From Candidatus Flavonifractor intestinipullorum (GTDB lineage: Bacteria; Bacillota; Clostridia; Oscillospirales; Oscillospiraceae), in the NCBI GenBank assembly GCA_019118925.1, contig DWYC01000088.1, positions 1-64,000 of the forward strand: 64,000 nt of DNA, read 5' to 3'. The position numbers and the translations under genes were made by a program. A model generated the notes under the pieces. It saw only the letters and a list, made by a program, of their open reading frames with translations, did not search any database and was not told where the DNA came from. Of this stretch, positions 1 through 64,000 are shown piece by piece; the first letter of the stretch is position 1, and every line of letters starts with the position of its first letter.

Positions 1-112
1 GATGAGTTTCGGGGCTGGATCTTGAAAAAAGTATGATCTTTCGTCTCAGCGTAAGCGTATGATTATGAGTACAAAAGAAATATGTAAGCGTGGATTGTCC
101 ATGACAATCTCT

Positions 113-238
113 TTAACTTTGGGAAACACCCTGCTCCCATTTGGAGACGGTCTGCCGCACCACGTTGAGTTTGACGGCCAGCTCCTCCTGCGAAAGCCCT
201 TTTGCTTTCCGGAGCCGTTGAATGTTTTCACTTAACAC
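113..238 (-). pseudogene. Truncated XRE-family HTH regulator
   Basis: This short frame is absent from the ORF track because it starts with GTG. Its 41 residues are a clear XRE (HTH_3) DNA-binding domain: LSENIQRLRKAKGLSQEELA followed by VRQTVSKWEQG. It stops just after the recognition helix, whereas family members normally run on for at least 20 more residues of HTH plus a C-terminal domain. An AGGAGG ribosome site and a good promoter lie upstream. I infer a gene decayed by a nonsense or frameshift change. An HTH-only mini-protein is possible but unlikely, since helices 4-5 are missing. No continuing homologous frame is visible between 1 and 112. Confidence 0.7.
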
Positions 239-267
239 CGGGAATGACCTCCTTTCCTGTCAGCATT

Positions 268-296
268 ATTGTACGGGAAATCGCCCGTTGCCGCAA
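268..296 (-). promoter_or_regulatory. Promoter of the XRE remnant
   Basis: Read on the minus strand, TTGCGG and TACAAT are separated by exactly 17 bases, 30 bases upstream of the GTG start at 238. Promoter and ribosome site have survived although the coding region is truncated. Confidence 0.55.
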
Positions 297-388
297 GCAA
301 CGCAGAGTAACATTGCGCGCAACGCGGCCGTAAACAGGAGAGGAATTGCTGCGGCCGCCTTAAAGAAAAGGGAAGGGCGGCCTCTGTG

Positions 389-417
389 TGGACGGCGAAG
401 CCGGTTTATGCTATAAT
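389..417 (+). promoter_or_regulatory. Promoter of the CDF transporter gene
   Basis: TGGACG, a 17-base spacer and TATAAT, with an extended -10 (TGC directly before TATAAT). It lies about 55 bases before the ATG at 471. Confidence 0.65.
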
Positions 418-470
418 AAAATTTCAAAGAATTTGGGCCGGAGCATTCCGGCCGGTTGGAGTGTGATGGG

Positions 471-1640
471 ATGACACAATGGCTGCTCAAACGATTTGTC
501 CCCGGGTTTGACCGCAGCGGCGACCCGGCGGTGCGGGAGCGGTACGGACTGCTCTCCGGCGCGGTGGGCATCGTATTGAACCTGCTTCTCTCGGGGGGAA
601 AATTCCTGGCCGGTGCGGTGACGGGCTCCATTTCCATAATGGCCGACGCCTTTAACAACCTCTCCGACGCGGGCTCCTCGGTGGTGACCCTGGTGGGATT
701 CCGCCTGGCGGGGCAGAAAGCCGACCGGGACCACCCCTTCGGCCATGGACGAATTGAGTATCTGGCGGGACTGCTGGTGTCGCTGCTGATCCTGATGGTG
801 GGCGTGGAGCTGATCCAGTCCTCGGTGGAGAAGATTCTCCACCCCGCCCCGGTGGAGCTCTCCGCCCTGTCGGTGGTCATTCTGGCCGTTTCAGTGGCGG
901 TGAAACTGTGGATGAGCCATTTTAACCGCACACTCTCCCGGCGCATTCACTCGGCGGCTATGGCGGCCACCGCCACCGACTCCCTCTCCGACGCGGTGGC
1001 CACCGCCACCCTGCTGGCCGGCCTGGTGGCGGGATACTGGCTCGGGCTGCCCCTGGACGGCTGGCTGGGCCTGGCGGTGGCGGTGTTTATCCTCCGGGCG
1101 GGCTGGGGGGCGGCCAAGGACACGGTGGACCCCCTTCTGGGTAAGCCCCCCGACCCGGAACTGGTAAAGGCCATCGAGCAGACCGTCCTCTCCCACCCCC
1201 AGGTGGTTGGAATGCACGATCTGGTTATCCACGACTACGGACCCGGCCGGGCCATGATGTCCTTCCATGCGGAAGTGCCCATGGACGCCAACATTCTGGA
1301 GGCCCACGACATCATCGACCACATTGAACGGGAGCTCATGGAGAAATACGACATCCTGACCTCCATCCACATGGACCCCATCGTCACCAACGACCGGCAG
1401 GTCAACGAGCGCCGGGCCATGGTGGAACGCCTGGTGAAGGAGATCAACCCCAACCTGACCATCCACGACTTTCGGATGACAGGGGGACCCTGCCATACCA
1501 ACCTGATTTTCGACGTGGCGGCCCCCCACGACTGCCCGCTGGGGGATGAGGAGCTCAAGGAGGCCATCACCCGGCGCATCCGGCAGGAAAACGCCAACTG
1601 CTTCGCCGTGATCCAGGTGGACCACCTTTTTGTGGAGTGA
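471..1640 (+). CDS. Cation diffusion facilitator (CDF) family metal transporter
   Basis: The 389-residue protein is an inner-membrane metal/proton antiporter of the CDF family, which exports Zn, Fe, Mn or similar divalent ions. The transmembrane part holds the family signatures ADAFNNLSDAGSS (about residue 58) and DHPFGHGRIEYLAG (about 86), and a second metal-site helix with TDSLSDA. The soluble C-terminal domain (about 210 onward) has the metal-binding ferredoxin-like fold typical of the family, with several His residues (VGMHDLVIHDYGPG). An extra tail of about 80 residues follows. I chose ATG 471 over the track's TTG 456 because GGAG lies 9 bases ahead of it. The metal cannot be told from sequence alone. 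The gene is monocistronic and next to a stress two-component system. Confidence 0.9.
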   Translation: MTQWLLKRFVPGFDRSGDPAVRERYGLLSGAVGIVLNLLLSGGKFLAGAVTGSISIMADAFNNLSDAGSSVVTLVGFRLAGQKADRDHPFGHGRIEYLAGLLVSLLILMVGVELIQSSVEKILHPAPVELSALSVVILAVSVAVKLWMSHFNRTLSRRIHSAAMAATATDSLSDAVATATLLAGLVAGYWLGLPLDGWLGLAVAVFILRAGWGAAKDTVDPLLGKPPDPELVKAIEQTVLSHPQVVGMHDLVIHDYGPGRAMMSFHAEVPMDANILEAHDIIDHIERELMEKYDILTSIHMDPIVTNDRQVNERRAMVERLVKEINPNLTIHDFRMTGGPCHTNLIFDVAAPHDCPLGDEELKEAITRRIRQENANCFAVIQVDHLFVE

Positions 1641-1747
1641 GGGGCCGGGATTCACAGAATGTTCACCCATCCGGCGGGAGATGGAGGTAAAATGACGCTG
1701 GACATCCCCGGTTCCGGCCGGTTTGACGTGAGAAAGGAAGACGTTCC

Positions 1748-2443
1748 ATGGCAACGAAAATACTGATCGTAGAGGACGAGACCAACATTGCCGAGCTCCT
1801 CCACCTCTATTTGGAGAAAGAGGGCTTCGAGACCGCAGTGGCCCCGGACGGCGGGAAGGGCGTGGAGCTTTTTCGTTCCTTCCACCCGGATCTGGTGCTG
1901 CTGGACATCATGCTGCCGGTGATGGACGGATGGTCGGTGCTCAAGAAGATCCGGGAGAGCGACAAGACCCCCGTCATCATGCTCACCGCCAAGGGAGAGA
2001 CCGACGACAAGGTCAGCGGCCTGGAGATGGGGGCCGACGACTACATCGTCAAGCCCTTTGAGATGAAAGAGGTGCTGGCCCGCATTCATGCGGTGCTCCG
2101 CCGCTTCGGCGCCGAGGAGAACAGCACGGCCGAGAAGAAACTCACCTTTGATAAACTGGTCATCAATCTGGACTCCTACGAGCTGCTGGTGGACGGCAAG
2201 CGGGTGGATACGCCCCCCAAGGAGCTGGAGCTGCTCTACCATCTGGCCTCCGCCCCCAACCGGGTGTTCACCCGCAACCAGCTCCTGGACGAGGTGTGGG
2301 GTTTCGACTACTTCGGAGACTCCCGGACGGTGGACGTACACATCAAGCGGCTGCGGGAGAAGCTGGAGGGGGTCAGCGACCAGTGGAGCCTCAAGACCGT
2401 GTGGGGCGTGGGATATAAATTCGAGGTTGTGACCAGCGGATGA
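1748..2443 (+). CDS. OmpR-family response regulator
   Basis: This 231-residue DNA-binding response regulator has a receiver domain at about 1-120 with the acidic pair ED at 9-10, the phospho-acceptor Asp53 in LVLLDIMLPVMDGW, and the conserved Lys in LTAKGETDDK. A winged-helix OmpR/PhoB output domain follows at about 130-228, ending in WGVGYKFE. The stop codon overlaps the start of the sensor kinase gene by four bases (ATGA), so the two are translationally coupled. A trypsin-like HtrA protease lies directly downstream, which makes this resemble the CssR-CssS secretion-stress system of Bacillus. That link is inferred from context only. Confidence 0.95.
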   Translation: MATKILIVEDETNIAELLHLYLEKEGFETAVAPDGGKGVELFRSFHPDLVLLDIMLPVMDGWSVLKKIRESDKTPVIMLTAKGETDDKVSGLEMGADDYIVKPFEMKEVLARIHAVLRRFGAEENSTAEKKLTFDKLVINLDSYELLVDGKRVDTPPKELELLYHLASAPNRVFTRNQLLDEVWGFDYFGDSRTVDVHIKRLREKLEGVSDQWSLKTVWGVGYKFEVVTSG

Positions 2444-3873
2444 AGAGCTTTTACCAGCGGCAGTTCCTCCTGATGGCGGGGATGGTGCTCACCTCGTTTG
2501 CTCTGCTCAGCTCGGCGTTTATGACGCTGTCCTACCAGTACACCATTCAGGATAAGCGGGAGTCCATGGAGCGCAACGCGGAATTCATCGCCCAGTTCAC
2601 CGGCGCGGTGCAGAGCAGCGGCCTGAGTCTGATGGACTCCTCCTATCAGGCCTATGTGAGTTCCATCTCCAGCATCTCCGACGCCTATGTCATCATCTGC
2701 AAGCCGGGCGGGCGGGTGATTCTGGCCTCGGAGGGGGCGTTCCGCTCGGGCGTGTCCGTCCCCTCGGTGCCTCAGGAAATCTGCCGGGAGCTGGAGGAGA
2801 CCGGGGACTACAGCGGGATGACTACCCTGGGGGGCCTTTTTCCCCAATCCCGGTATGTGGCCGGGCGGAGCGTGACCATCAGCGACTTTACGGGCAACAG
2901 CTATGAGACCAACCTGGTCTTTGTGGCGGCCGACACCGCCAGCATTACGGAGCTGTGGCGGGCGGTGGCCTCCATCTTCTTTGTCACTGCCCTGACGGTC
3001 ATTTTTATCGCCTTTATCTGCAGCGCGCTCACCTCCCGGCGCCAGACCCGGCCCATGCATGAGATCGCCGAGATGGCCCGGAAATTCGGCCACGGGGAGA
3101 TGGACGCCCGGGTAACCGGCTATGAGAACCGCCAGGACGAGGTGGGCGAGCTGGCCGAGGCCTTCAACAACATGGCCGAGTCCCTGGCCCAATCGGAGGC
3201 GCGGCGCAGCGAGTTTATCGCCAACGTCTCCCACGAGCTCAAGACCCCCATGACCACCATCGCCGGTTTCGCCGACGGGATTCTGGACGGCACCATTCCC
3301 CCGGAGAAGGAGAAGGAGTATTTAAAGACCATCTCCTCCGAGACCCGGCGGCTCTCCCGGCTGGTGCGGCGGATGCTGGACCTCTCCCGCCTGCGCTCCA
3401 ACCAGAATGTGACCGCCCAGGAGACCTTTGACATCGTAGAGCTCATGCTCCGGGTGCTGGTGAGTCTGGAGCCCAAGGTGACCGCCCGGGGACTGGATGT
3501 GGAGACGCAGCTCCCCGACGGCAGCGTGATGGTCTGGGGAGACCCGGACGCCATCACGCAGGTATGCTACAATCTGCTGGACAACGCCGTTAAATTTGCC
3601 ACCCAGGGCAGCGCCATCGGCATTTCCGTGGTCACGAAGGGCGGGAAGGCCCGCATCTCGGTGCGCAACCACGGCGAGACCATTCCGCCGGAGGAGCTGG
3701 CGCTCCTCTTCGACCGCTTCCACAAGTCCGACCGCTCCCGCAGCATGGACCGGGACGGAGTGGGGCTGGGGCTGTATATCGTCAAAACGATCCTGGGCAA
3801 CCACAAAGAAAATATCACCGTCACCAGCCAGGACGGCGTGACCGAATTCACCTTTACCCTCACCCTGGCGTAG
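2440..3873 (+). CDS. HAMP-domain sensor histidine kinase
   Basis: The 477-residue membrane kinase is the partner of the preceding regulator. A first membrane helix (about 10-30) is followed by an extracytoplasmic sensor region of some 135 residues, a second helix (about 170-192), and a HAMP linker. The HisKA domain carries phospho-acceptor His265 in NVSHELKTPMTT. The ATPase domain contains the N box (NLLDNAVKFA) and the G1/G2 boxes (DRDGVGLGLYIVK). The extracytoplasmic domain suggests it senses an envelope signal. HtrA immediately downstream is the most likely target gene. It overlaps the regulator gene by four bases. Confidence 0.95.
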   Translation: MKSFYQRQFLLMAGMVLTSFALLSSAFMTLSYQYTIQDKRESMERNAEFIAQFTGAVQSSGLSLMDSSYQAYVSSISSISDAYVIICKPGGRVILASEGAFRSGVSVPSVPQEICRELEETGDYSGMTTLGGLFPQSRYVAGRSVTISDFTGNSYETNLVFVAADTASITELWRAVASIFFVTALTVIFIAFICSALTSRRQTRPMHEIAEMARKFGHGEMDARVTGYENRQDEVGELAEAFNNMAESLAQSEARRSEFIANVSHELKTPMTTIAGFADGILDGTIPPEKEKEYLKTISSETRRLSRLVRRMLDLSRLRSNQNVTAQETFDIVELMLRVLVSLEPKVTARGLDVETQLPDGSVMVWGDPDAITQVCYNLLDNAVKFATQGSAIGISVVTKGGKARISVRNHGETIPPEELALLFDRFHKSDRSRSMDRDGVGLGLYIVKTILGNHKENITVTSQDGVTEFTFTLTLA

Positions 3874-3900
3874 GGAGCGGGGGAGAGAAGGAGCTGTGCC

Positions 3901-5163
3901 ATGAACCACTATTACTACGACCGGCCCGATCTGGCCGCCGGAGGGAGCGCCCTTCCCCCGGGGAGGGGAAAGGGCTTCCGCCGCCGGAGAAGGGAGCGGA
4001 AGCGGCGGCCGGGGCTGGGCCGGGCGGCGGCCTGCCTGTGCGCCTTTTTGGTCCTCATGGCGGGCGGGAGCGCCGGAACGCTGGTCCTGCGGCAGCTCAC
4101 ACCCTTTGGGGCCGGAGGGGAGTGGTGGACCGCCCCGGCGGAGGGCGAGACGGTTTCCATCCTCCCCGCCCCCACCGAGACGGTGGAGCGGGCTCCGGTG
4201 GGGGACGGCACCACCCTCACCCTCCTGGCCGAGCCGGAGGGCGAGCCCCTCACCCGGCAGGCCATTTATGAAAAGTGCCTGCCCTCCATTGTCAGCATCC
4301 AGAGCGTCAGCGCCTCGGCGACCTCTCAGGGGACGGGGATCGTCATGACCGGCAACGGATACATTATCACCAACCACCACGTGATTGAAGGGGCCCAGGA
4401 GATCTCGGTGACCCAGCTCTCGGGCGGAGAGACCTATGAGGCCAAGCTGGTGGGCAGCGACGCCGCCACCGACCTGGCCGTGCTGAAAGTGGAGGCCCGG
4501 GATCTCACCGCCGCCGAGTTCGGGGATTCCGCCCTCCTCCGGGTGGGGGATCTGGCCCTGGCGCTGGGCAACCCCCTGGGCGAGCGCTTTTCGGGCACCA
4601 TGACCGACGGCATCATCTCCTTCATCGACCGCAGCGTCCTGGTGGACGGGTATGAGATGCAGCTCATCCAGACCAGCGCCGCCCTCAACTCCGGCAACTC
4701 GGGGGGCGCGCTGCTCAACGAGTACGGCCAGGTGGTGGGAGTCACTACCTTAAAAATGAGCTCCGACTGGAACACCATCGAGGCGCTGGGCTTTGCCGTC
4801 CCCACGGCCACGGTCAAGGGCGTGGTGGACCAGCTCCTCGCCGCCGGCTACGTCACCGGGCGGCCCACCATCGGGATCACCGTAACGGCGGTGAGCGATC
4901 TGCCGGACGCGCTGGCCCAGGGGCTGCCCATGGGCGTGTACGTGGCCACGGTGGACGAGAGCTCCGACGCCTGGGCCAAGGGAGTGCGGCCCGGAGATGT
5001 GATTACCGCCGCCAACGGTACGGCGGTGTACAGCACCGACGGCCTCAACGAGATCAAAAACAGCCTCTCCGTGGGGGACACGCTGGAGCTGGAGCTCTTC
5101 CGGGAGGGGGAGACCGTTACGGTCTCGGTGGAGCTGGTGGAACAGCACACCATCGGCGGCTGA
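3901..5163 (+). CDS. HtrA/DegP-like serine protease with PDZ domain
   Basis: This 420-residue membrane-anchored protease degrades or refolds damaged exported proteins. A basic N-terminal cytoplasmic stretch of about 45 residues precedes one membrane anchor (about 46-66). An acidic/proline-rich linker leads to the trypsin-like domain with catalytic triad His160 (TNHHVIEGA), Asp191 (TDLAVLKV) and Ser267 (NSGNSGGALL). A single PDZ domain fills the C-terminus from about 320 (TVDESSDAWAKGVRPGDVI). That is the normal layout of Firmicute HtrA. It begins 27 bases after the kinase stop and is probably cotranscribed with the two-component genes. A GC-rich hairpin follows the stop. Confidence 0.95.
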   Translation: MNHYYYDRPDLAAGGSALPPGRGKGFRRRRRERKRRPGLGRAAACLCAFLVLMAGGSAGTLVLRQLTPFGAGGEWWTAPAEGETVSILPAPTETVERAPVGDGTTLTLLAEPEGEPLTRQAIYEKCLPSIVSIQSVSASATSQGTGIVMTGNGYIITNHHVIEGAQEISVTQLSGGETYEAKLVGSDAATDLAVLKVEARDLTAAEFGDSALLRVGDLALALGNPLGERFSGTMTDGIISFIDRSVLVDGYEMQLIQTSAALNSGNSGGALLNEYGQVVGVTTLKMSSDWNTIEALGFAVPTATVKGVVDQLLAAGYVTGRPTIGITVTAVSDLPDALAQGLPMGVYVATVDESSDAWAKGVRPGDVITAANGTAVYSTDGLNEIKNSLSVGDTLELELFREGETVTVSVELVEQHTIGG

Positions 5164-5178
5164 GGCCGCGCAAAAAAG

Positions 5179-5203
5179 GGGCGCTCTCCACCGGAGAGCG
5201 CCC
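5179..5203 (+). terminator. Hairpin after htrA-like gene
   Basis: A perfect 11-base-pair stem (GGGCGCTCTCC / GGAGAGCGCCC) with a 3-base loop lies 15 bases after the protease stop. There is no T-run on the plus strand (A-rich DNA follows), so termination may be Rho-dependent or partial. Confidence 0.55.
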
Positions 5204-5266
5204 AAATGCAAATAAGAGAGAATGGAATGGGAACCTGAGAAAAGCTCCCGTGCGGGATCGGACCCA

Positions 5267-5295
5267 TTGGCCGAGCTGCAAGAAGAGTGTATCAT
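5267..5295 (+). promoter_or_regulatory. Putative promoter of the amidohydrolase gene
   Basis: TTGGCC and TATCAT with a 17-base spacer, 50 bases before the ATG at 5346. Both hexamers deviate from consensus, so this is tentative. Confidence 0.4.
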
Positions 5296-5345
5296 AATTC
5301 CCATAAATTGTCAAATAAAACTTTTGTAGAAAGAGGTCGAATCCC

Positions 5346-6515
5346 ATGCTGATCTATCATGGCGTGGTCCACACCATGGACGGAGCGGTCATTCCCCGGG
5401 GCTATGTGCGCCTAGAGGGAACGCGCATCGCCGCCGTGGGCCCCATGGAGGAGTGCCCAACCCCCGGTCCCGGCGATCTGGACGCCGGGGGAGGACACAT
5501 CCTCCCCGGATTTATCGACGCCCACTGCCACCTGGGCCTGCTGGGGGACGGGGTGGGCTTTGAGGCGGACGACAGCAACGAGGCCACCGACCCCTGTACC
5601 CCTCAGCTGCGGGCGGTGGACGGCATCAATATTCAGGACCGCTGCTTCGCCGAGGCCCGGGCCGCCGGGGTGACCACCGTCCTCACCGGACCGGGGAGCG
5701 CCAACCCCATCGCCGGGCAGTTCGCCGCCCTGAAGACCAACGGCCGCTGGGTGGACGAGGCGGTAATCAAGGCCCCCGCCGCCATGAAATTCGCCCTGGG
5801 GGAGAACCCCAAGACGGTCTATAACGAGCGCAAGGAGACCCCCATCACCCGCATGGCCACGGCGGCAATCATCCGGGAAAACCTGGCCAAGGCCCTGGAG
5901 TACCAGGACAAGTGCGACAAGGCCGACGAGGACCCGGACACCGACGCCCCCGATCTGGACGTCAAGCTGGAGGCCCTGGTCCCGGTGGTCCGGCGGGAGC
6001 TGCCCGCCCATTTCCACGCCCACCGGGCGGACGACATCGCCACGGCGGTGCGCATCGGCCGGGAGTTCGGACTCAATTACGTCCTCGTCCACGGGACGGA
6101 GGGCCACCTTGTGGCCGACCTCCTGGCCCGGGAGGGCGTAGGGGTGATTACCGGCCCCTGCCTGGGGGACCGGAGCAAACCGGAACTGGCCAACATGACG
6201 CTGGAGAACCCGGTGATCCTGGCCCGGGCGGGGGTCAAGGTGGCCATCTGCACCGACCACCCGGAGACCCCCGTTCAGTATCTCCCCCTCTGCGCGGCCA
6301 TGGCCGTCCGGGCCGGGCTGGACGAGGAGGAGGCCCTGGCCGCCATCACCCGCAACGCCGCCGAGCTGGCGGGCGTGGAGCGGCGGGTGGGCACCCTCAC
6401 CCCCGGCAAGGACGCCGACGTGGTGGTCACCACCGGCCACCCCCTGGACTGGCGCAGCCAGGTGCTGGCCGTTTTCCTGGAGGGCACACCGGTGGCGGGA
6501 AAAAATTTCGTTTAG
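5346..6515 (+). CDS. Amidohydrolase family metalloenzyme
   Basis: The 389-residue protein belongs to the amidohydrolase superfamily (imidazolonepropionase/dihydroorotase-like clade). It has an N-terminal beta-sandwich, a TIM-barrel with the metal motif His60-x-His62 in FIDAHCHLGLL, a further pair of histidines in HFHAHRADD, a His in VLVHGTEGH, and the catalytic Asp in AICTDHPETP. The end of the barrel and the second half of the sandwich carry the usual LTPGKDADVVV. The chemistry is hydrolysis of a C-N bond in a cyclic or linear amide, but the substrate is not identifiable. It is a cytoplasmic enzyme in its own transcription unit. Related sequences are often annotated only as amidohydrolase. 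Confidence 0.85.
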   Translation: MLIYHGVVHTMDGAVIPRGYVRLEGTRIAAVGPMEECPTPGPGDLDAGGGHILPGFIDAHCHLGLLGDGVGFEADDSNEATDPCTPQLRAVDGINIQDRCFAEARAAGVTTVLTGPGSANPIAGQFAALKTNGRWVDEAVIKAPAAMKFALGENPKTVYNERKETPITRMATAAIIRENLAKALEYQDKCDKADEDPDTDAPDLDVKLEALVPVVRRELPAHFHAHRADDIATAVRIGREFGLNYVLVHGTEGHLVADLLAREGVGVITGPCLGDRSKPELANMTLENPVILARAGVKVAICTDHPETPVQYLPLCAAMAVRAGLDEEEALAAITRNAAELAGVERRVGTLTPGKDADVVVTTGHPLDWRSQVLAVFLEGTPVAGKNFV

Positions 6516-6537
6516 CTCTGGTAATTTTTTCAGAGTG

Positions 6538-6546
6538 TGTTATAAT
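6538..6546 (+). promoter_or_regulatory. Extended -10 promoter of hpf
   Basis: TGTTATAAT, a consensus extended -10 element about 100 bases before the hpf start. No good -35 is seen, which is common for extended -10 promoters. Confidence 0.5.
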
Positions 6547-6642
6547 TGTGACAAGGAGCTCCGATATGGAGCCTCCAATTCCGGTCATTTTGCCGATGGA
6601 ACGACAAGGGCCCTCTCCGGAGGGCGGAAGGAGCTGACATCT

Positions 6643-7185
6643 ATGAAGTTCGTGTTTACCGACAAAAAGGTCAACCTCCCCAACAAGGTCCACGCCTATG
6701 CCGAGAAGAAAGTGGGCAAGCTGGAGCGCTATTTCAAGGCGGAGACGGAGGCTGCCATTGTCTTTAGTGTAGAAAAGGGCCGCAACAACGTGGAACTGAC
6801 GGTGCGCTCCGGCGGCACCATCATCCGCGTGGCGGAGAGCACGTCGGACATGTTCGCCACCATCGACGCGGCGGTGGCCTCGGTGGAGCGTCAGCTCCGG
6901 AAGAACAAGGCCCGCCTGGAAAAGCGCCTGCGCCAGGACGCCTTTGTCCGCTCGGTGGACGAGGAGGTCTCCTCCTTCGCGCCCGAGACGGAAGAGGAGG
7001 AGTTCAAGATCGTCCGCACGAAGAAATTCCCCATCAAGCCCATGACGGTGGAGGAAGCGGTGCTGCAGATGAACCTGGTGGACCACACCTTCTTCGCCTT
7101 CAAGGATGTGGACCACGACGGGGCCTTCTCGGTGGTCTATAAGCGCAACGACGGCGGCTACGGCCTGATCGAAGACGCGGAATAA
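6643..7185 (+). CDS. hpf: Ribosome hibernation-promoting factor, long form
   Basis: The 180-residue protein dimerises 70S ribosomes into inactive 100S particles during slow growth. The N-terminal S30AE domain (about 1-100) binds the decoding region of the 30S subunit. An acidic linker leads to the C-terminal dimerisation domain (about 122-178), recognisable from IVRTKKFPIKPMTVEEAVLQ and HTFFAFKDVD. The length is that of the long HPF found in Firmicutes. The track starts at 6535, but ATG 6643 is preceded by GGAAGGAG at good spacing and begins the conserved MKFVFTDKKV. It is monocistronic, between an extended -10 promoter and a strong hairpin. Confidence 0.95.
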   Translation: MKFVFTDKKVNLPNKVHAYAEKKVGKLERYFKAETEAAIVFSVEKGRNNVELTVRSGGTIIRVAESTSDMFATIDAAVASVERQLRKNKARLEKRLRQDAFVRSVDEEVSSFAPETEEEEFKIVRTKKFPIKPMTVEEAVLQMNLVDHTFFAFKDVDHDGAFSVVYKRNDGGYGLIEDAE

Positions 7186-7191
7186 TCTCCC

Positions 7192-7223
7192 AGCGGCTCC
7201 CGGGGCTGGCCCCGGGAGCCGCT
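7192..7223 (+). terminator. Terminator of hpf
   Basis: A 14-base-pair perfect stem (AGCGGCTCCCGGGG and its complement) with a 4-base loop, followed by the T-rich GATTCTTTAT. Confidence 0.7.
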
Positions 7224-7303
7224 GATTCTTTATATCACTTTGAAAAGCGGAGGGGAGCTGTATAAAAATTTTTAAAAAACTTAGAAAAGATTAACATCCG
7301 TGC

Positions 7304-7332
7304 TTGCCGAATCGGTTGGATAGTGCTATAAT
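7304..7332 (+). promoter_or_regulatory. Strong promoter with no gene directly downstream
   Basis: TTGCCG, 17 bases, TATAAT, plus an extended -10 TGC. The nearest coding region is 380 bases away, behind a second promoter and a riboswitch. It may start a small RNA or a longer leader of the surface-fibre operon. The stretch 7340-7440 has no convincing ORF. Confidence 0.5.
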
Positions 7333-7445
7333 AACGGACACCAGGTGGGAGAAAGCCGGTACCTTGTACGAATTGTCCAAAAAAGGTCGCCTTAAAAAAT
7401 AGGTTCGGTTTTTTTGAAAATGTAACCGGTTTTGTAACCGCCTTG

Positions 7446-7454
7446 TGCTATACT
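7446..7454 (+). promoter_or_regulatory. Extended -10 promoter of the surface-fibre operon
   Basis: TGCTATACT, an extended -10 element about 30 bases before the riboswitch core. No strong -35 is present at 17 bases. Confidence 0.45.
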
Positions 7455-7487
7455 TATCCACAGAAGCCAAACCCCGGAATGAAATGA

Positions 7488-7610
7488 TGGAAAAGAGCAA
7501 ACCATGCGAAAGCATGGGACGCAAAGCCAGAAGGCTACCGCGGAGAGGGAGAGCCTCCCCCCGCCACGCTCGTTCGGCCGCCCAGGACAGGAACCTTCCG
7601 ACCGTCTGGA
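7488..7610 (+). promoter_or_regulatory. GEMM-I riboswitch (cyclic dinucleotide sensor), A20-type
   Basis: The aptamer core GAGCAAACC, a CCATGC-GAAA-GCATGG stem with its GNRA tetraloop, and the invariant GGACGCAAAGCC follow in order. This is the signature of the c-di-GMP-I/GEMM-I class. A GC-rich P3-like stem follows (GCGG ... GGGAG/CTCCC ... CCGC). Aligned from memory to the Vibrio Vc2 aptamer, the ligand-contacting position G20 is an A here (GAGCAAACC instead of GGGCAAACC). That substitution marks GEMM-Ib RNAs, some of which bind 3',3'-cGAMP. Terminator 7636-7670 follows, with a competing CGTCTG segment at 7603-7608. It probably controls transcription of the whole operon. The 3' boundary is approximate. 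Confidence 0.85.
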
Positions 7611-7635
7611 CGCGCGTTACTCTTTTGGCCCGCAG

Positions 7636-7670
7636 CGCCGCAGACGAGGAGACCGTCTGCGGCGTCTTTT
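7636..7670 (+). terminator. Riboswitch-controlled terminator
   Basis: An 11-base-pair perfect stem CGCCGCAGACG / CGTCTGCGGCG with a 7-base loop, followed by TCTTTT. It lies between aptamer and first gene, so it acts as the expression platform. The upstream CGTCTG (7603-7608) can pair with CAGACG of the 5' arm and would act as antiterminator. Confidence 0.85.
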
Positions 7671-7712
7671 ATGCCCGGCGCTTCTGAATCTCCGGAAAAT
7701 GAGGTGGGTCCC

Positions 7713-8285
7713 TTGCCTAAGGCAGTTCGAATCATTTGGAATACCGTGACGACGCTGCTGGCCGTCGCGGTGGTGGCGGCGGCGGTGCTGCTGGTGGGGG
7801 TGCGCCTGGTGGGGCTGACGCCCTACGTGGTCCTCAGCGGCAGTATGGAGCCCACGTATCCCACGGGCTCGCTGATCTACGTGCGGGACGTGGAGCCCAC
7901 GGAGGTGGAGGTGGGGGACCCCATCACCTTTGTCCTCGATGAGGAGCTGAACGTGGCCACCCACCGGGTGGTGGAGGTCAACGAGACCGACGGCTGGTTC
8001 CGCACCAAGGGCGACGCCAACGACGCCCCGGACGGCAGCCCCGTGCTCTTCGAAAATCTGATCGGGGAGCCGGTGTTCTGTATCCCCAAGCTGGGGTATC
8101 TCACCAATTTCCTCACCAATCCCCCCGGGATGTACCTGGGGTGGAGCGCGGTGGTAATCCTGCTGATCCTCCTCTTCGCGCCGGACCTCCTCAAGTGGGC
8201 GGACAAGCAGGACCAGAAGCCCCGGGGCAAACGCGAGGCCCACGGGACATCCGATGACGGGGGAACGCCGAAAGGCAGTAAATAA
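7713..8285 (+). CDS. sipW: SipW-type signal peptidase I
   Basis: This is an archaeal/ER-type (S26B) signal peptidase that processes TasA/camelysin-like proteins. From the chosen start it has 190 residues: an N-terminal membrane helix (about 10-35), catalytic Ser44 in VVLSGSMEPTYP, the His84 in VATHRVVEV that replaces the Lys of ordinary SPase I, and a C-terminal membrane helix (about 145-165, AVVILLILLFAPDLL). The track starts at ATG 7671, but that codon abuts the terminator T-run and has no ribosome site. TTG 7713 has GAGGTGG five bases ahead, so I prefer it; ATG 7671 remains possible. It is the first gene of the operon and four of the next genes encode likely substrates. Confidence 0.88.
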   Translation: MPKAVRIIWNTVTTLLAVAVVAAAVLLVGVRLVGLTPYVVLSGSMEPTYPTGSLIYVRDVEPTEVEVGDPITFVLDEELNVATHRVVEVNETDGWFRTKGDANDAPDGSPVLFENLIGEPVFCIPKLGYLTNFLTNPPGMYLGWSAVVILLILLFAPDLLKWADKQDQKPRGKREAHGTSDDGGTPKGSK

Positions 8286-8371
8286 ATTCAACCCGGTACC
8301 CAAGCGAACCCCAAGCAGACCCAGCAAAGACCCAAAAACACGTGTGCAATGAAAGAAAGGAGCAAAACACA

Positions 8372-8980
8372 ATGAAAATGAAGAAGATCGTCGCGACCGG
8401 TTCCGCTCTGGCCCTGACCGCCGCCGTCGCCGTGGGCGGCACCCTGGCTTACCTGCAGGATGCGTCCGGCGATGTCGTCAACACCTTTACCTGGGACGCG
8501 AAGAATGCCATCCAGCTGACCCTGGACGAGCATAAGTATCTGCCGGAGAGCAATACGCTTGATATGGAAGCCGATCCTGTTCAGGCGAATAGTAACTATT
8601 CCATCATTCCTGGCGCTACTGCTCCCAAGGATCCCACTCTGCATTTGGACACTGAGACCGCGAGCTACCTGTACGTTGTGATTGACAACAAGCTGGGCGA
8701 GGACGTGGTTGCGATCACTGGCCTTGGCCAGAATTGGAATAGGGTGGAGAGCGCTACTCTGCCTGCTGGTGTGGCGGGTACTCTGTATTACTACACTGGC
8801 ACTGTGACCAACGGCGATTATCCTGTGTTCACCGGCGTCGAGTATGCGGATGACTTGGAGTATGACGAAGAGACCAGTGTGACCGGCACCATTACGGTGA
8901 AGGGCTTTGCTGTTCAGGCTTCCGCTGGTGGGGACGCTGTGGCCGCTTGGAATGCCACCTTCGGTGCTCCTCAGCCCTAA
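8372..8980 (+). CDS. TasA/camelysin-like exported protein 1
   Basis: The 202-residue secreted protein is a likely SipW substrate and fibre subunit. The N-terminus MKMKKIVATGSALALTAAVA followed by GGTLAYLQD is the typical SipW-dependent signal (GTLAY-L at the cleavage region). The beta-rich remainder has the family element VVNTFTWDAKNAIQLTLDE. The track begins at a GTG (8342); ATG 8372 has AAAGGAG at the right distance and starts the signal peptide. Codon use changes after about 8498 to many T-ending codons, unlike its neighbours. This suggests a recombined or faster-evolving mature domain. A role in biofilm matrix or surface fibres is inferred from family and operon. Confidence 0.8.
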   Translation: MKMKKIVATGSALALTAAVAVGGTLAYLQDASGDVVNTFTWDAKNAIQLTLDEHKYLPESNTLDMEADPVQANSNYSIIPGATAPKDPTLHLDTETASYLYVVIDNKLGEDVVAITGLGQNWNRVESATLPAGVAGTLYYYTGTVTNGDYPVFTGVEYADDLEYDEETSVTGTITVKGFAVQASAGGDAVAAWNATFGAPQP

Positions 8981-9031
8981 TCCTTCCTACATAACAACAA
9001 CGATTTTCTCATGAGAAAGGGAGCTTGACTT

Positions 9032-9637
9032 ATGAATATGAAGAAGAAACTGGTCGCCGGCGGTCTGGTCGCCGCTCTGGCCGCTACCGCCATCGGCGGC
9101 GCTACCCTGGCTTACTTCACCGATGAAGAAAAGGCCGTGAATACCTTCAGCGTGGGCAACGTGGACATCACTCTGACCGAGTCCGAGTGGGTTGAGAGCG
9201 ACGCCAAGCTCATCCCCGGCCGGGTTATCGACAAGAACCCCACCATCACCCTGGAGGCGGGCAGCGAGGATGCCTACACCTTCATGAAGGTGCAGCTTTC
9301 TCAGGACTTCGTGGACCTCCTGACCGATTATGCTACTGCTGCGAGCATCACCAACCCCATGGACGTGGTGGAGGACTGGTTCGTCAGCGAGGTCGGCCCC
9401 AAGGTCATGTATGTGGACGTGGACGCGGGCTATGCCATCCTGGGTGTGATGAGCCCCAAGTCGGCGGGCGACTCCGTCACCTACTTTGACCAGGTTACCG
9501 TGCCCAAGGGCGTGACTCAGGAGATGATCAGCGCTGAGGACGAGTACACCATCACCGTCACCGGCTATGCCATCCAGGCTGAGGGCTTTGACACCCGCGA
9601 GGAGGCGTTTGCCGCTCTCTTCCCTGAGCTGGCCTAA
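9032..9637 (+). CDS. TasA/camelysin-like exported protein 2
   Basis: This 201-residue protein has the clearest TasA-family signature of the operon. The signal MKKKLVAGGLVAALAATAIG ends in GATLAYFTD, and the mature part begins EEKAVNTFSVGNVDITLTE, the conserved start of camelysin/TasA proteins. Further family elements are LIPGRVIDKNPTITLEAGSE and DSVTYFDQVTVPKG. It is probably cleaved by the SipW enzyme upstream and assembled into surface fibres. A GGGAG ribosome site precedes ATG 9032. A strong hairpin 30 bases after the stop may lower expression of the later genes relative to this one. Confidence 0.85.
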   Translation: MNMKKKLVAGGLVAALAATAIGGATLAYFTDEEKAVNTFSVGNVDITLTESEWVESDAKLIPGRVIDKNPTITLEAGSEDAYTFMKVQLSQDFVDLLTDYATAASITNPMDVVEDWFVSEVGPKVMYVDVDAGYAILGVMSPKSAGDSVTYFDQVTVPKGVTQEMISAEDEYTITVTGYAIQAEGFDTREEAFAALFPELA

Positions 9638-9669
9638 TCCAATACTTAAGTACCGGACTTGAATGAAAG

Positions 9670-9700
9670 GGGCGGCGGGGCGTTCCCCGCCCCGCCGCCC
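9670..9700 (+). terminator. GC-rich intra-operon hairpin
   Basis: A perfect 13-base-pair stem GGGCGGCGGGGCG / CGCCCCGCCGCCC with a 5-base loop and no clear T-run. Between subunit genes it may act as a partial terminator or as an RNA-stabilising 3' end for the upstream genes. Confidence 0.5.
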
Positions 9701-9814
9701 AAAGGTTTTCCCGGCAAGACTGCCTGTCGGGATTCCCTGCCAAGCGGACGGCCCTCTCCCCAGGGCGGCCCGCTATGACCAAATCTCACGCAGAGAGGAA
9801 AGGCGGTAGACGAC

Positions 9815-10399
9815 ATGAAGAAACGACTTGCGGCCGGCGGCCTTGCGCTGTCGCTGCTGGCGATCCTGGGCATCGGTACCGCGGCCTACTTCGTTGCAGA
9901 TGGGCGGGCGGTGAACGAGATCACCACCGGCACCATCGATCTGACGTTGACCCAGAGCATCAACGGCGCGGTGATCGATACCACCGCACTGGAGGAGATC
10001 ATGCCCGGCGAGACGGTGAACCAGACGGCCGACATCGAGAACGCGGGCAACCATCCCTTCTGGACCCGGGCGCGGTATGAGGTGACCATCACCGCTGCCG
10101 ACGGTACCACGGAGCTGCCCGCCGCGCTGGAGGACGGCACGCCGGTCATCACCTTCGGCGCGGGGGAGGGCTGGCTGGACGGCGGCGACGGCTGGTATTA
10201 CTGCCCGGACATCGTCCCCGTGGGCGAGAGCGTCACTCCCTTCCGCGAGGTGACCTTCGCCGCCGGGGCCGGCAACGAATATCAGGGCTGCGACATTTCC
10301 ATCGCCGTGGACGCCCAGGCGGTCCAGAGCGATAACAATACCCCCGACAGCGGCAGCGTTCTGGAGGTCAAGGGCTGGCCCGAGACCGAGACACCCTAA
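9815..10399 (+). CDS. TasA/camelysin-like exported protein 3
   Basis: This 194-residue exported protein has a signal MKKRLAAGGLALSLLAILGI followed by GTAAYFVADGRAVNEITTGTIDLTLTQ. This parallels the TasA start (LAYF..., AVNTFSVGNVDITLTE). The mature part contains the family element IMPGETVNQTADIENAGNHPFWTRARYEVTI, and GEGWLDGGDGWYYCPDIVPVGESVTPF, which resembles the YYY/PVAAGDT stretch of gene 14007. It has a good ribosome site (AAAGGCGG) before ATG 9815. It is probably a minor subunit or adaptor of the same surface structure. Confidence 0.78.
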   Translation: MKKRLAAGGLALSLLAILGIGTAAYFVADGRAVNEITTGTIDLTLTQSINGAVIDTTALEEIMPGETVNQTADIENAGNHPFWTRARYEVTITAADGTTELPAALEDGTPVITFGAGEGWLDGGDGWYYCPDIVPVGESVTPFREVTFAAGAGNEYQGCDISIAVDAQAVQSDNNTPDSGSVLEVKGWPETETP

Positions 10400-10420
10400 A
10401 GGAAAGAGGTGTGATGCAGT

Positions 10421-13400
10421 ATGTATAATTGGAAAAAGCGCCTGCTGGCGGCGGCGCTGGCCGGTTGCATGGCCATGGGGCTGATGACGCCCGCGCTGGC
10501 TGTGGAAGTGGATGCGTCCACCTCTCCCACCGAGACGGTGGAGGAGACCACCGCGCCGGTGACGGACGAGACCACGGCCCCCACCGACGAGGTGGACCCC
10601 GGCTTTAGCGTGGACCCCAGCCAGGAGCCCTCTGAGGAGCCCAGCGAGAGCGTGGAGCCCTCGGCGGAGCCTTCCGAAGAGCCCAGCGAGAGCGTGGAGC
10701 CCTCGGCGGAGCCTTCCGAGGAGCCCAGCGAGAGCGTAGAGCCCTCGGCGGAGCCTTCCGAGGAGCCCGGCGAGAGCCCGGAGCCCAGCGCCGAGCCTTC
10801 GGCCGAGCCCTCCCTGCCCCCCGAGGTGGAGATCCCCGAGGAGAGCATCCCCCTGGACCCCGGCTTTGAGGTGCCCGACTACGGCAGCATGACCACCGAG
10901 GAGCTCTATGAGGCGCTGCAGTCCTTCGGCGGCGACGCCGCCCTGGAAGAGGCGTTCTATGCCCTCCTGACCGAGGAGCAGATCGCCGCCCTGGAGGCGT
11001 ACATTCAGGAGCAGGAGGAGCAGGCCCTGGAGGCGGAGTACCCCGCCATCCCCGCCCAGTCCGCCACCGATGAGGCCAACGGCGTCACGGTGACGGTGTC
11101 GGCGCCGGCCGGCGCGTTCCCGGCGGGGACCGAGCTGACCATTGAGCTCGTTCAGACCCCCAACCCCCTGACTCGCATGTTCACCCAGGACCAGAAGGCC
11201 ATGGTGGACGAGGCTGTGGCCGAAGCCTTGGCGGAAGAGCCCGCCGAGCCGCAGCAGTCGGTGGCCTTCGACATCACCTTCCGGCTCGACGGCGCGGAGG
11301 TGCAGCCCCGGGAGGGCTACACCGTCAGCGTGACCTTCGATGTGGAGAGCGCCAGCGCCCTTCTGGACGGCGCCGACCAGCTCCAGGTGTTCCACGTGGA
11401 CGGCGACGCCGTGGCCGAGGCCGTGGGCGAGGCCGTCGCGGTGGACCCCGAGGCCGACACCCAGCAGATCGCCGTGGAGGCCGAGCAGTTCTCCATCTAT
11501 GCCCTGACTGCGGCGGTCACACCGAGAGCAAGCTATGAGGTCAATTTGGCTGATCTAAATGGCATGACGTTCCAGGTCGGCGATGTAATTGAGGTAACTG
11601 CCCAAGAAGAGAATCGATATCAGTGGAACGTCACTTCTGGTAGAGACTGCGTAACAGTTCAATCTTTGCCGGATACAAACACCGGTGGATGGTGGCCTAC
11701 CTACTATAAACATTGGCAGATCACCATGAATGAGCCGGGAAGTGTAACCGTTCAGTACGGATATACTGACTGGTGGGGGTGGCATGGTACTCAAGCCACG
11801 TTTACGATTGAGGAACCGGTCCCCGCCGGTCCTCTGACCATTGAAGATCAGATCAACCGGAACGGCAGCCTGATTCCGGTGCTGAACCGTGACGAAGCGG
11901 GCGTCCCGGCAGATGCTGAAGTCACCTACCGCTGGTACAGAGCGGAGAACAACGGCAGTGCCCCCGCATTTAAGGAGTGCGCGGAGGTGACGGGCGATGC
12001 GCTGGATACTCAGTACGCTCCTGAAAACGGCGTCAACGTAGCTGTGGACCAGGGCGGCAAGTACTGGTACTATGTGACCGCCACCTATACTACAGATGCG
12101 GGTGGTGCAGAACAGACGCTCCGCTCTGCACCCTACTGGGTGCCCTACTCCAATGAGCTGGAGAACGGTGGATTTGAGGATCCAGATACCAGTGAGTATG
12201 GCTATGGTTGGAGTGTACAGTTCAACCAGAATGAAGAGTTCCTTCTCAATCCGTCCAGTGCCGCAGATCATACCGCCCTGTGGTGGAAATCCACTGGCGA
12301 AGGATACAGCCAAACCAACGGGACCGTCCATATTGAGTATGTGGCCCCGGATAAGGGAGATCCTACGAGCGAGTTCAGCGCCAGATGGGGCGCGGGTACG
12401 CCTACAAGCCCGAACGCAACCGGCAGCGATCAGTATGCAGAGCTGAACTGCGAGGCATTTGGCGCACTCTATCAGGACGTGCTGACAGCCCCCGGTGCAG
12501 AGCTCTATTGGAGCCTGTCGCACCGCGGCCGAGAAGGCGTAGACGAAATGGCTGTGGTAATTATGCCCGCCTCTGAAGCACGGAATATTACCACACAGTC
12601 GCAGCTGGAGCAGGTACTGACTAATCCGGGAAAGTATAACGCGGCTGTGACTTATATTAAGAGCGATGCGGATGCGTGGCACTCCTACTCCAGTACGATG
12701 GACATGGCAGACAGCGAGGGGGCGTATGACCGGAACACGAATATCGCGTATAACGCCACGCCGGATATGTTCAACGCGGACGGCTCCTATAAGGGAAGCG
12801 GTGAGTATCTGACCCGGTTCTTCTTTGTCGCAGTCAACACATTCACAGGGGATCCTACGGTCGGCAACCTGATTGACGAGGTCAGCTTCTCCGACGATCT
12901 GTCCTATACCATTAACTATTATCTGGGTGATGCTTCTACTCCTGACCGGACGGAGCACGACAGTGCAGATCCCTTTACCCGGGTGACTGCGGATGTGAGT
13001 AGCTATCTGGGTGAGGGCTGGACAGTTGAGCGTACTGAGATCGACGGGGAGGATGCGAATGGCAGTTTGCAGATGCTCCTGACTGCCAGCGGGATGACAC
13101 TGAATGTGTACCTGATTCAGGGCGGCATCACGGTCGTGAAGCAAGTCGCGGGCGTGACATTGACCGGGAGCTACACGGCAAACTTTGCGCTGTACGAAGA
13201 TAATAATGGCAGCGTAGGGAGTCAGGTAGCAAAGGCAAGCGTCACCGTCAACTCGGGGACGGGCGCAGGCAGTGTAGTCTTTACGGACATGAAGGGAGAG
13301 CGGTTCATTCCCGAAATAAGTGCCACCTACTATATCTGTGAAACTTCCACATTGCCAGTGGATGGGTACAGCCTGACCTCTACGACGTATGACGGTGCGC

Positions 13401-14014
13401 CGGCCACGGACGGTTATTACCAATTTAGTGTTAATCAGAACGGCGTAGCCTCCATCACGGTGGTCAACACCTACACGGAGAAGCCCAAGTTCGGCAGCCT
13501 GACCATCATCAAGGAGGTAGCGGGTACGGACCCCATCGAGCAGAGCTTCATCTTCACGGTGACCAGCCCGGACGGCTTCTCCATGAGCGTCGTCATGAGC
13601 CCGGAGGACTTCGGCTCGGAGCGCAGCTGCAGTGTTACCATCACGAACCTCCCGGTGGGTTCGTATACCGTGACCGAGGACACCGGCTGGTCTTGGAAGT
13701 ATGAGTGTACTAGCCAATCGTCCCAAGAAGTTGAAATCAGCGCGGAAAATCTTAATCCGACGGTAGAATTTACTAACAAGGATAAGGGGAGCTCGTGGCT
13801 GGGCGGCACGGACATTGTGGAGAACGTGTTTGACAAAGTGAGTAGCGATTCCGGTGCGCAGGTGACCCCTGCGGCCAACACGGACGCCAACGTGACGCCG
13901 CTGCCCACGGCCCCCAAGGACCCCGAGGAGGACCAGGGCGACAAGAACAACAACACCGAACCCGACCCCGGCGAGGAGGCCATGACCCAGGAGGGAGGCG
14001 AGAGCAATGTTTGA
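10421..14014 (+). CDS. Large surface adhesin with Glu/Pro/Ser repeats and Cna-B domains
   Basis: The 1197-residue secreted protein has a normal signal peptide (MYNWKKRLLAAALAGCMAMG ... ALA). Next comes a Thr/Glu-rich region, then a low-complexity stalk of near-identical 14-residue units (EPSESVEPSAEPSE) at about residues 73-127. Middle beta-rich modules of unknown family follow. Two Cna-B-like domains lie near the C-terminus, each with an isopeptide-type Lys (ITVVKQVAG, LTIIKEVAG), a Glu (YICET, VTED) and an Asn (VVNTY, EFTNKD). There is no LPXTG motif or C-terminal membrane anchor, so it probably binds other surface proteins such as the SLH protein two genes on. Residues about 370-1020 use markedly more A/T-ending codons than the flanks. 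It overlaps the next gene by 8 bases. Confidence 0.85.
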   Translation: MYNWKKRLLAAALAGCMAMGLMTPALAVEVDASTSPTETVEETTAPVTDETTAPTDEVDPGFSVDPSQEPSEEPSESVEPSAEPSEEPSESVEPSAEPSEEPSESVEPSAEPSEEPGESPEPSAEPSAEPSLPPEVEIPEESIPLDPGFEVPDYGSMTTEELYEALQSFGGDAALEEAFYALLTEEQIAALEAYIQEQEEQALEAEYPAIPAQSATDEANGVTVTVSAPAGAFPAGTELTIELVQTPNPLTRMFTQDQKAMVDEAVAEALAEEPAEPQQSVAFDITFRLDGAEVQPREGYTVSVTFDVESASALLDGADQLQVFHVDGDAVAEAVGEAVAVDPEADTQQIAVEAEQFSIYALTAAVTPRASYEVNLADLNGMTFQVGDVIEVTAQEENRYQWNVTSGRDCVTVQSLPDTNTGGWWPTYYKHWQITMNEPGSVTVQYGYTDWWGWHGTQATFTIEEPVPAGPLTIEDQINRNGSLIPVLNRDEAGVPADAEVTYRWYRAENNGSAPAFKECAEVTGDALDTQYAPENGVNVAVDQGGKYWYYVTATYTTDAGGAEQTLRSAPYWVPYSNELENGGFEDPDTSEYGYGWSVQFNQNEEFLLNPSSAADHTALWWKSTGEGYSQTNGTVHIEYVAPDKGDPTSEFSARWGAGTPTSPNATGSDQYAELNCEAFGALYQDVLTAPGAELYWSLSHRGREGVDEMAVVIMPASEARNITTQSQLEQVLTNPGKYNAAVTYIKSDADAWHSYSSTMDMADSEGAYDRNTNIAYNATPDMFNADGSYKGSGEYLTRFFFVAVNTFTGDPTVGNLIDEVSFSDDLSYTINYYLGDASTPDRTEHDSADPFTRVTADVSSYLGEGWTVERTEIDGEDANGSLQMLLTASGMTLNVYLIQGGITVVKQVAGVTLTGSYTANFALYEDNNGSVGSQVAKASVTVNSGTGAGSVVFTDMKGERFIPEISATYYICETSTLPVDGYSLTSTTYDGAPATDGYYQFSVNQNGVASITVVNTYTEKPKFGSLTIIKEVAGTDPIEQSFIFTVTSPDGFSMSVVMSPEDFGSERSCSVTITNLPVGSYTVTEDTGWSWKYECTSQSSQEVEISAENLNPTVEFTNKDKGSSWLGGTDIVENVFDKVSSDSGAQVTPAANTDANVTPLPTAPKDPEEDQGDKNNNTEPDPGEEAMTQEGGESNV
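10637..10800 (+). repeat. 42-base in-frame tandem repeats
   Basis: Three near-identical 42-base units plus a diverged partial copy encode EPSESVEPSAEPSE. The copies differ by a few bases only, so copy number may vary between strains by slippage. Confidence 0.9.
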
Positions 14015-14627
14015 CCGGAAGAAATATGAAGGCAAGCGTGCCCTGCGCCGCTGGCCCAAGTGGCTGCCCGCGGCGGCGGCGGTAGCGCTGATCGCCACGC
14101 TGGCGGTGGGCGGAACCCTGGCCTGGCTGTCGGCCTACACCCAACCGGTGAAGAACACCTTCGTCATGGGCACGGTTCCCCCGCAGGTAACGGAGAGCTT
14201 TAATCAGAAAGTTAAAGAAGACGTCAAAGTTACCAACCATGGCAACATCCCCGCGTACATCCGCGTGGCGCTGGTCTGCACCTGGCAGGATGACAGCAGA
14301 AATGTAGTAGGCGAGCCCGCCAGCCTGGACGACCTTATCATCGACTGGGGAACAGAAGGCGGCTCTGAAACTGCTGAAGCTCCCGGAAACGGTTGGATCA
14401 AAATCGGTGACTACTACTACTACACCCAGCCGGTAGCGGCGGGAGATACTACGTTTAACCTGATTGACTCGGCGAGGGTCAAAGATGATGCGGCCACCAA
14501 TGGCTATCACATGAATCTCCAGGTCATCGCCGACTCCATCCAGGCGAACCCCACCAGCGTGGTCCAAAGCCAGTGGGGCGTTATGGTAGATGAGAACGGT
14601 GCAATTACCGGCTCTACTAACAACTAA
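14007..14627 (+). CDS. TasA/camelysin-like exported protein 4
   Basis: The 206-residue protein has a longer basic N-terminus (MFDRKKYEGKRALRRWPKWL) before the hydrophobic segment, which ends in VGGTLAWLSAY, a SipW-type cleavage context. The mature part starts TQPVKNTFVMGTVPPQVTESF and contains VTNHGNIPAYIRVALVCTWQD, a hallmark of camelysin/TasA-like and related SipW-dependent proteins. Its first 8 bases overlap the adhesin gene, so the two are translationally coupled and perhaps made in fixed ratio. I infer an adhesin-associated subunit. Confidence 0.8.
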   Translation: MFDRKKYEGKRALRRWPKWLPAAAAVALIATLAVGGTLAWLSAYTQPVKNTFVMGTVPPQVTESFNQKVKEDVKVTNHGNIPAYIRVALVCTWQDDSRNVVGEPASLDDLIIDWGTEGGSETAEAPGNGWIKIGDYYYYTQPVAAGDTTFNLIDSARVKDDAATNGYHMNLQVIADSIQANPTSVVQSQWGVMVDENGAITGSTNN

Positions 14628-14641
14628 GGAGGTGACTGACG

Positions 14642-16150
14642 ATGAAAAAACATACCCTTCGCGCACTGATGGCGGGAGGCGTGGCCGCGGCTCTGCTGTG
14701 CGGCATCGTCGCGGTCACCGCCCTGGCGGACGGCAACGTCCCCACCGTGACCTATGATCACGCCAACCGGCAGTTCGTGTTTACCAACTTCAATGACGAC
14801 TACATCACCGACGGCGACGGGGCGAAGTACCCCAACCTGTTTCAGGCCATGGACGGCGGCGACGGCAACGGCCTGATGCCCGGCGACACGGTCACTCAGG
14901 AAATCCACGTCACCACCAGCGGCATGGGCTCCGGCTCGGTGATCCTGACCCTGCGGGCGGAGCCCACCGCCGACGCCGACGCCAACGCCGACTATGAAAA
15001 GCTCCTCTCCGCCACCGGTGAGGACGAGGACGGCGACGGCCAGCCCGACGGCGTGACCCTCACCGTCCGGGAGAAGAACGGCGCCACCATGACCGACATG
15101 AACGGCAACGTGGTGGAGGAGATCTCCGGCTCCCTGGGCGAGGGCGTCACTCTGGGCCGCCTCTACCGGGGCGACAGCCTGGATCTGATGGTCACGCTGA
15201 ACATCCCCGTGACCGTAGGCAATGAGCTCCAGGGCCTGGAGGCCCAGGTGGGCTGGGTCTTTACCGCCGACTACCGCTCCGGCGGCGGCGGGACCGATCC
15301 GGATCCCGATCCCAGCAATTCCGGCGGCGGCGGGACGGACATCCCCGAGGAGAGCACGCCTCTGGGTCCGCTGCCCGATCTGGAGCGGGGCGACCACTTT
15401 GCCTACATCGTGGGCCGTGACGACGGTCTGGTCCACCCCGAGGCCGAGATCACCCGCGCCGAGGTGGGCACCATCTTCTTCCGCCTGCTGACCGAGGAGT
15501 CCCGGAACCAGTTCTGGGCCACCACCAACCCCTACACCGACGTCCCCTCGGACGCCTGGTTCAACAAGGCCATCTCCACCCTGACCAACGCGGGTATCAT
15601 CTACGGCCGCGGCGCGGGCATCTTTGACCCCGACGCCTCCATCACCCGTGCGGAGTTTGCCGCCATGGCCGTCCGGTTCTTCGGCGGCGGCTACGAGGGC
15701 GAGGACCTGTTCAGTGACATCGACGGCCACTGGGCCCAGGATGCCATCAACCAGGCCGCCAACCAGGGTATCGTCAGCGGCTATCCCGACGGCACCTTCC
15801 GGCCCGACAACAACATCACCCGTTCGGAGGCCATCTCCATCATCAACCGGGTGCTGGACCGCCGGCCCGAGAAGGACCACCTGCTGGCCGAGGAGGATAT
15901 GATCACCTGGCCCGACAACATGGACACCTCCACCTGGTACTACGCGGACATCCAGGAGGCCACCAACTCCCACGACTACGATCCCTCGGAGGAGCGGGAC
16001 GAGGAAGGCAACCAGTACGAGATCTGGACCGGTTCGCTGCCCGTGCGTGACTGGATCACGCTGGAGCGCGCCTGGACCAACTCCAACGAGTCCGTCAACC
16101 CCGGTGACGTCATGTTCGTCACCTCCCGGGAGAGCGCGGTTATCCGTTAA
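14642..16150 (+). CDS. S-layer homology (SLH) domain surface protein
   Basis: The 502-residue exported protein has a signal peptide (about 1-29, ending VTALADG) and an N-terminal beta domain (about 30-215). The element LMPGDTVTQEIHVTTSG recalls TasA-type domains. A Gly/Asp/Pro linker follows, then three SLH repeats at about 250-420, marked by ITRAEVGTIFF, ITRAEFAAMAV and ITRSEAISIIN. SLH triplets bind pyruvylated secondary wall polymers. This is therefore the probable wall anchor of the fibre/adhesin complex made by the operon. AAGGAGGTG precedes ATG 14642. It is the last gene before a strong bidirectional terminator. Confidence 0.9.
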   Translation: MKKHTLRALMAGGVAAALLCGIVAVTALADGNVPTVTYDHANRQFVFTNFNDDYITDGDGAKYPNLFQAMDGGDGNGLMPGDTVTQEIHVTTSGMGSGSVILTLRAEPTADADANADYEKLLSATGEDEDGDGQPDGVTLTVREKNGATMTDMNGNVVEEISGSLGEGVTLGRLYRGDSLDLMVTLNIPVTVGNELQGLEAQVGWVFTADYRSGGGGTDPDPDPSNSGGGGTDIPEESTPLGPLPDLERGDHFAYIVGRDDGLVHPEAEITRAEVGTIFFRLLTEESRNQFWATTNPYTDVPSDAWFNKAISTLTNAGIIYGRGAGIFDPDASITRAEFAAMAVRFFGGGYEGEDLFSDIDGHWAQDAINQAANQGIVSGYPDGTFRPDNNITRSEAISIINRVLDRRPEKDHLLAEEDMITWPDNMDTSTWYYADIQEATNSHDYDPSEERDEEGNQYEIWTGSLPVRDWITLERAWTNSNESVNPGDVMFVTSRESAVIR

Positions 16151-16174
16151 GCGCACACTTCCGGAACCCAGAGA

Positions 16175-16214
16175 AAAACAGGGGCCGCAGCCATATGGCT
16201 GCGGCCCCTGTTTT
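16175..16214. terminator. Bidirectional terminator
   Basis: A long perfect inverted repeat, AAAACAGGGGCCGCAGCC / GGCTGCGGCCCCTGTTTT, between convergent genes. It gives a T-run in both directions and ends both the fibre operon and the AlkD-like gene. Confidence 0.92.
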
Positions 16215-16223
16215 GCGCCCATT

Positions 16224-16907
16224 TCAGTCATTCCAGCGCAGCGTTTTGAGAAATACTTTCTGCTCCGGGGTGATGCGGCAGCTCTCCACCGCCTTCTGAA
16301 TGGTCTTGTTGTGGACCCAGCGATCCAGCCGCCGCTGCTCCAGATAGGGGAGAGCGGCCGCCCACTGCTTGGCCAGGGCGGTGGCGAAGTACCAGGCGAG
16401 CATCATGTTCACATAGTACGCCCCGGAGCGCACCCCGGCGGCCCAGTCCAGGTAGTCCGGCCGGAAGTCCGCCTCCAGGTACTCCCGCATCAGCACGCCC
16501 AGGCCGAAGCGGACCGTGTAGGTGTCTCCCGTGTCCAGCCAGGCCCGGACCCGGCCGGGGAGCTGGGGCGGACGGGTATGGAAGGCGCGGGGACTGAGAA
16601 GGTCGCAGGTGGCCCAGTTGTCCACATGGGGGAGGAAGGCCTCCAGAGCGTCTACCACGGCGCCATAGTCCCGCAGGGCGGAGAGGAGCAGGCCGTGGAG
16701 GTTGTCCTCCTCGTAATAGGCGTGGGGCAGGCTCTGGAGAAAGGCGGCGGCCTCCGGGGTCCCCTGGAGGTCCCTGGCCAGCCGCCGCAGGGCGGGCGTA
16801 CGCACGCCGATGACCCGGGCCGGGTCCACGGTGGGCATGAGCTTGCACTGAAAGGCACGGTAGGCCGGGTCCTGGAGGGCGAAGAGGGCCTCTTGGATGG
16901 GGGTCAT
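16224..16907 (-). CDS. DNA alkylation repair protein, AlkD-like
   Basis: The 227-residue all-helical HEAT-repeat protein is related to AlkD DNA glycosylases, which excise N3- and N7-alkylated purines without base flipping. Family features are VIGVRTPALRRLARDL near residue 30, VDNWATCDLLSPRAF, VRFGLGVLMREYL and the C-terminal VHNKTIQKAVESCRI. In this family the Trp/Asp of the DNWATCD segment lies in the active cleft. The track's 236-residue version starts at a TTG; ATG 16907 has AGGAGG ahead and is preferred. It lies after the peptide importer operon but is separated from it by a terminator. Confidence 0.85.
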   Translation of the reverse strand: MTPIQEALFALQDPAYRAFQCKLMPTVDPARVIGVRTPALRRLARDLQGTPEAAAFLQSLPHAYYEEDNLHGLLLSALRDYGAVVDALEAFLPHVDNWATCDLLSPRAFHTRPPQLPGRVRAWLDTGDTYTVRFGLGVLMREYLEADFRPDYLDWAAGVRSGAYYVNMMLAWYFATALAKQWAAALPYLEQRRLDRWVHNKTIQKAVESCRITPEQKVFLKTLRWND

Positions 16908-16935
16908 AGCATCTGCCTCCTTGTTGAAAAACAAG

Positions 16936-16959
16936 GGGACGGACCGCAGGGTCCGTCCC
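16936..16959 (-). terminator. Terminator of the peptide importer operon
   Basis: A 10-base-pair stem GGGACGGACC / GGTCCGTCCC with a 4-base loop. On the minus strand it is followed by CTTGTTTTTC. Confidence 0.65.
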
Positions 16960-16976
16960 GGTTGGATTGGATTGAT

Positions 16977-17975
16977 TTACGCGCGCTCGTCCAGCTCCTG
17001 GAAGCGGTGACAGAGGACGTGGTGGCCCTCCTCCGCCTCCACCCACTGGGGAACCTGGGCGCAGGCCTCCTGGGCGTAGGGACAGCGGGTGCGGAAGCGG
17101 CAGCCCGAGGGGGGATCGGCGGGGCTGGGGATGTCGCCCTCCAGAAGGATGCGGTCCCGCCGGCCGAAATTGCCCACCTGGGGCGCGGCGGAGAGGAGCG
17201 CCTTGGTATAGGGGTGCAGGGGGTGGTTGAAGATGGTCTCGGTGTCGCCCAGCTCCACCATCTGACCCAGGTACATGATGGCCACCCGGTCGCACAGATA
17301 CTCCACCACGCTCAGGTCGTGGCTGATGAAGAGGTAGGTGAGGCCCAGCTTTTCCTGCAATTCCCGCAGGAGGTTCAAAATTTGGGCCCGGACCGACACG
17401 TCCAGGGCGGAGACCGGCTCGTCACAGATGATGAGCTTGGGCTGGGTAGCCAGAGCCCGGGCGATGACGATGCGCTGGCGCTGGCCGCCGGAGAACTCAT
17501 GGGGGTAGCGGTTCATGTGGGTCTCGTTGAGGCCCACCATCTGCAAGAGCTCCTTGACCCGGGCCTCCCGCTCGCCGGGGCCGGTGTAGAGCCCCCGGAT
17601 GCGCATGGGCTCCTCAATGATCTGCCGCACGGTCATGCGGGGGTGCAGGGAGCTGTAGGGGTCCTGAAAGACGATCTGCATATCCTTGCGCAGGGCGCGC
17701 AGCTGATGCTTGTTCTGAGCCATGAGGTCGGTTCCGTCAAAGGTGATGGCGCCGCTGGTGGGCTCAATGAGCCGCAGCACCGTACGGGCGAGGGTGGTCT
17801 TGCCGCAGCCCGACTCCCCGACGAGCCCCAGCGTCTCCCCCTCGTAGAGGCGGAAGCTCACGTGGTTGACGGCCTGGACATAGCGCTTCTCCTCAAAGAA
17901 CCAGCCTTTGATGGGGAACCACTTGCACACGTCGTCCGCCTGAAGCAGGACCTTGCGGGCGGTGTTTTCAGCCAT
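16977..17975 (-). CDS. Oligopeptide/dipeptide ABC importer ATPase (OppF/DppF-like)
   Basis: This 332-residue ATPase energises peptide uptake together with the OppD-like ATPase. It has a Walker [15 protein letters not shown], signature [12 protein letters not shown], Walker [14 protein letters not shown], a switch His (FISHDLSVV), and the C-terminal oligo_HPY extension with the Cys-rich [17 protein letters not shown] typical of Opp/Dpp ATPases. Its start overlaps the stop of the upstream ATPase gene by one base. It is the last gene of a five-gene operon (binding protein, two permeases, two ATPases). Peptide specificity cannot be read; nickel or other solutes are also carried by relatives. Confidence 0.93.
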
Positions 17976-18949
17976 TACTTAGCCACCTCCTCATAGCGGA
18001 AACAGCGGACGGCGTGACCGCTGCCCATGTCGTAGAGCGGGGGCTTGGCGCGATTGCACCGCTCGGTGGCGTAGGGGCAGCGGGGGGCGAACACGCACCC
18101 CTTGGGGAAATCCAGCGCGGAGGGTACCGAGCCGGGGATCACATGGAGCTTCTCCCGGCTGCCCCGCTGGGGCAGAGAGGCCTTCAGCCCCTGGGTATAG
18201 GGGTGGAGGGGCTCGGTAAAGACGGCGGCGGTGGGGCCCTCCTCCATCACGTCCCCGCAGTAGAGCACCAGGGTGCGGCTGCACAGCTCGCTGACCACCC
18301 CCAGGTCGTGGGTGATGAAGGCGATGGCGGTGCCCAGCTCGTCCCGGAGCTTGCACATCAGGTCCAGGACCTGGGCCTGGATGGTTACGTCCAGGGCGGT
18401 GGTGGGCTCGTCGGCGATGAGCAGCTCCGGCCGGCAGGCCAGGGCCATGGCGATCATCACCCGCTGGCGCAGGCCGCCCGAGAGCTCATAGGGGTAGCAG
18501 TCCACCCGTTTTTCGGGCATGGGCACGTTGACCATGCGCAGGGCCTCGATGGACTTCTCCCGGGCCTCCTTTTTATTGAGGCCCTGATGGAGGCGAAAGA
18601 CCTCCATGAGCTGGTGCCCCACGGTAAAGACCGGATTGAGAGAGGTCATGGGCTCCTGAAAGATCATGGACACCCGGTTGCCCCGGATGTGGCGGAAGTC
18701 CTTCATGGGCATATCCAGCAGGCTCTCGCCGTCAAGCTCGATGCGGCCGGAGACCCTGGCGTTCTTCTGGGTCAGGCGCATGATGGCCAGGGCCGTCATG
18801 CTCTTGCCGCAGCCCGACTCGCCCACGATGCCCAGGGTCTCCCCCTTGTGGATATCGAAGGTCAGGCCGTGGAGGATGTCCAGGGTGGCGGTGTCGGTCT
18901 CGATGGAGACATGCAGGTCCTCTACATGCAATGCGATGTCGTTGTTCAT
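17975..18949 (-). CDS. Oligopeptide/dipeptide ABC importer ATPase (OppD/DppD-like)
   Basis: The 324-residue ATPase partner has Walker [14 protein letters not shown], signature [12 protein letters not shown], Walker [13 protein letters not shown] and the oligo_HPY extension [18 protein letters not shown]. Cysteines in this extension bind an iron-sulfur cluster in several Opp/Dpp ATPases; four are present here, so the same is plausible. It starts 13 bases after the OppC-like permease and is coupled to OppF by a one-base overlap. Confidence 0.93.
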
Positions 18950-18962
18950 GCTTCCGCCTCCC

Positions 18963-19796
18963 TTACTTCATTTTGGGGTCCAACAGGTCCCGCAGGCCGT
19001 CGCCCAGGATGCTGATGCTCAGCACCGTCACCACAATGGCGAGGCCGGGGTAGATGGCCATATAGGGGTGGGTGATGACAAAATCCTTGGCCACGCTGAG
19101 AATGCCGCCCCAGGTGGGGACATTGGGGTCCACGCCCACGCCCAGGAAGCTCAGGGACGCCTCGGTGAGGATGGCGCTGGCCATGGTGGTGGTGAACCGG
19201 ATGATGAGGGGCGAGACGCACAGGGGCAGGATGTACTTGAACATAATGCGCGCGTCGGTGGCGCCCATGGCCCGGGCGCTCTCCACATGCTCGCTCTCCT
19301 TGATGGAGAGGACCTGGCTGCGGACGATACGGGCCACGCTGGGGGTGCCCACGATGGCCAGGGCGGTGATGACCTTGTCCACGCCGTTGCCGAAGATACA
19401 CGCGAGAGTCAGGGCCAGCAACATCTCCGGAAAAGCGGAGACGCCCTCCAGCACCCGCATGACGATCTTGTCCAGGGTCTTATAGTAGCCCATCAGCAGG
19501 CCCAGCACAATGCCGCCGGCGGTGGACACCACCGCCACCAGCACGCCCACCAGCAGGGAGATCCGGGCCCCGTAGAGCACCCGGGAGAAGATATCCCGGC
19601 CGAAGCGGTCGGTGCCCATAAAGTGGACCGAGCTGGGGAACTGGTTCTGATCCAGGGGATTGAGGGCGTTGGGGTCGTAAGTGGTGATGAGGGGAGCGGC
19701 GATGGAGATGAGGATGATGGCGGCCAGTACGCCGCCGCCGAGCAGAATCCGGCCGTATTTCCGCAGGAAGGCGGAGAGAGTCATTTTGTGTTGCAT
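18963..19796 (-). CDS. Peptide ABC importer permease (OppC/DppC-like)
   Basis: The 277-residue inner-membrane permease has six predicted helices. The N-terminal OppC_N segment (about 15-65) ends in the typical HFMGTDRFGRDIFSRVLYGARISL. The ATPase-coupling EAA loop is ARAMGATDARIMFKYILPLCVSPL near residue 175. It pairs with the DppB-like permease encoded 16 bases upstream. The substrate is probably short peptides taken up for nitrogen and carbon. Confidence 0.92.
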   Translation of the reverse strand: MQHKMTLSAFLRKYGRILLGGGVLAAIILISIAAPLITTYDPNALNPLDQNQFPSSVHFMGTDRFGRDIFSRVLYGARISLLVGVLVAVVSTAGGIVLGLLMGYYKTLDKIVMRVLEGVSAFPEMLLALTLACIFGNGVDKVITALAIVGTPSVARIVRSQVLSIKESEHVESARAMGATDARIMFKYILPLCVSPLIIRFTTTMASAILTEASLSFLGVGVDPNVPTWGGILSVAKDFVITHPYMAIYPGLAIVVTVLSISILGDGLRDLLDPKMK

Positions 19797-19811
19797 TGCT
19801 TCTCCTCCCCG

Positions 19812-20759
19812 TCAATTGAGCTCGACCCGGGGGTCAAAGACCTTATAGAGCAGGTCCACCACCAGATTGACTACGATGTACACCAGAGCCACCACCAGGA
19901 TGATGGCCTGAACCTGGGTATAGTCCCGGCGGATCAGAGAGTCGTAGGCCAGCTTGCCCATGCCGTTGATGCCGAACACCGTCTCGATCACGCAGGCGCC
20001 GCCCATCAGAGAGGCGATGTTGGTGCCGATGTGGGTGATCACTGGGGACATGGCGTTCTTCAGGGCGTGCTGGTAGAGCACGACCCGCTCGGCCAGGCCC
20101 TTGGCCCGGGCAGTGCGGATATAGTCGTCCCCCAGCACGTCCAGCATGGTGGAGCGGGTATAGCGGGCGATGGAGGCCACGCTCTGGAAGCCCAGGGCCA
20201 CCGAGGGCAGGATCACATACCGGATGGACTGGAGCAGTCCCACCTCTGCAATGGGGTAGTAGTTCATATTGGGCAGCACGCCCCAGAGGGTGCCCACGTA
20301 GTAGGCCAGCATGATGCCGCTCCAGAACACGGGGATGGACAGGCCGAAAACCGACACGGTCATGAGCAGATAGTCGAGAACGCTGTTGCGCTTGACCGCG
20401 CTGATGATGCCCACGGGGATGCCGATGATGACCGAGATGAGAATGCTCAGAATCATGATGAGGACCGTGGGCTCCAGGCTGTTGCGGATGTTCTCAAAGA
20501 CGGGCAGGTTGTTGTACATGGACGTACCCCAGTCCCCCCGCAGCAGGTCCTGAATGTACTCCACGAACTGTACGGGCAGGGGCTTGTTCAGCCCCAGGGT
20601 CTCCCGCAGAATCTCCAGGTCGCCCGGCGGGGCGTCCCGGCCCAGAATGAGCACCGCCACGTCGCCGGGAAGCATCCGCATGAGAAAGAAGGTGATGAAC
20701 ACCACGATCAGGAGCACGGGAATGGCGGAGAGAATGCGTTTGAGGGTGTATTTTAACAC
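19812..20759 (-). CDS. Peptide ABC importer permease (OppB/DppB-like)
   Basis: The 315-residue inner-membrane permease has the DppB N-terminus (MLKYTLKRILSAIPVLLIVV), the long loop PGDVAVLILGRDAPPGDLE, and an EAA motif in RTARAKGLAERVVLYQHALKNAMSPVITHIG. Loop and length match the DppB/OppB family. It follows the binding-protein gene after 100 bases that hold a GC hairpin, so permease and ATPase genes are probably expressed at a lower level than the binding protein. Confidence 0.93.
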   Translation of the reverse strand: MLKYTLKRILSAIPVLLIVVFITFFLMRMLPGDVAVLILGRDAPPGDLEILRETLGLNKPLPVQFVEYIQDLLRGDWGTSMYNNLPVFENIRNSLEPTVLIMILSILISVIIGIPVGIISAVKRNSVLDYLLMTVSVFGLSIPVFWSGIMLAYYVGTLWGVLPNMNYYPIAEVGLLQSIRYVILPSVALGFQSVASIARYTRSTMLDVLGDDYIRTARAKGLAERVVLYQHALKNAMSPVITHIGTNIASLMGGACVIETVFGINGMGKLAYDSLIRRDYTQVQAIILVVALVYIVVNLVVDLLYKVFDPRVELN

Positions 20760-20814
20760 AGATGTCCTTCCTCCTTGTGGAAAAAATAACCCGGCGCAGC
20801 GCCGTACCGGGGAA

Positions 20815-20842
20815 GGCAGGGGAAGCCGCGGCCTCCCCTGCC
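20815..20842 (-). terminator. Attenuating hairpin between binding-protein and permease genes
   Basis: GGCAGGGGA and TCCCCTGCC pair around a GC-rich centre. No T-run follows on the minus strand, so it probably works as an mRNA-stabilising 3' hairpin or partial terminator, a common arrangement after solute-binding protein genes. Confidence 0.45.
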
Positions 20843-20858
20843 CTAAAAAGCTATGAAT

Positions 20859-22544
20859 TTATGCCGCGGAGGTAAAGTAGGAGTTCCACCAGTACATGTC
20901 CACGCCCTGACGGTCGGGGATCATATCGGAGGAGTACCAGCACACGGTGCCGAAGTCGCCCAGAATGATATAGGGGACCTCTTCGTCCAGGAGCGTACAG
21001 AAATCGGTAAAGGCCTGGATGCTCTCCTCACTGCCGGCGGCGGTGGTGCCCAGGCGGTTCAGGATCTCCTGGCGCTCGGGGCTGTCCCACAGGAGGTAGC
21101 CGGTGACAAACTGGCTGAGCAGGGGGTGCAGATAGGACTTCTGCGTCTCCCGGCAGCAGATGTCGAAGTCGCCGCAGTTGGGGTCGTTGTAGCTGCTCTC
21201 ATAGGTGGTGACGTCCTTGACCTGTAGGTCCACGTTCACACCGATGGCCCGCAGCATCTCGGCGGCGGGCAGGGCGGTGGTGTAGTAGGAGTCGGAGTCG
21301 GCGCACCACCAGCGGATGGTCTCGCCGTTGTAGCCGGAGGCCTCCAGATACTCCCTGGCCTGGTCCAGATCCTGGCCCATATTCTGGTTGAGGATCTCGT
21401 TATAATAGGGGCTGGAGGGCATCATGGGGCAGCCGTCCACCGCGTACTGAGTGGGATCGGTCTTGGTGGAGAGCAGAATCTGATTGGCGTCCAGGCAGGC
21501 CCGGACGGCCTTGCGGAAGTTCACGTCCTGGACGATGCTGTTGCTGTTGGCCTCGGTCAGATTGAAGATGATGGTGGGGGACCAGCCGTTCCAGTCCTTA
21601 TCGCTCCAGCAGCCGGCGTTCTCCAGCTGGGGGGCCATGTCGGTGAGGATGGAGGTGGAGTAGTCGAAGTTGCCGCCGATCATGCCGTTGGCCCGGGCGG
21701 TCTGGTCGCTGGCCACGCTGCAGTAGATCTTGTCGAAGTAGGCGTGCTTGGGGGCGGCGGGGCCGGTGCCGGCCATGTCGTCGGGCACGGGCACATAGTC
21801 CTCAAACCGGGTGAGGGTCAGGTCGGTCTCCCGGTTCCAGGTCTCCAGCATATAGGGGCCGGTGCCGATGATCTCACTGTCGTCGGTAATATAGGAGTCC
21901 ATGTGGGCCTGTGCGATCTCGGCGGGCATGACCTTGCACCCGCCCTTGAGCTCGCCGATGGTGAGCAGGGCGATGGGGGCCACGGCGGAGAGGGTGTAGA
22001 CCACGGTGGAGTCGTCCACCACCTCGGTATTGACGATATAGTCGCCGAAGTTGGTCTGACCGTTGGTGGAGTAGACCAGGAAGCGGTCGATGGAGGCCAC
22101 CACGTCGTGGATGTCCACCGTATCGCCGTTGTGGAACTTGACGTTCTCCCGCACGGTGAGGGTGAGCTGAAGGTTGTTCTCGCTCATCTCATAGGTGCAC
22201 ACGCCGGGCCAGACGGTGCCGTCGTCGGCCACCTGAACCGGGGACTCGTAGATGTGATAGCCGGGGACATAGTTCTGATTGGTGAAGAACTGGGCGGGGT
22301 CCAGGGAGTTGGTGGCGCCGTTGAAGTTCAGGCGCATGGTGCCGCCGTACTTGTCCTCCTCGGCGGTGGTGTCGGCGGCCAGGCGCTGGGCGCTGGTGCC
22401 CTCCTGGAAGCTGGACGAGGCCTGACCACCGCTGGGGGCGGCGGAGGCGGCGGGCTGTCCGCCGCCGTCACAGCCGGCCAGGACGCCCAGAAGCAGGGCC
22501 CCGGCGGTGAGGACGCTCAGGACGCGGGTGGGAGTACGATTCAT
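20859..22544 (-). CDS. Peptide ABC importer substrate-binding lipoprotein
   Basis: This 561-residue family 5 (SBP_bac_5) extracellular binding protein delivers peptides to the permeases downstream. A lipoprotein signal (LLLGVLAGC, lipobox Cys at about residue 25) anchors it in the membrane. An Ala/Ser/Gly linker precedes the binding domain, with typical family text such as GGTMRLNFNGATNSLDPAQF, NVKFHNGDTVDIHDVVASIDR and VNFRKAVRACLDANQI. The track begins at 22646; ATG 22544 has AAAGGAGGA at ideal spacing and starts the signal peptide. It is the first gene of the operon. Confidence 0.92.
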   Translation of the reverse strand: MNRTPTRVLSVLTAGALLLGVLAGCDGGGQPAASAAPSGGQASSSFQEGTSAQRLAADTTAEEDKYGGTMRLNFNGATNSLDPAQFFTNQNYVPGYHIYESPVQVADDGTVWPGVCTYEMSENNLQLTLTVRENVKFHNGDTVDIHDVVASIDRFLVYSTNGQTNFGDYIVNTEVVDDSTVVYTLSAVAPIALLTIGELKGGCKVMPAEIAQAHMDSYITDDSEIIGTGPYMLETWNRETDLTLTRFEDYVPVPDDMAGTGPAAPKHAYFDKIYCSVASDQTARANGMIGGNFDYSTSILTDMAPQLENAGCWSDKDWNGWSPTIIFNLTEANSNSIVQDVNFRKAVRACLDANQILLSTKTDPTQYAVDGCPMMPSSPYYNEILNQNMGQDLDQAREYLEASGYNGETIRWWCADSDSYYTTALPAAEMLRAIGVNVDLQVKDVTTYESSYNDPNCGDFDICCRETQKSYLHPLLSQFVTGYLLWDSPERQEILNRLGTTAAGSEESIQAFTDFCTLLDEEVPYIILGDFGTVCWYSSDMIPDRQGVDMYWWNSYFTSAA

Positions 22545-23140
22545 TGGTAGATCCTCCTTTATGTTGATGATACCCAAATGGGGCCTGCGGGCCCCGGAGT
22601 TTCCATACAAAGAAATTGCCATGGACCGTCCCACGCTGAGGAACATCCATGGCAGTATATGGGCGGGATAAGCCCATAAAAGCAGTCAATGATAACGCTC
22701 CACACATGTGGCAGTCTGGGGGATATTCTCCCACAGCCCAGGCAGCCGGCCCCGTGGGCGGCGGGACGGCCCTTCGGCGGCCAAGCCTTTCCCCAGCAGG
22801 GCCGCCCGCCCCGAAGCCTGGATACTCATCTTTGCCGCGCCTCTACCATTGATTCCAATCTTATGGTTTTGGAAACAATCAGATATATATTGGAATTCTA
22901 CCAAATCTGCGGCCTGGTGTCAATATATCTGGCGATATATTTCCCGCATTCCGGGCCATTTTGCACGCTGCGGCGCAACTTGCACAGCGGTGCGGCCCAT
23001 GGTAGAATAAAGTTCCCAGTTTATTACGGACGGAAGGAGCGGTGCGCCATGGACAGCGAGCAGCGCAAAAAGAGAGCCGTGGCCGTTGGCCCGGCGGGAG
23101 AAAGGAGGGATGAGACAACAATTTGAAAGGAGCGTTTGCG
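22545..23140. other. Divergent intergenic region with inverted repeats
   Basis: About 600 bases with no convincing gene. It holds an inverted repeat TGCCATGGA / TCCATGGCA (22617-22654) and a stem TATGGGC / GCCCATA (22658-22678), both in the probable leader of the peptide importer. The promoter of the acetyltransferase gene is at 22980. The stretch 22700-22950 shows nothing I can interpret; two small overlapping ORFs there have no ribosome site. Confidence 0.5.
22980..23008 (+). promoter_or_regulatory. Promoter of the acetyltransferase gene
   Basis: TTGCAC and TAGAAT separated by 17 bases, about 130 bases before the ATG at 23141. The long leader contains no recognisable attenuator peptide. 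Confidence 0.55.
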
Positions 23141-23806
23141 ATGCATTCCATTCCCGATCCCAATGTGATCTTTCCCAACGAATACGGTACCACCTGCTTT
23201 TTGAAAAATGTGATCTCCGCCCCCAACATTCAGGTGGGAGATTATACCTATTACGACGACCCGGCGGACCCCACGGCCTTTGAGAAAAACAACGTGTGGT
23301 TCAACTACCCGGAATTTGGCGACCGCCTGGTGATCGGCAAATTCTGCTCCATCGCCTCGGGCGTACGCTTCATTATGGGCCCGGCCAATCACCGCACCAG
23401 CAGCGTGACAACCTATCCGTTCCACGTCTTTGGCGGCGCGTGGGCCCAGCACACGCCCGACCACCTCTCCGAGCTCCCCTTCAAGGGGGACATCGTGGTG
23501 GGCAACGACGTCTGGATCGGTCCGGACAGTCTGATTCTCCCCGGCGTACACATCGGGGACGGGGCGGTCATCGCGGCCCGGTCCGTGGTGAGCCGGGATG
23601 TGCCCCCCTATGGCGTGGCGGGAGGCAACCCGGCCCGGGTGCGGAAGAAGCGCTTTGGAGAAGCGCTGATCCAGATCCTGCTGGAGCTGCGGTGGTGGGA
23701 CTGCCCGCCGGAGGAGCTGGTCCAGCTCCTGCCGCTGCTGTGCGACCCGGATCTGGAGCGGGTGGAACAGACCCTGGGGGCTTACTGTGCCGCCCGGCGG
23801 AAGTAA
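23141..23806 (+). CDS. Xenobiotic acetyltransferase, Vat/CatB-like hexapeptide-repeat enzyme
   Basis: The 221-residue protein is a trimeric left-handed beta-helix acetyltransferase of the group that includes streptogramin A (Vat) and type B chloramphenicol acetyltransferases. It has hexapeptide repeats (IGKFCSIASGVRFIMG, VVGNDVWIGPDSLILPGVHIGDGAVIAA) and the catalytic-loop region GPANHRTSSVTTYPF, whose His is the expected base. The ending GGNPARVRKKRF and the Trp-rich LRWWDCP helix are typical of Vat proteins. Acetyl-CoA is the donor. The acceptor is unproven; many chromosomal homologues confer no resistance. ATG 23141 has GAAAGGAG ahead, so the track's TTG 23123 is rejected. Confidence 0.85.
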   Translation: MHSIPDPNVIFPNEYGTTCFLKNVISAPNIQVGDYTYYDDPADPTAFEKNNVWFNYPEFGDRLVIGKFCSIASGVRFIMGPANHRTSSVTTYPFHVFGGAWAQHTPDHLSELPFKGDIVVGNDVWIGPDSLILPGVHIGDGAVIAARSVVSRDVPPYGVAGGNPARVRKKRFGEALIQILLELRWWDCPPEELVQLLPLLCDPDLERVEQTLGAYCAARRK

Positions 23807-23852
23807 TGCCGGTAGAAGTGTCAGATTTGTGCAAAGCTACAGGAAAGAATGG

Positions 23853-23881
23853 TTGCAATTCCGGGGGACAAGTGCTATCCT
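23853..23881 (+). promoter_or_regulatory. Promoter of the alanine dehydrogenase gene
   Basis: TTGCAA, 17 bases, TATCCT, with an extended -10 TGC, about 55 bases before the start codon. Confidence 0.6.
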
Positions 23882-23935
23882 TTATCTGCTTAATTCCCAG
23901 GCCCGGAGGCCCGGTGAGAAAGGAACAGAACTGAC

Positions 23936-25102
23936 ATGATTTTCGGCATTTTGAAGGACATCAAAGAGGGCGAGTACCGGGTGATCTGTACGCCCATGGA
24001 GGTCAAGAGCATCGTGGCTGCGGGCCATACGGTGTGGGCCCAGCACGACTGCGGCAAGATGGCGGGCTTCCCGGACGAGGCCTATGCCGCCGCGGGCGCC
24101 CGGATTGTGGACACGGCGGAGGAGATGTACGCCGGGTGCGATATGGTGGCCAAGGTGAAGGAGTTCACCACCCAGGAGTGCGCCCAGATGCGCAAGGGCC
24201 AGATCATCCTGGGGTGCATCCACCCCGCCGCCCATCCGGAGGAGGTGGACGCCCTGCTTGAGAGCGGCTGCATCGCCTTCACCGCCGAGGACTCCCACCG
24301 CTACGGCTCCCCCAACTGCGAGGCCGCCGGAAAGCAGGGGGCCCTCTTCGGGCTGGAGTCCATGCTGACCATCAACGGCGGCAAGGGCAAGTACGTGGGC
24401 GGTTTCGCCGGCGCGCCGGGCATGAACGTGCTCATTCTGGGCGGCGGCACCGTGGGTCAGGCGGCTCTCCAGGTCCTCTATGCCCTGGGGGCCAGGTGCA
24501 CCGTCATGGACATCAATGTGGGCATCCTGCGCACCCTCATGAACCAGTATAAGGGCGAGATCGACACCATGTTCTGCAACAAGGAGACCATTGCCTCGGT
24601 GCTGCCCCAGACCGACATGGTCCTCAACTGCGTCAAGTGGCCCAAGGAGCGCAAGGATTTCCTCATCGACAAGGAGATGCTCAAGCTCATGGAGCCCGGC
24701 TCGGTGCTGGTGGACATCTCCAACGACGACCCCGGCGCCATTGAGTCCAGCCACGAGACCCACCACGACAACCCCCGCTACGTGGTCAACGGCGTGGTCC
24801 ACTACTGCGTGAGCAACATCCCCGGCGCAGTGGCCAACTCCACTTCGGTGGCCTACGCGGCCGAGATGCTGCCCTTTATCCTGAGCATCCTCAACGACGG
24901 CGTGGCGGGCTGCTGCGCCAAGGACGGCTATTACCGCCGGAGCCTGACCACCTACGAGGGCTACCTGACCCACGAGGAGACCAGCGCCATCCAGCACAAG
25001 CCCTGGATCCGCCCGGAGGACATTCTGGGCATCGCGGGGGGGCACCTGGATCCGGCGCCCGCCGCCACGGTGACCCACTCCGACCTGTTCTATCAGCGCT
25101 AA
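23936..25102 (+). CDS. ald: Alanine dehydrogenase
   Basis: The 388-residue enzyme reversibly deaminates L-alanine to pyruvate and ammonia with NAD. It shows the AlaDh/PNT N-terminal domain with the substrate Lys in MVAKVKEF and the His in GCIHPAAHPEE. The Rossmann domain has VLILGGGTVGQAALQ (about 165) and the acidic MDINVG that selects NAD. The C-terminal part has YVVNGVVHYCVSNIPGAVANSTS, diagnostic for alanine dehydrogenase. Length is close to the usual 370. In an amino-acid-fermenting anaerobe it would feed alanine nitrogen and carbon into pyruvate metabolism. It stands alone between a clear promoter and a strong terminator. Confidence 0.92.
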   Translation: MIFGILKDIKEGEYRVICTPMEVKSIVAAGHTVWAQHDCGKMAGFPDEAYAAAGARIVDTAEEMYAGCDMVAKVKEFTTQECAQMRKGQIILGCIHPAAHPEEVDALLESGCIAFTAEDSHRYGSPNCEAAGKQGALFGLESMLTINGGKGKYVGGFAGAPGMNVLILGGGTVGQAALQVLYALGARCTVMDINVGILRTLMNQYKGEIDTMFCNKETIASVLPQTDMVLNCVKWPKERKDFLIDKEMLKLMEPGSVLVDISNDDPGAIESSHETHHDNPRYVVNGVVHYCVSNIPGAVANSTSVAYAAEMLPFILSILNDGVAGCCAKDGYYRRSLTTYEGYLTHEETSAIQHKPWIRPEDILGIAGGHLDPAPAATVTHSDLFYQR

Positions 25103-25122
25103 CGGCTCTGCCGGTTCAAACG

Positions 25123-25162
25123 AACGCCGCCCCGCTCAATTTCTTGAGCGGGGCGGCGTTTT
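25123..25162. terminator. Bidirectional terminator after ald
   Basis: A 17-base inverted repeat (AACGCCGCCCCGCTCAA and its complement) with a 4-base loop, ending in TTTT. It separates convergent genes. Confidence 0.92.
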
Positions 25163-25168
25163 ATGGGT

Positions 25169-26191
25169 TCAGGAGGCCGCCAGAGCCTGGCGGTAGGCGG
25201 TATAGTCGGCGCTCCACTGCTCGTCGCCGGAGTCGGCGGCCAGACCGGGCCAGCGGCGGCTGAGCAGGACGCTGAGATAGTCGGTGAACCGGGCGGCGGC
25301 CACGCCGGTCAGGTGGCGCTGGTCATAGAAGTCGGCCGTGGTGAGACCGATCGCCTCATAGCACTGGTTGAAGTCGTCGAAGGGCACCCCGTAGGCGGCG
25401 GCCAGCTCCTCGACCGACTCCATCCGCAGGGCCTGAGTCTCCTCCAGGGCGGTGTTGGAGGGGGCCTTGATGAGCCAGAGGTCGATGCCCTCGGCCTCGC
25501 ACAGGGCGATGATCTTCTCCAGATACTCCACATTTTTCTCCAGCAGCGCGCCGCTCTCTCCCGCCTCCATGGGAATGACCTCGGGGGCGGTGACCTGCCG
25601 GTCGGGCAGGAGCACATGGCCCCGATAGGGGTCGCGGAGCTGGGAGCGGCGGGTGTGGTAGTCCTGGTCCTCCAGCTCGTCCCAGCGGCTGTGGTACTTC
25701 ATAAAGTTCCAGATCAGCGGGGCCCGCTCCCCCGCCGGGGCGGAGACCATGGCCAATTTGAGCTTGTCCAGGGACAGGGGCAGCTCGTCCATAAAGGAGA
25801 AGTTCACCCCGTCGTCGTAGTACTCCTGGTCGTCCCCCATCATGTTGCACTCCACCACGATGAGCTGGGGGTCCTGGGTCTTGAGGGCCTCCTTCACGTA
25901 GTAGTACGTGGCCCACATGGGCTGGAGCTGGGTGGCAAAGACATAGCTCTTCACCCCCGTGTTGTACCACAGCTCCAGAGGGGAGACCGAGGCGTACACA
26001 TGGGAGGAGCCGAAGAAGAGAACCGAGAACTCCCCCTCGGGCTCGTTATAGAAACCGCCGATCTTGTTGGTCATGTCCCAGGGGGGCTCCAGAGACTTCC
26101 GGGCGAAGAGCCAGGTCATGGGCCCCACGGTCAGCAGGAAAATGAGGGTAAAGACCAGGGCGCTGAGAAAAAATTTTTTATTGGATGTCAT
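25169..26191 (-). CDS. Membrane-anchored SGNH-like protein paired with MBOAT
   Basis: The 340-residue protein has one N-terminal membrane anchor (about 7-28) and an extracytoplasmic SGNH/DHHW-like domain. The nucleophile region is VLFFGSSHVYASV (Ser about 60) and the catalytic Asp-His pair appears near the end in DFYDQRHLTG. Such proteins partner MBOAT acyltransferases (as AlgJ/AlgX, PatB or DltD do) and complete O-acylation of a polysaccharide or teichoic acid outside the cell. It starts 9 bases after the MBOAT gene stop, so the two form one unit. The acceptor polymer is unknown; the nearby LTA synthase gene is suggestive only. Confidence 0.8.
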   Translation of the reverse strand: MTSNKKFFLSALVFTLIFLLTVGPMTWLFARKSLEPPWDMTNKIGGFYNEPEGEFSVLFFGSSHVYASVSPLELWYNTGVKSYVFATQLQPMWATYYYVKEALKTQDPQLIVVECNMMGDDQEYYDDGVNFSFMDELPLSLDKLKLAMVSAPAGERAPLIWNFMKYHSRWDELEDQDYHTRRSQLRDPYRGHVLLPDRQVTAPEVIPMEAGESGALLEKNVEYLEKIIALCEAEGIDLWLIKAPSNTALEETQALRMESVEELAAAYGVPFDDFNQCYEAIGLTTADFYDQRHLTGVAAARFTDYLSVLLSRRWPGLAADSGDEQWSADYTAYRQALAAS

Positions 26192-26200
26192 GGGGCCACC

Positions 26201-27682
26201 TCAGAACTGGAAGTAGATGAACTGGGACTCGGAGAAATCGGGCCCATAGATGCCGAAAATGAGGATCACGTAGAGGACGGCCAAATAGCACGCCCACCGC
26301 ACCGGCACAGGCAGGCGCAGGACATACGTGCGCACCCGGACGCCGGCGCTGTTGCACAGATCCACCGCAAAGAGGACCAGCAGAGAGAGCAGCATAACCC
26401 GCAGCTCGGCTCCGTTCAGGCCCAGCGAGAACCCCTCGGCGACGGCGGCCCCGCCGGAGGACACGTGGGAGAGGATGTCCAGAGCGGCAGAAAAGGAAGG
26501 GGCGCGGAAGAAGAGCCAGGCGAAGTCGATGAGCACGAAGGTCAGGGCGATGCGCACCGCCTTCCACACCAGGGTCCTGGTGGGCAGGTGCAGGGCGGCG
26601 CACAGGCGCTCCCGGGCGGGACGGAGGATGCTCCCCAGCACCTGGTACACACCGTTGAGGGCGCCCCAGACCACATAGTTCCAGCTCGCCCCGTGCCACA
26701 GGCCGGAGGCGGTGAAGGTGATGAGATTGTTGAGGTACTTCCGGGCGGTCCCCTTCCGGTTGCCGCCCAGGGGGATATACAGGTAATCCCGGAACCAGGT
26801 GGACAGGGAGATGTGCCACCGGTGCCAGAACTCCCCGCAGGACTGGGAGAGATAGGGCTGACGGAAGTTCTCCATCAGGCGGAAGCCCATGACCTGGGCC
26901 GCCCCCACGGCGATGTTGGAGTAGCCGCCGAAGTCGCAGTAGATCTGGAAGGCGAAGAGGACCACCGCCAGCACGACGGCCCAGGCGGGCATGGCGGCAT
27001 AGCCGTCAAAGACGGTGTCCACCACGATGGCCACCCGGTCGGCCACCACCATCTTCTGAAAAAGGCCCCAGAGCATCAGCAGCAGTCCGTCCCGAGCCCG
27101 CTGGGCGTCGAAGGTGTGGCGCTCATGGACCTGGAGCAGGAGATTTTTGGACCGCTCGATGGGTCCGGCCACCAGCTGGGGAAAGAAGGAGACGAACAGA
27201 GCGTAGCGGAAGAAATTGGGTTCGGCCTCGATTTCCCCCCGGTACACGTCCATGGTGTAGCTCAGGGCCTGGAAGGTGTAGAAGGAGATGCCCACCGGCA
27301 AAATCACGTCAAAGACCGGCTTGTGCAGGGCTACGCCCCCCAGGGCGAACAGCGCCTCCAGATTGTCCCAGAAGAAGTCCCAGTATTTGAAAAAGAAGAG
27401 GATGGCCAGGTTGCTCCCGAAACTCAGCGCCACCCAGAGCCTGCGCATCCAGGCGCGGCGTTTGGCGTCGGGAATCTGATTGGAGCGGTGGATGAGCAGG
27501 CCGCTCAGGAAGGTGATGGCGGTGGAGGTGGCCATCAGCAGGGCGTAGCGCGGATTCCAGCACATGTAAAAATAGTAACTGGCGATCAGGAGCCACACCC
27601 AGCGCACCCGGTGCGGGAGGACGAAGTAGACGAGGGTGACGATGGGGAAAAAGATGAGAAAATCCAGTGAATTAAACAGCAT
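26201..27682 (-). CDS. MBOAT family O-acyltransferase (AlgI-like)
   Basis: The 493-residue polytopic membrane protein belongs to the AlgI/DltB branch of MBOAT enzymes, which pass acetyl groups across the membrane for O-acetylation of exported polymers. Diagnostic stretches are FFPQLVAGPIERSKNLLLQ, CDFGGYSNIAVGAAQVMGF, FWHRWHISLSTWFRDYLYIPLGGN and the catalytic-His motif SGLWHGASWNYVVWG. Its first residues, MLFNSLDFLIFFPIVTLVYF, match the AlgI family start. It is cotranscribed with the SGNH-like gene. The overall module resembles patA/patB or algI/algJ pairs. Confidence 0.9.
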   Translation of the reverse strand: MLFNSLDFLIFFPIVTLVYFVLPHRVRWVWLLIASYYFYMCWNPRYALLMATSTAITFLSGLLIHRSNQIPDAKRRAWMRRLWVALSFGSNLAILFFFKYWDFFWDNLEALFALGGVALHKPVFDVILPVGISFYTFQALSYTMDVYRGEIEAEPNFFRYALFVSFFPQLVAGPIERSKNLLLQVHERHTFDAQRARDGLLLMLWGLFQKMVVADRVAIVVDTVFDGYAAMPAWAVVLAVVLFAFQIYCDFGGYSNIAVGAAQVMGFRLMENFRQPYLSQSCGEFWHRWHISLSTWFRDYLYIPLGGNRKGTARKYLNNLITFTASGLWHGASWNYVVWGALNGVYQVLGSILRPARERLCAALHLPTRTLVWKAVRIALTFVLIDFAWLFFRAPSFSAALDILSHVSSGGAAVAEGFSLGLNGAELRVMLLSLLVLFAVDLCNSAGVRVRTYVLRLPVPVRWACYLAVLYVILIFGIYGPDFSESQFIYFQF

Positions 27683-27706
27683 CGCGCTTCCTCCGGAAAA
27701 AAGGTG

Positions 27707-27733
27707 GGGGGACGGAGCGGGTCCGTCCCCCCA
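27707..27733 (-). terminator. Terminator of murC
   Basis: On the minus strand GGGGGGACGGA / TCCGTCCCCCC with a 5-base loop is followed by ACCTTTTTT. It overlaps the probable start of the MBOAT transcript. Confidence 0.8.
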
Positions 27734-27738
27734 TTATA
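27733..27738 (-). promoter_or_regulatory. Putative -10 element for the MBOAT operon
   Basis: The minus strand reads TGCTATAAT immediately before the murC terminator hairpin. Only a weak -35 (TTTCCC) sits 17 bases upstream, so it would be an extended -10 promoter. Confidence 0.4.
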
Positions 27739-27769
27739 GCATACCCAAACGGGAAGGGAAAGGGCGTTC

Positions 27770-29143
27770 TTACCCCTCCCGCAGCAGGGCTTCTCCGGCG
27801 GTGTAGATGTCGCCCGCCCCCACGGTCAGGATCAGGTCGCCGGGCCGGGCCGTCTCCCGCAGGCAGGCGGTGACCTCCTCCAGCGTGGCGCAGTAACGGC
27901 TGCCGGGGATCTCCCGGGCCAGGTCCGCCGAGGAGATGCCCAGCTCGTTGGTCTCCCGGGCGGCGTAGATCTCGGCCAGGATGGTGAGATCGGGTTCCCG
28001 CAGGACCCGGACAAAGTCGTCGAAGAGGGCCTTGGTCCGGGAGTAGGTGTGGGGCTGGAAGGCGCAGACGAGACGCCGGTAGTGCAGCTGCCGGGCGGCG
28101 GAGAAGAGGGCCTCCAGCTCCCCGGGGTGGTGGGCGTAGTCGTCATAGACGGCCGCGCCGTGGTAATCCCCCTTGCGCTCAAAGCGCCGGCCCGCCCCCA
28201 GGAAGGCGCAGAGCCCCTGCTCCACGGCGGAGGCCGGGAAGTGGAGGGCCCAGGCGGCCGCGGCGGCGGCCAGAGCGTTTTTCACATTGTGCACTCCCGG
28301 CACCTGGAGCTCCACATGGGCGAAGAGATTCCCCCGGACCACCACGTCGAAGGCGGGGAGGCCGTTGTGCCAGACGAGATTTTGGGCGTGAACGCCCCCC
28401 TCCTCCAGGCCGAAGGTGAGCATCGGGCGCGTCTCCCCCGCCAGGGTGCGCATGGTATTTTCATCGTCCCGGTTGGCGATGATGAGGCCGTCTTCCGGGA
28501 CCCGGTCGGCAAAGGCACGGAAGGAGCGCTCCACGTCCTCCAAATCCCGAAAGAAATCCAGGTGGTCGGCCTCCACATTCAAAATAACGGCGATGGTGGG
28601 GTAGAAGTGGAGGAAGGAGTTGCAGTACTCGCAGCTCTCCAGAATGATGGTGTCCCCGTGGCCCACCCGGTGGCCCGCCCCCAGGAGAGGGAGGGTGCCG
28701 CCGATCATCACGGTGGGGTCGGCGGCAGCGGCCATGGCGATGTGGGTGCACATGGAGGTGGTGGTGGTCTTGCCGTGGGTTCCGGCGATGCACAGGGCGT
28801 TGCGGTAGGCGCGCATGATGGACCCCCAGGCCTGGGCCCGCTCATAGACGGGAAGGCCCAGACGGCGGGCCTCGGCGATTTCGGGGTTGGAGTCGTGGGC
28901 GGCGGCGGTGCGGATGACGAGCTCCGCCCCCGCCACGTTTTCGGCCCGCTGGCCGATGGCAATGGGAATGCCCAGGGCGCGCAGGTGGTCCACCGCGGGG
29001 CTCTCCCGCATGTCGGAGCCGGTGATGGTCATACCCATCCCGTGGAGGACCTCCGCCAGAGGGGCCATGGATACCCCCCCGATGCCCACCAGGTGGGCCC
29101 GGCGGCCCGGGACGAGATAGTCGTGGATGCTGCTGTCAGTCAT
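27770..29143 (-). CDS. murC: UDP-N-acetylmuramate-L-alanine ligase
   Basis: The 457-residue cytoplasmic enzyme adds L-alanine to UDP-MurNAc, the first amino acid of the peptidoglycan stem peptide. It has the N-terminal Rossmann domain (HLVGIGGVSMAPLAEVL, ITGSDMRES), the ATP-binding P-loop IAGTHGKTTTTSM at about 118, the Mur ligase central motif SCEYCNSFLHFYP and NVEADHLDFF, and the C-terminal domain with YDDYAHHPGELEAL. Length is standard. It is monocistronic with a good promoter and its own terminator. Confidence 0.96.
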   Translation of the reverse strand: MTDSSIHDYLVPGRRAHLVGIGGVSMAPLAEVLHGMGMTITGSDMRESPAVDHLRALGIPIAIGQRAENVAGAELVIRTAAAHDSNPEIAEARRLGLPVYERAQAWGSIMRAYRNALCIAGTHGKTTTTSMCTHIAMAAAADPTVMIGGTLPLLGAGHRVGHGDTIILESCEYCNSFLHFYPTIAVILNVEADHLDFFRDLEDVERSFRAFADRVPEDGLIIANRDDENTMRTLAGETRPMLTFGLEEGGVHAQNLVWHNGLPAFDVVVRGNLFAHVELQVPGVHNVKNALAAAAAAWALHFPASAVEQGLCAFLGAGRRFERKGDYHGAAVYDDYAHHPGELEALFSAARQLHYRRLVCAFQPHTYSRTKALFDDFVRVLREPDLTILAEIYAARETNELGISSADLAREIPGSRYCATLEEVTACLRETARPGDLILTVGAGDIYTAGEALLREG

Positions 29144-29187
29144 GGGTCATACACCCTTTCCAAAGTGATGTCAAGTTTAATCGTACC

Positions 29188-29216
29188 ATTATATCCCATC
29201 CAAACCTCCGCTTCAA
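29188..29216 (-). promoter_or_regulatory. Promoter of murC
   Basis: On the minus strand TTGAAG, 17 bases, TATAAT, about 45 bases before the murC ATG. Confidence 0.7.
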
Positions 29217-29231
29217 GGGGAAAGGAGGCGT

Positions 29232-29573
29232 TTACCGGGCGGCCTCCTCCGGAGAAGGGGCGGCCGCCCGCTTCCCCGCGGCCTCCCGGCGCGCCAGGTC
29301 CTCGGCCAGGGTGCGGCGGGGCCGGGCGTTGATGCGCTCCCCCCAGCGCGCCGCCCAGGCGCGCAGCGCCTCCAGCCCCTCCTGCGAGAGAGGGAAGGAG
29401 ACCTCCTCCTCCACCTGGCTGAACGCGTGGCCGAAGGGACCCTCCCACACCTGGGCGGTCAAGGTACTTCCGTCCTCCGACGGGACGGCCTGATAGCGCA
29501 TCCGGCCGGCGCTGGCGGTCCAGGCGTTCCCGTTGACGAAGTGGGAGAGGACGGGCAGAAAGTATTCCTCCAT
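29232..29573 (-). CDS. Hypothetical protein (113 aa)
   Basis: I do not recognise this family. The small soluble protein has a well-formed ribosome site (AAAAGGAGC before ATG 29573) and its own -10 element. The N-terminal part resembles a compact beta domain (SAGRMRYQAVPSEDGSTLTAQVWEGP). It continues with an amphipathic helix (SFPLSQEGLEALRAWAARWGERI) and ends in a charged Ala/Arg/Glu-rich tail. Codon use matches neighbouring real genes. It sits between murC and the amino-acid importer without obvious functional link. Confidence 0.65.
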   Translation of the reverse strand: MEEYFLPVLSHFVNGNAWTASAGRMRYQAVPSEDGSTLTAQVWEGPFGHAFSQVEEEVSFPLSQEGLEALRAWAARWGERINARPRRTLAEDLARREAAGKRAAAPSPEEAAR

Positions 29574-29605
29574 GGGACATAGCTCCTTTTCACGATGGTA
29601 CTTCC

Positions 29606-29611
29606 ATTATA
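29606..29611 (-). promoter_or_regulatory. -10 element of the 113-aa hypothetical gene
   Basis: TATAAT on the minus strand 33 bases before the start codon; no clear -35. Confidence 0.35.
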
Positions 29612-29647
29612 ATGCCTGCCGGGCCGGGCCACAAGCCCGGCGGGCAA

Positions 29648-29680
29648 AAAGACTCCCCGGCCGGCGGGCCGGGGAGGGTG
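29648..29680 (-). terminator. Terminator of the amino-acid importer operon
   Basis: On the minus strand CTCCCCGGCC / GGCCGGGGAG is followed by TCTTTTTGC. A second hairpin (GCCCGCCGGGCTT ...) lies right after it. Confidence 0.75.
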
Positions 29681-29684
29681 TGCG

Positions 29685-30461
29685 TTAATAGCGGGAGAGA
29701 AACTGCCGGGTGCGTTCCTCCCGGGGGTGCTCAATGACCTGCCGGGCGGGCCCCTGCTCCACAATGACGCCGCCGTCCATAAAGACCACCTCGTCGGCCA
29801 CGTCCCGGGCGAAGGCCATCTCATGGGTGACGATGATCATGGTGGTCTTTTGCTCGGCCAGGTTCCGGATGACCTTGAGCACCTCGCCGGTGAGCTCCGG
29901 GTCCAGGGCGGAGGTGGGCTCGTCAAAGCAGAGGATATCCGGGTGGAGCGCCAGGGCCCGGGCGATGGCCACCCGCTGCTGCTGGCCGCCGGAGAGCTGG
30001 CTGGGATAGTGGCCGGCGCGCTCGGAGAGGCCCATTTTGGCCAGCAGCTCCCGGCCTTCGGCCTCGATCTGCTCCAAAATCTCCTTTTTGTTCTGCTTGA
30101 AGTCGGGCTGCTCCTGGGCCAGCAATTCCCGGGCCAGGGTCACGTTTTTCAGCGCCGTGTACTGGGGAAAGAGGTTAAAGGACTGAAATACCAGGCCGAA
30201 GTGGAGGCGCTTTTTCCGCACCTCACTCTCCCGCTGGGTGGCGGGATTGTCTGCGTCGAAGATGACCGACCCGCCCACCGAGATGGAGCCGCGGTCGGGC
30301 TTTTCCAGAAAGTTGAGGCAGCGCAGCAGGGTGGTCTTGCCGCTGCCCGAGGAGCCGATGATGGCCAGGGCCTGGCCCTGTTCCAGGGAGAAGCTGATGT
30401 CCTCCAGCACCCGGGTGGCGCCGAAATGTTTTTCGATGTGATGTACCTCTAAGATTGCCAT
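29685..30461 (-). CDS. Polar amino-acid ABC importer ATPase (GlnQ-like)
   Basis: The 258-residue ATPase is typical of PAAT-type importers for glutamine, arginine, cystine or similar. It has Walker [14 protein letters not shown], signature LSGGQQQRVAIA, Walker B ILCFDEPTSALDPEL and a switch His in IIVTHEMAFARDVAD. An insertion around 105-135 (LAQEQPDFKQNKKEILEQIEAEG) is longer than in standard GlnQ (about 240 residues). It lies last in the operon of binding protein, permease, ATPase and is followed by a terminator. Confidence 0.94.
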   Translation of the reverse strand: MAILEVHHIEKHFGATRVLEDISFSLEQGQALAIIGSSGSGKTTLLRCLNFLEKPDRGSISVGGSVIFDADNPATQRESEVRKKRLHFGLVFQSFNLFPQYTALKNVTLARELLAQEQPDFKQNKKEILEQIEAEGRELLAKMGLSERAGHYPSQLSGGQQQRVAIARALALHPDILCFDEPTSALDPELTGEVLKVIRNLAEQKTTMIIVTHEMAFARDVADEVVFMDGGVIVEQGPARQVIEHPREERTRQFLSRY

Positions 30462-30476
30462 ATCCGGTCCTCCTAG

Positions 30477-31166
30477 TTACTGAAAGAAGGAGAGCTTGCG
30501 CTCCAGCTTGCCCAGAAGCACCGTGACGATGCCGCTGAAAATCAGGTAGTATACCGCGGTGAAGAACAGCGGCCAGGTCAGACCCGCGATGCCGGAGTTG
30601 CCCTTCATAAAGGATTCGCCCATCCAGATGACCTCCTGCAGCGCGATGACCCGGGCGAGAGAGGTGTCCTTGACCAGGGTGATGATCTCGTTGGAGATGG
30701 GGGGGACGATGCGCTTGATCATCTGCAGGAGCGTGACGTGGAAGAAGATCTGCCGCCGGGTCATGCCCAGCACCAGACCGGCCTCCTGCTGCCCCTTGGG
30801 CACGCCCTGGATGCCGCCCCGGTAGATTTCCGAGAAGTAGCAGGCGTAGTTGATGATGAAAGCCACGCACACGGCCAGCATCCGGCCCGACTCGCCGCTG
30901 GGCCAGTTGAACCACTTCTGTATCCCGGGCACATAGAACAGCGCGATGATCTGCAGCACCAGAGGGGTGCCGCGGATGACCCACACCACCGTGCGGGTGA
31001 CCCACCGCAGGGGAGCAAAGCGGCTCATGGAGCCGAAACTGATGATCAGGCCCAGAGGCAGCGCCCCCACAAGGGTGATGAAGAACAGCTGGAGGGTCTT
31101 GAGGAAGCCGCTGTTCAGGGCGGATATCACCGTTTGAAAGGTGCTGGAAGTAAAAAATTCAAGCAT
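30477..31166 (-). CDS. Polar amino-acid ABC importer permease
   Basis: The 229-residue His/Glu/Gln/Arg/opine-type permease has about five membrane helices and the coupling EAA loop in KGQQEAGLVLGMTRRQIFFHVTLLQMIKRIVPPISNE. The N-terminal helix (GFLKTLQLFFITLVGALPLGLII) and the segment VIRGTPLVLQIIALFYVPG are characteristic. As a single permease gene it probably forms a homodimer. It starts 109 bases after the binding-protein stop. Confidence 0.93.
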   Translation of the reverse strand: MLEFFTSSTFQTVISALNSGFLKTLQLFFITLVGALPLGLIISFGSMSRFAPLRWVTRTVVWVIRGTPLVLQIIALFYVPGIQKWFNWPSGESGRMLAVCVAFIINYACYFSEIYRGGIQGVPKGQQEAGLVLGMTRRQIFFHVTLLQMIKRIVPPISNEIITLVKDTSLARVIALQEVIWMGESFMKGNSGIAGLTWPLFFTAVYYLIFSGIVTVLLGKLERKLSFFQ

Positions 31167-31274
31167 GGTATCGTCCTCTCCGGATGGTGTGATCAGGGGG
31201 AAAAGCCGTCCAAAGGCAGAGGGCGAACCCGCCCTCTGCCTTGGCTGCGCGCACAGCGCCCGCTGTATTGGGAC

Positions 31275-32132
31275 TTAGTCCAGGATCACGGCGTCCTGCA
31301 GGCCGTAGGTGGTGGCGGTGTCCGACACGGTGCCGTCGGCCACCTTCTCCGCCCAGAATGTGTTGAATGCATCCACCAGGTCGGAGCCCTGCCGGAAGCC
31401 CACGCCGTACTCCTCGGAGGGCAGGTCCTGGGCCTCGTTCAGGTTCAGGCTGTAGACCAGGTCGCTGTAGCTGGTGCCCTCGCCGGTCATCTCGGCGGCC
31501 ATCAGCACATCGATGACGGCGGCGTCGGAGGTGCCGGCGGAGACCTCCATCAGGGCGTTGGACTGGGCCTGGACGGGCACGGTAGTGGCGCCCAGAGCCT
31601 CGGCGGCATCCTCGCCGGCGGAACCGGACTCCACGGCGATGTTCAGGCCCTCCAGGCTGGTCAGGCCCTCAAACTCCGCGGCCCGGTCGGCGGGGTAGAC
31701 CAGGGTCTGGTAGTTGGTGCAGTAGGGGTTGGAAGTGCCCATGGCGGCGAGCACGTCGTCGGTGAGGGTCATGCCGTTCCACACGCAGTCGATGGCCCGG
31801 GAGTTCAGCTCCTCCACCTTGTAGTCCCAGGTGATCTCCTGGAACTCCACGTCCACGCCAAGGCTCTCGGCGAAGGCCTTGGCCATGTCGGCGTCAAAGC
31901 CGATCCACTCATCGCTGCCCTCTTCCTTGTAGTCCATGGGGGCGAAGTAGGTAATGCCCACCACCAGGGTCCCCTTGCCCTGGACGTAGGCCAGGTCGCT
32001 CTCGGCCGGGGCGGCGCTCTCCTGCGAGCCGGAGGGGGCGCTGCTGGGGGCGGAAGCGGTGCCGCCGGAGCAGGCGGCGAGAGTCAGGCCCATGGCGCCG
32101 GCCAGGGCGAGCGCAAGCAGTTTCTCTTTCAT
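31275..32132 (-). CDS. Polar amino-acid ABC importer binding lipoprotein
   Basis: The 285-residue SBP_bac_3 family lipoprotein has a signal MKEKLLALALAGAMGLTLAA ending in a lipobox Cys, then a Ser/Ala-rich linker. The two-lobed domain includes LVVGITYFAPMDYKEEGSDEWIGFDADMAKAFAESLGVDVEF, DCVWNGMTLTDD and the hinge/terminal GVGFRQGSDLVDAFN. The acidic IGFDADMAKAFA is the family consensus. ATG 32132 is preceded by GGAGG at 8 bases and is preferred to the track start. Specificity is unknown. Confidence 0.93.
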   Translation of the reverse strand: MKEKLLALALAGAMGLTLAACSGGTASAPSSAPSGSQESAAPAESDLAYVQGKGTLVVGITYFAPMDYKEEGSDEWIGFDADMAKAFAESLGVDVEFQEITWDYKVEELNSRAIDCVWNGMTLTDDVLAAMGTSNPYCTNYQTLVYPADRAAEFEGLTSLEGLNIAVESGSAGEDAAEALGATTVPVQAQSNALMEVSAGTSDAAVIDVLMAAEMTGEGTSYSDLVYSLNLNEAQDLPSEEYGVGFRQGSDLVDAFNTFWAEKVADGTVSDTATTYGLQDAVILD

Positions 32133-32258
32133 ATCCGTGTCCTCCATCGTGTTGTTTCAGAAAATGCAGCACAGCGCGGTGCTGTTGCTTTAGTATATTA
32201 ACACAATAAAGCGGATTTGGGAAGAGGGGAATGAAAAAAATTTTTCCAGCCCCCGGAA

Positions 32259-33089
32259 TCAGAGAAAACAGCGCGCCTCCGCCCGGCCGGGATAGCCCAG
32301 CTCCAACTCCTGCTTGTGGTAGAGATAGCCCGGGTCGTCGTAATACCGGGCCTGGACCGGGCAGCCCTTGACGCAGGCGCCGCACTTGATGCACACGCCG
32401 GGACACCGGGTTACGTCGGCCGGGTCAATGGCCCCCATGGGACAGACCGCCGCGCAGCGGCCGCAGCAGATGCAGGCGGGGGAGACCTTGGGTTTGACCT
32501 TTCGGATGTCGATGGGGCGGCCGGCGCGGTCCCGGGGCTGGTAGTAGGGCCCCACGGGACGGCGGCCGGGAACCGGAACCGGGGTCTCGAAGGGACCGGA
32601 ACGGAGCTTTCGGGCCACGGCGCGGCCGAAGGAGCGGGCCAGGGCCAAATCCTCCCCGTCCGGCCGTCCGGCGGCCAGAACGGTGGAAAAGGCGTGCTCC
32701 CCCACAAAGGCCGCCCCCGCCGCCGTATGGAAGCCCCGGGCTTCCAGCAGCTCCCGCAGCTCCATCAGGGCGTCGTCGAAGTTCCGGTTGCCGAAGAGGA
32801 CCACCGGCACGGCCAGGGCGTCCCGGCCCACCCAGGTGTTCAGATAGGGCAGCATCAGGTTGGGCAGCCGCCCCGCATAGACGGGCAGGCCCGCCACCAA
32901 CACATCCCCCGGCTCCATGGGGGGCGGGGCCGTCCGCCCGGCGGGCAGCGTGAAATCAAATTCCTCCCAAGGTGCGTTCAGCTCCTCGGCCAGGGCCCCG
33001 GCCAGCGCGCGGACCACGGTACGCGTGGTGCCCGTGGGGCTGAAAAAACAGGCGCGGACCATGCCGCCCGGCCGATAGGTCAGTTCCAT
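32259..33089 (-). CDS. EFR1-type flavodoxin-ferredoxin fusion
   Basis: The 276-residue redox protein has an N-terminal flavodoxin-like FMN domain (about 1-165; FFSPTGTTRTVVRALAGAL is the phosphate loop, VLVAGLPVYAGRLPNLM the second loop) fused to a C-terminal 2[4Fe-4S] ferredoxin domain with CICCGRCAAVCP and CIKCGACVKGCP. The EFR1 family, common in anaerobic Firmicutes, has this layout and is thought to pass electrons between ferredoxin and unknown partners. ATG 33089 follows GGGGG at suitable distance; the longer track version lacks a ribosome site. It is monocistronic, between the amino-acid importer and LTA synthase. Confidence 0.88.
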   Translation of the reverse strand: MELTYRPGGMVRACFFSPTGTTRTVVRALAGALAEELNAPWEEFDFTLPAGRTAPPPMEPGDVLVAGLPVYAGRLPNLMLPYLNTWVGRDALAVPVVLFGNRNFDDALMELRELLEARGFHTAAGAAFVGEHAFSTVLAAGRPDGEDLALARSFGRAVARKLRSGPFETPVPVPGRRPVGPYYQPRDRAGRPIDIRKVKPKVSPACICCGRCAAVCPMGAIDPADVTRCPGVCIKCGACVKGCPVQARYYDDPGYLYHKQELELGYPGRAEARCFL

Positions 33090-33194
33090 AACCATTCCCC
33101 CTGTTTTTGTTCTTGGTTCCAGTGTACCACCGGGCCCACCGGAGCGCAAGGCGAGAAAAAGCCCCGCCCGGATCAAATTCCGGGCGGGGCCGCG

Positions 33195-35084
33195 TTAATC
33201 TCCGCCGGTGAGCAGGGTGAAGAACCCGCCGGGCCGGTTGGATTTGTCAAAAATATGGTTGTAGAGCACCTGCTTGTATCCGTCCAGGGCGGACTGGGCG
33301 GCGGGGGAGAGTTCCTTCTCATCGGCAGTGTGGACCCATTCGCCCTGATTGTCCACATAGCCCACCGTATTGACAATGGGCAGCTCCTCCCACAGATCGC
33401 TCAGGTACTTCTGATAGCCGGTCTGGGGGAGATTGGCCGTCTCGGTCAGGAGGGAGGAGAGGTAGTTCAGCGAGAGCTCCACCCCCTGGGCCTCGGGAAT
33501 GTCGTAGTTGGCCCAGATGAGGAAGGGGACCATCTGCTTTTTCTGGGCGGCGGCGGCATCCAGAAAGTCCACCTCGCCCCCCAGAACGGCGTTGTAAAAC
33601 TCGGTGTCCACCTGGGGCTGGTGGTCGCCGAAGAGGCAGATCATGGTGGGCTCCTCCACCTGGGAAAAATAGGAGATCAGCTCCTCCAGGGCCTGGTCGC
33701 TCTGATAGACCAGGTTGAGATACTGGTCCACCGTGTCGAACTTCCCCTCGTACTCTCCGGTGAGCCAGACTTCCCGGGGGAGGTTGGTCCACTCGCCGGT
33801 GTAGCCGCTGTGGTTCTGCATGGTCACGTTGAAGAGGAAGAGGGATTCGCCCTCCTCCTTGGCCTCGTAGCGGGCGATGAGGTTTTCATAGTCGGCCCGG
33901 TCGGAGAGGTACTCCCGAATGAGGTCATCCTCGGTATAGGAAAAATCTTCTAGAAAATACTGCTCGTCAAAGCCCATATCCTCATAGACCGCCACCCGGT
34001 TCCAGCCGGAGGAGTAGTAGGGGTGCATGGCCACGGTGCGGTAGCCCAGATCGCCCATCTGACGGGCGAGACCGGGCTCGTGATTGCTGATGTACATGTG
34101 GTAGGGCACGGTGCCCGCGGGGAGGAAGGCGGTGGTATTTCCCGTGAGGAACTCATATTCGGAGTTGGCGGTGGTGCCGCCGAACACCGAGGAGTAGGCG
34201 TAGCCCTTGACGGTGTTTTCCGTCAGGCTGTGGAGAAAGGGCATGGCGTCCCGGTTGGTCTCCACCCCGGGCAGGACGCCCAGGTCGGAGAAGGACTCGT
34301 TCATGATGACAATCAGGTTCACCGGACGGGTCTCCCCGTCCGAGGCGGCGCGCTCCGCCGCCTCATCCGAGGGGTACTGCTCCGCCAGAGACGCCACCGC
34401 CTGGGCCGAGTAACCCTCAGGAGGCGTGACCCAGCTGTAGCGCACACACAGGGAGAAGTTCAGGGCCAGGCCGTTTCCGCGGGTGGTCCACATGGAGGGG
34501 GAAATCCCCGCGTCGGAGACGGTGTCGGTACAGAAAAACATCCATAAAAAGGACAGGCACAGAGCCTGGGATGGGACAAAGAGCTTCCAGGAAAAGGGCC
34601 GGCGCCCCTTCGGCGTGGGCAGCAGGGCCATGGCCGCCAGAAAGAGGACCATTACCAGCAGAGTGAGCAGCTCCTCCGGGCCGGGCATGTAGTTGTAGTT
34701 GCCCGCCACGTTCAGCGCGGTGCGGATGGTGACGATATCGCTGGGGAAGATGGTACGGCCCCGGAAGCGGTAGGCATAGCTGTTGACGACGCCGATGGCC
34801 CAGGCGAAGAACATGGCCGCTCGGACAGCCCGCTCCCGGTTGCCCAGTACAAAGTAGAAGAAAATTTCCCCCATGTAGTACCACACCAGGTTCAGAGCCA
34901 GCTGGAGGGAACTGAACCCCCAGGGGTTGTTGCTGTTGAGGACCTCCACCATCCAGTAGGATACCAGAGGGCCCGCAAGGAAGAAGAGCCGGGAGAGCCA
35001 TACGGCCTGCTCTTCCGAGAGGGGAAGCTTGGGATAGCGGATGCCTCCTTCCCTCCGGCGGCGGACAATGGAAGGAAATTGCAT
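33195..35084 (-). CDS. LTA synthase family membrane sulfatase
   Basis: The 629-residue protein has an N-terminal block of about five membrane helices (35-190). An extracellular sulfatase/phosphoglycerol-transferase domain follows from about 260 (PVNLIVIMNESFSDLGVLPG, with the metal-ligand Glu and a nearby Thr/Ser nucleophile region SSVFGGTTANSEYEFLTGN). Further family motifs are AMHPYYSSGWNR and LFGDHQPQVD. Relatives polymerise glycerol-phosphate onto lipid anchors or add phosphoglycerol to glycans. It is monocistronic with a terminator-like hairpin upstream, and it lies within 10 kb of the MBOAT pair, which could modify its product. Confidence 0.9.
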   Translation of the reverse strand: MQFPSIVRRRREGGIRYPKLPLSEEQAVWLSRLFFLAGPLVSYWMVEVLNSNNPWGFSSLQLALNLVWYYMGEIFFYFVLGNRERAVRAAMFFAWAIGVVNSYAYRFRGRTIFPSDIVTIRTALNVAGNYNYMPGPEELLTLLVMVLFLAAMALLPTPKGRRPFSWKLFVPSQALCLSFLWMFFCTDTVSDAGISPSMWTTRGNGLALNFSLCVRYSWVTPPEGYSAQAVASLAEQYPSDEAAERAASDGETRPVNLIVIMNESFSDLGVLPGVETNRDAMPFLHSLTENTVKGYAYSSVFGGTTANSEYEFLTGNTTAFLPAGTVPYHMYISNHEPGLARQMGDLGYRTVAMHPYYSSGWNRVAVYEDMGFDEQYFLEDFSYTEDDLIREYLSDRADYENLIARYEAKEEGESLFLFNVTMQNHSGYTGEWTNLPREVWLTGEYEGKFDTVDQYLNLVYQSDQALEELISYFSQVEEPTMICLFGDHQPQVDTEFYNAVLGGEVDFLDAAAAQKKQMVPFLIWANYDIPEAQGVELSLNYLSSLLTETANLPQTGYQKYLSDLWEELPIVNTVGYVDNQGEWVHTADEKELSPAAQSALDGYKQVLYNHIFDKSNRPGGFFTLLTGGD

Positions 35085-35173
35085 GGGTGGTCAGCCTCCT
35101 GTGGATCAGTATTGGAAAGCAACGGACGTCCCTTCCGGGACGCCCGGCGGCGTTACAGACCTTATGATACCAC

Positions 35174-35209
35174 AAAAGTCCGAAAACGCAACCGGGTTTT
35201 CGGACTTTT
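35174..35209. terminator. Bidirectional terminator
   Basis: A 14-base inverted repeat AAAAGTCCGAAAAC / GTTTTCGGACTTTT. It ends the NitT/TauT-type importer operon on the minus strand, just upstream of the LTA synthase gene. Confidence 0.85.
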
Positions 35210-35231
35210 GAAAGAAACCTTCATAAATTCT

Positions 35232-35834
35232 TCAGAAATGGCGGAAGGGGTTTCCAACCTGGGGACCGGGGCGCAGAGGAGGGCCCGAGAGGGGAATGAC
35301 CCGGTCGGCCAGGGCGGTGAGAGCGGACTCATGCCCGGAGAGGAGCACCGGGACGCCCAGCGCCCGGATGCGCGCGAGGATGCGCCCGGCCCGGGCCTCG
35401 TCCACGCCGGTAAAGGGCTCATCCAGCAGATACAGCCCCCCGCCGCAGGCCAGCGCCCGGGCCAGGGCCAGCCGCCGGCGCATGCCCCCGGAGAGCGCCC
35501 GGGGGTAACGGGCGCCCTCCCCCGCCAGCTCCACCAGGTCCAGCCAGCGCTCCGCCTCCCCCCGCCGGGCGCGGGGGAGTACGTCGGTAATGTGCTGCTC
35601 CGCCGTCCGCCAGGGGAGCAGCCGGTCCTCCTGGAAAAGGAGAACCGGGTCGGGTGGGAGCTCCAGAACCCGGACGGAGCAGGGCTGCAGGCCCGCCAGA
35701 CAGCGCAGGAGGGTGGTCTTGCCGCAGCCCGAGGGCCCCGAGAGGGCGGTGACGCCCCCGTCGGGCCAGGTAAGGGAGAAGTCCTCCAGCACACGCCGGG
35801 CGCCGTAGCCCGCCGTCATGCCCTCAATCCGCAT
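35232..35834 (-). CDS. NitT/TauT-type ABC importer ATPase (short)
   Basis: The 200-residue ATPase has Walker [15 protein letters not shown]-loop [13 protein letters not shown], signature [12 protein letters not shown], Walker [15 protein letters not shown] and switch His LLSGHESAL. The Q-loop sequence is typical for the nitrate/sulfonate/taurine/thiamine-precursor family. It is about 40-50 residues shorter than usual, lacking most of the C-terminal part, yet all catalytic motifs remain. It overlaps the permease gene by 11 bases, so the pair is translationally coupled. Confidence 0.88.
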
Positions 35835-36603
35835 GGCGCATTCCTCCTTCCAGACGGACCAGGAGGCTCCCCAGGGCCCGTTCCAGCAAAAAGCTCAGAA
35901 TCAGAACCACCAGCGTCCAGGCGAAGAGGGCCGGGGTCTCCAGGTAGATTTTGGAGAAGTAGACCTGGGTGCCGATGGCCAGGCGGGGGACGCAGAGGAC
36001 CTCGGCGGCCACCCCGGCCTTCCAGGCCAGGCCCAGAGAGGTGTGGCAGGCGCTGGCGAAATAGGGCAGCACCGACGGGGCGTACACCAGGCGCACGGTT
36101 TTCCACCGGCTGAAGCGGTACGCCCGTGCGGCCTCCAGCAGAAGGGGATCGGTCTGGGCGATGCCCCGGGAGACATTTCCCCAGACCACCGGGAGAACCA
36201 TCAGGCCGGAGACCACCACCGGAACCCATCCGGTGACCACCCACAGGATAACCAGCAGGCTGAAAGAGGCCACCGGCGTGGCCCGGATGACCCGGATGGC
36301 GGGAGAAAAGAGCCAGTCGGCCCACTTCCACGCCCGGGTGGCCGCCCCCAGGGCGGTCCCCGCCAGCACTCCCCAGAGGAGCCCGCCGAAAATCCGCAGC
36401 AGCGTGAGAAAGGTAGTATGCCAGAATTCCGCCGTTCCCGCCAGCTCCGCCAGCGTCCGCGCGACCGTGAGGGGAGCGGGGAGAATCAGGTCGGTCCGGA
36501 TGCCCCGCACGGCCTGAAGGTACCACACCGCCCCCTGCCACACCAAAAGCCAAACGGCCAGGGGGAGGACCCCCCTGGCCAGAAAACGCCTCCAGCCCTT
36601 CAT
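35824..36603 (-). CDS. NitT/TauT-type ABC importer permease
   Basis: The 259-residue permease has six membrane helices and the EAA coupling loop [26 protein letters not shown] near residue 165. N-terminal text [17 protein letters not shown] and [12 protein letters not shown]-like segments match the SsuC/TauC/ThiX family. The track's longer form starts in the upstream gene; ATG 36603 lies 9 bases past that gene's stop and is preferred, with translation coupled to it. Substrate unknown. Confidence 0.9.
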
Positions 36604-36611
36604 GCGCGCGC

Positions 36612-37652
36612 TCAGGGCAGGTAGAAAAAGCCGTCGTCCGGGTTGGCCCCGCCGATGGAGTCGGGATCGGCGGCGTAGAGAACGGCGTAGTAGTCCCGGA
36701 TGGAGAGCATGTCGCTGCCGGTGATGCACACCAGATTGGCCTGGGGGATGGCGGCCAGGGCAATGGGCTCCTTGGGCACGATGCCGGCCTCCACCACCAG
36801 GAGGGCGGCCGTCTCCGGGTTGTTCTTTACAAAGTCGATGGAGGCGGCGTACTCCTCCAGGAAGTTTTCCACCGCCTGGGGATTTTCCTGGATGAACTCC
36901 GTGCGGGCCACCACGCAGCCCATGGTAAAGGTCCCCTCGGCCCCCGCCTCTTCCCAGGCGGTGTTGAAGTCGATGGCCGCGCGCACGTCGCTGTTCTGCA
37001 TCATCACGGCGGTGGCGGCGGGGACGGGGAGCATGGCCAGGGCGGCTTCGCCGGAAACCATCTTGGCCTGTACTTCCTCACTGGTCAGCCACTGGATGTC
37101 CACGTCGCGCTCCGGGTCCAGGCCGTTCTGGGTCAGGAGGTAGTCCAGCACATACTCCGGGTTGGCGCCCTGACCGGTGGCGTAGAGGGTTTTGCCCGCC
37201 AGGTCGGCAAAGGAGTGGACGGTATCCCCGTTTTCCAGAATATAGAGCACGCCCAGGGTATTCAGGGCCAGCATCTGGATGTTGCCGGCCTTGTTGTACA
37301 AATTGGCCGCCACATTGGTGGGCAGCGCGGCGATGTCCACCTCGCCGGTGGCGAGTTTGCCGGTGAGATCGGTGGGCTGAGCGGCCACCTCCACTTGGTA
37401 ATCGTTGCGCGTGGTCCCCTCGGCGTTGTCGGCGATGAGCTTGGCCGCGCCCATACCGGTGGGGCCGTTGAGCATGGCCAGGTTGACCACGGGGCGCTCC
37501 GCCTCCGGCGTGGGGGAGGGGGCGGAGGCCGCGTCCTGCGTGGGGGAGGGGGTGGGCGCTGCGGTGGGCTGGGTATTGCCGCCGCAGCCGGAGAGAAGGG
37601 CGGTGAGCAGCGCCGCGCACAGGGCCAGTGCCGTCCAGGTACGAAACTTCAT
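36612..37652 (-). CDS. NitT/TauT-type ABC importer binding lipoprotein
   Basis: The 346-residue lipoprotein has a signal ending LLTALLSGC, a Thr/Pro/Ser-rich linker (about 25-52) and a periplasmic-binding-protein-like domain: VNLAMLNGPTGMGAAKLI, KLATGEVDIAALPTNVAANLYNK, TLYATGQGANPEYVLDYLLTQNGL. The GEVDIAALP and GQGANPEYVL elements are typical of SsuA/TauA/ThiY-like binding proteins. Relatives bind sulfonates, nitrate or thiamine precursors, and the present sequence does not settle which. It is the first gene of a three-gene operon. Confidence 0.9.
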   Translation of the reverse strand: MKFRTWTALALCAALLTALLSGCGGNTQPTAAPTPSPTQDAASAPSPTPEAERPVVNLAMLNGPTGMGAAKLIADNAEGTTRNDYQVEVAAQPTDLTGKLATGEVDIAALPTNVAANLYNKAGNIQMLALNTLGVLYILENGDTVHSFADLAGKTLYATGQGANPEYVLDYLLTQNGLDPERDVDIQWLTSEEVQAKMVSGEAALAMLPVPAATAVMMQNSDVRAAIDFNTAWEEAGAEGTFTMGCVVARTEFIQENPQAVENFLEEYAASIDFVKNNPETAALLVVEAGIVPKEPIALAAIPQANLVCITGSDMLSIRDYYAVLYAADPDSIGGANPDDGFFYLP

Positions 37653-37898
37653 GGGATCACATTCCTTTCTAAAATGAATCCGTACTGTATAATATAGAGC
37701 TTATATAACAAAACGGAGGAAAATTTGTCCGGTTTCCCGGAAAAAATTCATCCGAACGCTTCCAAAGCTAAACGGGGGAGTTTTTCCAGAGCACCCTGGG
37801 TCTTTTACTTTACCCATTTTTCAGGAAAAAGTCAAGGGCGCGGCGGACGGGCCGGGCGCATAGGATGGGGCATCTGACAGCGGAAAGGAGACAGTCCT

Positions 37899-38207
37899 AT
37901 GAAACAGCGAGGCCACTGCGGCCCGGACCGGGAGGACCGGGCCAGGAAGGACGCCCAGGTTCTGCTCCGGGCGGGGCGGGAGCTTGCCGCCGGGCAGGAC
38001 GCCGACGGAGAGCCCATGCGGCGCTATACCTATCCGGTGGGTCCGGTGGGCGTCCGGTCCGGCCAGGAGGCGGGAGATCCCCTCCAGACCCGGATTCTGG
38101 AGACACTAATCGAGCAAAACCAGCTGCTCACCGATCTGGTGGCGGCGGTGAACTCTCTGACCTCGGCGGTGCTGGCCAGCCTGTGCCGCACGAGCGGAAG
38201 AGAATGA
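37899..38207 (+). CDS. Hypothetical small protein (102 aa)
   Basis: I recognise no family. The gene has a good ribosome site (AAAGGAGAC before ATG) and a codon pattern like its neighbours. The first half is charged (HCGPDREDRARKDAQVLLRAGREL). A short Tyr/Pro/Gly segment follows (MRRYTYPVGPVGV). The last 40 residues form an amphipathic helix rich in Leu/Glu/Ala (RILETLIEQNQLLTDLVAAVNSLTSAVLASL) that looks like a coiled coil. A CATAGGAT element upstream resembles a sporulation -10 but lacks a matching -35. Confidence 0.6.
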   Translation: MKQRGHCGPDREDRARKDAQVLLRAGRELAAGQDADGEPMRRYTYPVGPVGVRSGQEAGDPLQTRILETLIEQNQLLTDLVAAVNSLTSAVLASLCRTSGRE

Positions 38208-38242
38208 GTTCTTACAAAAAGATAAAATTCCAAAATTGTACC

Positions 38243-38271
38243 TTGCCCGGCGGCGTATTTTTCGCTATACT
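38243..38271 (+). promoter_or_regulatory. Promoter of the LCP gene
   Basis: TTGCCC, 17 bases, TATACT, about 58 bases before ATG 38329. Confidence 0.6.
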
Positions 38272-38328
38272 ATTCCATGTTGACTGTTGACATAATCGGG
38301 ATTTGCTGAGGAAAGGGGCCTTTGCTCC

Positions 38329-39360
38329 ATGGGAAAACGGGTACTGCGCCGGAAAAAATCCGCTCTGCGCCGGCTGGCCGGGGTGCTCTACGGACTTCTG
38401 GTGGCCTTGTCTGCGGTGATCGTGGCGCTGTATGTGATCTACAATGTGATGAAGGAGGAGCCCACCATGGCCGCCGGCGGAAGTCCTCCTCCGGTGGCCT
38501 CCGGGCAGCAGGACCCCCAGACCTCCGCAGATCCTCAGGGGCTGACCCGAAAAGAGGGGACCTATACCGTTCTGCTCACCTGCCCCGATGTGGCCAGCGG
38601 CAATGCCGACACCATCATGGTGGCCATGTACGACACGGTGAATCAGAAGGCGGGGCTGGTCTCCATCCCGCGGGATACCCTGGTGGAGGGGGAGAGCCCG
38701 GGCGGGAATCGCTATTATAAGATCAACAGCTCCTATCACTACGGGATTGACGAGCTGAAGGAGACGGTCTCCGACCTGCTGGGCATCCCCATCGACTACT
38801 ACGTGTCCATTGACGTGGAGACCTTCCCCAAGCTGGTGGACATGGTGGGGGGCGTGGACTTCGAAATCCCGGTGTACATGGACTACGAGGACCCCACCCA
38901 GGACCTGTATATCTACTTCCAGCCGGGAATGACCCATCTGGACGGCCAGGAGGCCATGGAGGTCTGCCGCTTCCGCCACAACAACTGGTGGAAGACCCAG
39001 GTGGCCTATACCGACGTGGAGCGCACCCAGACCCAACAGCAGATCCTCACCCTCATCGCCCAAAAAATCCTCTCCCAGCCGGACAATATCCCCGGCTACA
39101 TCGAGCTCATCGCCCAGAATGTGGAGACCGACTTCTCACTGGGGGAGATGCTCTGGTTTGTGGAACCCGCTCTGGGCTTCGACCTGTCCACCGGACTGAG
39201 CACCGCCACCCTTCCCGGCGACGGCGAGGTCACCTATCACGGCTGGACCTACTGCTATGCGCTCTATCCGGAGGAGACGCTGGAAATTTTAAACGAGATG
39301 CTCAACCCCTACACCACGCCCATCACCCTGGAGATGACCAACATCGTACAGGCCTCCTGA
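38329..39360 (+). CDS. LytR-CpsA-Psr (LCP) family cell-wall glycopolymer ligase
   Basis: The 343-residue membrane protein attaches wall teichoic acid or other anionic polymers from lipid carrier to peptidoglycan. It has one N-terminal membrane anchor (about 17-42) and the extracellular LCP domain: TYTVLLTCPDVASGNADTIMVAMYDTVNQKAGLVSIPRDTLV with the catalytic Arg/Asp of SIPRD, KINSSYHYGIDELKETVSDLLGIPIDYYVSID, VDMVGGVDFEIP and VCRFRHNN. The usual GGPELL stretch of the family is replaced by DELKETVSDLLG. It is monocistronic and ends at a terminator. Confidence 0.93.
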   Translation: MGKRVLRRKKSALRRLAGVLYGLLVALSAVIVALYVIYNVMKEEPTMAAGGSPPPVASGQQDPQTSADPQGLTRKEGTYTVLLTCPDVASGNADTIMVAMYDTVNQKAGLVSIPRDTLVEGESPGGNRYYKINSSYHYGIDELKETVSDLLGIPIDYYVSIDVETFPKLVDMVGGVDFEIPVYMDYEDPTQDLYIYFQPGMTHLDGQEAMEVCRFRHNNWWKTQVAYTDVERTQTQQQILTLIAQKILSQPDNIPGYIELIAQNVETDFSLGEMLWFVEPALGFDLSTGLSTATLPGDGEVTYHGWTYCYALYPEETLEILNEMLNPYTTPITLEMTNIVQAS

Positions 39361-39386
39361 GGCGGGCTGGAGCAGGGAAGCGCCTG

Positions 39387-39429
39387 AAACTCTATGCGAA
39401 TGGGAGGCACCCGTTTGCATAGAGTTTTT
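39387..39429 (+). terminator. Terminator of the LCP gene
   Basis: AAACTCTATGCGAA..GGG / CCC..TTTGCATAGAGTTT stem followed by TTTTTC. Confidence 0.85.
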
Positions 39430-39457
39430 CTTTTCCGCCGCGGCGCGGAAAAAGGGC

Positions 39458-39485
39458 TTGACATATGTCCGAAATCGGATATAAT
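39458..39485 (+). promoter_or_regulatory. Promoter of the MarR gene
   Basis: A perfect TTGACA and a perfect TATAAT with a 16-base spacer, the strongest promoter seen in this window. A palindrome fills the spacer. Confidence 0.85.
39464..39483 (+). promoter_or_regulatory. Palindromic operator 1 (MarR)
   Basis: TCCGAAATCGGA with flanking TAT/ATA forms a near-perfect palindrome between -35 and -10. It shares the CGAAATCG core with operator 2, so the adjacent MarR protein probably represses its own operon here. Confidence 0.7.
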
Positions 39486-39491
39486 ACAGGA

Positions 39492-39507
39492 TGTACGAAA
39501 TCGTACA
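39492..39507 (+). promoter_or_regulatory. Palindromic operator 2 (MarR)
   Basis: TGTACGAAATCGTACA, a perfect 16-base palindrome around the transcription start. It lies 28 bases (close to three helical turns) from operator 1. Confidence 0.75.
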
Positions 39508-39525
39508 AACGGAGGGGCGAACCGA

Positions 39526-39957
39526 ATGCACTACTTAAAAGCGGGACAGTACACCTATCTGGCCGGGGAGATCAACGCGCTCTACCACGAGGCGGCGGTG
39601 AAAATGGGCCTTTCAGACAGTGTGCAGAATATTCTGTATGTCATCTGTGAAAAGGGGACCCGCTGCCTCCAGAGTGAAATCAGCCGCCTGACCGGCATCA
39701 GCAGGCAGACCATCAACTCGGCCATTCGGAAGCTGGAGCACGAGGGGATCGTATACCTGGAGCCGGGCCAGGGGCGCAACACCGTGGTCTGTCTGACGGA
39801 ACAGGGGGAGGCGTATGCGCAGAAAACCATTCAGCCCCTCTTTGAGATTGAAAACCGCATTTGGAACGATTGGACGGAAGAGGAACAGGAGGAATACCTG
39901 CGTCTGACCCGGAAATACCGGGACGGGCTCAAGACCTATTTGAAAACCATGCTGTGA
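39526..39957 (+). CDS. MarR-family transcriptional regulator
   Basis: The 143-residue dimeric winged-helix repressor has N-terminal dimerisation helices and an HTH (about 50-75) CLQSEISRLTGISRQTINSAIRKLEHEGIVYLEPGQGRNTVVCLTEQGE containing the wing. C-terminal helices follow. The track's version starts far upstream; ATG 39526 has GGAGGGG at good spacing. Two palindromes in its promoter indicate autorepression, released by an unknown small ligand. It is probably cotranscribed with the RNHCP gene 26 bases downstream. Confidence 0.92.
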   Translation: MHYLKAGQYTYLAGEINALYHEAAVKMGLSDSVQNILYVICEKGTRCLQSEISRLTGISRQTINSAIRKLEHEGIVYLEPGQGRNTVVCLTEQGEAYAQKTIQPLFEIENRIWNDWTEEEQEEYLRLTRKYRDGLKTYLKTML

Positions 39958-39983
39958 CCGGCCGTCCGGAGGAGTGAGAGAGG

Positions 39984-40412
39984 ATGAACCGAGAGAACAA
40001 GAGAAAACGGTATGAAAAGGGCTATTATAAGACCCACGCGTGCAGCGACAGCTTTACCTGCAAGGTGTGCGGGCGGCTGGTGGTGTCCGCCGGAGCGGGC
40101 AGCGATCACCGCAATCACTGCCCCAACTGCCTGTGCAGCCTGCATGTGGACGTGGAGCCGGGAGACCGGGCGTCCGACTGCGGCGGGATCATGGACCCGG
40201 TGGGCGTGTGGGTGAGAAAGAGCGGGGAGTGGGCCATCATCCACCGCTGCCGCCGCTGCGGACAGCTCCGTTCCAACCGGGTGGCCGCGGACGACAACCC
40301 CATGAAGCTGATGTCCATCGCCATGAAGCCGCTCTCCCAGCCGCCCTTCCCGCTGGAGCGCATCGAGGAGATGACCGCGCAGATGGGGGGCGACGGGCGC
40401 CTGTACGTCTGA
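39984..40412 (+). CDS. RNHCP domain-containing protein
   Basis: The 142-residue protein has a zinc-ribbon-like RNHCP domain: FTCKVCGRLVV, the name-giving SDHRNHCPNCLCSLHVD, and a third Cys pair HRCRRCGQLRSNRVAADDNP. The family's function is not established; it has been linked to nucleic-acid binding by its Cys pairs only. The context here (directly after a MarR gene in one operon) suggests a role in the same stress response. It ends at a strong terminator. Confidence 0.85.
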   Translation: MNRENKRKRYEKGYYKTHACSDSFTCKVCGRLVVSAGAGSDHRNHCPNCLCSLHVDVEPGDRASDCGGIMDPVGVWVRKSGEWAIIHRCRRCGQLRSNRVAADDNPMKLMSIAMKPLSQPPFPLERIEEMTAQMGGDGRLYV

Positions 40413-40413
40413 A

Positions 40414-40449
40414 AAAACAGCATGTGCCCCCTTGGGCACATGCTGTTTT
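40414..40449. terminator. Bidirectional terminator
   Basis: AAAACAGCATGTGCCC / GGGCACATGCTGTTTT with a 4-base loop, between convergent genes. Confidence 0.92.
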
Positions 40450-40457
40450 CGCGTGAG

Positions 40458-41324
40458 TTATTCCAGCAGGTCGGGGCCGGGCAGGTCCATCTTCCGCTTC
40501 CGGGCGGCGGAGACGGAGAGCTTTTCGGCCAGGGCCTTGGGGTCCTCCCGGTCCAGGGCCTCCCGGTAGGCGGTCAGGTGGCCGATGAGCCGGTCCAGAG
40601 CGGCGGAGAGGGCGGGGCGGTTCATGGAGAACAGCTCGGTCCACAGCCCCACGTCCAGGGCCGCCACCCGGGTGCAGCCCCGGAAGGAGGAGCCCTCGAA
40701 GCCGCGGCAGGCAAAGAGCATGGGGTCGTCGCACACGCTCACGGCGATGATGTGCATGAGCTGGCTGGTATAGGCGATCATGGCGTCGTGTTCCTGGGCG
40801 GTGGTCCGGTACACGTCCCGGCAGCCGATGTGCCCCGCCAGACGCTCCAGGAGGGCGATGTGTCCGTCCGTACTGTTCTCCCGGGGGACCAGAATCCAGT
40901 GGCTCCCCTGAAAGAGCTCCGGAAACGCGTGCTCGATGCCCGAGAACTCGGTGCCCGCCATGGGGTGGCAGCCGATGAAATCCACGCCCTCGGGCAGGAC
41001 CCGGGCCCCCTCCAGAATGGCGGTCTTGACGCCGCACACGTCGGTGACCAGGCACCCGGGCCGGAAGCGCTCCCGGTGCTCCTGCAAAAAGCGGACGATG
41101 CCCCGGGGGTGGAGGGCCAGCACCACCACATCGGCCCCGGGGAGAACGCCGGCGGCGTCGCCGGTGACCATATCGCCCACGCCGTGCTCGGCGGCGTAAC
41201 GCAGGGTGGGTTCCGAGATGTCCACACCCACAATCTCATAGTCCTCAAAGCCCTTCAGGGCCATGGCCAGAGAGCCGCCGATGAGGCCCAGGCCCACCAC
41301 AACCAGGCGCTTTTTCTCCGCCAT
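40458..41324 (-). CDS. tyrA: Prephenate dehydrogenase
   Basis: The 288-residue enzyme oxidatively decarboxylates prephenate to 4-hydroxyphenylpyruvate, the committed step of tyrosine synthesis. It has the NAD-binding VVVGLGLIGGSLAMAL at the N-terminus with the acidic VGVDIS. The catalytic region is DFIGCHPMAGTEFSGIEHA (about 130-150), followed by the all-helical dimerisation domain (AYTSQLMHIIAVSV, GFEGSSFRGCTRVAAL). There is no C-terminal ACT domain, so feedback control may lie elsewhere. It is the second gene of the tyrosine operon, 3 bases after the DAHP synthase stop. Confidence 0.94.
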   Translation of the reverse strand: MAEKKRLVVVGLGLIGGSLAMALKGFEDYEIVGVDISEPTLRYAAEHGVGDMVTGDAAGVLPGADVVVLALHPRGIVRFLQEHRERFRPGCLVTDVCGVKTAILEGARVLPEGVDFIGCHPMAGTEFSGIEHAFPELFQGSHWILVPRENSTDGHIALLERLAGHIGCRDVYRTTAQEHDAMIAYTSQLMHIIAVSVCDDPMLFACRGFEGSSFRGCTRVAALDVGLWTELFSMNRPALSAALDRLIGHLTAYREALDREDPKALAEKLSVSAARKRKMDLPGPDLLE

Positions 41325-41327
41325 GGC

Positions 41328-42347
41328 TCACACCTCCCGGCCCATGCAGGGGGCCAGCGCGGCCAGACGGTCCATCACGCCCTGGAACTGCTCCGGAGTC
41401 AGGGACTGGGCCCCGTCGCACAGGGCGTTTTTGGGGTCGTTGTGGACCTCGATCATGAGGCCGTCGGCCCCGGCGGCCACCGCCGCCATGGCCATGCGCT
41501 CCACCATCCAGGCCTTGCCGCAGGCGTGGGAGGGGTCCACCACCACTGGCAGATGGGAGAGGGTCTTGACGGCCAGCACGGCGGACAGGTCCAGGGTGTT
41601 GCGGGTAAAGGTCTCAAAGGTGCGGATACCCCGCTCGCAGAGGATCACATTGGGGTTGCCCCCGGCCAGGATGTACTCGGCGGACATGAGCCACTCCTCA
41701 ATGGTGGAGGAGAGCCCCCGTTTGAGGAGGATGGGCTTGGTGGTCCGGCGGCCCAGGGCCTTCAGGAGGGCGAAATTCTGCATATTCCGGGCCCCCACCT
41801 GGATGACATCCACACACTCCTCGAAGAGCTCCACATATTCGGTGCTCATGATCTCGGTGACGATGGGCAGGCCCGTGGCCTCCTTGGCCTTCTGGAGGAG
41901 CTCCAGACCCTGGCACTCCAGCCCCTGGAAGGCATAGGGGGAGGTGCGGGGCTTGAAGGCGCCGCCCCGCAGGGCGCAGGCCCCGCTCTTCTGCACGGCG
42001 CGGGCCACACAGGTGATCTGCTCCGCGCTCTCCACCGAGCAGGGTCCGGCGATGACGGCCAGCTTTTTGCCGCCCACCGCTGCGCCGCCGCCCAGGGGGA
42101 CCACCGTATCGTCGGGGTGGTATTTGCGGTTGGCCTTCTTATAGGGCTCGGTGACCCGCATGACCCGCTCCACACCGGGGAGCTGCTCCAGCAGCTCCTG
42201 GTCGATACGGGCGGCGTCGCCTTCCGCGCCCAGCACGGTGGTCTCGGCGCCTTTGGAGATGTTGACCTGGACGCCTCCGGCCTTCATGGCCTGGATGGCC
42301 TCCTGAAGCTGCTCGGGCGTAAAGTGGGGTTTCATAATGACGACCAT
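41328..42347 (-). CDS. aroF: 3-deoxy-7-phosphoheptulonate (DAHP) synthase, type I-beta with N-terminal regulatory domain
   Basis: The 339-residue enzyme condenses phosphoenolpyruvate and erythrose 4-phosphate, the entry to the shikimate pathway. An N-terminal ferredoxin-like domain (about 1-68, MVVIMKPHFTPEQLQEAIQ) resembles that of the Thermotoga maritima enzyme, where it gives feedback inhibition by tyrosine. The barrel holds AGPCSVESAEQI, GGAFKPRTSPYAFQGL, GARNMQNFALLKALG, LLKRGLSSTIEEWLMSAEYI and VDPSHACGK, with the metal-binding Cys, His, Glu and Asp in place. ATG 42347 is preferred. Upstream lies a tyrosine-rich leader peptide and terminator. Confidence 0.95.
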   Translation of the reverse strand: MVVIMKPHFTPEQLQEAIQAMKAGGVQVNISKGAETTVLGAEGDAARIDQELLEQLPGVERVMRVTEPYKKANRKYHPDDTVVPLGGGAAVGGKKLAVIAGPCSVESAEQITCVARAVQKSGACALRGGAFKPRTSPYAFQGLECQGLELLQKAKEATGLPIVTEIMSTEYVELFEECVDVIQVGARNMQNFALLKALGRRTTKPILLKRGLSSTIEEWLMSAEYILAGGNPNVILCERGIRTFETFTRNTLDLSAVLAVKTLSHLPVVVDPSHACGKAWMVERMAMAAVAAGADGLMIEVHNDPKNALCDGAQSLTPEQFQGVMDRLAALAPCMGREV

Positions 42348-42376
42348 AACAGTCCCTGCCTTTCTCGTTGTGCATG

Positions 42377-42414
42377 AAAAAACCGCGGCCGCCCAAACTG
42401 GGCTGCCGCGGTTT
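42377..42414 (-). terminator. Attenuator terminator of the tyrosine operon
   Basis: On the minus strand AAACCGCGGC-GCCC pairs with GGGC-GCCGCGGTTT (one mismatch), loop AGTTT, followed by a T6 run. It lies between the leader peptide and the DAHP synthase gene, 30 bases before that start codon. Confidence 0.9.
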
Positions 42415-42466
42415 CCCGTATTCCATCTCCCCACTGGGGGGCGGGAGTTCCACTCGGACAGGCCGG

Positions 42467-42541
42467 TTATGGGCAGGCAAACAGACCGCTGCTATAATAG
42501 TAGCGGTAATCGCCATACGCATAACCGGTGGTGAAGAGCAT
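42467..42541 (-). CDS. Tyrosine-rich leader peptide (24 aa)
   Basis: This short frame, missing from the ORF track, encodes MLFTTGYAYGDYRYYYSSGL plus FACP. It contains six Tyr residues among 24, five of them within ten codons and three consecutive. AGGAGG lies 9 bases before the ATG. A good promoter is 30 bases upstream and an intrinsic terminator lies 53 bases downstream, ahead of genes for tyrosine synthesis. An inverted repeat CCGGTTATG / CATAACCGG spans the codons from GGT-TAT to the stop. This is the arrangement of ribosome-mediated attenuation: ribosomes stalling at Tyr codons would block the leader hairpin and allow readthrough. Exact antiterminator pairing is not resolved by eye. Confidence 0.8.
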   Translation of the reverse strand: MLFTTGYAYGDYRYYYSSGLFACP

Positions 42542-42571
42542 CGTACACGCCTCCTGGTGGAAGTTACTTGC

Positions 42572-42600
42572 ACTTTAGCACATTTTGGTGCGAAAGTCAA
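42572..42600 (-). promoter_or_regulatory. Promoter of the tyrosine operon
   Basis: On the minus strand TTGACT, 17 bases, TAAAGT with an extended -10 TGC. Transcription would start about 25 bases before the leader peptide ATG. Confidence 0.75.
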
Positions 42601-42645
42601 GAGAGAAAATTTCCCGGCGGAGGCCGGCTGCAGGGAACGGGACAA

Positions 42646-42674
42646 CCCCGGCCCGCCAATAGGCGGGACCGGGG
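42646..42674 (-). terminator. Hairpin after treC
   Basis: CCCCGG-CCCGCC / GGCGGG-CCGGGG with one bulged base and loop AATA, 17 bases after the treC stop. The T-tract is poor. Confidence 0.55.
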
Positions 42675-42690
42675 CGGCGCGAAGGCGGAG

Positions 42691-44340
42691 TTAGCTCCGG
42701 CGCAGGAGCACCAGCGACTCATAGGGCCGCAGCTCCAGGGCCGTGGAAGCTCTGGCGTCCGGGTAGTTGGACAGAAGAACCTGACAGCCCTCCAGGGCCT
42801 CCGGGCAGGTCCAGGTGCAGGGTTTGGGGTAGAAATTGCTGATGCAGTAGAGGGTATCCCCCTGCCAGCGGCGGCGGTAGGCCAGTACGGCGGGATGGCC
42901 GGGGTCCAGGGCCTCGAAATCGCCGCAGGCGATGACGCCGTACTCCTTCCGCAGGCGCACCAGGGTCTGGTAATGGGTAAAGATGGAGTCGGGATCGCCC
43001 ACCTGGGCCTGGGCGTTGATGCGGGTATAGTTGGGGTTGACGCCGATCCAGGGCGTGCCGGCGGTAAAGCCGCCGTTGGGGGAGGCGTCCCACTGCATGG
43101 GGGTGCGGGCGTTGTCCCGGGAGTGGACGTTCAGAATGTTGTAGGCGCTCTGCGCGCTCATGCCCTTGTCCCGCAGAATCTGGAAATGGTTCAGACTCTC
43201 CACATCCCGGTACTGGGAGAGGTCTGTAAAACCGGCATTGGTCATGCCGATCTCCTCCCCCTGGTAGATATAGGGGGTGCCCCGCAGGCAGTGGATGACA
43301 TTGGCCAGCATCTTGGCCGACTGTTTCCAGTAGGTTCCCTCGTCCCCAAAGCGGGAGACCACCCGGGGCTGGTCGTGGTTGCACCAGAACACGGCGTTCC
43401 AGGCGTCGTGCGCCGCCATGCCCTGCTGCCAGGAGAAGAGGATATCCTTGAGCTTGTGGAAGTCGGCAGGCACCAGCACCCACTTCTCGTTGCCCATGAA
43501 GTCCACCTTCAGGTGGTGGAAGGAAAAGACCATGCTCAGCTCGTGGCTCTCCGCTCCGGCGTACCGGAAGCAGTTCTCCATGGAGGTGGAGGACATCTCC
43601 CCCACCGTGATGATCCCCGGGTCTTGACCAAATGTGGCCTCGTTGAGCTCCCGGAGGTACTGGTGGATGCGGGGCCCGTCGGTGTAGAACCGGCGGCCGT
43701 CCCCCTGGCTGTCGTCCTCAAAGGCGCCCTTGCTGATGAGGTTGATGACGTCGAAGCGGAAGCCCTTTACCCCCTTGGCCATCCAGAAGCGGACCACATC
43801 GGCCACCTCAGAGCGGACCTCCGGGTTGTCCCAGTTCAGGTCGGCCTGAGTTTTGTCAAAGAGATGCAGGTAGTATTCGTCAAACTGGGGGACGTATTCC
43901 CAGGCGTTCCCGCCGAATTTGCTCTCCCAGTTGGTGGGGGGCTCCCCGTTGGGCTTGCCCTTCTTCCAGATATAGTAGTCTTTATATTTGGGGTCCCCGG
44001 CCAGGGCCTTCCGGAACCACTCGTGTTCGGTGGACGTGTGGTTAAAGACCATGTCCAGCATCAGGCCGAGACCCCGCTTTTCCGCCTCCCGGGAGAGCTC
44101 TTCGAAGTCGTCCATGGTACCGTAGCGGGGGTCGATCTGCCGGTAGTCGGCCACATCATAGCCGTTGTCGTTCTGGGGAGAGACGAAGAATGGGGTGAGC
44201 CAGAGGTAGTCCACTCCCAGCTCCTTCAGGTAGTCCAGCTTGGCCGTGACGCCCCGGAGTTCCCCCAGGCCGTCTCCGTTGGTGTCCAGGAAGGACTTGG
44301 GATAAATCTGATAGACGGTGCTTGTTCGAAAATCGCACAT
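42691..44340 (-). CDS. treC: Trehalose-6-phosphate hydrolase (phosphotrehalase)
   Basis: The 549-residue GH13 enzyme splits trehalose 6-phosphate into glucose and glucose 6-phosphate. The four conserved GH13 regions are visible: LMLDMVFNHTS (region I), GFRFDVINL (II, nucleophile Asp), TVGEMSSTSMEN (III, acid/base Glu) and FWCNHDQPRVVSRFGDE (IV). The N-terminus STVYQIYPKSFLDTNGDGLGELRG is typical of oligo-1,6-glucosidase/TreC. Assignment to TreC rather than another alpha-glucosidase rests on the cotranscribed PTS gene 12 bases upstream and on the divergent TreR-type regulator. Confidence 0.92.
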   Translation of the reverse strand: MCDFRTSTVYQIYPKSFLDTNGDGLGELRGVTAKLDYLKELGVDYLWLTPFFVSPQNDNGYDVADYRQIDPRYGTMDDFEELSREAEKRGLGLMLDMVFNHTSTEHEWFRKALAGDPKYKDYYIWKKGKPNGEPPTNWESKFGGNAWEYVPQFDEYYLHLFDKTQADLNWDNPEVRSEVADVVRFWMAKGVKGFRFDVINLISKGAFEDDSQGDGRRFYTDGPRIHQYLRELNEATFGQDPGIITVGEMSSTSMENCFRYAGAESHELSMVFSFHHLKVDFMGNEKWVLVPADFHKLKDILFSWQQGMAAHDAWNAVFWCNHDQPRVVSRFGDEGTYWKQSAKMLANVIHCLRGTPYIYQGEEIGMTNAGFTDLSQYRDVESLNHFQILRDKGMSAQSAYNILNVHSRDNARTPMQWDASPNGGFTAGTPWIGVNPNYTRINAQAQVGDPDSIFTHYQTLVRLRKEYGVIACGDFEALDPGHPAVLAYRRRWQGDTLYCISNFYPKPCTWTCPEALEGCQVLLSNYPDARASTALELRPYESLVLLRRS

Positions 44341-44352
44341 GGAGCATCCTCC

Positions 44353-46302
44353 TTAAAACTGGATGACCGGGGTCTCGCCGGCCACGGCGTCCATACCGGT
44401 GGTAAAGGCGGGGGCGGTATCGCCGGGGTCGCTGACGATGAAGGCGGTGATGGTGGGGTGTCCGGCGGCGCGGATCTTATCCAGGTCGAAGGTGATGAGG
44501 GGGTCGCCCCGGCGGACATGGTCGCCCTCTTTTACATGGAGCTGGAAGCCGTCGCCTCCCATGGACACCGTGTCCATTCCCACGTGGATGAGCAGCTCCG
44601 CACCGTTGCCCAGGGTGAGGCCCACGGCGTGACGGCTCTCCTCCATAACCGAGCAGACGGTGGCGTCCGCGGGGGCCACCACGACCTGGCCGGTGGGATC
44701 AATGCCCACGCCCTCTCCCAGGACGCCCTGAGAAAAGACCTGGTCCGGAATCTCCTCCAGAGGCAGGATGCGCCCGGTGATGGGGGAGGTAACAGTCAGG
44801 GCGCCGGCGGGGGCATGCTCCGCTGCGGCGGGCGCGGAGACCTCCTCCAGAGGCGCGGAAGCGGTGGGGGCATGGCCGGCCCGATCGGCGGCGGAGAGCT
44901 TCCGGCTGCCCACGATCAGGGTGAGGACAAAGGGGACCACGATGGCCACCGCCATGGCCAGAAGGAAGTTAAGCCAGTACTGGGGCATGATGGACAGGAT
45001 GCCGGGCAGGCCGCCCACGCCGATGGAGTAGGCATATACGCCGGTACCGATGGAGATCACCGCCGCGCAGGCCGAGCCGATCATGCCGCAGACCAGAGGG
45101 AAGCCGTATTTCAGATTCACGCCGAAGAGGGCGGGCTCCGTCACGCCCAGGTAGCAGGAGATGCACGCGGGGATGTTCACCTGCTGGGCCCGCTCGTTTT
45201 TCTTCTGCAAAAAGCTCATGGCCAGCACGGCGGAGCCCTGGGCGATGTTGGACAGGGCGATCATGGGCCAGAGATTGGTGCCCTGGTAGAGATTGACCAG
45301 CTGGGAGTCGATGGCGTTGGTCATGTGGTGCAGTCCGGTCATGACCAGCGGGGCGTAGACCAGGCCGAAGATGGCGGCAAAGAGCCACTTTACATTGGAG
45401 GTCAGGCCCAGGTTGACCACGGCGGCGATGGCGTCACCGATCTTCCAGCCGATGGGGCCCACGACGGTGTGGGCGATGATGACCGCGGGCACCAGGGAGC
45501 AGAAGGGGACCACGATCATACTCACGACCTCGGGGCAGTGCTTTTTAAAGAACTTTTCCAGGTAGACCAGAACGAAACCGGCCAGCATGGCGGCGATCAC
45601 CTGGCCCTGATAGCCGATCATCTGCACCTGAATAAAGCCGAAGTCCCAGACGGGGATATCCTCGGCGGCGGTGGTGGCCACCGAGAAGCCGTTGAGCAGC
45701 TGGGGCGAGACCAGGGTCAGGCCCAGAATGATGCCCAGAATCTGCGTGGTGCCCATCTTCTTGGTGATGGACCAGACGATGCCCACCGGGAGCATGTGGA
45801 ACACAGCCTCGCCGATGAGCCAGAGGAAGCTGTACAGGCCCGCCCAGAACTGAGATATGTCGGCCAAACTCTGGGTGCCGTTATTGAAGAAATTGATCTC
45901 GCCGATGACGTTGCGGAAGCCCAGAATCAGACCGCCGCAGATGAGAGCCGGAATAATGGGGGCGAAAATCTCGCCCAGCGTACCCATGATGCGCTGGATG
46001 GGAGACTGGTTGGACTTGGCGGCGTCTTTCACCGCGTCTTTGCTCACGCCCTCAATGCCGGCAAAGGCGGTAAATTCGTTGTAGAAATTGGCCACGTCGT
46101 TGCCGATGATGACCTGGAACTGTCCGGCCTGGGTAAAAGTGCCCTTCACCGAGGGGAGTTGTTCGATCTGGGCGGTATCCGCCTTTGCGGCGTCCACCAG
46201 CACGAAGCGCATGCGCGTCATACAGTGGGAAACGGCCTGAATATTCTCCTTGCCGCCCACCAGACGGAGCAGCGCCTGCACGTCAGCCTGATACTTTGCC
46301 AT
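44353..46302 (-). CDS. treP: Trehalose-type PTS transporter, fused EIIBCA
   Basis: The 649-residue permease takes up and phosphorylates the sugar. EIIB (about 1-80) has the phospho-Cys in VSHCMTRMRFVL. EIIC (about 110-470) is the membrane channel with ALICGGLILGFRNVIG and VTEPALFGVNLKYGFPL. EIIA of the glucose (Crr) type (about 495-645) has PADATVCSVMEESRHAVGL and the phospho-His in LLIHVGMDTVSMGGDGFQ. A fused EIIA makes the protein independent of a separate IIA-Glc. Trehalose is the inferred substrate from B-C similarity, the phosphotrehalase gene and TreR; sucrose-type EIIBC are the nearest alternative. Confidence 0.9.
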   Translation of the reverse strand: MAKYQADVQALLRLVGGKENIQAVSHCMTRMRFVLVDAAKADTAQIEQLPSVKGTFTQAGQFQVIIGNDVANFYNEFTAFAGIEGVSKDAVKDAAKSNQSPIQRIMGTLGEIFAPIIPALICGGLILGFRNVIGEINFFNNGTQSLADISQFWAGLYSFLWLIGEAVFHMLPVGIVWSITKKMGTTQILGIILGLTLVSPQLLNGFSVATTAAEDIPVWDFGFIQVQMIGYQGQVIAAMLAGFVLVYLEKFFKKHCPEVVSMIVVPFCSLVPAVIIAHTVVGPIGWKIGDAIAAVVNLGLTSNVKWLFAAIFGLVYAPLVMTGLHHMTNAIDSQLVNLYQGTNLWPMIALSNIAQGSAVLAMSFLQKKNERAQQVNIPACISCYLGVTEPALFGVNLKYGFPLVCGMIGSACAAVISIGTGVYAYSIGVGGLPGILSIMPQYWLNFLLAMAVAIVVPFVLTLIVGSRKLSAADRAGHAPTASAPLEEVSAPAAAEHAPAGALTVTSPITGRILPLEEIPDQVFSQGVLGEGVGIDPTGQVVVAPADATVCSVMEESRHAVGLTLGNGAELLIHVGMDTVSMGGDGFQLHVKEGDHVRRGDPLITFDLDKIRAAGHPTITAFIVSDPGDTAPAFTTGMDAVAGETPVIQF

Positions 46303-46385
46303 GGGTGCGGTCCCTCCTTCAAACGTGTTCGCCTTTGCAGTTTGCCCGGTTTTCAGCGGTTTTTCCGCTTTTTTAAGGTGAGACT

Positions 46386-46415
46386 ATGATACTCCAACTT
46401 GTTTAAACAAGTCAA
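46386..46415 (-). promoter_or_regulatory. Promoter of the trehalose operon
   Basis: On the minus strand TTGACT, an 18-base spacer and TATCAT. The spacer contains the TreR-type operator. Confidence 0.7.
46397..46412. promoter_or_regulatory. TreR-type operator 1
   Basis: ACTTGTTTAAACAAGT, a perfect 16-base palindrome lying between -35 and -10 of the treP promoter. It is an ideal site for repression by the divergent GntR-family regulator. Confidence 0.78.
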
Positions 46416-46475
46416 TTGGCCGATTGGATAAATCCAACGCGGCTTTTTTGGACAGGTTTACCAGAACAAAGATGG

Positions 46476-46504
46476 TTGACTTTTGAGGGGGAGGGTGGTA
46501 CAGT
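46476..46504 (+). promoter_or_regulatory. Promoter of treR
   Basis: TTGACT, 17 bases, TACAGT. A half-conserved copy of the operator follows directly. Confidence 0.65.
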
Positions 46505-46513
46505 GAGAAAAAG

Positions 46514-46525
46514 TTGTTCAAACAA
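46514..46525 (+). promoter_or_regulatory. TreR-type operator 2
   Basis: TTGTTCAAACAA, an imperfect copy of the palindrome in operator 1, just after the treR -10. It suggests autoregulation of treR. Confidence 0.6.
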
Positions 46526-46538
46526 GGGGGTGGGCGCC

Positions 46539-47276
46539 ATGCCGCGCCAGAAGTATACCGAGATCTATCGGGCCTTGAAAGACCGGATCGAGGCCGGAGC
46601 CTATCCGGTGGGGCAGCTGCTGCCCTCGGAGAACACGCTGATCGCCGAATTTGACTGCTCCCGCAATACGGTGCGCCGGGCGGTGGCCGGGCTGGTGCGG
46701 GACGGCTATGTACAGACCCGGCAGGGCTGGGGGGTGTGCAATATCTTCCAGCCCATCGAGCCTTCGGCCTACACGATGGGGACCATCGAGTCCTTTGCCG
46801 AGACTTCCCGCCGCACCGGACAGCACAGCGCCACCCGGGTGGTGGGCTTCTCCCTGTGTACCGCCGGGGAGGAGCTGGCCCGCCGGTCTGGCTTTGCCGT
46901 TGGGACGGAGCTGTTCTATATCCAGCGCATCCATGACCTGGATGGAGTCCCCCGCATCTTCAACCACAACTACTTCCGGCGGGATTGCATGCCCGGCCTG
47001 ACGGCCCGGATCGCCGCGGGGTCCATCTACCGCTACCTGGAGGAGGAGCAGGGGATGTCCATCGTCACCAGTAAACGCACCATCACGGTGGAGCGGGCCA
47101 CCGAGGAGGACCGGAAGTGGCTGGAGCTGGGAGAATACAACTGTCTGGCGGTTCTGAGCAGTCAGACCTATAACAGCGACGGGATTCTCTTTGAGTACAC
47201 GCAGTCCCGGCATTACCCGGGCATCTTTCGCTTTCAGGACAACGCCGTGCGCACACCCGAAGGGCGCCGGGCATAA
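46539..47276 (+). CDS. treR: GntR-family trehalose operon repressor
   Basis: The 245-residue regulator has an N-terminal GntR winged HTH (about 1-70: YTEIYRALKDRIEAGAYPVG, LPSENTLIAEFDCSRNTVRRAVAGLVRDGYVQTRQGWG) and a C-terminal UTRA ligand domain (about 95-235). In TreR homologues the UTRA domain binds trehalose 6-phosphate and releases the repressor. It is divergent from the treP-treC operon with matching palindromes in both promoters. ATG 46539 follows GGGGGTGGG; the track's longer version begins upstream of the promoter and is not real. Confidence 0.9.
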   Translation: MPRQKYTEIYRALKDRIEAGAYPVGQLLPSENTLIAEFDCSRNTVRRAVAGLVRDGYVQTRQGWGVCNIFQPIEPSAYTMGTIESFAETSRRTGQHSATRVVGFSLCTAGEELARRSGFAVGTELFYIQRIHDLDGVPRIFNHNYFRRDCMPGLTARIAAGSIYRYLEEEQGMSIVTSKRTITVERATEEDRKWLELGEYNCLAVLSSQTYNSDGILFEYTQSRHYPGIFRFQDNAVRTPEGRRA

Positions 47277-47308
47277 AAAAAGCACGCCGCAGCGCGGCGT
47301 GCTTTTTT
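47275..47308. terminator. Bidirectional terminator after treR
   Basis: A7-GCACGCCGC / GCGGCGTGC-T6 with a 3-base loop, between convergent genes. Confidence 0.92.
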
Positions 47309-47340
47309 CCAATGGGCGGATGGGGGGCGGAGAGACCCCG

Positions 47341-47739
47341 TTATAGCTGGGAATCGTCGTCGGCGAAATCGGCCGGAGAGACTCCGCCGCCGGCGGGAGA
47401 GACCGGTTCTTCGGGGGGAATTTCCGTCTCCACGGCGGCGACCTCGGAGTCCTTCAGCCGCCCCTCCTCCTTGATCTGAGCGATGCGGGCCTTATTCTCC
47501 TCGATGTTGATCTTGGCCGCGGTGATCTTCTCGCACAGGGCCGTATAACCCGCCTCGGGGGCCATGCCGCGCTCGGCATAGTAAAGCTTTCCAATCTCCA
47601 GGTAGGCTTTGCGGATGGTGTCGTTTTCGCCGGAATTGGCCAGGCTGAGCCGGGCGATCTCCGCCAGCTGCTTGGATTTGGCCACGCCGGCCTGGGTCAG
47701 CTCCACCGCTTTTACCTTCAGTTCATCAATAAGCGCCAT
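47341..47739 (-). CDS. Hypothetical coiled-coil protein (132 aa)
   Basis: I do not recognise the family with certainty. The soluble protein is mostly helical: LIDELKVKAVELTQAGVAKSKQLAEIARLSLANSGENDTIRKAYLEIGKLYY, then a second helix pair ending KINIEENKARIAQIKEEG. An acidic, proline-rich tail follows (EIPPEEPVSPAGGG...DDDSQL). The pattern of an N-terminal helical hairpin with a short charged tail recalls small zinc-ribbon-type accessory proteins of Clostridia that lack the ribbon. ATG 47739 is preceded by GAGGAGG and is chosen over the longer frame. It diverges from the collagen-like gene. Confidence 0.7.
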   Translation of the reverse strand: MALIDELKVKAVELTQAGVAKSKQLAEIARLSLANSGENDTIRKAYLEIGKLYYAERGMAPEAGYTALCEKITAAKINIEENKARIAQIKEEGRLKDSEVAAVETEIPPEEPVSPAGGGVSPADFADDDSQL

Positions 47740-47890
47740 AATCCGTAACCTCCTCAGAAGGGGAGAACCCCTTTTTTTCATTGTATCCTGTTTTCCCCCG
47801 GCATGCAAGAGGGCGGGACGCTTTTCTCTCCGGGAGAATTCCGTCACAGCTGCCAGACGAGGAACATAGGATACTCCGGAGGTCATGCCT

Positions 47891-48658
47891 ATGAATATCT
47901 ACCAGAATAAAAATATGCCGCAGGACCGTGCGTGCAGGCCCTGTGTCCCCACTTGCTGCCCGCCGTCTCCGGCGCCGTGCAACGTCAGTATTGTTCCCAT
48001 TCCCGGCCCCACGGGGGCGACGGGTCCCACCGGAGTGACGGGTCCCACGGGGGCGACGGGTCCCACCGGCCCGGCGGGCTCTGCGGGCGTTACAGGTACA
48101 GCGGCCACTGTGACGGTAGGTACGGTGACCACGGGGGAGCCGGGCAGTCAGGCCGCCGTCACCAACAGCGGCACATCCCAGAATGCGCGGCTGGACTTTG
48201 TGATTCCGCAGGGCGCCACCGGCAGCGGGGCCGGCCCGGCGGAGTTCCTCAACGCCTACTCCACGCCGGCGCAGGCGGGGAGCGCGGGGGCAGCCCTGAT
48301 CTTTGACCGCAACGGCGCGCAGAATGGGACGGCGGTGACTCACGCCAACAACTCCGCCAATGTGGTCCTCCAGAAGCCGGGATATTACCGGGTTTCGTTC
48401 CAGACGGCCATCGGACCGGCCTCGGGCGTGACGTTCCCCTTTTCGGTGCTGCTGTACTTGTCCCAGGATGGAACCGGAGTACCGGGGGCCAGCGTCCGCC
48501 ACACCTTCCACACCTCCGCAGACATCAGCAATGTGGCGCTTTCCCAGATTGTGGCGGTTACCACCGCGCCCTCCACGCTGAATGTGGTGGGAGGGAGCGG
48601 GAGTTTCCTCTACTCAGACGCGGGCATCAGCGTCAACCAGCTCAGCGGCCTGTCCTGA
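47891..48658 (+). CDS. Collagen-like surface/exosporium protein (BclA-like)
   Basis: The 255-residue protein has a Cys/Pro-rich N-terminal part (CRPCVPTCCPPSPAPC), then four collagen-type hexapeptides (GPTGAT, GPTGVT, GPTGAT, GPTGPA). A Thr/Val-rich linker leads to a C-terminal beta-jellyroll domain of about 110 residues (FLNAYSTPAQAGSAGAALIFDRNG, GYYRVSFQTAI, SVLLYLSQDG). That layout is typical of BclA-like glycoproteins of the exosporium or spore coat in Clostridia. No signal peptide is seen, which fits deposition from the mother cell. I choose ATG 47891 because GGAGG is 8 bases ahead, whereas ATG 47885 leaves only 2 bases. Confidence 0.82.
   Translation: MNIYQNKNMPQDRACRPCVPTCCPPSPAPCNVSIVPIPGPTGATGPTGVTGPTGATGPTGPAGSAGVTGTAATVTVGTVTTGEPGSQAAVTNSGTSQNARLDFVIPQGATGSGAGPAEFLNAYSTPAQAGSAGAALIFDRNGAQNGTAVTHANNSANVVLQKPGYYRVSFQTAIGPASGVTFPFSVLLYLSQDGTGVPGASVRHTFHTSADISNVALSQIVAVTTAPSTLNVVGGSGSFLYSDAGISVNQLSGLS
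48005..48076 (+). repeat. 18-base collagen-coding tandem repeats
   Basis: Four tandem 18-base units of the form GG(C/T)CCCAC(G/C)GG.G.GACG encode GPTGxT hexapeptides. Copy number is likely to vary between strains. Confidence 0.88.
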
Positions 48659-48670
48659 CGGGATTTCACA

Positions 48671-48708
48671 CAGCCGCTCCGGCCGGAATTTCCCGGCCGG
48701 AGCGGCTG
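48671..48708 (+). terminator. Hairpin after the collagen-like gene
   Basis: A 16-base-pair perfect stem CAGCCGCTCCGGCCGG and its complement with a 6-base loop; weak T content afterwards. Confidence 0.6.
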
Positions 48709-48857
48709 CATTCCGGGGGGAGGAAAGGATGGTTCATTATTGCTAAAATTCGCAAGTTTCTATAAGAGGTTTTTCTGCAAATCTGGTAAAGTAAAAGGCG
48801 AAAAAAGGGACGGAACTTGTCCCCGCTATATTTTAACAGCAAGGAGTAGAGAGCCCT

Positions 48858-49871
48858 ATGAAACGCGATATGAAACAGTGGATGAAAGACGTCGTCGACG
48901 CGCCCGTAAAGCGGGCGGTTCCCGTCCTGTCCTTTCCGGCGATCCAGCTCATGGGGATCACGGTCCGGGAGCTCATCTCCAGCAGCGACGCCCAGGCCAA
49001 GGGCATGAAAATGGTGGCCGACCGGGTGCCGACCGGCGCTTCGGTGAGCCTGATGGACCTGTCGGTAGAGGCCGAGTGCTTCGGCTCTCAGATCCGCTTC
49101 TCCGATGACGAGGTGCCCACCGTGGTTGGCTCGGTGGTCTCCTCTCTGGAGGAAGTGGAGGCCCTTTCCGTTCCCGCGGTGGGCGCGGGCCGCACGGGCA
49201 TTTACATTGAGGCCATCCAGAAGGCGGTGGACCTGATTCAGGACCGCCCGGTTTTTGCCGGTGTGATCGGCCCCTTCTCCCTGGCCGGCCGTCTGATGGA
49301 CGTGACCGAGGCCATGATCTACTGCTATGAGGAGCCCGAGATGGTGGCCGCCCTGCTGGACAAGGTCACCGACTTCCTCATCGCCTACTGCAAGGCCTAC
49401 AAAGAGGTGGGGGCCAACGGCGTGGTGATGGCCGAGCCTCTGGCCGGCCTGCTCTCGCCCGCTCTGGCCGAGGAGTTCTCCGCTCCCTACGTCAAGCGGG
49501 TGGTGGACGCCGTTCAGGACGACAACTTCTCGGTGGTCTACCACAACTGCGGCAACGCCGCCATCCAGATGATCGACTCCATTCTGGGCACCGGCGCGGC
49601 CATGTACCACTTCGGCAACGCCATCTCCATGAAGGAGATGCTCCAGCACATCCCCGCCGGTACCATCGCCATGGGCAACGTGGACCCCGCCGGGCAGCTG
49701 CGCAACGGGACGCCTGAGTCCGTCCGGGCCGAGACCCTGCGCATCATGGGCGAGTGCTGCGACCACCCCAACTTCGTCATCTCCTCCGGCTGCGACATCC
49801 CGCCCATGTCCCCCTGGGAGAACATCGACGCCTTCTTCCAGGCGGTGGACGAGTTCTATCAGAAGAAGTAA
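48858..49871 (+). CDS. UroD-family corrinoid methyltransferase (MtaA/MtbA-like)
   Basis: The 337-residue TIM-barrel protein belongs to the uroporphyrinogen decarboxylase (URO-D) family, methylcobamide methyltransferase branch. Zinc ligands of that branch are in place: His and Cys in VVYHNCGNAAIQ (about 233-235) and the distal Cys in VISSGCDIPPMSP (about 313). These proteins transfer a methyl group between a corrinoid protein and a thiol or similar acceptor. A corrinoid protein gene lies directly downstream on the opposite strand, and the reactivase RACo follows. Clostridia of this kind are not known to make coenzyme M, so the acceptor or donor is unclear. It stands alone with a terminator after it. 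Confidence 0.85.
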   Translation: MKRDMKQWMKDVVDAPVKRAVPVLSFPAIQLMGITVRELISSSDAQAKGMKMVADRVPTGASVSLMDLSVEAECFGSQIRFSDDEVPTVVGSVVSSLEEVEALSVPAVGAGRTGIYIEAIQKAVDLIQDRPVFAGVIGPFSLAGRLMDVTEAMIYCYEEPEMVAALLDKVTDFLIAYCKAYKEVGANGVVMAEPLAGLLSPALAEEFSAPYVKRVVDAVQDDNFSVVYHNCGNAAIQMIDSILGTGAAMYHFGNAISMKEMLQHIPAGTIAMGNVDPAGQLRNGTPESVRAETLRIMGECCDHPNFVISSGCDIPPMSPWENIDAFFQAVDEFYQKK

Positions 49872-49914
49872 TTTTAACCAGATATCTCCTCTCTTCACTC
49901 TACCCCTATCCCGC

Positions 49915-49950
49915 ACACCGGCCGCCTGAACAGGCGGCCGGTGTGTCCTT
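49915..49950 (+). terminator. Terminator of the methyltransferase gene
   Basis: ACACCGGCCGCCTG / CAGGCGGCCGGTGT with an AA loop, followed by GTCCTTTTC. Confidence 0.75.
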
Positions 49951-49963
49951 TTCGAAGGGATAA

Positions 49964-49998
49964 AAAAACCGGCCCGGACACTTGTCCGGGCCGGTTTT
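49964..49998 (-). terminator. Terminator of the corrinoid-protein operon
   Basis: AAAACCGGCCCGGAC and its complement flank a 5-base loop. Either strand would give a T-run, so it can serve both convergent genes. Confidence 0.8.
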
Positions 49999-50015
49999 AT
50001 GCCTGAGGAAAGCGA

Positions 50016-50654
50016 TCAGGCCACGCAGAAGGAAAGGGCGGCCGCAGCAGCGGCGGTGGCGTCGGGGGTGTAGCAATCGGCGCCGATGGACTCGGCAAAG
50101 CTCTCGGTGACGGGGGCGCCGCCCACCATGATCTTGACCTTGCCGTTGAGATCGGACTGATGCACGGCGTCCACCACGGTCTTCATCTCGCCCATGGTGG
50201 TCGTCAGCAGGGCGGAGCAGGCGATGATCTTGGCGTTGTGCTCCTTGGCCGCGTCGATGAACGCGGAGGCGGGCACGTCCACGCCCAGGTCCACCACTTT
50301 CAGGCCCTTGCCCTCCATCATCATGCGCACCAGGTTCTTGCCGATGTCGTGCAGGTCGCCCTTCACGGTGCCCAGAATGACGGTGCCCTTCTCCTCCACA
50401 CCGGCGGCCACCAGCAGGGGACGCAGGACGGTAATGCCCTTGTTCATGGCCCGGGCGGCCACCAGAACCTCGGGCACAAAGACCTCGTTGTTCTTGAACT
50501 TGCCGCCGATGATGTTCATACCGGCCAGCAGGCCGTCCTCCAGAATCTCCTGGGGAGAGATGCCCTCGTCCACGGCCTGCTGTACCAGTTCCTTGACCTT
50601 GGGGGCCTTACCGGCCTGCAGATAGGTGCTGATCTCGTTGAGAATTTCGCTCAT
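50016..50654 (-). CDS. Corrinoid (B12-binding) methyl-carrier protein
   Basis: The 212-residue protein carries a methyl-cobamide between methyltransferases. It has the N-terminal four-helix cap domain (about 1-85: EGISPQEILEDGLLAGMNIIGGKF, VFVPEVLVAARAMNKG) and the Rossmann-like B12 domain with the base-off His motif DLHDIGKNLV (about 105), the LGVDVPA turn, SALLTTTMGEMK and the GGAPVTESFA loop. This is the MtaC/MtbC/MttC-like architecture. It is cotranscribed with RACo, 32 bases downstream of that gene, and presumably serves the UroD-type methyltransferases in the region. Confidence 0.93.
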   Translation of the reverse strand: MSEILNEISTYLQAGKAPKVKELVQQAVDEGISPQEILEDGLLAGMNIIGGKFKNNEVFVPEVLVAARAMNKGITVLRPLLVAAGVEEKGTVILGTVKGDLHDIGKNLVRMMMEGKGLKVVDLGVDVPASAFIDAAKEHNAKIIACSALLTTTMGEMKTVVDAVHQSDLNGKVKIMVGGAPVTESFAESIGADCYTPDATAAAAAALSFCVA

Positions 50655-50686
50655 CGTTCTCGACTCCTTTTTTATGATATATTTGG

Positions 50687-52222
50687 TTAAGATTCGGATG
50701 CAAAGAGCATGTGCTCCATGTAGTACTCGGAAAACAGACGGTTACCCGACAGGGGAATCTCTCTGGCCCGGCTCCGAATGGCCGAGAGGGTGTCCAGAAA
50801 CGCCTCATCCAGCAGTACCGCCGCCGCGCCGGCCAGGGCCGCGTTGCCCAGCACCCGGGCCCGGGGGGCCAGAACAGGGGGGAAGAGCCCAATGCGGGCG
50901 GCGCTGTCCCGATTCATATGGTGCCCAAACCCGCCGGCAATATAGAGGCGGTCCACTTCTTCCGGCGTCAGACCGGCCTCTTCCAGCAGCGTGCAGATGC
51001 CGGCGCACACGGCGGCTTTGGCCAACTGAATCTGGCGAATGTCCTTTTGTGTAAGAAAGACCTGCGTACCCGGGATTTGCCAGGCAGAGAGCTCCTCCCG
51101 CTGGGTGATGCCGGGCGCCTCGTCGTCCAAAAGGCCCGTCTCATCCATGATCCCCAGCTCCAGCAGAGCGGCCGCTGCGTCCAGCACGCCCGAGCCGCAC
51201 AGACCTTCCGCCGCTCCGCTGCCCAGGACCTCCACGGTGACCCCGCCCCGGCCGTCGGGCCGGATGGCGGTAATGGCGCCGGGAGCGGCCTGCATCCCGC
51301 AGGAGAGGCCCGCGCCTTCAAAGGCCGGGCCCATGGCGGTGGAGGCGCAGTAGAGCGTCCCGCCGTGGGCGAGCACAATCTCGCCGTTGGTACCCAAATC
51401 GATGAGTAAAGCGGTCTCCTCCGGATGGTCCATCAGTCCGGAGGCCAGGACAGCGCAGGTGATATCGGCCCCCACATAAGCGCCCAGACAGGGCGGGAGA
51501 TAGGGGGGGACGCCGCCGAGCGTACAGGCGCCGGGTCCGCCGAAGAGGGAGACCGGGACAAACGGGGCCACCGCGATGCCGCGGGGGTCCAGCCCCTCCC
51601 AGAAGTGGAGCATCGTAGTGTTGCCGGTGACCACCGCACAGTCGAGGGCGGAAACGCCGGCCTGGGCCATGCAGGAGGCGGCCATGCGCTCCAGCTGCTG
51701 GTGAATGCACTCCGTCAGGGGAGCGACCCCGTGCTGATTGGAGTGCTCGATGCGGGAGATCACATCGGCCCCGAAACCGGCCTGCTCGTTGGCGCCCAGG
51801 GCCTCCCCGTAAATCCGGCCGTCCTCCAGCCGGTAGAGCTGTGCGGCCACGGTGGTGGTACCGATGTCCACCGCCAGTCCCCAGCCCTTTTTGCGCAGGG
51901 TATGGGCGGGGAGAACTACGGCGGACAGGGTGTCGACCTCTTGCTCAGGCAGCCACACCGACGCATCGCCCAAAACCTGGACATAGCAGGCCAGACGAAT
52001 GCCCTGCGAACGCTCCTCCGGAGAGAGACGTTCCGCCTCCTCCGCGCAGGGAGGGGCGAGCTGCCCGGCACAGCGCACCTTACACTTGCCGCAGGTGTGG
52101 TTGCCGCCGCAGGGCATCGGAAAGGGGAGCCCGGCCTCCAGCAGGAGGGAGCGCAGAGACGGCCGGCCCGAGAAGGTCCGCTGTATTTGCTCGCAGCCGC
52201 GATAGAACGTGATAACCGACAT
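50687..52222 (-). CDS. Reductive activator of corrinoid proteins (RACo-like; 2Fe-2S and ASKHA domains)
   Basis: The 511-residue protein restores inactivated cob(II)alamin on corrinoid methyl carriers in an ATP-dependent reduction. The N-terminal plant-type 2Fe-2S domain has PCGGNHTCGKCKVRC (about 37-50) and a fourth Cys in RLACYVQVLG. A linker is followed by the ASKHA ATPase domain (DUF4445/RACo C-terminal) with GLAVDIGTTTVAAQLY, IDLGTNGEIVL and the C-terminal DRLYIAGGFGHHM. Its operon partner is the corrinoid protein, as in the O-demethylase and methylamine systems. A single reactivase would serve all corrinoid steps here. Confidence 0.92.
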   Translation of the reverse strand: MSVITFYRGCEQIQRTFSGRPSLRSLLLEAGLPFPMPCGGNHTCGKCKVRCAGQLAPPCAEEAERLSPEERSQGIRLACYVQVLGDASVWLPEQEVDTLSAVVLPAHTLRKKGWGLAVDIGTTTVAAQLYRLEDGRIYGEALGANEQAGFGADVISRIEHSNQHGVAPLTECIHQQLERMAASCMAQAGVSALDCAVVTGNTTMLHFWEGLDPRGIAVAPFVPVSLFGGPGACTLGGVPPYLPPCLGAYVGADITCAVLASGLMDHPEETALLIDLGTNGEIVLAHGGTLYCASTAMGPAFEGAGLSCGMQAAPGAITAIRPDGRGGVTVEVLGSGAAEGLCGSGVLDAAAALLELGIMDETGLLDDEAPGITQREELSAWQIPGTQVFLTQKDIRQIQLAKAAVCAGICTLLEEAGLTPEEVDRLYIAGGFGHHMNRDSAARIGLFPPVLAPRARVLGNAALAGAAAVLLDEAFLDTLSAIRSRAREIPLSGNRLFSEYYMEHMLFASES

Positions 52223-52390
52223 AGTTCCCTCCCACTCCTTTTTCTAGTATCATAAAGCGAGTTTCCCATTTTGTCATCCTATTTTGATGAAGTGCACAAT
52301 AATTTTCAAAAAAACACAAAATAGTTCTAAAAAATCACGAGGGCGGTATGGTATGATAGAGGAGCATTAAAGGGGAGGGAAGGGACGGCT

Positions 52391-52406
52391 TTGACTGCGC
52401 AGTCAA
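52391..52406. promoter_or_regulatory. Perfect palindrome at the end of the DUF2284 gene
   Basis: TTGACTGCGCAGTCAA, a perfect 16-base palindrome that includes the stop codon of the minus-strand gene. It has no loop, so it looks more like a protein-binding site than a terminator. No ligand or regulator is identified. Confidence 0.35.
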
Positions 52407-52963
52407 TTACCGGGCTTCCCCAGAAGCACCGCCCCGAAATAGGTCACGGTGTTCACCCCGTTGATGTAGCGCATCCCGCACAGCCCGGCCAGTCGGGAGA
52501 CGTCGATGCAGTAGCCCTCCAGAGAGGCCATGGCCTCCTCCGGGAACCGGCAGGCCTCTCCCGTGCGTTTGGCGCACACGGCACAGCGGCGGCAGCCGCC
52601 CGCCCCCAGCTGGAGAAAACCGGACACCCCACGCTCCTGCAGCAGGACGCGGATGTCCCGGGCCAGGCGGTTCTGCCGTTCTCCTGCGGCCAGCATCCCT
52701 TCGATGTCAAAACTGTCCTCCAGAGAAGAGATGGTCTGGTAGACGAGAACCTGATCGTAGGACCGGGCCCGGGCGATCAGATCGGGGGCCTCTCCCACAT
52801 CGGGAGGACACATCCAGCACTGCCCATACATCCCGCAGGCGTTGGAGCGGCACATCTCCCGAAAGGAGAGATCAAAGGGAATCTCGCCCACGGGCAGGAA
52901 CGCCGCCGCCTCCGCGCCCAGAGTCCGCACCGCCTGCAGCAGCGCTTCCGGCTGGAAATTCAT
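52403..52963 (-). CDS. DUF2284-family Cys-rich metal-binding protein
   Basis: The 186-residue predicted metal- or iron-sulfur-binding protein matches the DUF2284 pattern: MCRSNACGMYGQCWMCPP near residue 40 and the second cluster GAGGCRRCAVCAKRTGEACRFPEEAM near 125, followed by GYCIDVSRLAGLCGM. Such genes often neighbour corrinoid or radical-SAM methyl-transfer loci, but their function is not established. ATG 52963 has AAGGAG ahead and is chosen over the longer frame. It is divergent from the PocR/AraC regulator gene, so it may be part of that regulon. Confidence 0.82.
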   Translation of the reverse strand: MNFQPEALLQAVRTLGAEAAAFLPVGEIPFDLSFREMCRSNACGMYGQCWMCPPDVGEAPDLIARARSYDQVLVYQTISSLEDSFDIEGMLAAGERQNRLARDIRVLLQERGVSGFLQLGAGGCRRCAVCAKRTGEACRFPEEAMASLEGYCIDVSRLAGLCGMRYINGVNTVTYFGAVLLGKPGN

Positions 52964-53164
52964 GGCACTCACTCCTTGCATTTTTCTCTCCATGACACCG
53001 CAGTCATCTTGCATTGAAACGGATTTTCCTGTAGAATAAGGGAAAGAAACGATGTCGCGGATATCCCGACCTTTATTATACCGGAAGCCGTGCCGGATCT
53101 CTTATAAAAAATCCACTTATTTCGCAAAGTTTTGCCCGGATCCGGCCAGGAGAGAGGAGCGACC

Positions 53165-54436
53165 ATGAGACCGCGGGAAGAATTTGATGTGGTGCTGTCC
53201 AAGGACTGCGCCCGGGCTTTTTCCACTTCCACCGGTCTGGGGAGCGTGGTCTCACTGGCCGACGGAGCGCCGCTGGCCGCGTTTGGCGGCTACCACTGCG
53301 AAAACTGCCGGATCTGCGCCCTGGCGGGAAAGCAGCGCACCCTGTGCGTACAGAGCCATATTTACGGCATGAACGAGGCCGAGCGCTTCGGCGGGAAATA
53401 CGTCTATTTCTGTCCCATGGGGCTGACCTGCTTTACCTCCCCCATTGTGGGCACCGACAGCACGGAGGCCAAAATCACGGTGGGGCCCTTCTTGATGGTG
53501 GACCGGCAGGACTACATTCACGACGATCTGCTGCCCAAGATCCAGGGGGAGTATGACCTGGCGGAACTCACCGCCGAAGTGGAGAAGCTCCCGGTGGTCC
53601 CGGCCGCCCGGGTGGAGGGTATTTCCTCCCTCCTGTTCATGGCGGTGGGCTTTATGAACAACGTCTGGGCGGCCAACCACATGCTGGAGGTGCAGGAGTC
53701 CTACTCCATCCAGAAGCAGGTCTCCTCCTATCTGGCCACGTTAAAAGGCGAAAAGCAGCCGCCGCCCTATCCTCTGGACCTGGAGAACGAGCTGCTGGAC
53801 AGCATCAGCCACCTGGACCGGGAGAAGGCCAACCGCTGCCTCAACGAGCTTTTGGGCTATATCTTTTTTATGGGCGGCAATTTTCAGTTGGCCAAATCCC
53901 GCATTTCCGAGCTGCTGGTGCTCATCTCCCGGGCGGCCATCACCGGCGGGGCCGACGCACAGACCATGCTCCTCATGACCCACGACTATTTGCAGATCAT
54001 TCCCCGCATCACCAGCATGGACGAGCTGTGCAGCTGGCTGGCCAAGGCCATGAACCGCTTTATGGACAACCTCTTCCAGTTTGCCGATGTGAAGCACGCC
54101 AATGTGATTCACCACGCCACCCAGTACATCCGCGCCCACTACGCCGAAAAAATTACGCTGGACAACGTGGCCCGGGAGGTCTATCTCTCGCCCACCTACT
54201 TCAGCCGCATTTTCCGGCAGGAGACGGGGGTGACCTTCAACGCCTACCTCAACGCCGTGCGCATTGAGCAGAGCAAAAAGCTCCTCAACGACCCCTCCGT
54301 GCGGCTCATCGACATCTCTCTGATGGTGGGCTTTGACAACCAGAGCTATTTTACCAAGGTGTTTAAGAAAATCACCGGCCTTTCCCCGCTGCAATACCGG
54401 GAAAAGAAGTGCAAAGGCTTTCAGCATATCAATTGA
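53165..54436 (+). CDS. PocR-domain AraC-family transcriptional regulator
   Basis: The 423-residue activator has an N-terminal PocR sensory domain (about 1-160) with the conserved Cys/His set HCENCRICAL...CVQSHIYG...YFCPMGLTCFTSPI, a central helical region, and a C-terminal AraC HTH pair (about 320-418: ITLDNVAREVYLSPTYFSRIFRQETGVTFNAYL, DISLMVGFDNQSYFTKVFKKITGLSPLQYR). PocR domains sense small metabolites and are typical next to corrinoid methyltransferase and diol-use operons. It lies between DUF2284 and a UroD-family gene and probably activates this methyl-transfer locus. ATG 53165 follows GAGGAG. Confidence 0.92.
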   Translation: MRPREEFDVVLSKDCARAFSTSTGLGSVVSLADGAPLAAFGGYHCENCRICALAGKQRTLCVQSHIYGMNEAERFGGKYVYFCPMGLTCFTSPIVGTDSTEAKITVGPFLMVDRQDYIHDDLLPKIQGEYDLAELTAEVEKLPVVPAARVEGISSLLFMAVGFMNNVWAANHMLEVQESYSIQKQVSSYLATLKGEKQPPPYPLDLENELLDSISHLDREKANRCLNELLGYIFFMGGNFQLAKSRISELLVLISRAAITGGADAQTMLLMTHDYLQIIPRITSMDELCSWLAKAMNRFMDNLFQFADVKHANVIHHATQYIRAHYAEKITLDNVAREVYLSPTYFSRIFRQETGVTFNAYLNAVRIEQSKKLLNDPSVRLIDISLMVGFDNQSYFTKVFKKITGLSPLQYREKKCKGFQHIN

Positions 54437-54504
54437 CCCATTGTTTGTCATAAAATCAGCCTGAGATTCCGATCCGGGCGCCAAAAAGAAAGGAAGTCTG
54501 AATC

Positions 54505-55539
54505 ATGTCCACCCTGAAAGAACGTAACGCGGAACGCCTGAGAAAGAGCATCGCCGGAGAGAAGGCGGACGGCCACGCCGTATTCAACTACTACACCTAC
54601 CCCTTCTTCCACGCGGTGAGCAAAGTGCCCCTGAACGAGTACTTCCACAACCCCAAGGTCATGTTCGAGACCCAGCTGGAGGTCTTGGAGCAGCTGGACG
54701 GCTGCGGCAACCTGGCCCCCGACGCCGGCGCCGTGGCCGAGTGCAGCGCCCTGGGCGGCAAGGTCCGTTTCGACGAGCACGGCTTCATCTCGGTGGCCCC
54801 CGCCGAGATTGAGGAGCTGGACGACGTGCTGGCCATCAAGCCCGGCGACCCCTATGGGGACAACTATATGCGCATCGCGCTGGAGACCCTGGAGTACATG
54901 GTGGACCACTGCCCCGAGGGCTACAAGGTCAACCCCCACGCCATCATGGGCCCCTTCACCGTGGGCGCCCAGCTGCGGGGCATCAGCGACTTCTGCGCCG
55001 ACACCATTGCCGAGCCTGAGCTGGTGCAGGCCATCCTGGACCTGGTCATCGAGACCCAGATCAACTTCCTGAAGGCGCAGGAGAAGATTTTGGGCGAGCC
55101 CCTGCACCACATCCTGGTGTGCGACGACCTGTCCGCCTTCCTCAGCGAGCAGGCCTATCGGGACATCATCCTGCCCTCCTATGAGAAGCTCTTTGCCGAG
55201 TTCCCCCATACTCAGCGCTGGCTCCACAACGACTCCACCGCCCGCCACATCGCCCCGGACATCTCCAAGGGCGGCATGGTGGCCTGGCAGTATCATCCCA
55301 GCATCACGCCTCAGGACGCCCTGACTCTGACCGAGGGCAAGGTCACCCTGCTGGGCGGCCTGAACCCGGTGGAGCTGGCCGGCCTCACCGAGGAGGAGAC
55401 CGTGAAGAAGTGCAACGAGGTCATCGACTCCTTCGGCGGCAACAACCGCTGCGTGCTGGCCGCCGGCGGCTCCATCAACCAGGTGCCGCTGGTCAACCTG
55501 CGGGCCATGTTCCGCGTGGCCGACGAGCGGAAGATCTAA
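54505..55539 (+). CDS. UroD-family protein lacking the zinc cysteines
   Basis: The 344-residue TIM-barrel protein is of the URO-D superfamily, related to corrinoid methyltransferases (GYKVNPHAIMGPFTVGAQLRGISDF, CDDLSAFLSEQAYRDIILPSYEKLF). At the place of the usual HxC zinc ligands it reads RWLHNDSTARH (Asp for Cys). The distal stretch is VLAAGGSINQVPL without Cys. It therefore cannot use the MtaA-type zinc-thiolate site. It may act on a non-thiol acceptor or donor, as proposed for some demethylating members of this superfamily. It follows the PocR regulator gene at 68 bases and ends at a strong terminator. Confidence 0.82.
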   Translation: MSTLKERNAERLRKSIAGEKADGHAVFNYYTYPFFHAVSKVPLNEYFHNPKVMFETQLEVLEQLDGCGNLAPDAGAVAECSALGGKVRFDEHGFISVAPAEIEELDDVLAIKPGDPYGDNYMRIALETLEYMVDHCPEGYKVNPHAIMGPFTVGAQLRGISDFCADTIAEPELVQAILDLVIETQINFLKAQEKILGEPLHHILVCDDLSAFLSEQAYRDIILPSYEKLFAEFPHTQRWLHNDSTARHIAPDISKGGMVAWQYHPSITPQDALTLTEGKVTLLGGLNPVELAGLTEEETVKKCNEVIDSFGGNNRCVLAAGGSINQVPLVNLRAMFRVADERKI

Positions 55540-55572
55540 GCCTCCGCCCGCTCCGGGTCAACGGCAAAACAG

Positions 55573-55605
55573 CGCCCCTGCCGCTTCAAGCGGCAGGGGC
55601 GTTTT
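55573..55605. terminator. Bidirectional terminator
   Basis: CGCCCCTGCCGCTT / AAGCGGCAGGGGCG with a 1-base loop, followed by TTTT. On the minus strand it gives CTGTTTTGC. It separates convergent genes. Confidence 0.88.
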
Positions 55606-55638
55606 GACGCCTCAGAGGCGCGGAGAAGCCGGAGAGGG

Positions 55639-56190
55639 TTATTCCTGCCCTTCCGGTCCGGCGGGCTGGGAGGGCGTCTGAACGGCCAGCAGAGCGTCGT
55701 GGCTGCGGACCAGCCACTCCTCGGTGATGCGCCAGCGGCCCTCGACCTTCTCCACCCGGCACTCGCACATGGAGAAACACTTTTTGCCGTCCTCGGCCAG
55801 AGACTTGCCGGTGGGAGGGCCGTAGGCGGTCCAGCCGGTGTTGCGCCAGGAGAAATTGGTGCACTGGCCGAAGCTGTACCCGTCCTCCTCGTTGCCCTCG
55901 GCGAAGATGTCCACAAACTCCACCGTCTGGTCGGGGAAGGAGCGGATAGTGGACAGGGTAGCCGCCACCGAGGCCTCGGCGCCCACGCTGTCCCCGTCGC
56001 AGCTGTGCACCACCGTGGAGTCGCAGTAGAACTCATAGATGGCGCCGATGCACTTGTACTGCCAGATCCACTCGGTGTAGGCCTTGAAGAGCTCGGCCAC
56101 CTCCTCGGGGAATTGCAGCTTGCACTGGCGGCAGAACTCCGCCACTTTTTTGCGGCCCTCGCTCATGTCGTGGAGCGTCATCTGAATCAT
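55639..56190 (-). CDS. NTF2/SnoaL-like protein A
   Basis: The 183-residue protein has the cone-shaped alpha+beta fold of the NTF2/SnoaL superfamily. It shares three motifs with the other five domains of the region: CIGAIYEFYCDSTVV (about 46), SFPDQTVEFVDIFAEG (about 84) and YGPPTGKSLAE (about 122), ending WRITEEWLVRSHD. Members act as cyclases, isomerases, dehydratases, hydrolases or ligand binders, and the reaction here is unknown. It starts with ATG overlapping the stop of the preceding gene by four bases (coupled pair). An AAGGAGG ribosome site supports ATG 56190. Confidence 0.78.
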   Translation of the reverse strand: MIQMTLHDMSEGRKKVAEFCRQCKLQFPEEVAELFKAYTEWIWQYKCIGAIYEFYCDSTVVHSCDGDSVGAEASVAATLSTIRSFPDQTVEFVDIFAEGNEEDGYSFGQCTNFSWRNTGWTAYGPPTGKSLAEDGKKCFSMCECRVEKVEGRWRITEEWLVRSHDALLAVQTPSQPAGPEGQE

Positions 56191-56717
56191 GCTCTGGTTC
56201 CTCCTTCCGCGTCGCTGGTCTGGACCTGCCGCAGCAGGCTTTCCGAGTCGGAGTTGACCTCAAAGGGGATTTTCCAGGCGCCGTCCACCTGCTTGAGATA
56301 GAGCATGGACAGGTTCAGGCAGCGCTCCCCCAGAGACTTCCCGGTGGCGGGGCCGTTGGGGCTGAAGCCCAGATTGGTGCCCTTCAGGCGCATGCGGCGA
56401 AAGACCTTCCAGCAGTCGGGGGCGGCGCGGTAGACGATGATGTGGTCGATCTCGGTGTGCAGGTCAGGGAAGGCGGCCTCCAGCTCGTTGATCTGGATGG
56501 CGATCTCATCCGGATGAGAGTAGCGGATGCCGCTCTGTTTGTGGTACTCCACCTCTTCGGGGTAGAAGTCGTAGACCAGGCCTACCATCTTATAGTCGTA
56601 GATGAGCTTAGTCAGGCAGGTGATGAACTCCCGCACCTGGTCCGGGGTGTCCAGAGTGGGGGAGTAGACCACGTCGCTCATGTGCCAGATGGCGTCCATT
56701 TTTTCGTCGGATTTCAC
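56187..56717 (-). CDS. NTF2/SnoaL-like protein B
   Basis: The 176-residue paralogue of A reads MVGLVYDFYPEEVEYHKQSG, AAFPDLHTEIDHIIVY and SPNGPATGKSLGERC at the same relative places, with WKIPFEVNSDS near the end. It begins with GTG 56717, supported by GAGGTG upstream. Translation is coupled to protein A by a four-base overlap, so A and B probably act together, perhaps as a heteromer. The gene lies right after the terminator of the symporter operon, with only 28 bases for a promoter, so readthrough may supply transcripts. Confidence 0.76.
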   Translation of the reverse strand: MKSDEKMDAIWHMSDVVYSPTLDTPDQVREFITCLTKLIYDYKMVGLVYDFYPEEVEYHKQSGIRYSHPDEIAIQINELEAAFPDLHTEIDHIIVYRAAPDCWKVFRRMRLKGTNLGFSPNGPATGKSLGERCLNLSMLYLKQVDGAWKIPFEVNSDSESLLRQVQTSDAEGGTRA

Positions 56718-56745
56718 GCAAACACCTCATTTCAAATGGATGAAT

Positions 56746-56781
56746 AAAAAGCGGGCCGCATATCAAGGGATATGCGGCCCG
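56746..56781 (-). terminator. Terminator of the permease/symporter operon
   Basis: On the minus strand CGGGCCGCATATC / GATATGCGGCCCG with a 4-base loop, followed by CTTTTTATT. Confidence 0.85.
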
Positions 56782-56801
56782 TTCGAGAAAAACAGTCTGG
56801 A

Positions 56802-58478
56802 TTACTTCTTGGCCTTGGCGGGGCTCATGTTCTCACGGATCCAGGCGGAGACGCGGCCGCGGACAAAGAAGTCCTCGAACACGCCCTGCTGGGCGGTATG
56901 CTCCGCATACCACTTCTTCTCGGTGAGGAGGGAGACCACGACCACGGTGATGATGCCGCAGAAGATGGCGGGGAAGCCCAGGAAGAAGCCGCCCCAGACA
57001 TAGCGCACGCCGGCGGCGTACAGGCCCAGGTACACGGCCTCGCCCACGAGCATGCTGGCGACAGCGCCCTGGGGAGTGGCCTTCTTCCAGAACAGGCCGG
57101 CCACGATGGTGGGAGTAACCAGCACCATGCCGTTGGTGGCCATATCGGTCAGGAGGGTCAGCAGAGGCAGCTCGGTGGTGGCGAAGCAGAAGCCGATGAT
57201 GCCCAGGATGACCACGATGACACGGGTACGGAACACTTCCTGCTTGGCGTGAGCCTCAACGCGGTTGTCGATGGTGTCCAGGCTGGCGCCGCCGTCGGCG
57301 CCGATGGTGGGCTCACCCTTCTTCAGGCGCAGCATGTTGGTGAGCAGGTCGTTGGACACCAGGCCGGACAGGGAGATCAGCGTGGAGTCCAGGGTGCCCA
57401 GAGCGGCAGCCAGGATGAAGGTGCAGACGATGCCCAGCATGATGGGGCTGCCCGCCATGGAGCACAGCTCCAGAATACCGGCCTCGGGGTTGGAGACGGT
57501 CACGCCCTTGGCCACGGCGCCCAGAACGACGACGCCGAAAAGGCCGTAGATGCTCAGCCAGATGCCGGAGGCGGCGGTGGCGATGGAGGACTTCTTAACC
57601 TCGCGCACGTTCTTGGCCAGGCAGATGCTCATGAAGTTGGAGGGGTAGACCAGCATAACCAGGGTGCCCAGAATGACGTTGGAGACCCAGTAGGGAATGT
57701 TGAAGTCGCCCACGTTCTCCAGGACGTAAATCTGCTCCTGGGTCTGACCGGCATACAGAGTCTGAGCGGCCTGATCGGCGGAGTGGAACATATCGCCGAC
57801 ACTGCCGTCGAAGTAGTAGCCGACCAGATAGCCCAGCACCACCAGGGAGCCGCCCAGCATAACGATAGCCGAGAAGCTGTCCACCATGGACACCGAGTGC
57901 ACGCCGCCGGTGGCCACATAGATGATGATGATGGTGAAGGCGATGGCGGAGCCCACGATGACGGGCATGGTGTCGCCGGAGGCCAGGTTCATGGCGATAC
58001 CCAGAGTACGGATCTCGGTGATGAGCCAGATGATGTTGAAGCAGACAATGATCAGAGACACAAAGAACTTCACCCAGCGGCTCTGATACCGCAGCTCCAT
58101 GATGTCGGGCAGGGTGGAGAGGCGGTACTTCTTGGCCAGGGGCCAGATCTTCTCGCTCAGGAAGAACATCACCATACCGGTGGCGGCACAGGTGACCACC
58201 GAGTTCAGGCCGGCCACGCCGTAGTTGTAGAAGAAGCCGACGCGTCCGGTGAAGGTGGTGCCGGAGTAGAACGTAACACAAGTAATCAGGAAGACCACCA
58301 CGGCGTTGCGGGACTTGCCGCCGGTGAGGTAATCCTCAAAGGTCTGGTTTTTCTTACGCTCGATTGCCTTTTTGGAGAAGCCCTGATACCAGGCCATCCA
58401 GATGACAACGGCGATATAGGCCAGCATGATAATAAACGGAATTGGGCTTTGAATCAGTTCAGCCTGCATTGCATTCAT
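56802..58478 (-). CDS. Sodium:solute symporter (SSF) family transporter
   Basis: The 558-residue polytopic protein has about 13 membrane helices. SSF features are YLTGGKSRNAVVVFLITCVTFYSGTTFTGRVGFFYNYGVAGL near the N-terminus and RYQSRWVKFFVSLIIVCFNIIWLITEIRTLG. The Na2-site-like Ser/Thr segment is LAAALGTLDSTLISLSGLVSNDL. The family takes up sugars, carboxylates, amino acids, pantothenate or betaines with sodium. A small two-helix protein precedes it, as YhdT precedes PanF. It is last in the operon that begins with an EutH-like permease. Substrate unknown. Confidence 0.92.
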   Translation of the reverse strand: MNAMQAELIQSPIPFIIMLAYIAVVIWMAWYQGFSKKAIERKKNQTFEDYLTGGKSRNAVVVFLITCVTFYSGTTFTGRVGFFYNYGVAGLNSVVTCAATGMVMFFLSEKIWPLAKKYRLSTLPDIMELRYQSRWVKFFVSLIIVCFNIIWLITEIRTLGIAMNLASGDTMPVIVGSAIAFTIIIIYVATGGVHSVSMVDSFSAIVMLGGSLVVLGYLVGYYFDGSVGDMFHSADQAAQTLYAGQTQEQIYVLENVGDFNIPYWVSNVILGTLVMLVYPSNFMSICLAKNVREVKKSSIATAASGIWLSIYGLFGVVVLGAVAKGVTVSNPEAGILELCSMAGSPIMLGIVCTFILAAALGTLDSTLISLSGLVSNDLLTNMLRLKKGEPTIGADGGASLDTIDNRVEAHAKQEVFRTRVIVVILGIIGFCFATTELPLLTLLTDMATNGMVLVTPTIVAGLFWKKATPQGAVASMLVGEAVYLGLYAAGVRYVWGGFFLGFPAIFCGIITVVVVSLLTEKKWYAEHTAQQGVFEDFFVRGRVSAWIRENMSPAKAKK

Positions 58479-58504
58479 TGCGTGTTCCCTCCCTCTTTCT
58501 TAAA

Positions 58505-58711
58505 TTAGTCGAAGGTATTGTCGTTGCGCTCCCACCAGAAGAGGAACCAGGTGAGACCCACCAGAAGAGCACCGATGACCCAGATACCTACAAAGAAGCA
58601 GGGGAACGGGCCGATGTACCCCTCGCGGTTCCACACATTCATCAGAGGGGGAATTACGCCGCAGCCGAACAGGTAGGTAATGGCCAGAAGTACAGTAATA
58701 ACCTTACGCAT
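58505..58711 (-). CDS. Small membrane protein, symporter accessory (68 aa)
   Basis: The 68-residue protein has two predicted membrane helices (about 5-25 and 38-60) and a charged C-terminus (WWERNDNTFD). Small proteins of this size and topology (DUF3311/YhdT-like) are often encoded directly before SSF transporters and are thought to form a complex with them. It starts 55 bases after the NTF2-like gene and ends 26 bases before the symporter start, so it is cotranscribed. A GGAGAT ribosome site precedes ATG 58711. Confidence 0.8.
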   Translation of the reverse strand: MRKVITVLLAITYLFGCGVIPPLMNVWNREGYIGPFPCFFVGIWVIGALLVGLTWFLFWWERNDNTFD

Positions 58712-58766
58712 GAGTGATATCTCCTTTCTTCGCTCTTATCGATGTGCTGCGGGAGCTCGAATCAGA

Positions 58767-59312
58767 TCACTCCAGGAGACGGCGGTAGGCATCGTTGCTG
58801 CGGATGCTCGCCTCCTTCCCCACGCGCCACTTGCCGTCGATGAACTGAATCCAGCACTCGCACATCTCCAAATCCTCATAGGGCTCGAAGCTCAGGTCTT
58901 TGCCGGCGCCGTGGGGGCCTACGCCGCCCTTGCCGCAGCCGGTGTTGTAAACGACCTGGCCGAACCGGTAATTGTCGCCGTCCCGGACACAGTGAATGTC
59001 CACAAACTCCACATTCAGGTCGGGGAACTGGGCCAGGGAGCGCAGGGTGTCCCAGACCACGTGATCGGAGCCCTCCAGATTGGCGCCGCCGTCCCGCTCT
59101 TCCTTCAGACCGTCGAAGTAGAAGTCGTAGACACGGCCCACCTGCTTGTGCTTCCAGATCAGCATGGTGTAGGCCTCGAACAGGTCGGCGATCTCCTGGG
59201 GCTCTTTATAGGTGCAGTTGCGGATGACATCCTCGTAGAGGGCGCGCTCGGCCATGATCTCATCTACGGTCATCTCCGTGATTTTCTTATTCTCGGTGAT
59301 ATTGGGCAGCAT
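58767..59312 (-). CDS. NTF2/SnoaL-like protein C
   Basis: The 181-residue protein has the region's shared motifs: QVGRVYDFYFDGLKEERDGG, QFPDLNVEFVDIHCVRDGDN and GPHGAGKDLSFEP, with the C-terminal WRVGKEASIRSNDAYRRLLE. The TGK triplet of the relatives is AGK here. Helices in the first 50 residues include IADLFEAYTMLIWKHK, which parallels VAELFKAYTEWIWQYK of protein A; this shows common descent. It is encoded between another NTF2-like gene and the small membrane protein in the permease/symporter operon. Confidence 0.78.
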   Translation of the reverse strand: MLPNITENKKITEMTVDEIMAERALYEDVIRNCTYKEPQEIADLFEAYTMLIWKHKQVGRVYDFYFDGLKEERDGGANLEGSDHVVWDTLRSLAQFPDLNVEFVDIHCVRDGDNYRFGQVVYNTGCGKGGVGPHGAGKDLSFEPYEDLEMCECWIQFIDGKWRVGKEASIRSNDAYRRLLE

Positions 59313-59361
59313 AGGATGTTACCTACCTTTCTTCCGTCAAATTTGAAATGATATGCAGCGC

Positions 59362-59880
59362 TTACTCCTGCTCGGGCTTGCAGGCGGCCTTGATGCACTC
59401 CATGCTGTACATGGTGAACTCCCGCACGATGCGCCAGGTGCCGTTGATCTTGCGCACGGTGGCCATGCTCATGGTGATGCACTCCTCGGGCTTGAGCGCG
59501 CGCATGGTGGCGGGGCCGTAAATGCTCTGATTGCGGTTCGTGCCCTCCATGGTGTAGTACTGCCACACCTTGTACTCGTCGCCCTTCTTCACGGCGAAGT
59601 AGTCCCGCATGTGGATCTTCAGATCGGGGAACGCGGCGGTGAACTTCAGGGCCTCCTGCATGATGGCGTGGGCCCCCTCGTAGGCGTCGCCGTTTTCCCG
59701 GCGGAGCACTGCGTCGTCGGCGTAGATATCGTAAACGCTGCCGATCCACTTGTGGTTGTAGATCAGCTCTTTGTAAAGGCGGAAGTACTCCGCGATGGAC
59801 GCCTCGTCGGTCAGCTCCATGGACTTGACCTTCTCGTTCACTTCCATCATCTCGTTGTAAAGCCGGTCTGCCTTATACAT
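59362..59880 (-). CDS. NTF2/SnoaL-like protein D
   Basis: This 172-residue paralogue has WIGSVYDIYADDAVLRRENG, AAFPDLKIHMRDYFAVKKGD and IYGPATMRALKPEE at the shared motif positions, ending WRIVREFTMYSME. The TGK triplet is replaced by TMR, so it is the most divergent domain and may have lost or changed a ligand contact. AGGAGG precedes ATG 59880. It is the second gene of the operon, after the EutH-like permease. Confidence 0.78.
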   Translation of the reverse strand: MYKADRLYNEMMEVNEKVKSMELTDEASIAEYFRLYKELIYNHKWIGSVYDIYADDAVLRRENGDAYEGAHAIMQEALKFTAAFPDLKIHMRDYFAVKKGDEYKVWQYYTMEGTNRNQSIYGPATMRALKPEECITMSMATVRKINGTWRIVREFTMYSMECIKAACKPEQE

Positions 59881-59934
59881 TGCGCCATGACCTCCTAGAA
59901 AAAATAAGTTTTCATTTTATCTCAATGGCTGCGC

Positions 59935-61044
59935 TCAACCATCGATTCGGGGGGAAGCTGCGGGGACGTTCGAATTGCGCAGGCGCTCCTGAATCAGGAC
60001 GATGGCCACGCCGCACGCACCGGCGGAAAGTTTGGCCACAATCATGGGGACAATCATATCCGGGCGCACGCCGGCGGTGTAACCCAGGTGATCGCCCAGA
60101 GCCGCGCCCACGGTGATGGCCCAGACGGTATTGATGATCGTGCCTTTTCGATCCATGTCTTTGATCATCGTAAAGACGGGGACCGAGTTGGCCAGAGCGA
60201 AAATCAGACCGGCTGTACTGGTGGAGTCGAGGACCATGTGCCTTCCGGCCGCCTTCAAGGGCCTGTCCAGCACCTTGAGCAGGATGGACAGCACCGGGAA
60301 CGTGCCCGCCAGGACAAGGGCAATGTGGCCCACCGTGGACATGGCCTCCGAGATGGGGGTCATGCCCGGGAGAATGACGGCGCCGGTGATGGCCTCAAAC
60401 CCCGCGCAGATCAGTCCGAAGTAGATGAGGGCGGTTACCGCCCGGCCGAACCACAGGGAACCGGTCACCATGGCGTTGGGGGCCAGACGCAGGCCGATGG
60501 CCAGCAGAACAGAGATGACAATGATGGGAACCATGTTGCGGAGAATAAACAGGAAGGGGAAGCCGGCCACCAGACCGCCGAGGATGCTGCCGATGGGGGT
60601 GACGATAAAACCGATCAGCAGGCCCTGTGCGAACCAGGGGTGCTTCTCCTTGGGGATAATGCCCAGCCCCACCGGGATATGAAAGACCAGAATCACGCCG
60701 AACATGGAGGCCACGATGGCGCCGCTGAGAAGTCCGGCCCGCTCGTCCACTGCCAGTTCCATTGCCAGGTCGTAGCCGCCCATATCGTTGGCCAGGATAG
60801 CGCCGAACATACCCGGGTCCACGCCGATGGCCTGAAAGAACGGGGTGATAACGGGGCCCAGGTACCGGCCGATCAGAGGAGTCAGACAGATGATACCCGC
60901 CATGCCCAGGGCCAGGGTACCCATGGCCTGGAAGCCCTCCTCAAACTTGGGCGCCAGGCCCAGCTTTCCACCGAAAATTTTGTCGAGGCCGCCCAAAATA
61001 AACCCCACGGCAACAATCCAAAGGATGATCTGATCCAGAGACAT
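59935..61044 (-). CDS. EutH-like permease
   Basis: The 369-residue membrane protein has about ten helices and EutH-family features: ILGGLDKIFGGKLGLAPKFEEGFQAMGTLALGMAGI at the start, AILANDMGGYDLAMELA near 85, GSILGGLVAGFPF, and IFALANSVPVFTMIKDMDRKGTIINTVWAITVGAALGDHLGY. EutH carries ethanolamine in the eut pathway. No other eut gene is seen here, so the substrate may be a related amine or alcohol. It is the first gene of a five-gene operon (permease, two NTF2-like, small protein, symporter) behind a sigma-54 promoter. Confidence 0.85.
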   Translation of the reverse strand: MSLDQIILWIVAVGFILGGLDKIFGGKLGLAPKFEEGFQAMGTLALGMAGIICLTPLIGRYLGPVITPFFQAIGVDPGMFGAILANDMGGYDLAMELAVDERAGLLSGAIVASMFGVILVFHIPVGLGIIPKEKHPWFAQGLLIGFIVTPIGSILGGLVAGFPFLFILRNMVPIIVISVLLAIGLRLAPNAMVTGSLWFGRAVTALIYFGLICAGFEAITGAVILPGMTPISEAMSTVGHIALVLAGTFPVLSILLKVLDRPLKAAGRHMVLDSTSTAGLIFALANSVPVFTMIKDMDRKGTIINTVWAITVGAALGDHLGYTAGVRPDMIVPMIVAKLSAGACGVAIVLIQERLRNSNVPAASPRIDG

Positions 61045-61123
61045 GAATCTCAGCGCTCCTTAACCAAAATGGCCGCGTCAGCCGCAAGCCATCCTGCGGA
61101 CGCGTCGTGTGTCTAATTATTTC

Positions 61124-61139
61124 TGCAACTCTCATGCCA
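61124..61139 (-). promoter_or_regulatory. Sigma-54 (-24/-12) promoter
   Basis: On the minus strand TGGCATGAGAGTTGCA, which fits TGGCAYG-N4-TTGCA at every defined position and has the required GG-to-GC distance. It lies 80 bases before the EutH-like gene. Sigma-54 promoters need an ATP-driven activator, none of which is encoded in the window. Confidence 0.75.
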
Positions 61140-61161
61140 AAACAATTACAAATCGGGAACG

Positions 61162-61199
61162 TTTGAAGAATAAAGACAACATTTGAAGAATAAAGACAA
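61162..61199. repeat. Two 18-base direct repeats upstream of the sigma-54 promoter
   Basis: TTTGAAGAATAAAGACAA occurs twice with a 20-base period (nearly two helical turns). The position, 23-60 bases upstream of the -24 element, suggests binding sites for an activator or repressor. Confidence 0.75.
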
Positions 61200-61244
61200 A
61201 AATAATACAAAAAAAGCAGGAAAATTTTCAATGAGATCGGCAAT

Positions 61245-61484
61245 ATGAAAAATAGAAATCACTTTTTCTCCGCCGCTTGCAGCGGGAATTTTTCGCGGCG
61301 GGCAGCGTCAATTTTGTTGCGTATGAGCATCGGTTGTTGTCCTGATGCAACGATCCGGGGGCAAACGGCGCAGAAAAGACAGGTACTATCATACATAATT
61401 TCGGAACAAATGTAAAATTAAAAAACTGGAAAGTCCGAAGAAAATGAAAATTTTTTCAAAAAGCGGCCGATTTTATGGAAAAAA
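61245..61484. other. AT-rich intergenic stretch with inverted repeats
   Basis: No gene. It contains a GC-rich imperfect stem (CCGCCGCTTGCAGCGG...CGCGGCGGGC, 61271-61303). A second inverted repeat has a GCATC / GATGC core flanked by GTTGC / GCAAC (about 61317-61357). Either could be an activator site for the sigma-54 promoter or an RNA hairpin; I cannot decide. Confidence 0.4.
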
Positions 61485-61513
61485 TGGACAAGACAAACCG
61501 GTTCTGATACAAT
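61485..61513 (+). promoter_or_regulatory. Promoter of the LacI-family gene
   Basis: TGGACA, 17 bases, TACAAT, 47 bases before ATG 61560. A palindrome AACCGGTT lies inside the spacer and could be an autoregulatory site. Confidence 0.6.
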
Positions 61514-61559
61514 AGAAACCAAAGAGACCGTACATTCGAAACGAGGAAGGTGAGGGGTT

Positions 61560-62615
61560 ATGGCAGAAAGAGGGCACCGGAACAGCGGCGTGACAGCCAC
61601 CGACGTGGCCCGGCGAGCGGGCGTGTCTCAATCGACCGTCTCCCGGGTGTTGAATCCAAATGGAAAGGTAAAGGTCCAGGAAGAGGCCCGGCAGCGGGTG
61701 CTCCAGGCGGCCCGGGAGCTGGGATACCGCCCCAACGCCATCGCGCAGACGATGATCTCCGGCCGTTCCAAAATTGTGGGGGTGGTGGTGTCCGACTACT
61801 TCAACGTCTTTTACTACCAGATGCTCCAGCTGCTGACCAACCGTCTGATGGCTGCGGGACTCCAGGCCATGGTGTTCTCCTCGCCGCCCCGGTCGGACAT
61901 CAACGAGCTGCTCCAGCGCTTCTACCGCTATCAGGTGGACGGGGTGATTGTGACCTCCTCGGCGCTCTCCCACCATGTGACCGAACAGGGCATCCAGAGG
62001 GGGGTGCCGGTGGTGCTCATCAATGGATATTTGCCGGATATGGGGGTCAACGCTGTGCAGAGCGACCAGTTCGGCAGCGGTATCCTTATGGCGGACTACC
62101 TGGTGGGGGTAGGACACCGGCGCTTCGCCTATGTGAGCTCCGAGAACAGCCCCCACCGCAACTACATGCCCCGGCAGGAGGGCTTCCTGGAGGGCCTGCG
62201 CCGCCACGGCGTGGATACCTGCCGGGTGATTCCCGGGGGATACAGCTACCAAAGCGGCCTGGAGGTGGGGGAGAGCCTGGCCCGGGAGGCGGACATGCCC
62301 GACGCCATTTTCTGCTCCGGCGACTGGAACGCCATGGGCGTTCTGGACGCCCTGCGGCGGCACTCCCGGCGGGAGATCGGACGGGAGGTCTCGGTCACCG
62401 GCTATGACACCCCGATCCTCACGGGGCTGGAGGCCTATTCCATCACCGGCCTGACCCAGGACATGGACGGCCTGTGCAGCGACGCGGTAGAGCTGCTGGA
62501 AACGCTGATGGAGGACCCGGAGAGACCGCCGCAGCTTCTGACCCGGCCCATGCATTTGACGATTCGTTCTTCGTCCCGCCCGCTTCCCCGGGAAATGGAG
62601 CAGAAAAAGGGCTGA
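61560..62615 (+). CDS. LacI-family transcriptional regulator
   Basis: The 351-residue regulator has an N-terminal LacI HTH and hinge (about 10-60: VTATDVARRAGVSQSTVSRVLNPNGKVKVQEEARQRVLQAARELGYRPNAIAQTM) and a periplasmic-binding-protein-like effector domain (KIVGVVVSDYFNVFYYQML, DGVIVTSS, DYLVGVGHRRFAYVSSENSPHR, DAIFCSGDWNAMGVLDALR). The effector is probably the substrate of the neighbouring catabolic locus. A 12-base palindrome in the next promoter is a likely target. GAGGGGT-type ribosome site precedes ATG 61560. Confidence 0.93.
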   Translation: MAERGHRNSGVTATDVARRAGVSQSTVSRVLNPNGKVKVQEEARQRVLQAARELGYRPNAIAQTMISGRSKIVGVVVSDYFNVFYYQMLQLLTNRLMAAGLQAMVFSSPPRSDINELLQRFYRYQVDGVIVTSSALSHHVTEQGIQRGVPVVLINGYLPDMGVNAVQSDQFGSGILMADYLVGVGHRRFAYVSSENSPHRNYMPRQEGFLEGLRRHGVDTCRVIPGGYSYQSGLEVGESLAREADMPDAIFCSGDWNAMGVLDALRRHSRREIGREVSVTGYDTPILTGLEAYSITGLTQDMDGLCSDAVELLETLMEDPERPPQLLTRPMHLTIRSSSRPLPREMEQKKG

Positions 62616-62622
62616 TTTGCTC

Positions 62623-62651
62623 TTGACAGTGGGCAGGAAAGGGCGTATGAT
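62623..62651 (+). promoter_or_regulatory. Promoter of the double NTF2-like gene
   Basis: TTGACA, 17 bases, TATGAT, only 8 bases after the LacI gene stop. A strong sigma-70-type promoter. Confidence 0.75.
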
Positions 62652-62668
62652 GAGAGTATCTCAGATAA

Positions 62669-62680
62669 GAATACGTATTC
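62669..62680 (+). promoter_or_regulatory. Candidate LacI-type operator
   Basis: GAATACGTATTC, a perfect 12-base palindrome with the central CG usual for LacI-family operators, just downstream of the -10 and start site. It is well placed for repression by the LacI-family protein encoded upstream. Confidence 0.6.
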
Positions 62681-62706
62681 ACACAATTTAGTTGGAGGTG
62701 CCTCTC

Positions 62707-63798
62707 ATGGATGATGTGAAGATCTATTATGGCGATCAGTCTCAAGTCAACCCGCTGGGCCGCCGGAATTATGACGAATACCTGACTTATACCGAGAAGA
62801 AACAGGAGCTGCCCGGATTTGACCGGGAGTATCTGGACATTGTAGACTATATTATCAAGATCACGCACCGGATCTGGGAGGAGAAGGGCGTGGGCATCAT
62901 TTACGACACCTATGCCAACAACTGTGTGGTCCATACGGGCGACGGCGCTTCGGTGGGCTCGCAAAACGTGGTGTCCAATACGCTCTCGATGCTCCACGCG
63001 TTCCCGGACCGCCGCTCCATGGCGGAGGACGTCATCTGGTCGGAGGACACGCCGGGCGTGTTCCTCTCGTCCCATCGGATTCTCTCCACGGCCACCAATC
63101 TGGGCGAGAGCAATTTCGGCCCGGCCACCGGGAAGAAGGTCTATTTCCGCACCATCGCCGACTGTGCCTGCACGGAGAATCTGATTTTTGAGGAATGGCT
63201 GGTACGGGACAACCTCTGGCTGGTCAAGCAGCTGGGCCTGGACCCCTGGGCTCTGGCCCGGCAGATGGCCGCGGGCCAGAGCGCGAAAGCGCCCGCCGGC
63301 CGGGACGAGTGCATGGAGGGGCAGTTCCTGCCCGAAGTGTATACCGCCAAGGATGATTCGGTGGGCGAGCAGCTGCTGGAGGCCCTCAACGACATCTATA
63401 ACCGCAAGCTGATTAACCGGGTGTGCGATCTGTACGCCGGAAACGCAGTGGTCCACACCGTCTGCAATCAGGATCTGGTGGGGCACGACGAGATTCAGGG
63501 GTCCATTGTGAGCCTGCTGGCCTCCTTCCCCAACAGCCGCCTGCTGGTGGACCGGGTCACCTGTAACTACCATGAGGAGGACAGCTCCTGGCACGTCTCG
63601 GCCCGCTGGCGCCTGCGGGGCCTGCACGAGGGCATCGGCCGCTTCGGCGCCCCCACCGGCAAGCAGGTGGACATTCTGGGCATTACCCAATACCGCTTTG
63701 TCCAGGGCAAAGTAGTGGAGGCCTGGGAGCTCTATGACGGACTGGATGTGCTCCGGCAGCTCTGCCTGGGGGACGGGCATCCCGCCGAGGAGATCTGA
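62707..63798 (+). CDS. Double-domain NTF2/SnoaL-like protein
   Basis: The 363-residue protein contains two tandem NTF2/SnoaL domains. The first (about 35-190) has GVGIIYDTYANNCVVHTGDG, AFPDRRSMAEDVIW and NFGPATGKKVYFR. The second (about 225-355) has INRVCDLYAGNAVVHTV, SFPNSRLLVDRVTC and RFGAPTGKQVDILGI. Both keep the TGK motif seen in proteins A and B. Short proteins A-D would need to dimerise to reach the same two-domain unit. ATG 62707 follows GGAGGTG; the track's TTG start is rejected. Probably an enzyme of, or binding protein for, the compound handled by the locus. Confidence 0.82.
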   Translation: MDDVKIYYGDQSQVNPLGRRNYDEYLTYTEKKQELPGFDREYLDIVDYIIKITHRIWEEKGVGIIYDTYANNCVVHTGDGASVGSQNVVSNTLSMLHAFPDRRSMAEDVIWSEDTPGVFLSSHRILSTATNLGESNFGPATGKKVYFRTIADCACTENLIFEEWLVRDNLWLVKQLGLDPWALARQMAAGQSAKAPAGRDECMEGQFLPEVYTAKDDSVGEQLLEALNDIYNRKLINRVCDLYAGNAVVHTVCNQDLVGHDEIQGSIVSLLASFPNSRLLVDRVTCNYHEEDSSWHVSARWRLRGLHEGIGRFGAPTGKQVDILGITQYRFVQGKVVEAWELYDGLDVLRQLCLGDGHPAEEI

Positions 63799-63846
63799 AC
63801 CGGTCCCTTTTCCAAATCGAAGTTTTATAGCGTTTTATAAAATTCA

Positions 63847-63889
63847 CCCCCTCCGCAGCACTCCCGGAAAAGAGAGGCTGCGGAGGGGG
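63847..63889 (-). terminator. Hairpin after the Crp/Fnr-type gene
   Basis: CCCCCTCCGCAGC / GCTGCGGAGGGGG, 13 base pairs with a 17-base loop, followed on the minus strand by TGAATTTTATAAAA. It may serve both convergent genes. Confidence 0.6.
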
Positions 63890-63893
63890 CGGA

Positions 63894-64000
63894 TTATTCT
63901 TCGCGTTCCCGCATGATCTTACGGATTTTACTGAGGGTGACGGGCGTCATATTGAGCAGCGACGCGATGTACTTATGGCCGATCTGGTCAATCAGGCCGG
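63894..64000 (-). CDS. Crp/Fnr-type regulator, C-terminal fragment cut by the window edge
   Basis: The 35 visible residues end a gene that continues beyond the window and is absent from the ORF track. The text DQIGHKYIASLLNMTPVTLSKIRKIMRERE matches the recognition-helix region of Crp/Fnr-family proteins (IASxLxxTPxTLSRIR). The cyclic-nucleotide-binding-like domain is expected outside the window. The identity is a judgement from this short motif only. Confidence 0.6.
   Translation of the reverse strand, partial: GLIDQIGHKYIASLLNMTPVTLSKIRKIMREREE

Follow-up and report, generated by a model that had tools for sequence, protein, structure and literature searches.

The question raised by this locus is whether a set of corrinoid methyl-transfer genes and an adjoining run of NTF2-like and transporter genes in Candidatus Flavonifractor intestinipullorum belong to one catabolic system, as an initial annotation had proposed, and which substrate such a system would serve. 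In the window, meaning the whole 64,000-nucleotide stretch of contig DWYC01000088.1, the genes at 46.4-63.8 kb were annotated with Pfam profiles, and reading frames were checked by third-position GC, with values of about 0.79-0.93 backing the frames chosen. The reading favoured here, to which a probability of about 0.5 is given, is that an O-methylated ring polyol or sugar-acid-like substrate is broken down anaerobically, with the window encoding the portion of the system that covers import, demethylation and the NTF2 proteins.

The two UroD-fold proteins, corrinoid carrier, RACo, DUF2284 protein and PocR regulator that had been proposed were all recovered by Pfam at 48858-55539. The UroD-superfamily protein encoded at 48858-49871 on the plus strand (UroD1; PF01208, 1.7e-58) is MtaA/MtbA-like, its nearest solved structure being MtbA (4ay7, 9e-19) and its top NCBIfam model being methylcobalamin:CoM methyltransferase, with a score under the cut-off. 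UroD1 carries the zinc-type motif H-N-C...C (H229, C231 and C312, the HNC located by script) and is proposed to be a zinc-type second methyltransferase. Three genes follow on the minus strand, encoding a corrinoid methyl-carrier protein of 212 aa (50016-50654; PF02607, B12-binding_2, and PF02310, B12-binding), a RACo-type corrinoid reductive activase with 2Fe-2S and ASKHA parts (50687-52222; PF14574, 1.8e-68, PF17651 and PF00111, covering the RACo middle and C-terminal domains) and a DUF2284 predicted metal-binding protein (52403-53014; PF10050, 3.8e-42). The top NCBIfam model for the carrier was of the betaine MtgC type, again under the cut-off. On the plus strand, a PocR-sensor AraC-type regulator (53132-54436; PF10114 and the AraC HTH PF12833), with relatives of 80% identity in a Dysosmobacter metagenome-assembled genome (MAG) and 61% in an Oscillibacter MAG, lies upstream of the second UroD-superfamily gene, UroD2 (54505-55539; PF01208, 1.6e-27). 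UroD2 is only about 18% identical to UroD1, lacks the zinc motif and has a conserved HND at the position of the UroD1 HNC. The E-x14-E-x20-H zinc motif, which belongs to some O-demethylases, was absent from both proteins. The parts of a corrinoid demethylase found in the window are accordingly two PF01208 proteins (MT-I type), a stand-alone carrier and a RACo-type activase.

The claimed NTF2-like and transporter genes come next, at 55639-63798, the transporters being a sodium:solute symporter (SSF) and an EutH-family permease. The first NTF2-like pair consists of a subtype c (a-class) gene (55639-56190, minus; weak SnoaL match and alignments) and its subtype d (b-class) partner (56187-56717, minus; weak SnoaL match), which overlap by 4 bp. 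The symporter gene (56802-58478, minus; PF00474, 2.1e-23), an 81% identical relative of which adjoins an NTF2 pair in Butyricicoccus pullicaecorum, is followed by a second pair, formed by subtype a (58767-59312, minus) and subtype b (59362-59880, minus; PF07366, 1.8e-7). Subtype a has no Pfam match, although it aligns with the other NTF2 genes and adopts an NTF2 fold in its AlphaFold2 model; it is 97% identical in B. pullicaecorum, with a dN/dS of 0.008. EutH (59935-61044, minus; PF04346, 5e-119), a family known for ethanolamine, is the first gene of this minus-strand run. Divergent from it is a LacI-family regulator (61560-62615, plus; PF00356/PF13377), followed by a fused tandem of two NTF2-like domains (62692-63798, plus; PF07366, 2.3e-29, in two stretches) with a 76% identical orthologue in B. 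pullicaecorum. A 52% identical LacI paralogue adjoins the NTF2 pair on another contig of the same genome, C94; a shared LacI regulon was nonetheless not supported, because the operator-like palindrome present on C94 and on B. pullicaecorum contig C21 was absent upstream of the window genes.

NTF2 genes were paired on one strand in all 16 cases, often with the 4-bp overlap, and the distance matrices of the partners correlated (r 0.89, p 5e-5). AlphaFold2 models of subtypes a and b (pLDDT 89.6 and 95.1) were NTF2 folds with Z scores of 15-18 to SnoaL-type chains, closest to SnoaL-type cyclases (3kkg: Z 17.8, 141 residues aligned, rmsd 3.4; SnoaL2 8r2e: Z 16.9, 128 aligned, rmsd 1.9) and then to KSI and limonene epoxide hydrolase. 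The likeness to these enzymes is one of fold and length; unlike them, the window's proteins come as obligate two-subtype gene pairs, and they share at most about 20% identity with them among the matches listed. The invariant columns of the family alignments held no fully conserved His or Asp, and no invariant His/Asp dyad was seen there to compare with the known catalytic residues of SnoaL, KSI or LinA. Heterodimeric enzymes of the SnoaL-like kind are the probable identity of the NTF2 proteins, and the proposal that they process the demethylated product is possible.

Grouping of these genes exceeds chance: searches of the 2.25 Mb assembly detected no UROD gene other than UroD1 and UroD2 and no stand-alone corrinoid methyl-carrier besides this one, and the grouping recurs in other genomes. 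The two halves comprise at least five transcription units and not one operon. UroD2 does neighbour the first NTF2 pair, as had been noted, at a distance of 100 bp, but the two are convergent. A GrdE/GrdB reductase pair was also seen about 11 kb past the window.

Comparison with relatives (G000 denoting the window's genome, G326 B. pullicaecorum, G328 the Oscillibacter MAG and G329 the Dysosmobacter MAG) showed that five of the seven genomes with a UroD2 orthologue (G000, G327, G328, G329 and G330) have an NTF2 pair no more than 11 kb from UroD2, and that three of six (G000, G328 and G329) have one equally close to the corrinoid protein. One contig carries UroD2, the corrinoid protein, EutH, NTF2 pairs and further catabolic genes in G328, and likewise in G329; EutH adjoins NTF2 genes in both and in G330, and in G327 UroD2 directly adjoins an NTF2 pair, repeating the UroD2-NTF2d-NTF2c neighbourhood of the window. 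These arrangements argue against two independent modules that lie side by side, namely an NTF2/EutH/SSF locus and, apart from it, a methyl-transfer cluster that might serve methyl-sulfur/methionine salvage or methoxy-aromatics. Such independence is considered rather unlikely, despite the separate transcription units, the differing regulators (PocR versus LacI), the distribution of UroD2 (C21), NTF2/SSF (C15) and corrinoid genes (C22) over three contigs in B. pullicaecorum, and the existence of NTF2 pairs without an adjoining UroD gene on contigs C88 and C94 of the window's own genome, in Peribacillus and in L051. The corrinoid protein lies away from the NTF2 genes in G326, G327 and G330, and G563 has UroD2 with no NTF2 match found. 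The link between the halves is partly supported by the sequence comparisons: they favour a single catabolic system, and part of the refuting condition named in the initial annotation, separation of the halves in relatives, holds as well. UroD2 together with a catabolic block forms the stable unit, with the corrinoid carrier as an accessory that moves more freely.

UroD2 is proposed to be the substrate-specific methyltransferase (MT-I). Its orthologues are 45-90% identical and adjoin catabolic genes; a relatives search of 60 genomes returned, outside its own genome, distant matches only (best 28% identity). It was also considered that UroD2 might be another UroD-fold enzyme of the same pathway, such as a decarboxylase or lyase, with the corrinoid genes serving another substrate. 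This would fit the missing zinc motif and the position of UroD2 beside TRAP transporter and catabolic genes, with no corrinoid gene nearby, in G326, G330 and G563. However, all six searched genomes carrying UroD2 encode a methyl-carrier corrinoid protein, that of B. pullicaecorum being 74% identical to the window's, and the zinc-free UroD-type methyltransferases CdmB and MtvB are known (PMC13222342); this alternative is likewise considered rather unlikely.

The gene families, their recurrent grouping and their association with a second catabolic block are directly evident in these genomes. In relatives, the same locus adds TRAP transporters, a GldA-like dehydrogenase, IolM, IolN and IolB relatives and an HpaI-type aldolase, and some of them also have 4-hydroxybutyryl-CoA dehydratase there. 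The block of the window's genome lies on C94 and comprises HpcH, SerA-like, IolB-like, UlaG-like, IolM-like and IolN-like proteins, the dehydratase, a CoA-transferase, ACAD/Etf and its own NTF2 pair. Top NCBIfam models for the block proteins were IolN, IolM, IolB and HpaI, with the three Iol-like proteins scoring under the curated cut-offs (in G329, 159 versus 245 bits for IolN and 217 versus 450 for IolM). Protein P0024 of C94 matches the solved 4-hydroxybutyryl-CoA dehydratase 1u8v (2.7e-231) and has the Fe-S ligand pattern (CxxxC at 100, H292-x6-C299 spacing); judged by these features, it is a genuine 4-hydroxybutyryl-CoA dehydratase. As a separate classical iolD gene was found in four of the six genomes checked, ordinary myo-inositol alone was set aside as substrate, and the locus probably encodes something other than the ordinary inositol pathway. 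In G330, a UroD gene shares a contig with classical iol genes, an unrelated gene lying between them.

Instead of an inositol, the substrate could be a C7 hydroaromatic acid of the quinate/shikimate type or another carbocyclic acid related to it, with an HpaI-type aldolase yielding pyruvate and succinate semialdehyde and the latter leading to 4-hydroxybutyryl-CoA. The best matches of the aldolase include HpaI, the dehydratase is present in the block, and the TRAP transporters in the relatives' locus belong to a type that usually carries acids; yet inositol enzymes are the best matches of the dehydrogenase and the hydrolase, and the methyl group would be left without explanation, so that this substrate is regarded as quite unlikely. 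Methoxy-aromatics were not favoured because none of the relatives showed aromatic-degradation genes in the locus. N-demethylation of an ethanolamine-, choline- or betaine-type compound is very improbable (ethanolamine-like compounds and betaines were named in the initial annotation) despite EutH, the MtgC-type score of the carrier and the GrdE/GrdB pair, because the co-recurring genes are inositol-, cyclitol- or sugar-acid-like and the methyltransferases UroD-type, and no MttB/MtgB-type methyltransferase or EutBC ethanolamine lyase turned up in the gene scan of 46.4-63.8 kb, where EutH was the sole ethanolamine-type Pfam match.

In the favoured reading, we infer both the substrate, an O-methylated ring polyol or sugar-acid-like compound, and the chemistry of the NTF2 proteins. 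Import would proceed through EutH and SSF (TRAP in relatives), after which UroD2 would use the substrate to methylate the corrinoid protein in its Co(I) state, RACo would re-reduce inactivated corrinoid, and UroD1, through its zinc motif, would hand the methyl to a thiol or other acceptor. The IolM-like dehydrogenase may then oxidise the demethylated product, the IolN-like hydrolase open the ring, and the IolB-like and HpaI-like enzymes carry out isomerisation and cleavage, with part of the carbon passing by CoA transfer and 4-hydroxybutyryl-CoA dehydratase towards crotonyl-CoA and butyrate. A keto intermediate would be enolised, isomerised or subjected to elimination by NTF2 proteins acting as a/b heterodimers, most likely as SnoaL/KSI-like enzymes. 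A C6 cyclitol offers no simple route to the 4-hydroxybutyryl-CoA step. Neither a folate-type second methyltransferase (PF00809) nor MtrH (PF02007) was found in G000, G328, G329 or G330, four of the six locus genomes, the G000 assembly being 81% complete. It is tentatively suggested, as a rather speculative generalisation, that a dispersed, recurrent Oscillospirales pathway uses a zinc-free UroD protein to demethylate pinitol-like O-methylated ring polyols, or methylated carbocycles related to them, passes the methyl on without a folate methyltransferase, and ferments the ring towards butyrate via heterodimeric NTF2, IolM/N/B-like enzymes and 4-hydroxybutyryl-CoA dehydratase.

According to a 2025 review, the route by which gut bacteria such as Dysosmobacter welbionis turn myo-inositol into butyrate is uncharacterised, and Butyricicoccus rises when phytate is converted to butyrate (PMC12482443). 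Literature searches gave nothing usable on a creatininase/inositol/butyrate link or on pinitol demethylation by gut bacteria. The locus, which the cultured strain B. pullicaecorum DSM 23266 shares with the Dysosmobacter MAG, supplies specific genes for a related route that would consume ring polyols or methylated compounds, and a testable enzymatic role for a paired NTF2 family without an assigned one; its recurrence near inositol-like breakdown genes suggests that methylated ring polyols or similar plant compounds are consumed by a route not yet characterised.

As in the corrinoid O-demethylase and chloromethane systems (MtvB, OdmB, VdmB, MtoB and CdmBCA), a UroD-superfamily methyltransferase, a corrinoid protein and an ATP-dependent activase are encoded together. 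Unlike those systems, the window's genome has a second UroD protein instead of a PF00809 methyltransferase, and the genes are coupled to NTF2 pairs and EutH/SSF, with inositol-like catabolic genes added in relatives. Type 1 mlp gene clusters (Kountz and Balskus, PMC10418091) likewise combine MtaA-like proteins, a corrinoid protein and an activase without a folate methyltransferase; the window falls outside that type, defined by at least two MtaA-like proteins, a corrinoid protein and an activase in one direction, as its genes lie on differing strands and only UroD1 is MtaA-like, UroD2 being far from MtaA/MtbA. Finally, the Thermotoga-type inositol pathway, in the account of Rodionova et al. 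(2013) relayed by PMC3750489, uses IolM and IolN, and the linked block similarly has an IolM-like dehydrogenase and an IolN-like creatininase-family hydrolase; it differs in scoring under the curated cut-offs and in adding an IolB-like isomerase, an aldolase, 4-hydroxybutyryl-CoA dehydratase and NTF2 pairs.

Every gene that the initial annotation had named was confirmed by Pfam, and the reading frames were backed by base composition. The window makes up the first 64 kb of the 91.7 kb contig C61. Across the assembly (2.25 Mb, 81% complete), no UROD genes were detected other than its two, and no corrinoid carrier other than its one. In the corrinoid/UroD half (48858-55539), the gene for the zinc-motif protein UroD1 lies on the plus strand, DUF2284, RACo and the corrinoid protein on the minus strand, and PocR and UroD2 on the plus strand. 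In the adjoining half (55639-63798), EutH, NTF2b, NTF2a, SSF, NTF2d and NTF2c lie, in that order, on the minus strand, and LacI and a tandem NTF2 gene on the plus strand. The strand layout therefore indicates that the two halves are separate transcription units.

Several other features were seen on the same contig. The region 7486-16150 is possibly a c-di-GMP-controlled surface-fibre operon: downstream of a c-di-GMP-I riboswitch come a gene resembling those of signal peptidases and several short genes for secreted proteins, the latter appearing TasA/camelysin-like by eye. On the minus strand at 16977-22853, a lysine riboswitch (22685-22853) is followed by genes for a solute-binding protein and an ABC transporter. 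A BclA-like collagen-repeat protein, of a kind typical of spore formers, is encoded at 47885-48658 and scored under the Pfam cut-off. Past the window, at 75104-77721 (locus L024), a GrdE-like gene accompanies a GrdB-like gene whose in-frame TGA is a probable selenocysteine codon, both genes being judged by eye; beyond them, from about 78 kb onwards, lie probable prophage genes.

The proposal that the two halves form a single catabolic locus was examined by comparative genomics and was borne out in part. In a Dysosmobacter MAG, UroD2, PocR, the corrinoid protein, UroD1, two NTF2 pairs, GldA, TRAP, EutH and catabolic genes all fall within 19 kb, and an Oscillibacter MAG carries the same set with the addition of RACo, UroD1 being missing from that contig. 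The halves are thus together in these two genomes, but the corrinoid protein stands apart in three others: in relatives G327 and G330, UroD2, NTF2 and catabolic genes are grouped and the corrinoid protein is located elsewhere, and in Butyricicoccus pullicaecorum all parts are present, spread over three contigs. In a further relative (G563), UroD2 is accompanied by TRAP and LacI, and NTF2 is absent. Overall, UroD2 was found no more than 11 kb from an NTF2 pair in five of seven genomes, and the corrinoid protein within that distance in three of six. Genes of the NTF2a type were restricted to the source genome among 400 genomes of the family and occurred in 3/295 genomes of the order (one match being weak), with nine convincing loci in an 85,000-genome collection, a lower bound because the search needs exact peptide seeds. 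The locus is rare and its occurrence patchy, a pattern suggestive of horizontal transfer.

The gene order in the Dysosmobacter MAG runs HpcH aldolase, SerA-like, IolB-like, UlaG-like, Zn-ADH, creatininase-family protein, EutH, NTF2b, NTF2a, TRAP, GldA and an NTF2 pair. Orthologues of this block were found in the source genome on another contig, C94 (creatininase, 86%; Zn-ADH and IolB-like, 77% each; HpcH, 69%; SerA-like, 62%; UlaG-like, 58%), adjoining a true 4-hydroxybutyryl-CoA dehydratase, a CoA-transferase, an acyl-CoA dehydrogenase, Etf and an NTF2 pair. The best NCBIfam matches of the Dysosmobacter block were IolN, IolM, IolB and HpaI/GarL, all under cut-off; the C94 enzymes are related to the curated inositol families without belonging to them, and a separate full-length iolD was present in 4/6 genomes. 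The palindrome ATGATAACGTTATCAT is repeated at locus L043 (15374, 15438, 15499 and 16629 in C94 coordinates) and at locus L064 (10206 and 11325). Its sites surround LacI genes that, on C94 and in B. pullicaecorum, have NTF2 or UroD2 genes as neighbours, and it is likely to be a LacI operator.

The NTF2 genes split into classes a and b, with partners on one strand in all 16 pairs compared and mostly overlapping or nearly touching. Distance matrices of the partners were correlated (r 0.887, Mantel p 5e-5), a correlation to which shared ancestry contributes, and the tandem gene is a fusion of two domains of the a/b-pair kind. A heterodimer would be the natural reading. The models gave confident NTF2 folds, nearest to SnoaL-type cyclases. 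NTF2a is 97% identical between the source genome and B. pullicaecorum, with synonymous sites near saturation and a dN/dS of 0.008. A further a/b pair lies apart from other catabolic genes on contig C88 of the source genome (L042, 2091-3223), and a pair in Peribacillus simplex, far outside the gut Clostridia, adjoins another SnoaL-like gene (L050, 8382-9537).

UroD1 carries the H-x-C...C motif, as in MtaA/MtbA, and UroD2 has HND instead; zinc-free UroD-type substrate methyltransferases are established in CdmB and MtvB (PMC13222342). The usual folate-type second methyltransferase (MT-II) family was undetected in the source genome, the Oscillibacter and Dysosmobacter MAGs and G330, and none of the six genomes yielded MtrH. 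This leaves UroD1 as the sole apparent candidate for the second transfer. By analogy, it would perhaps hand the methyl group to a thiol, an acceptor proposed for mlp clusters (PMC10418091). Taken together, the locus would work like a corrinoid demethylation system supplying a ring-polyol or sugar-acid catabolic pathway. It falls outside the definition of mlp clusters and lacks the usual MT-II of corrinoid demethylase systems, but contains three of the parts by which the latter are defined.
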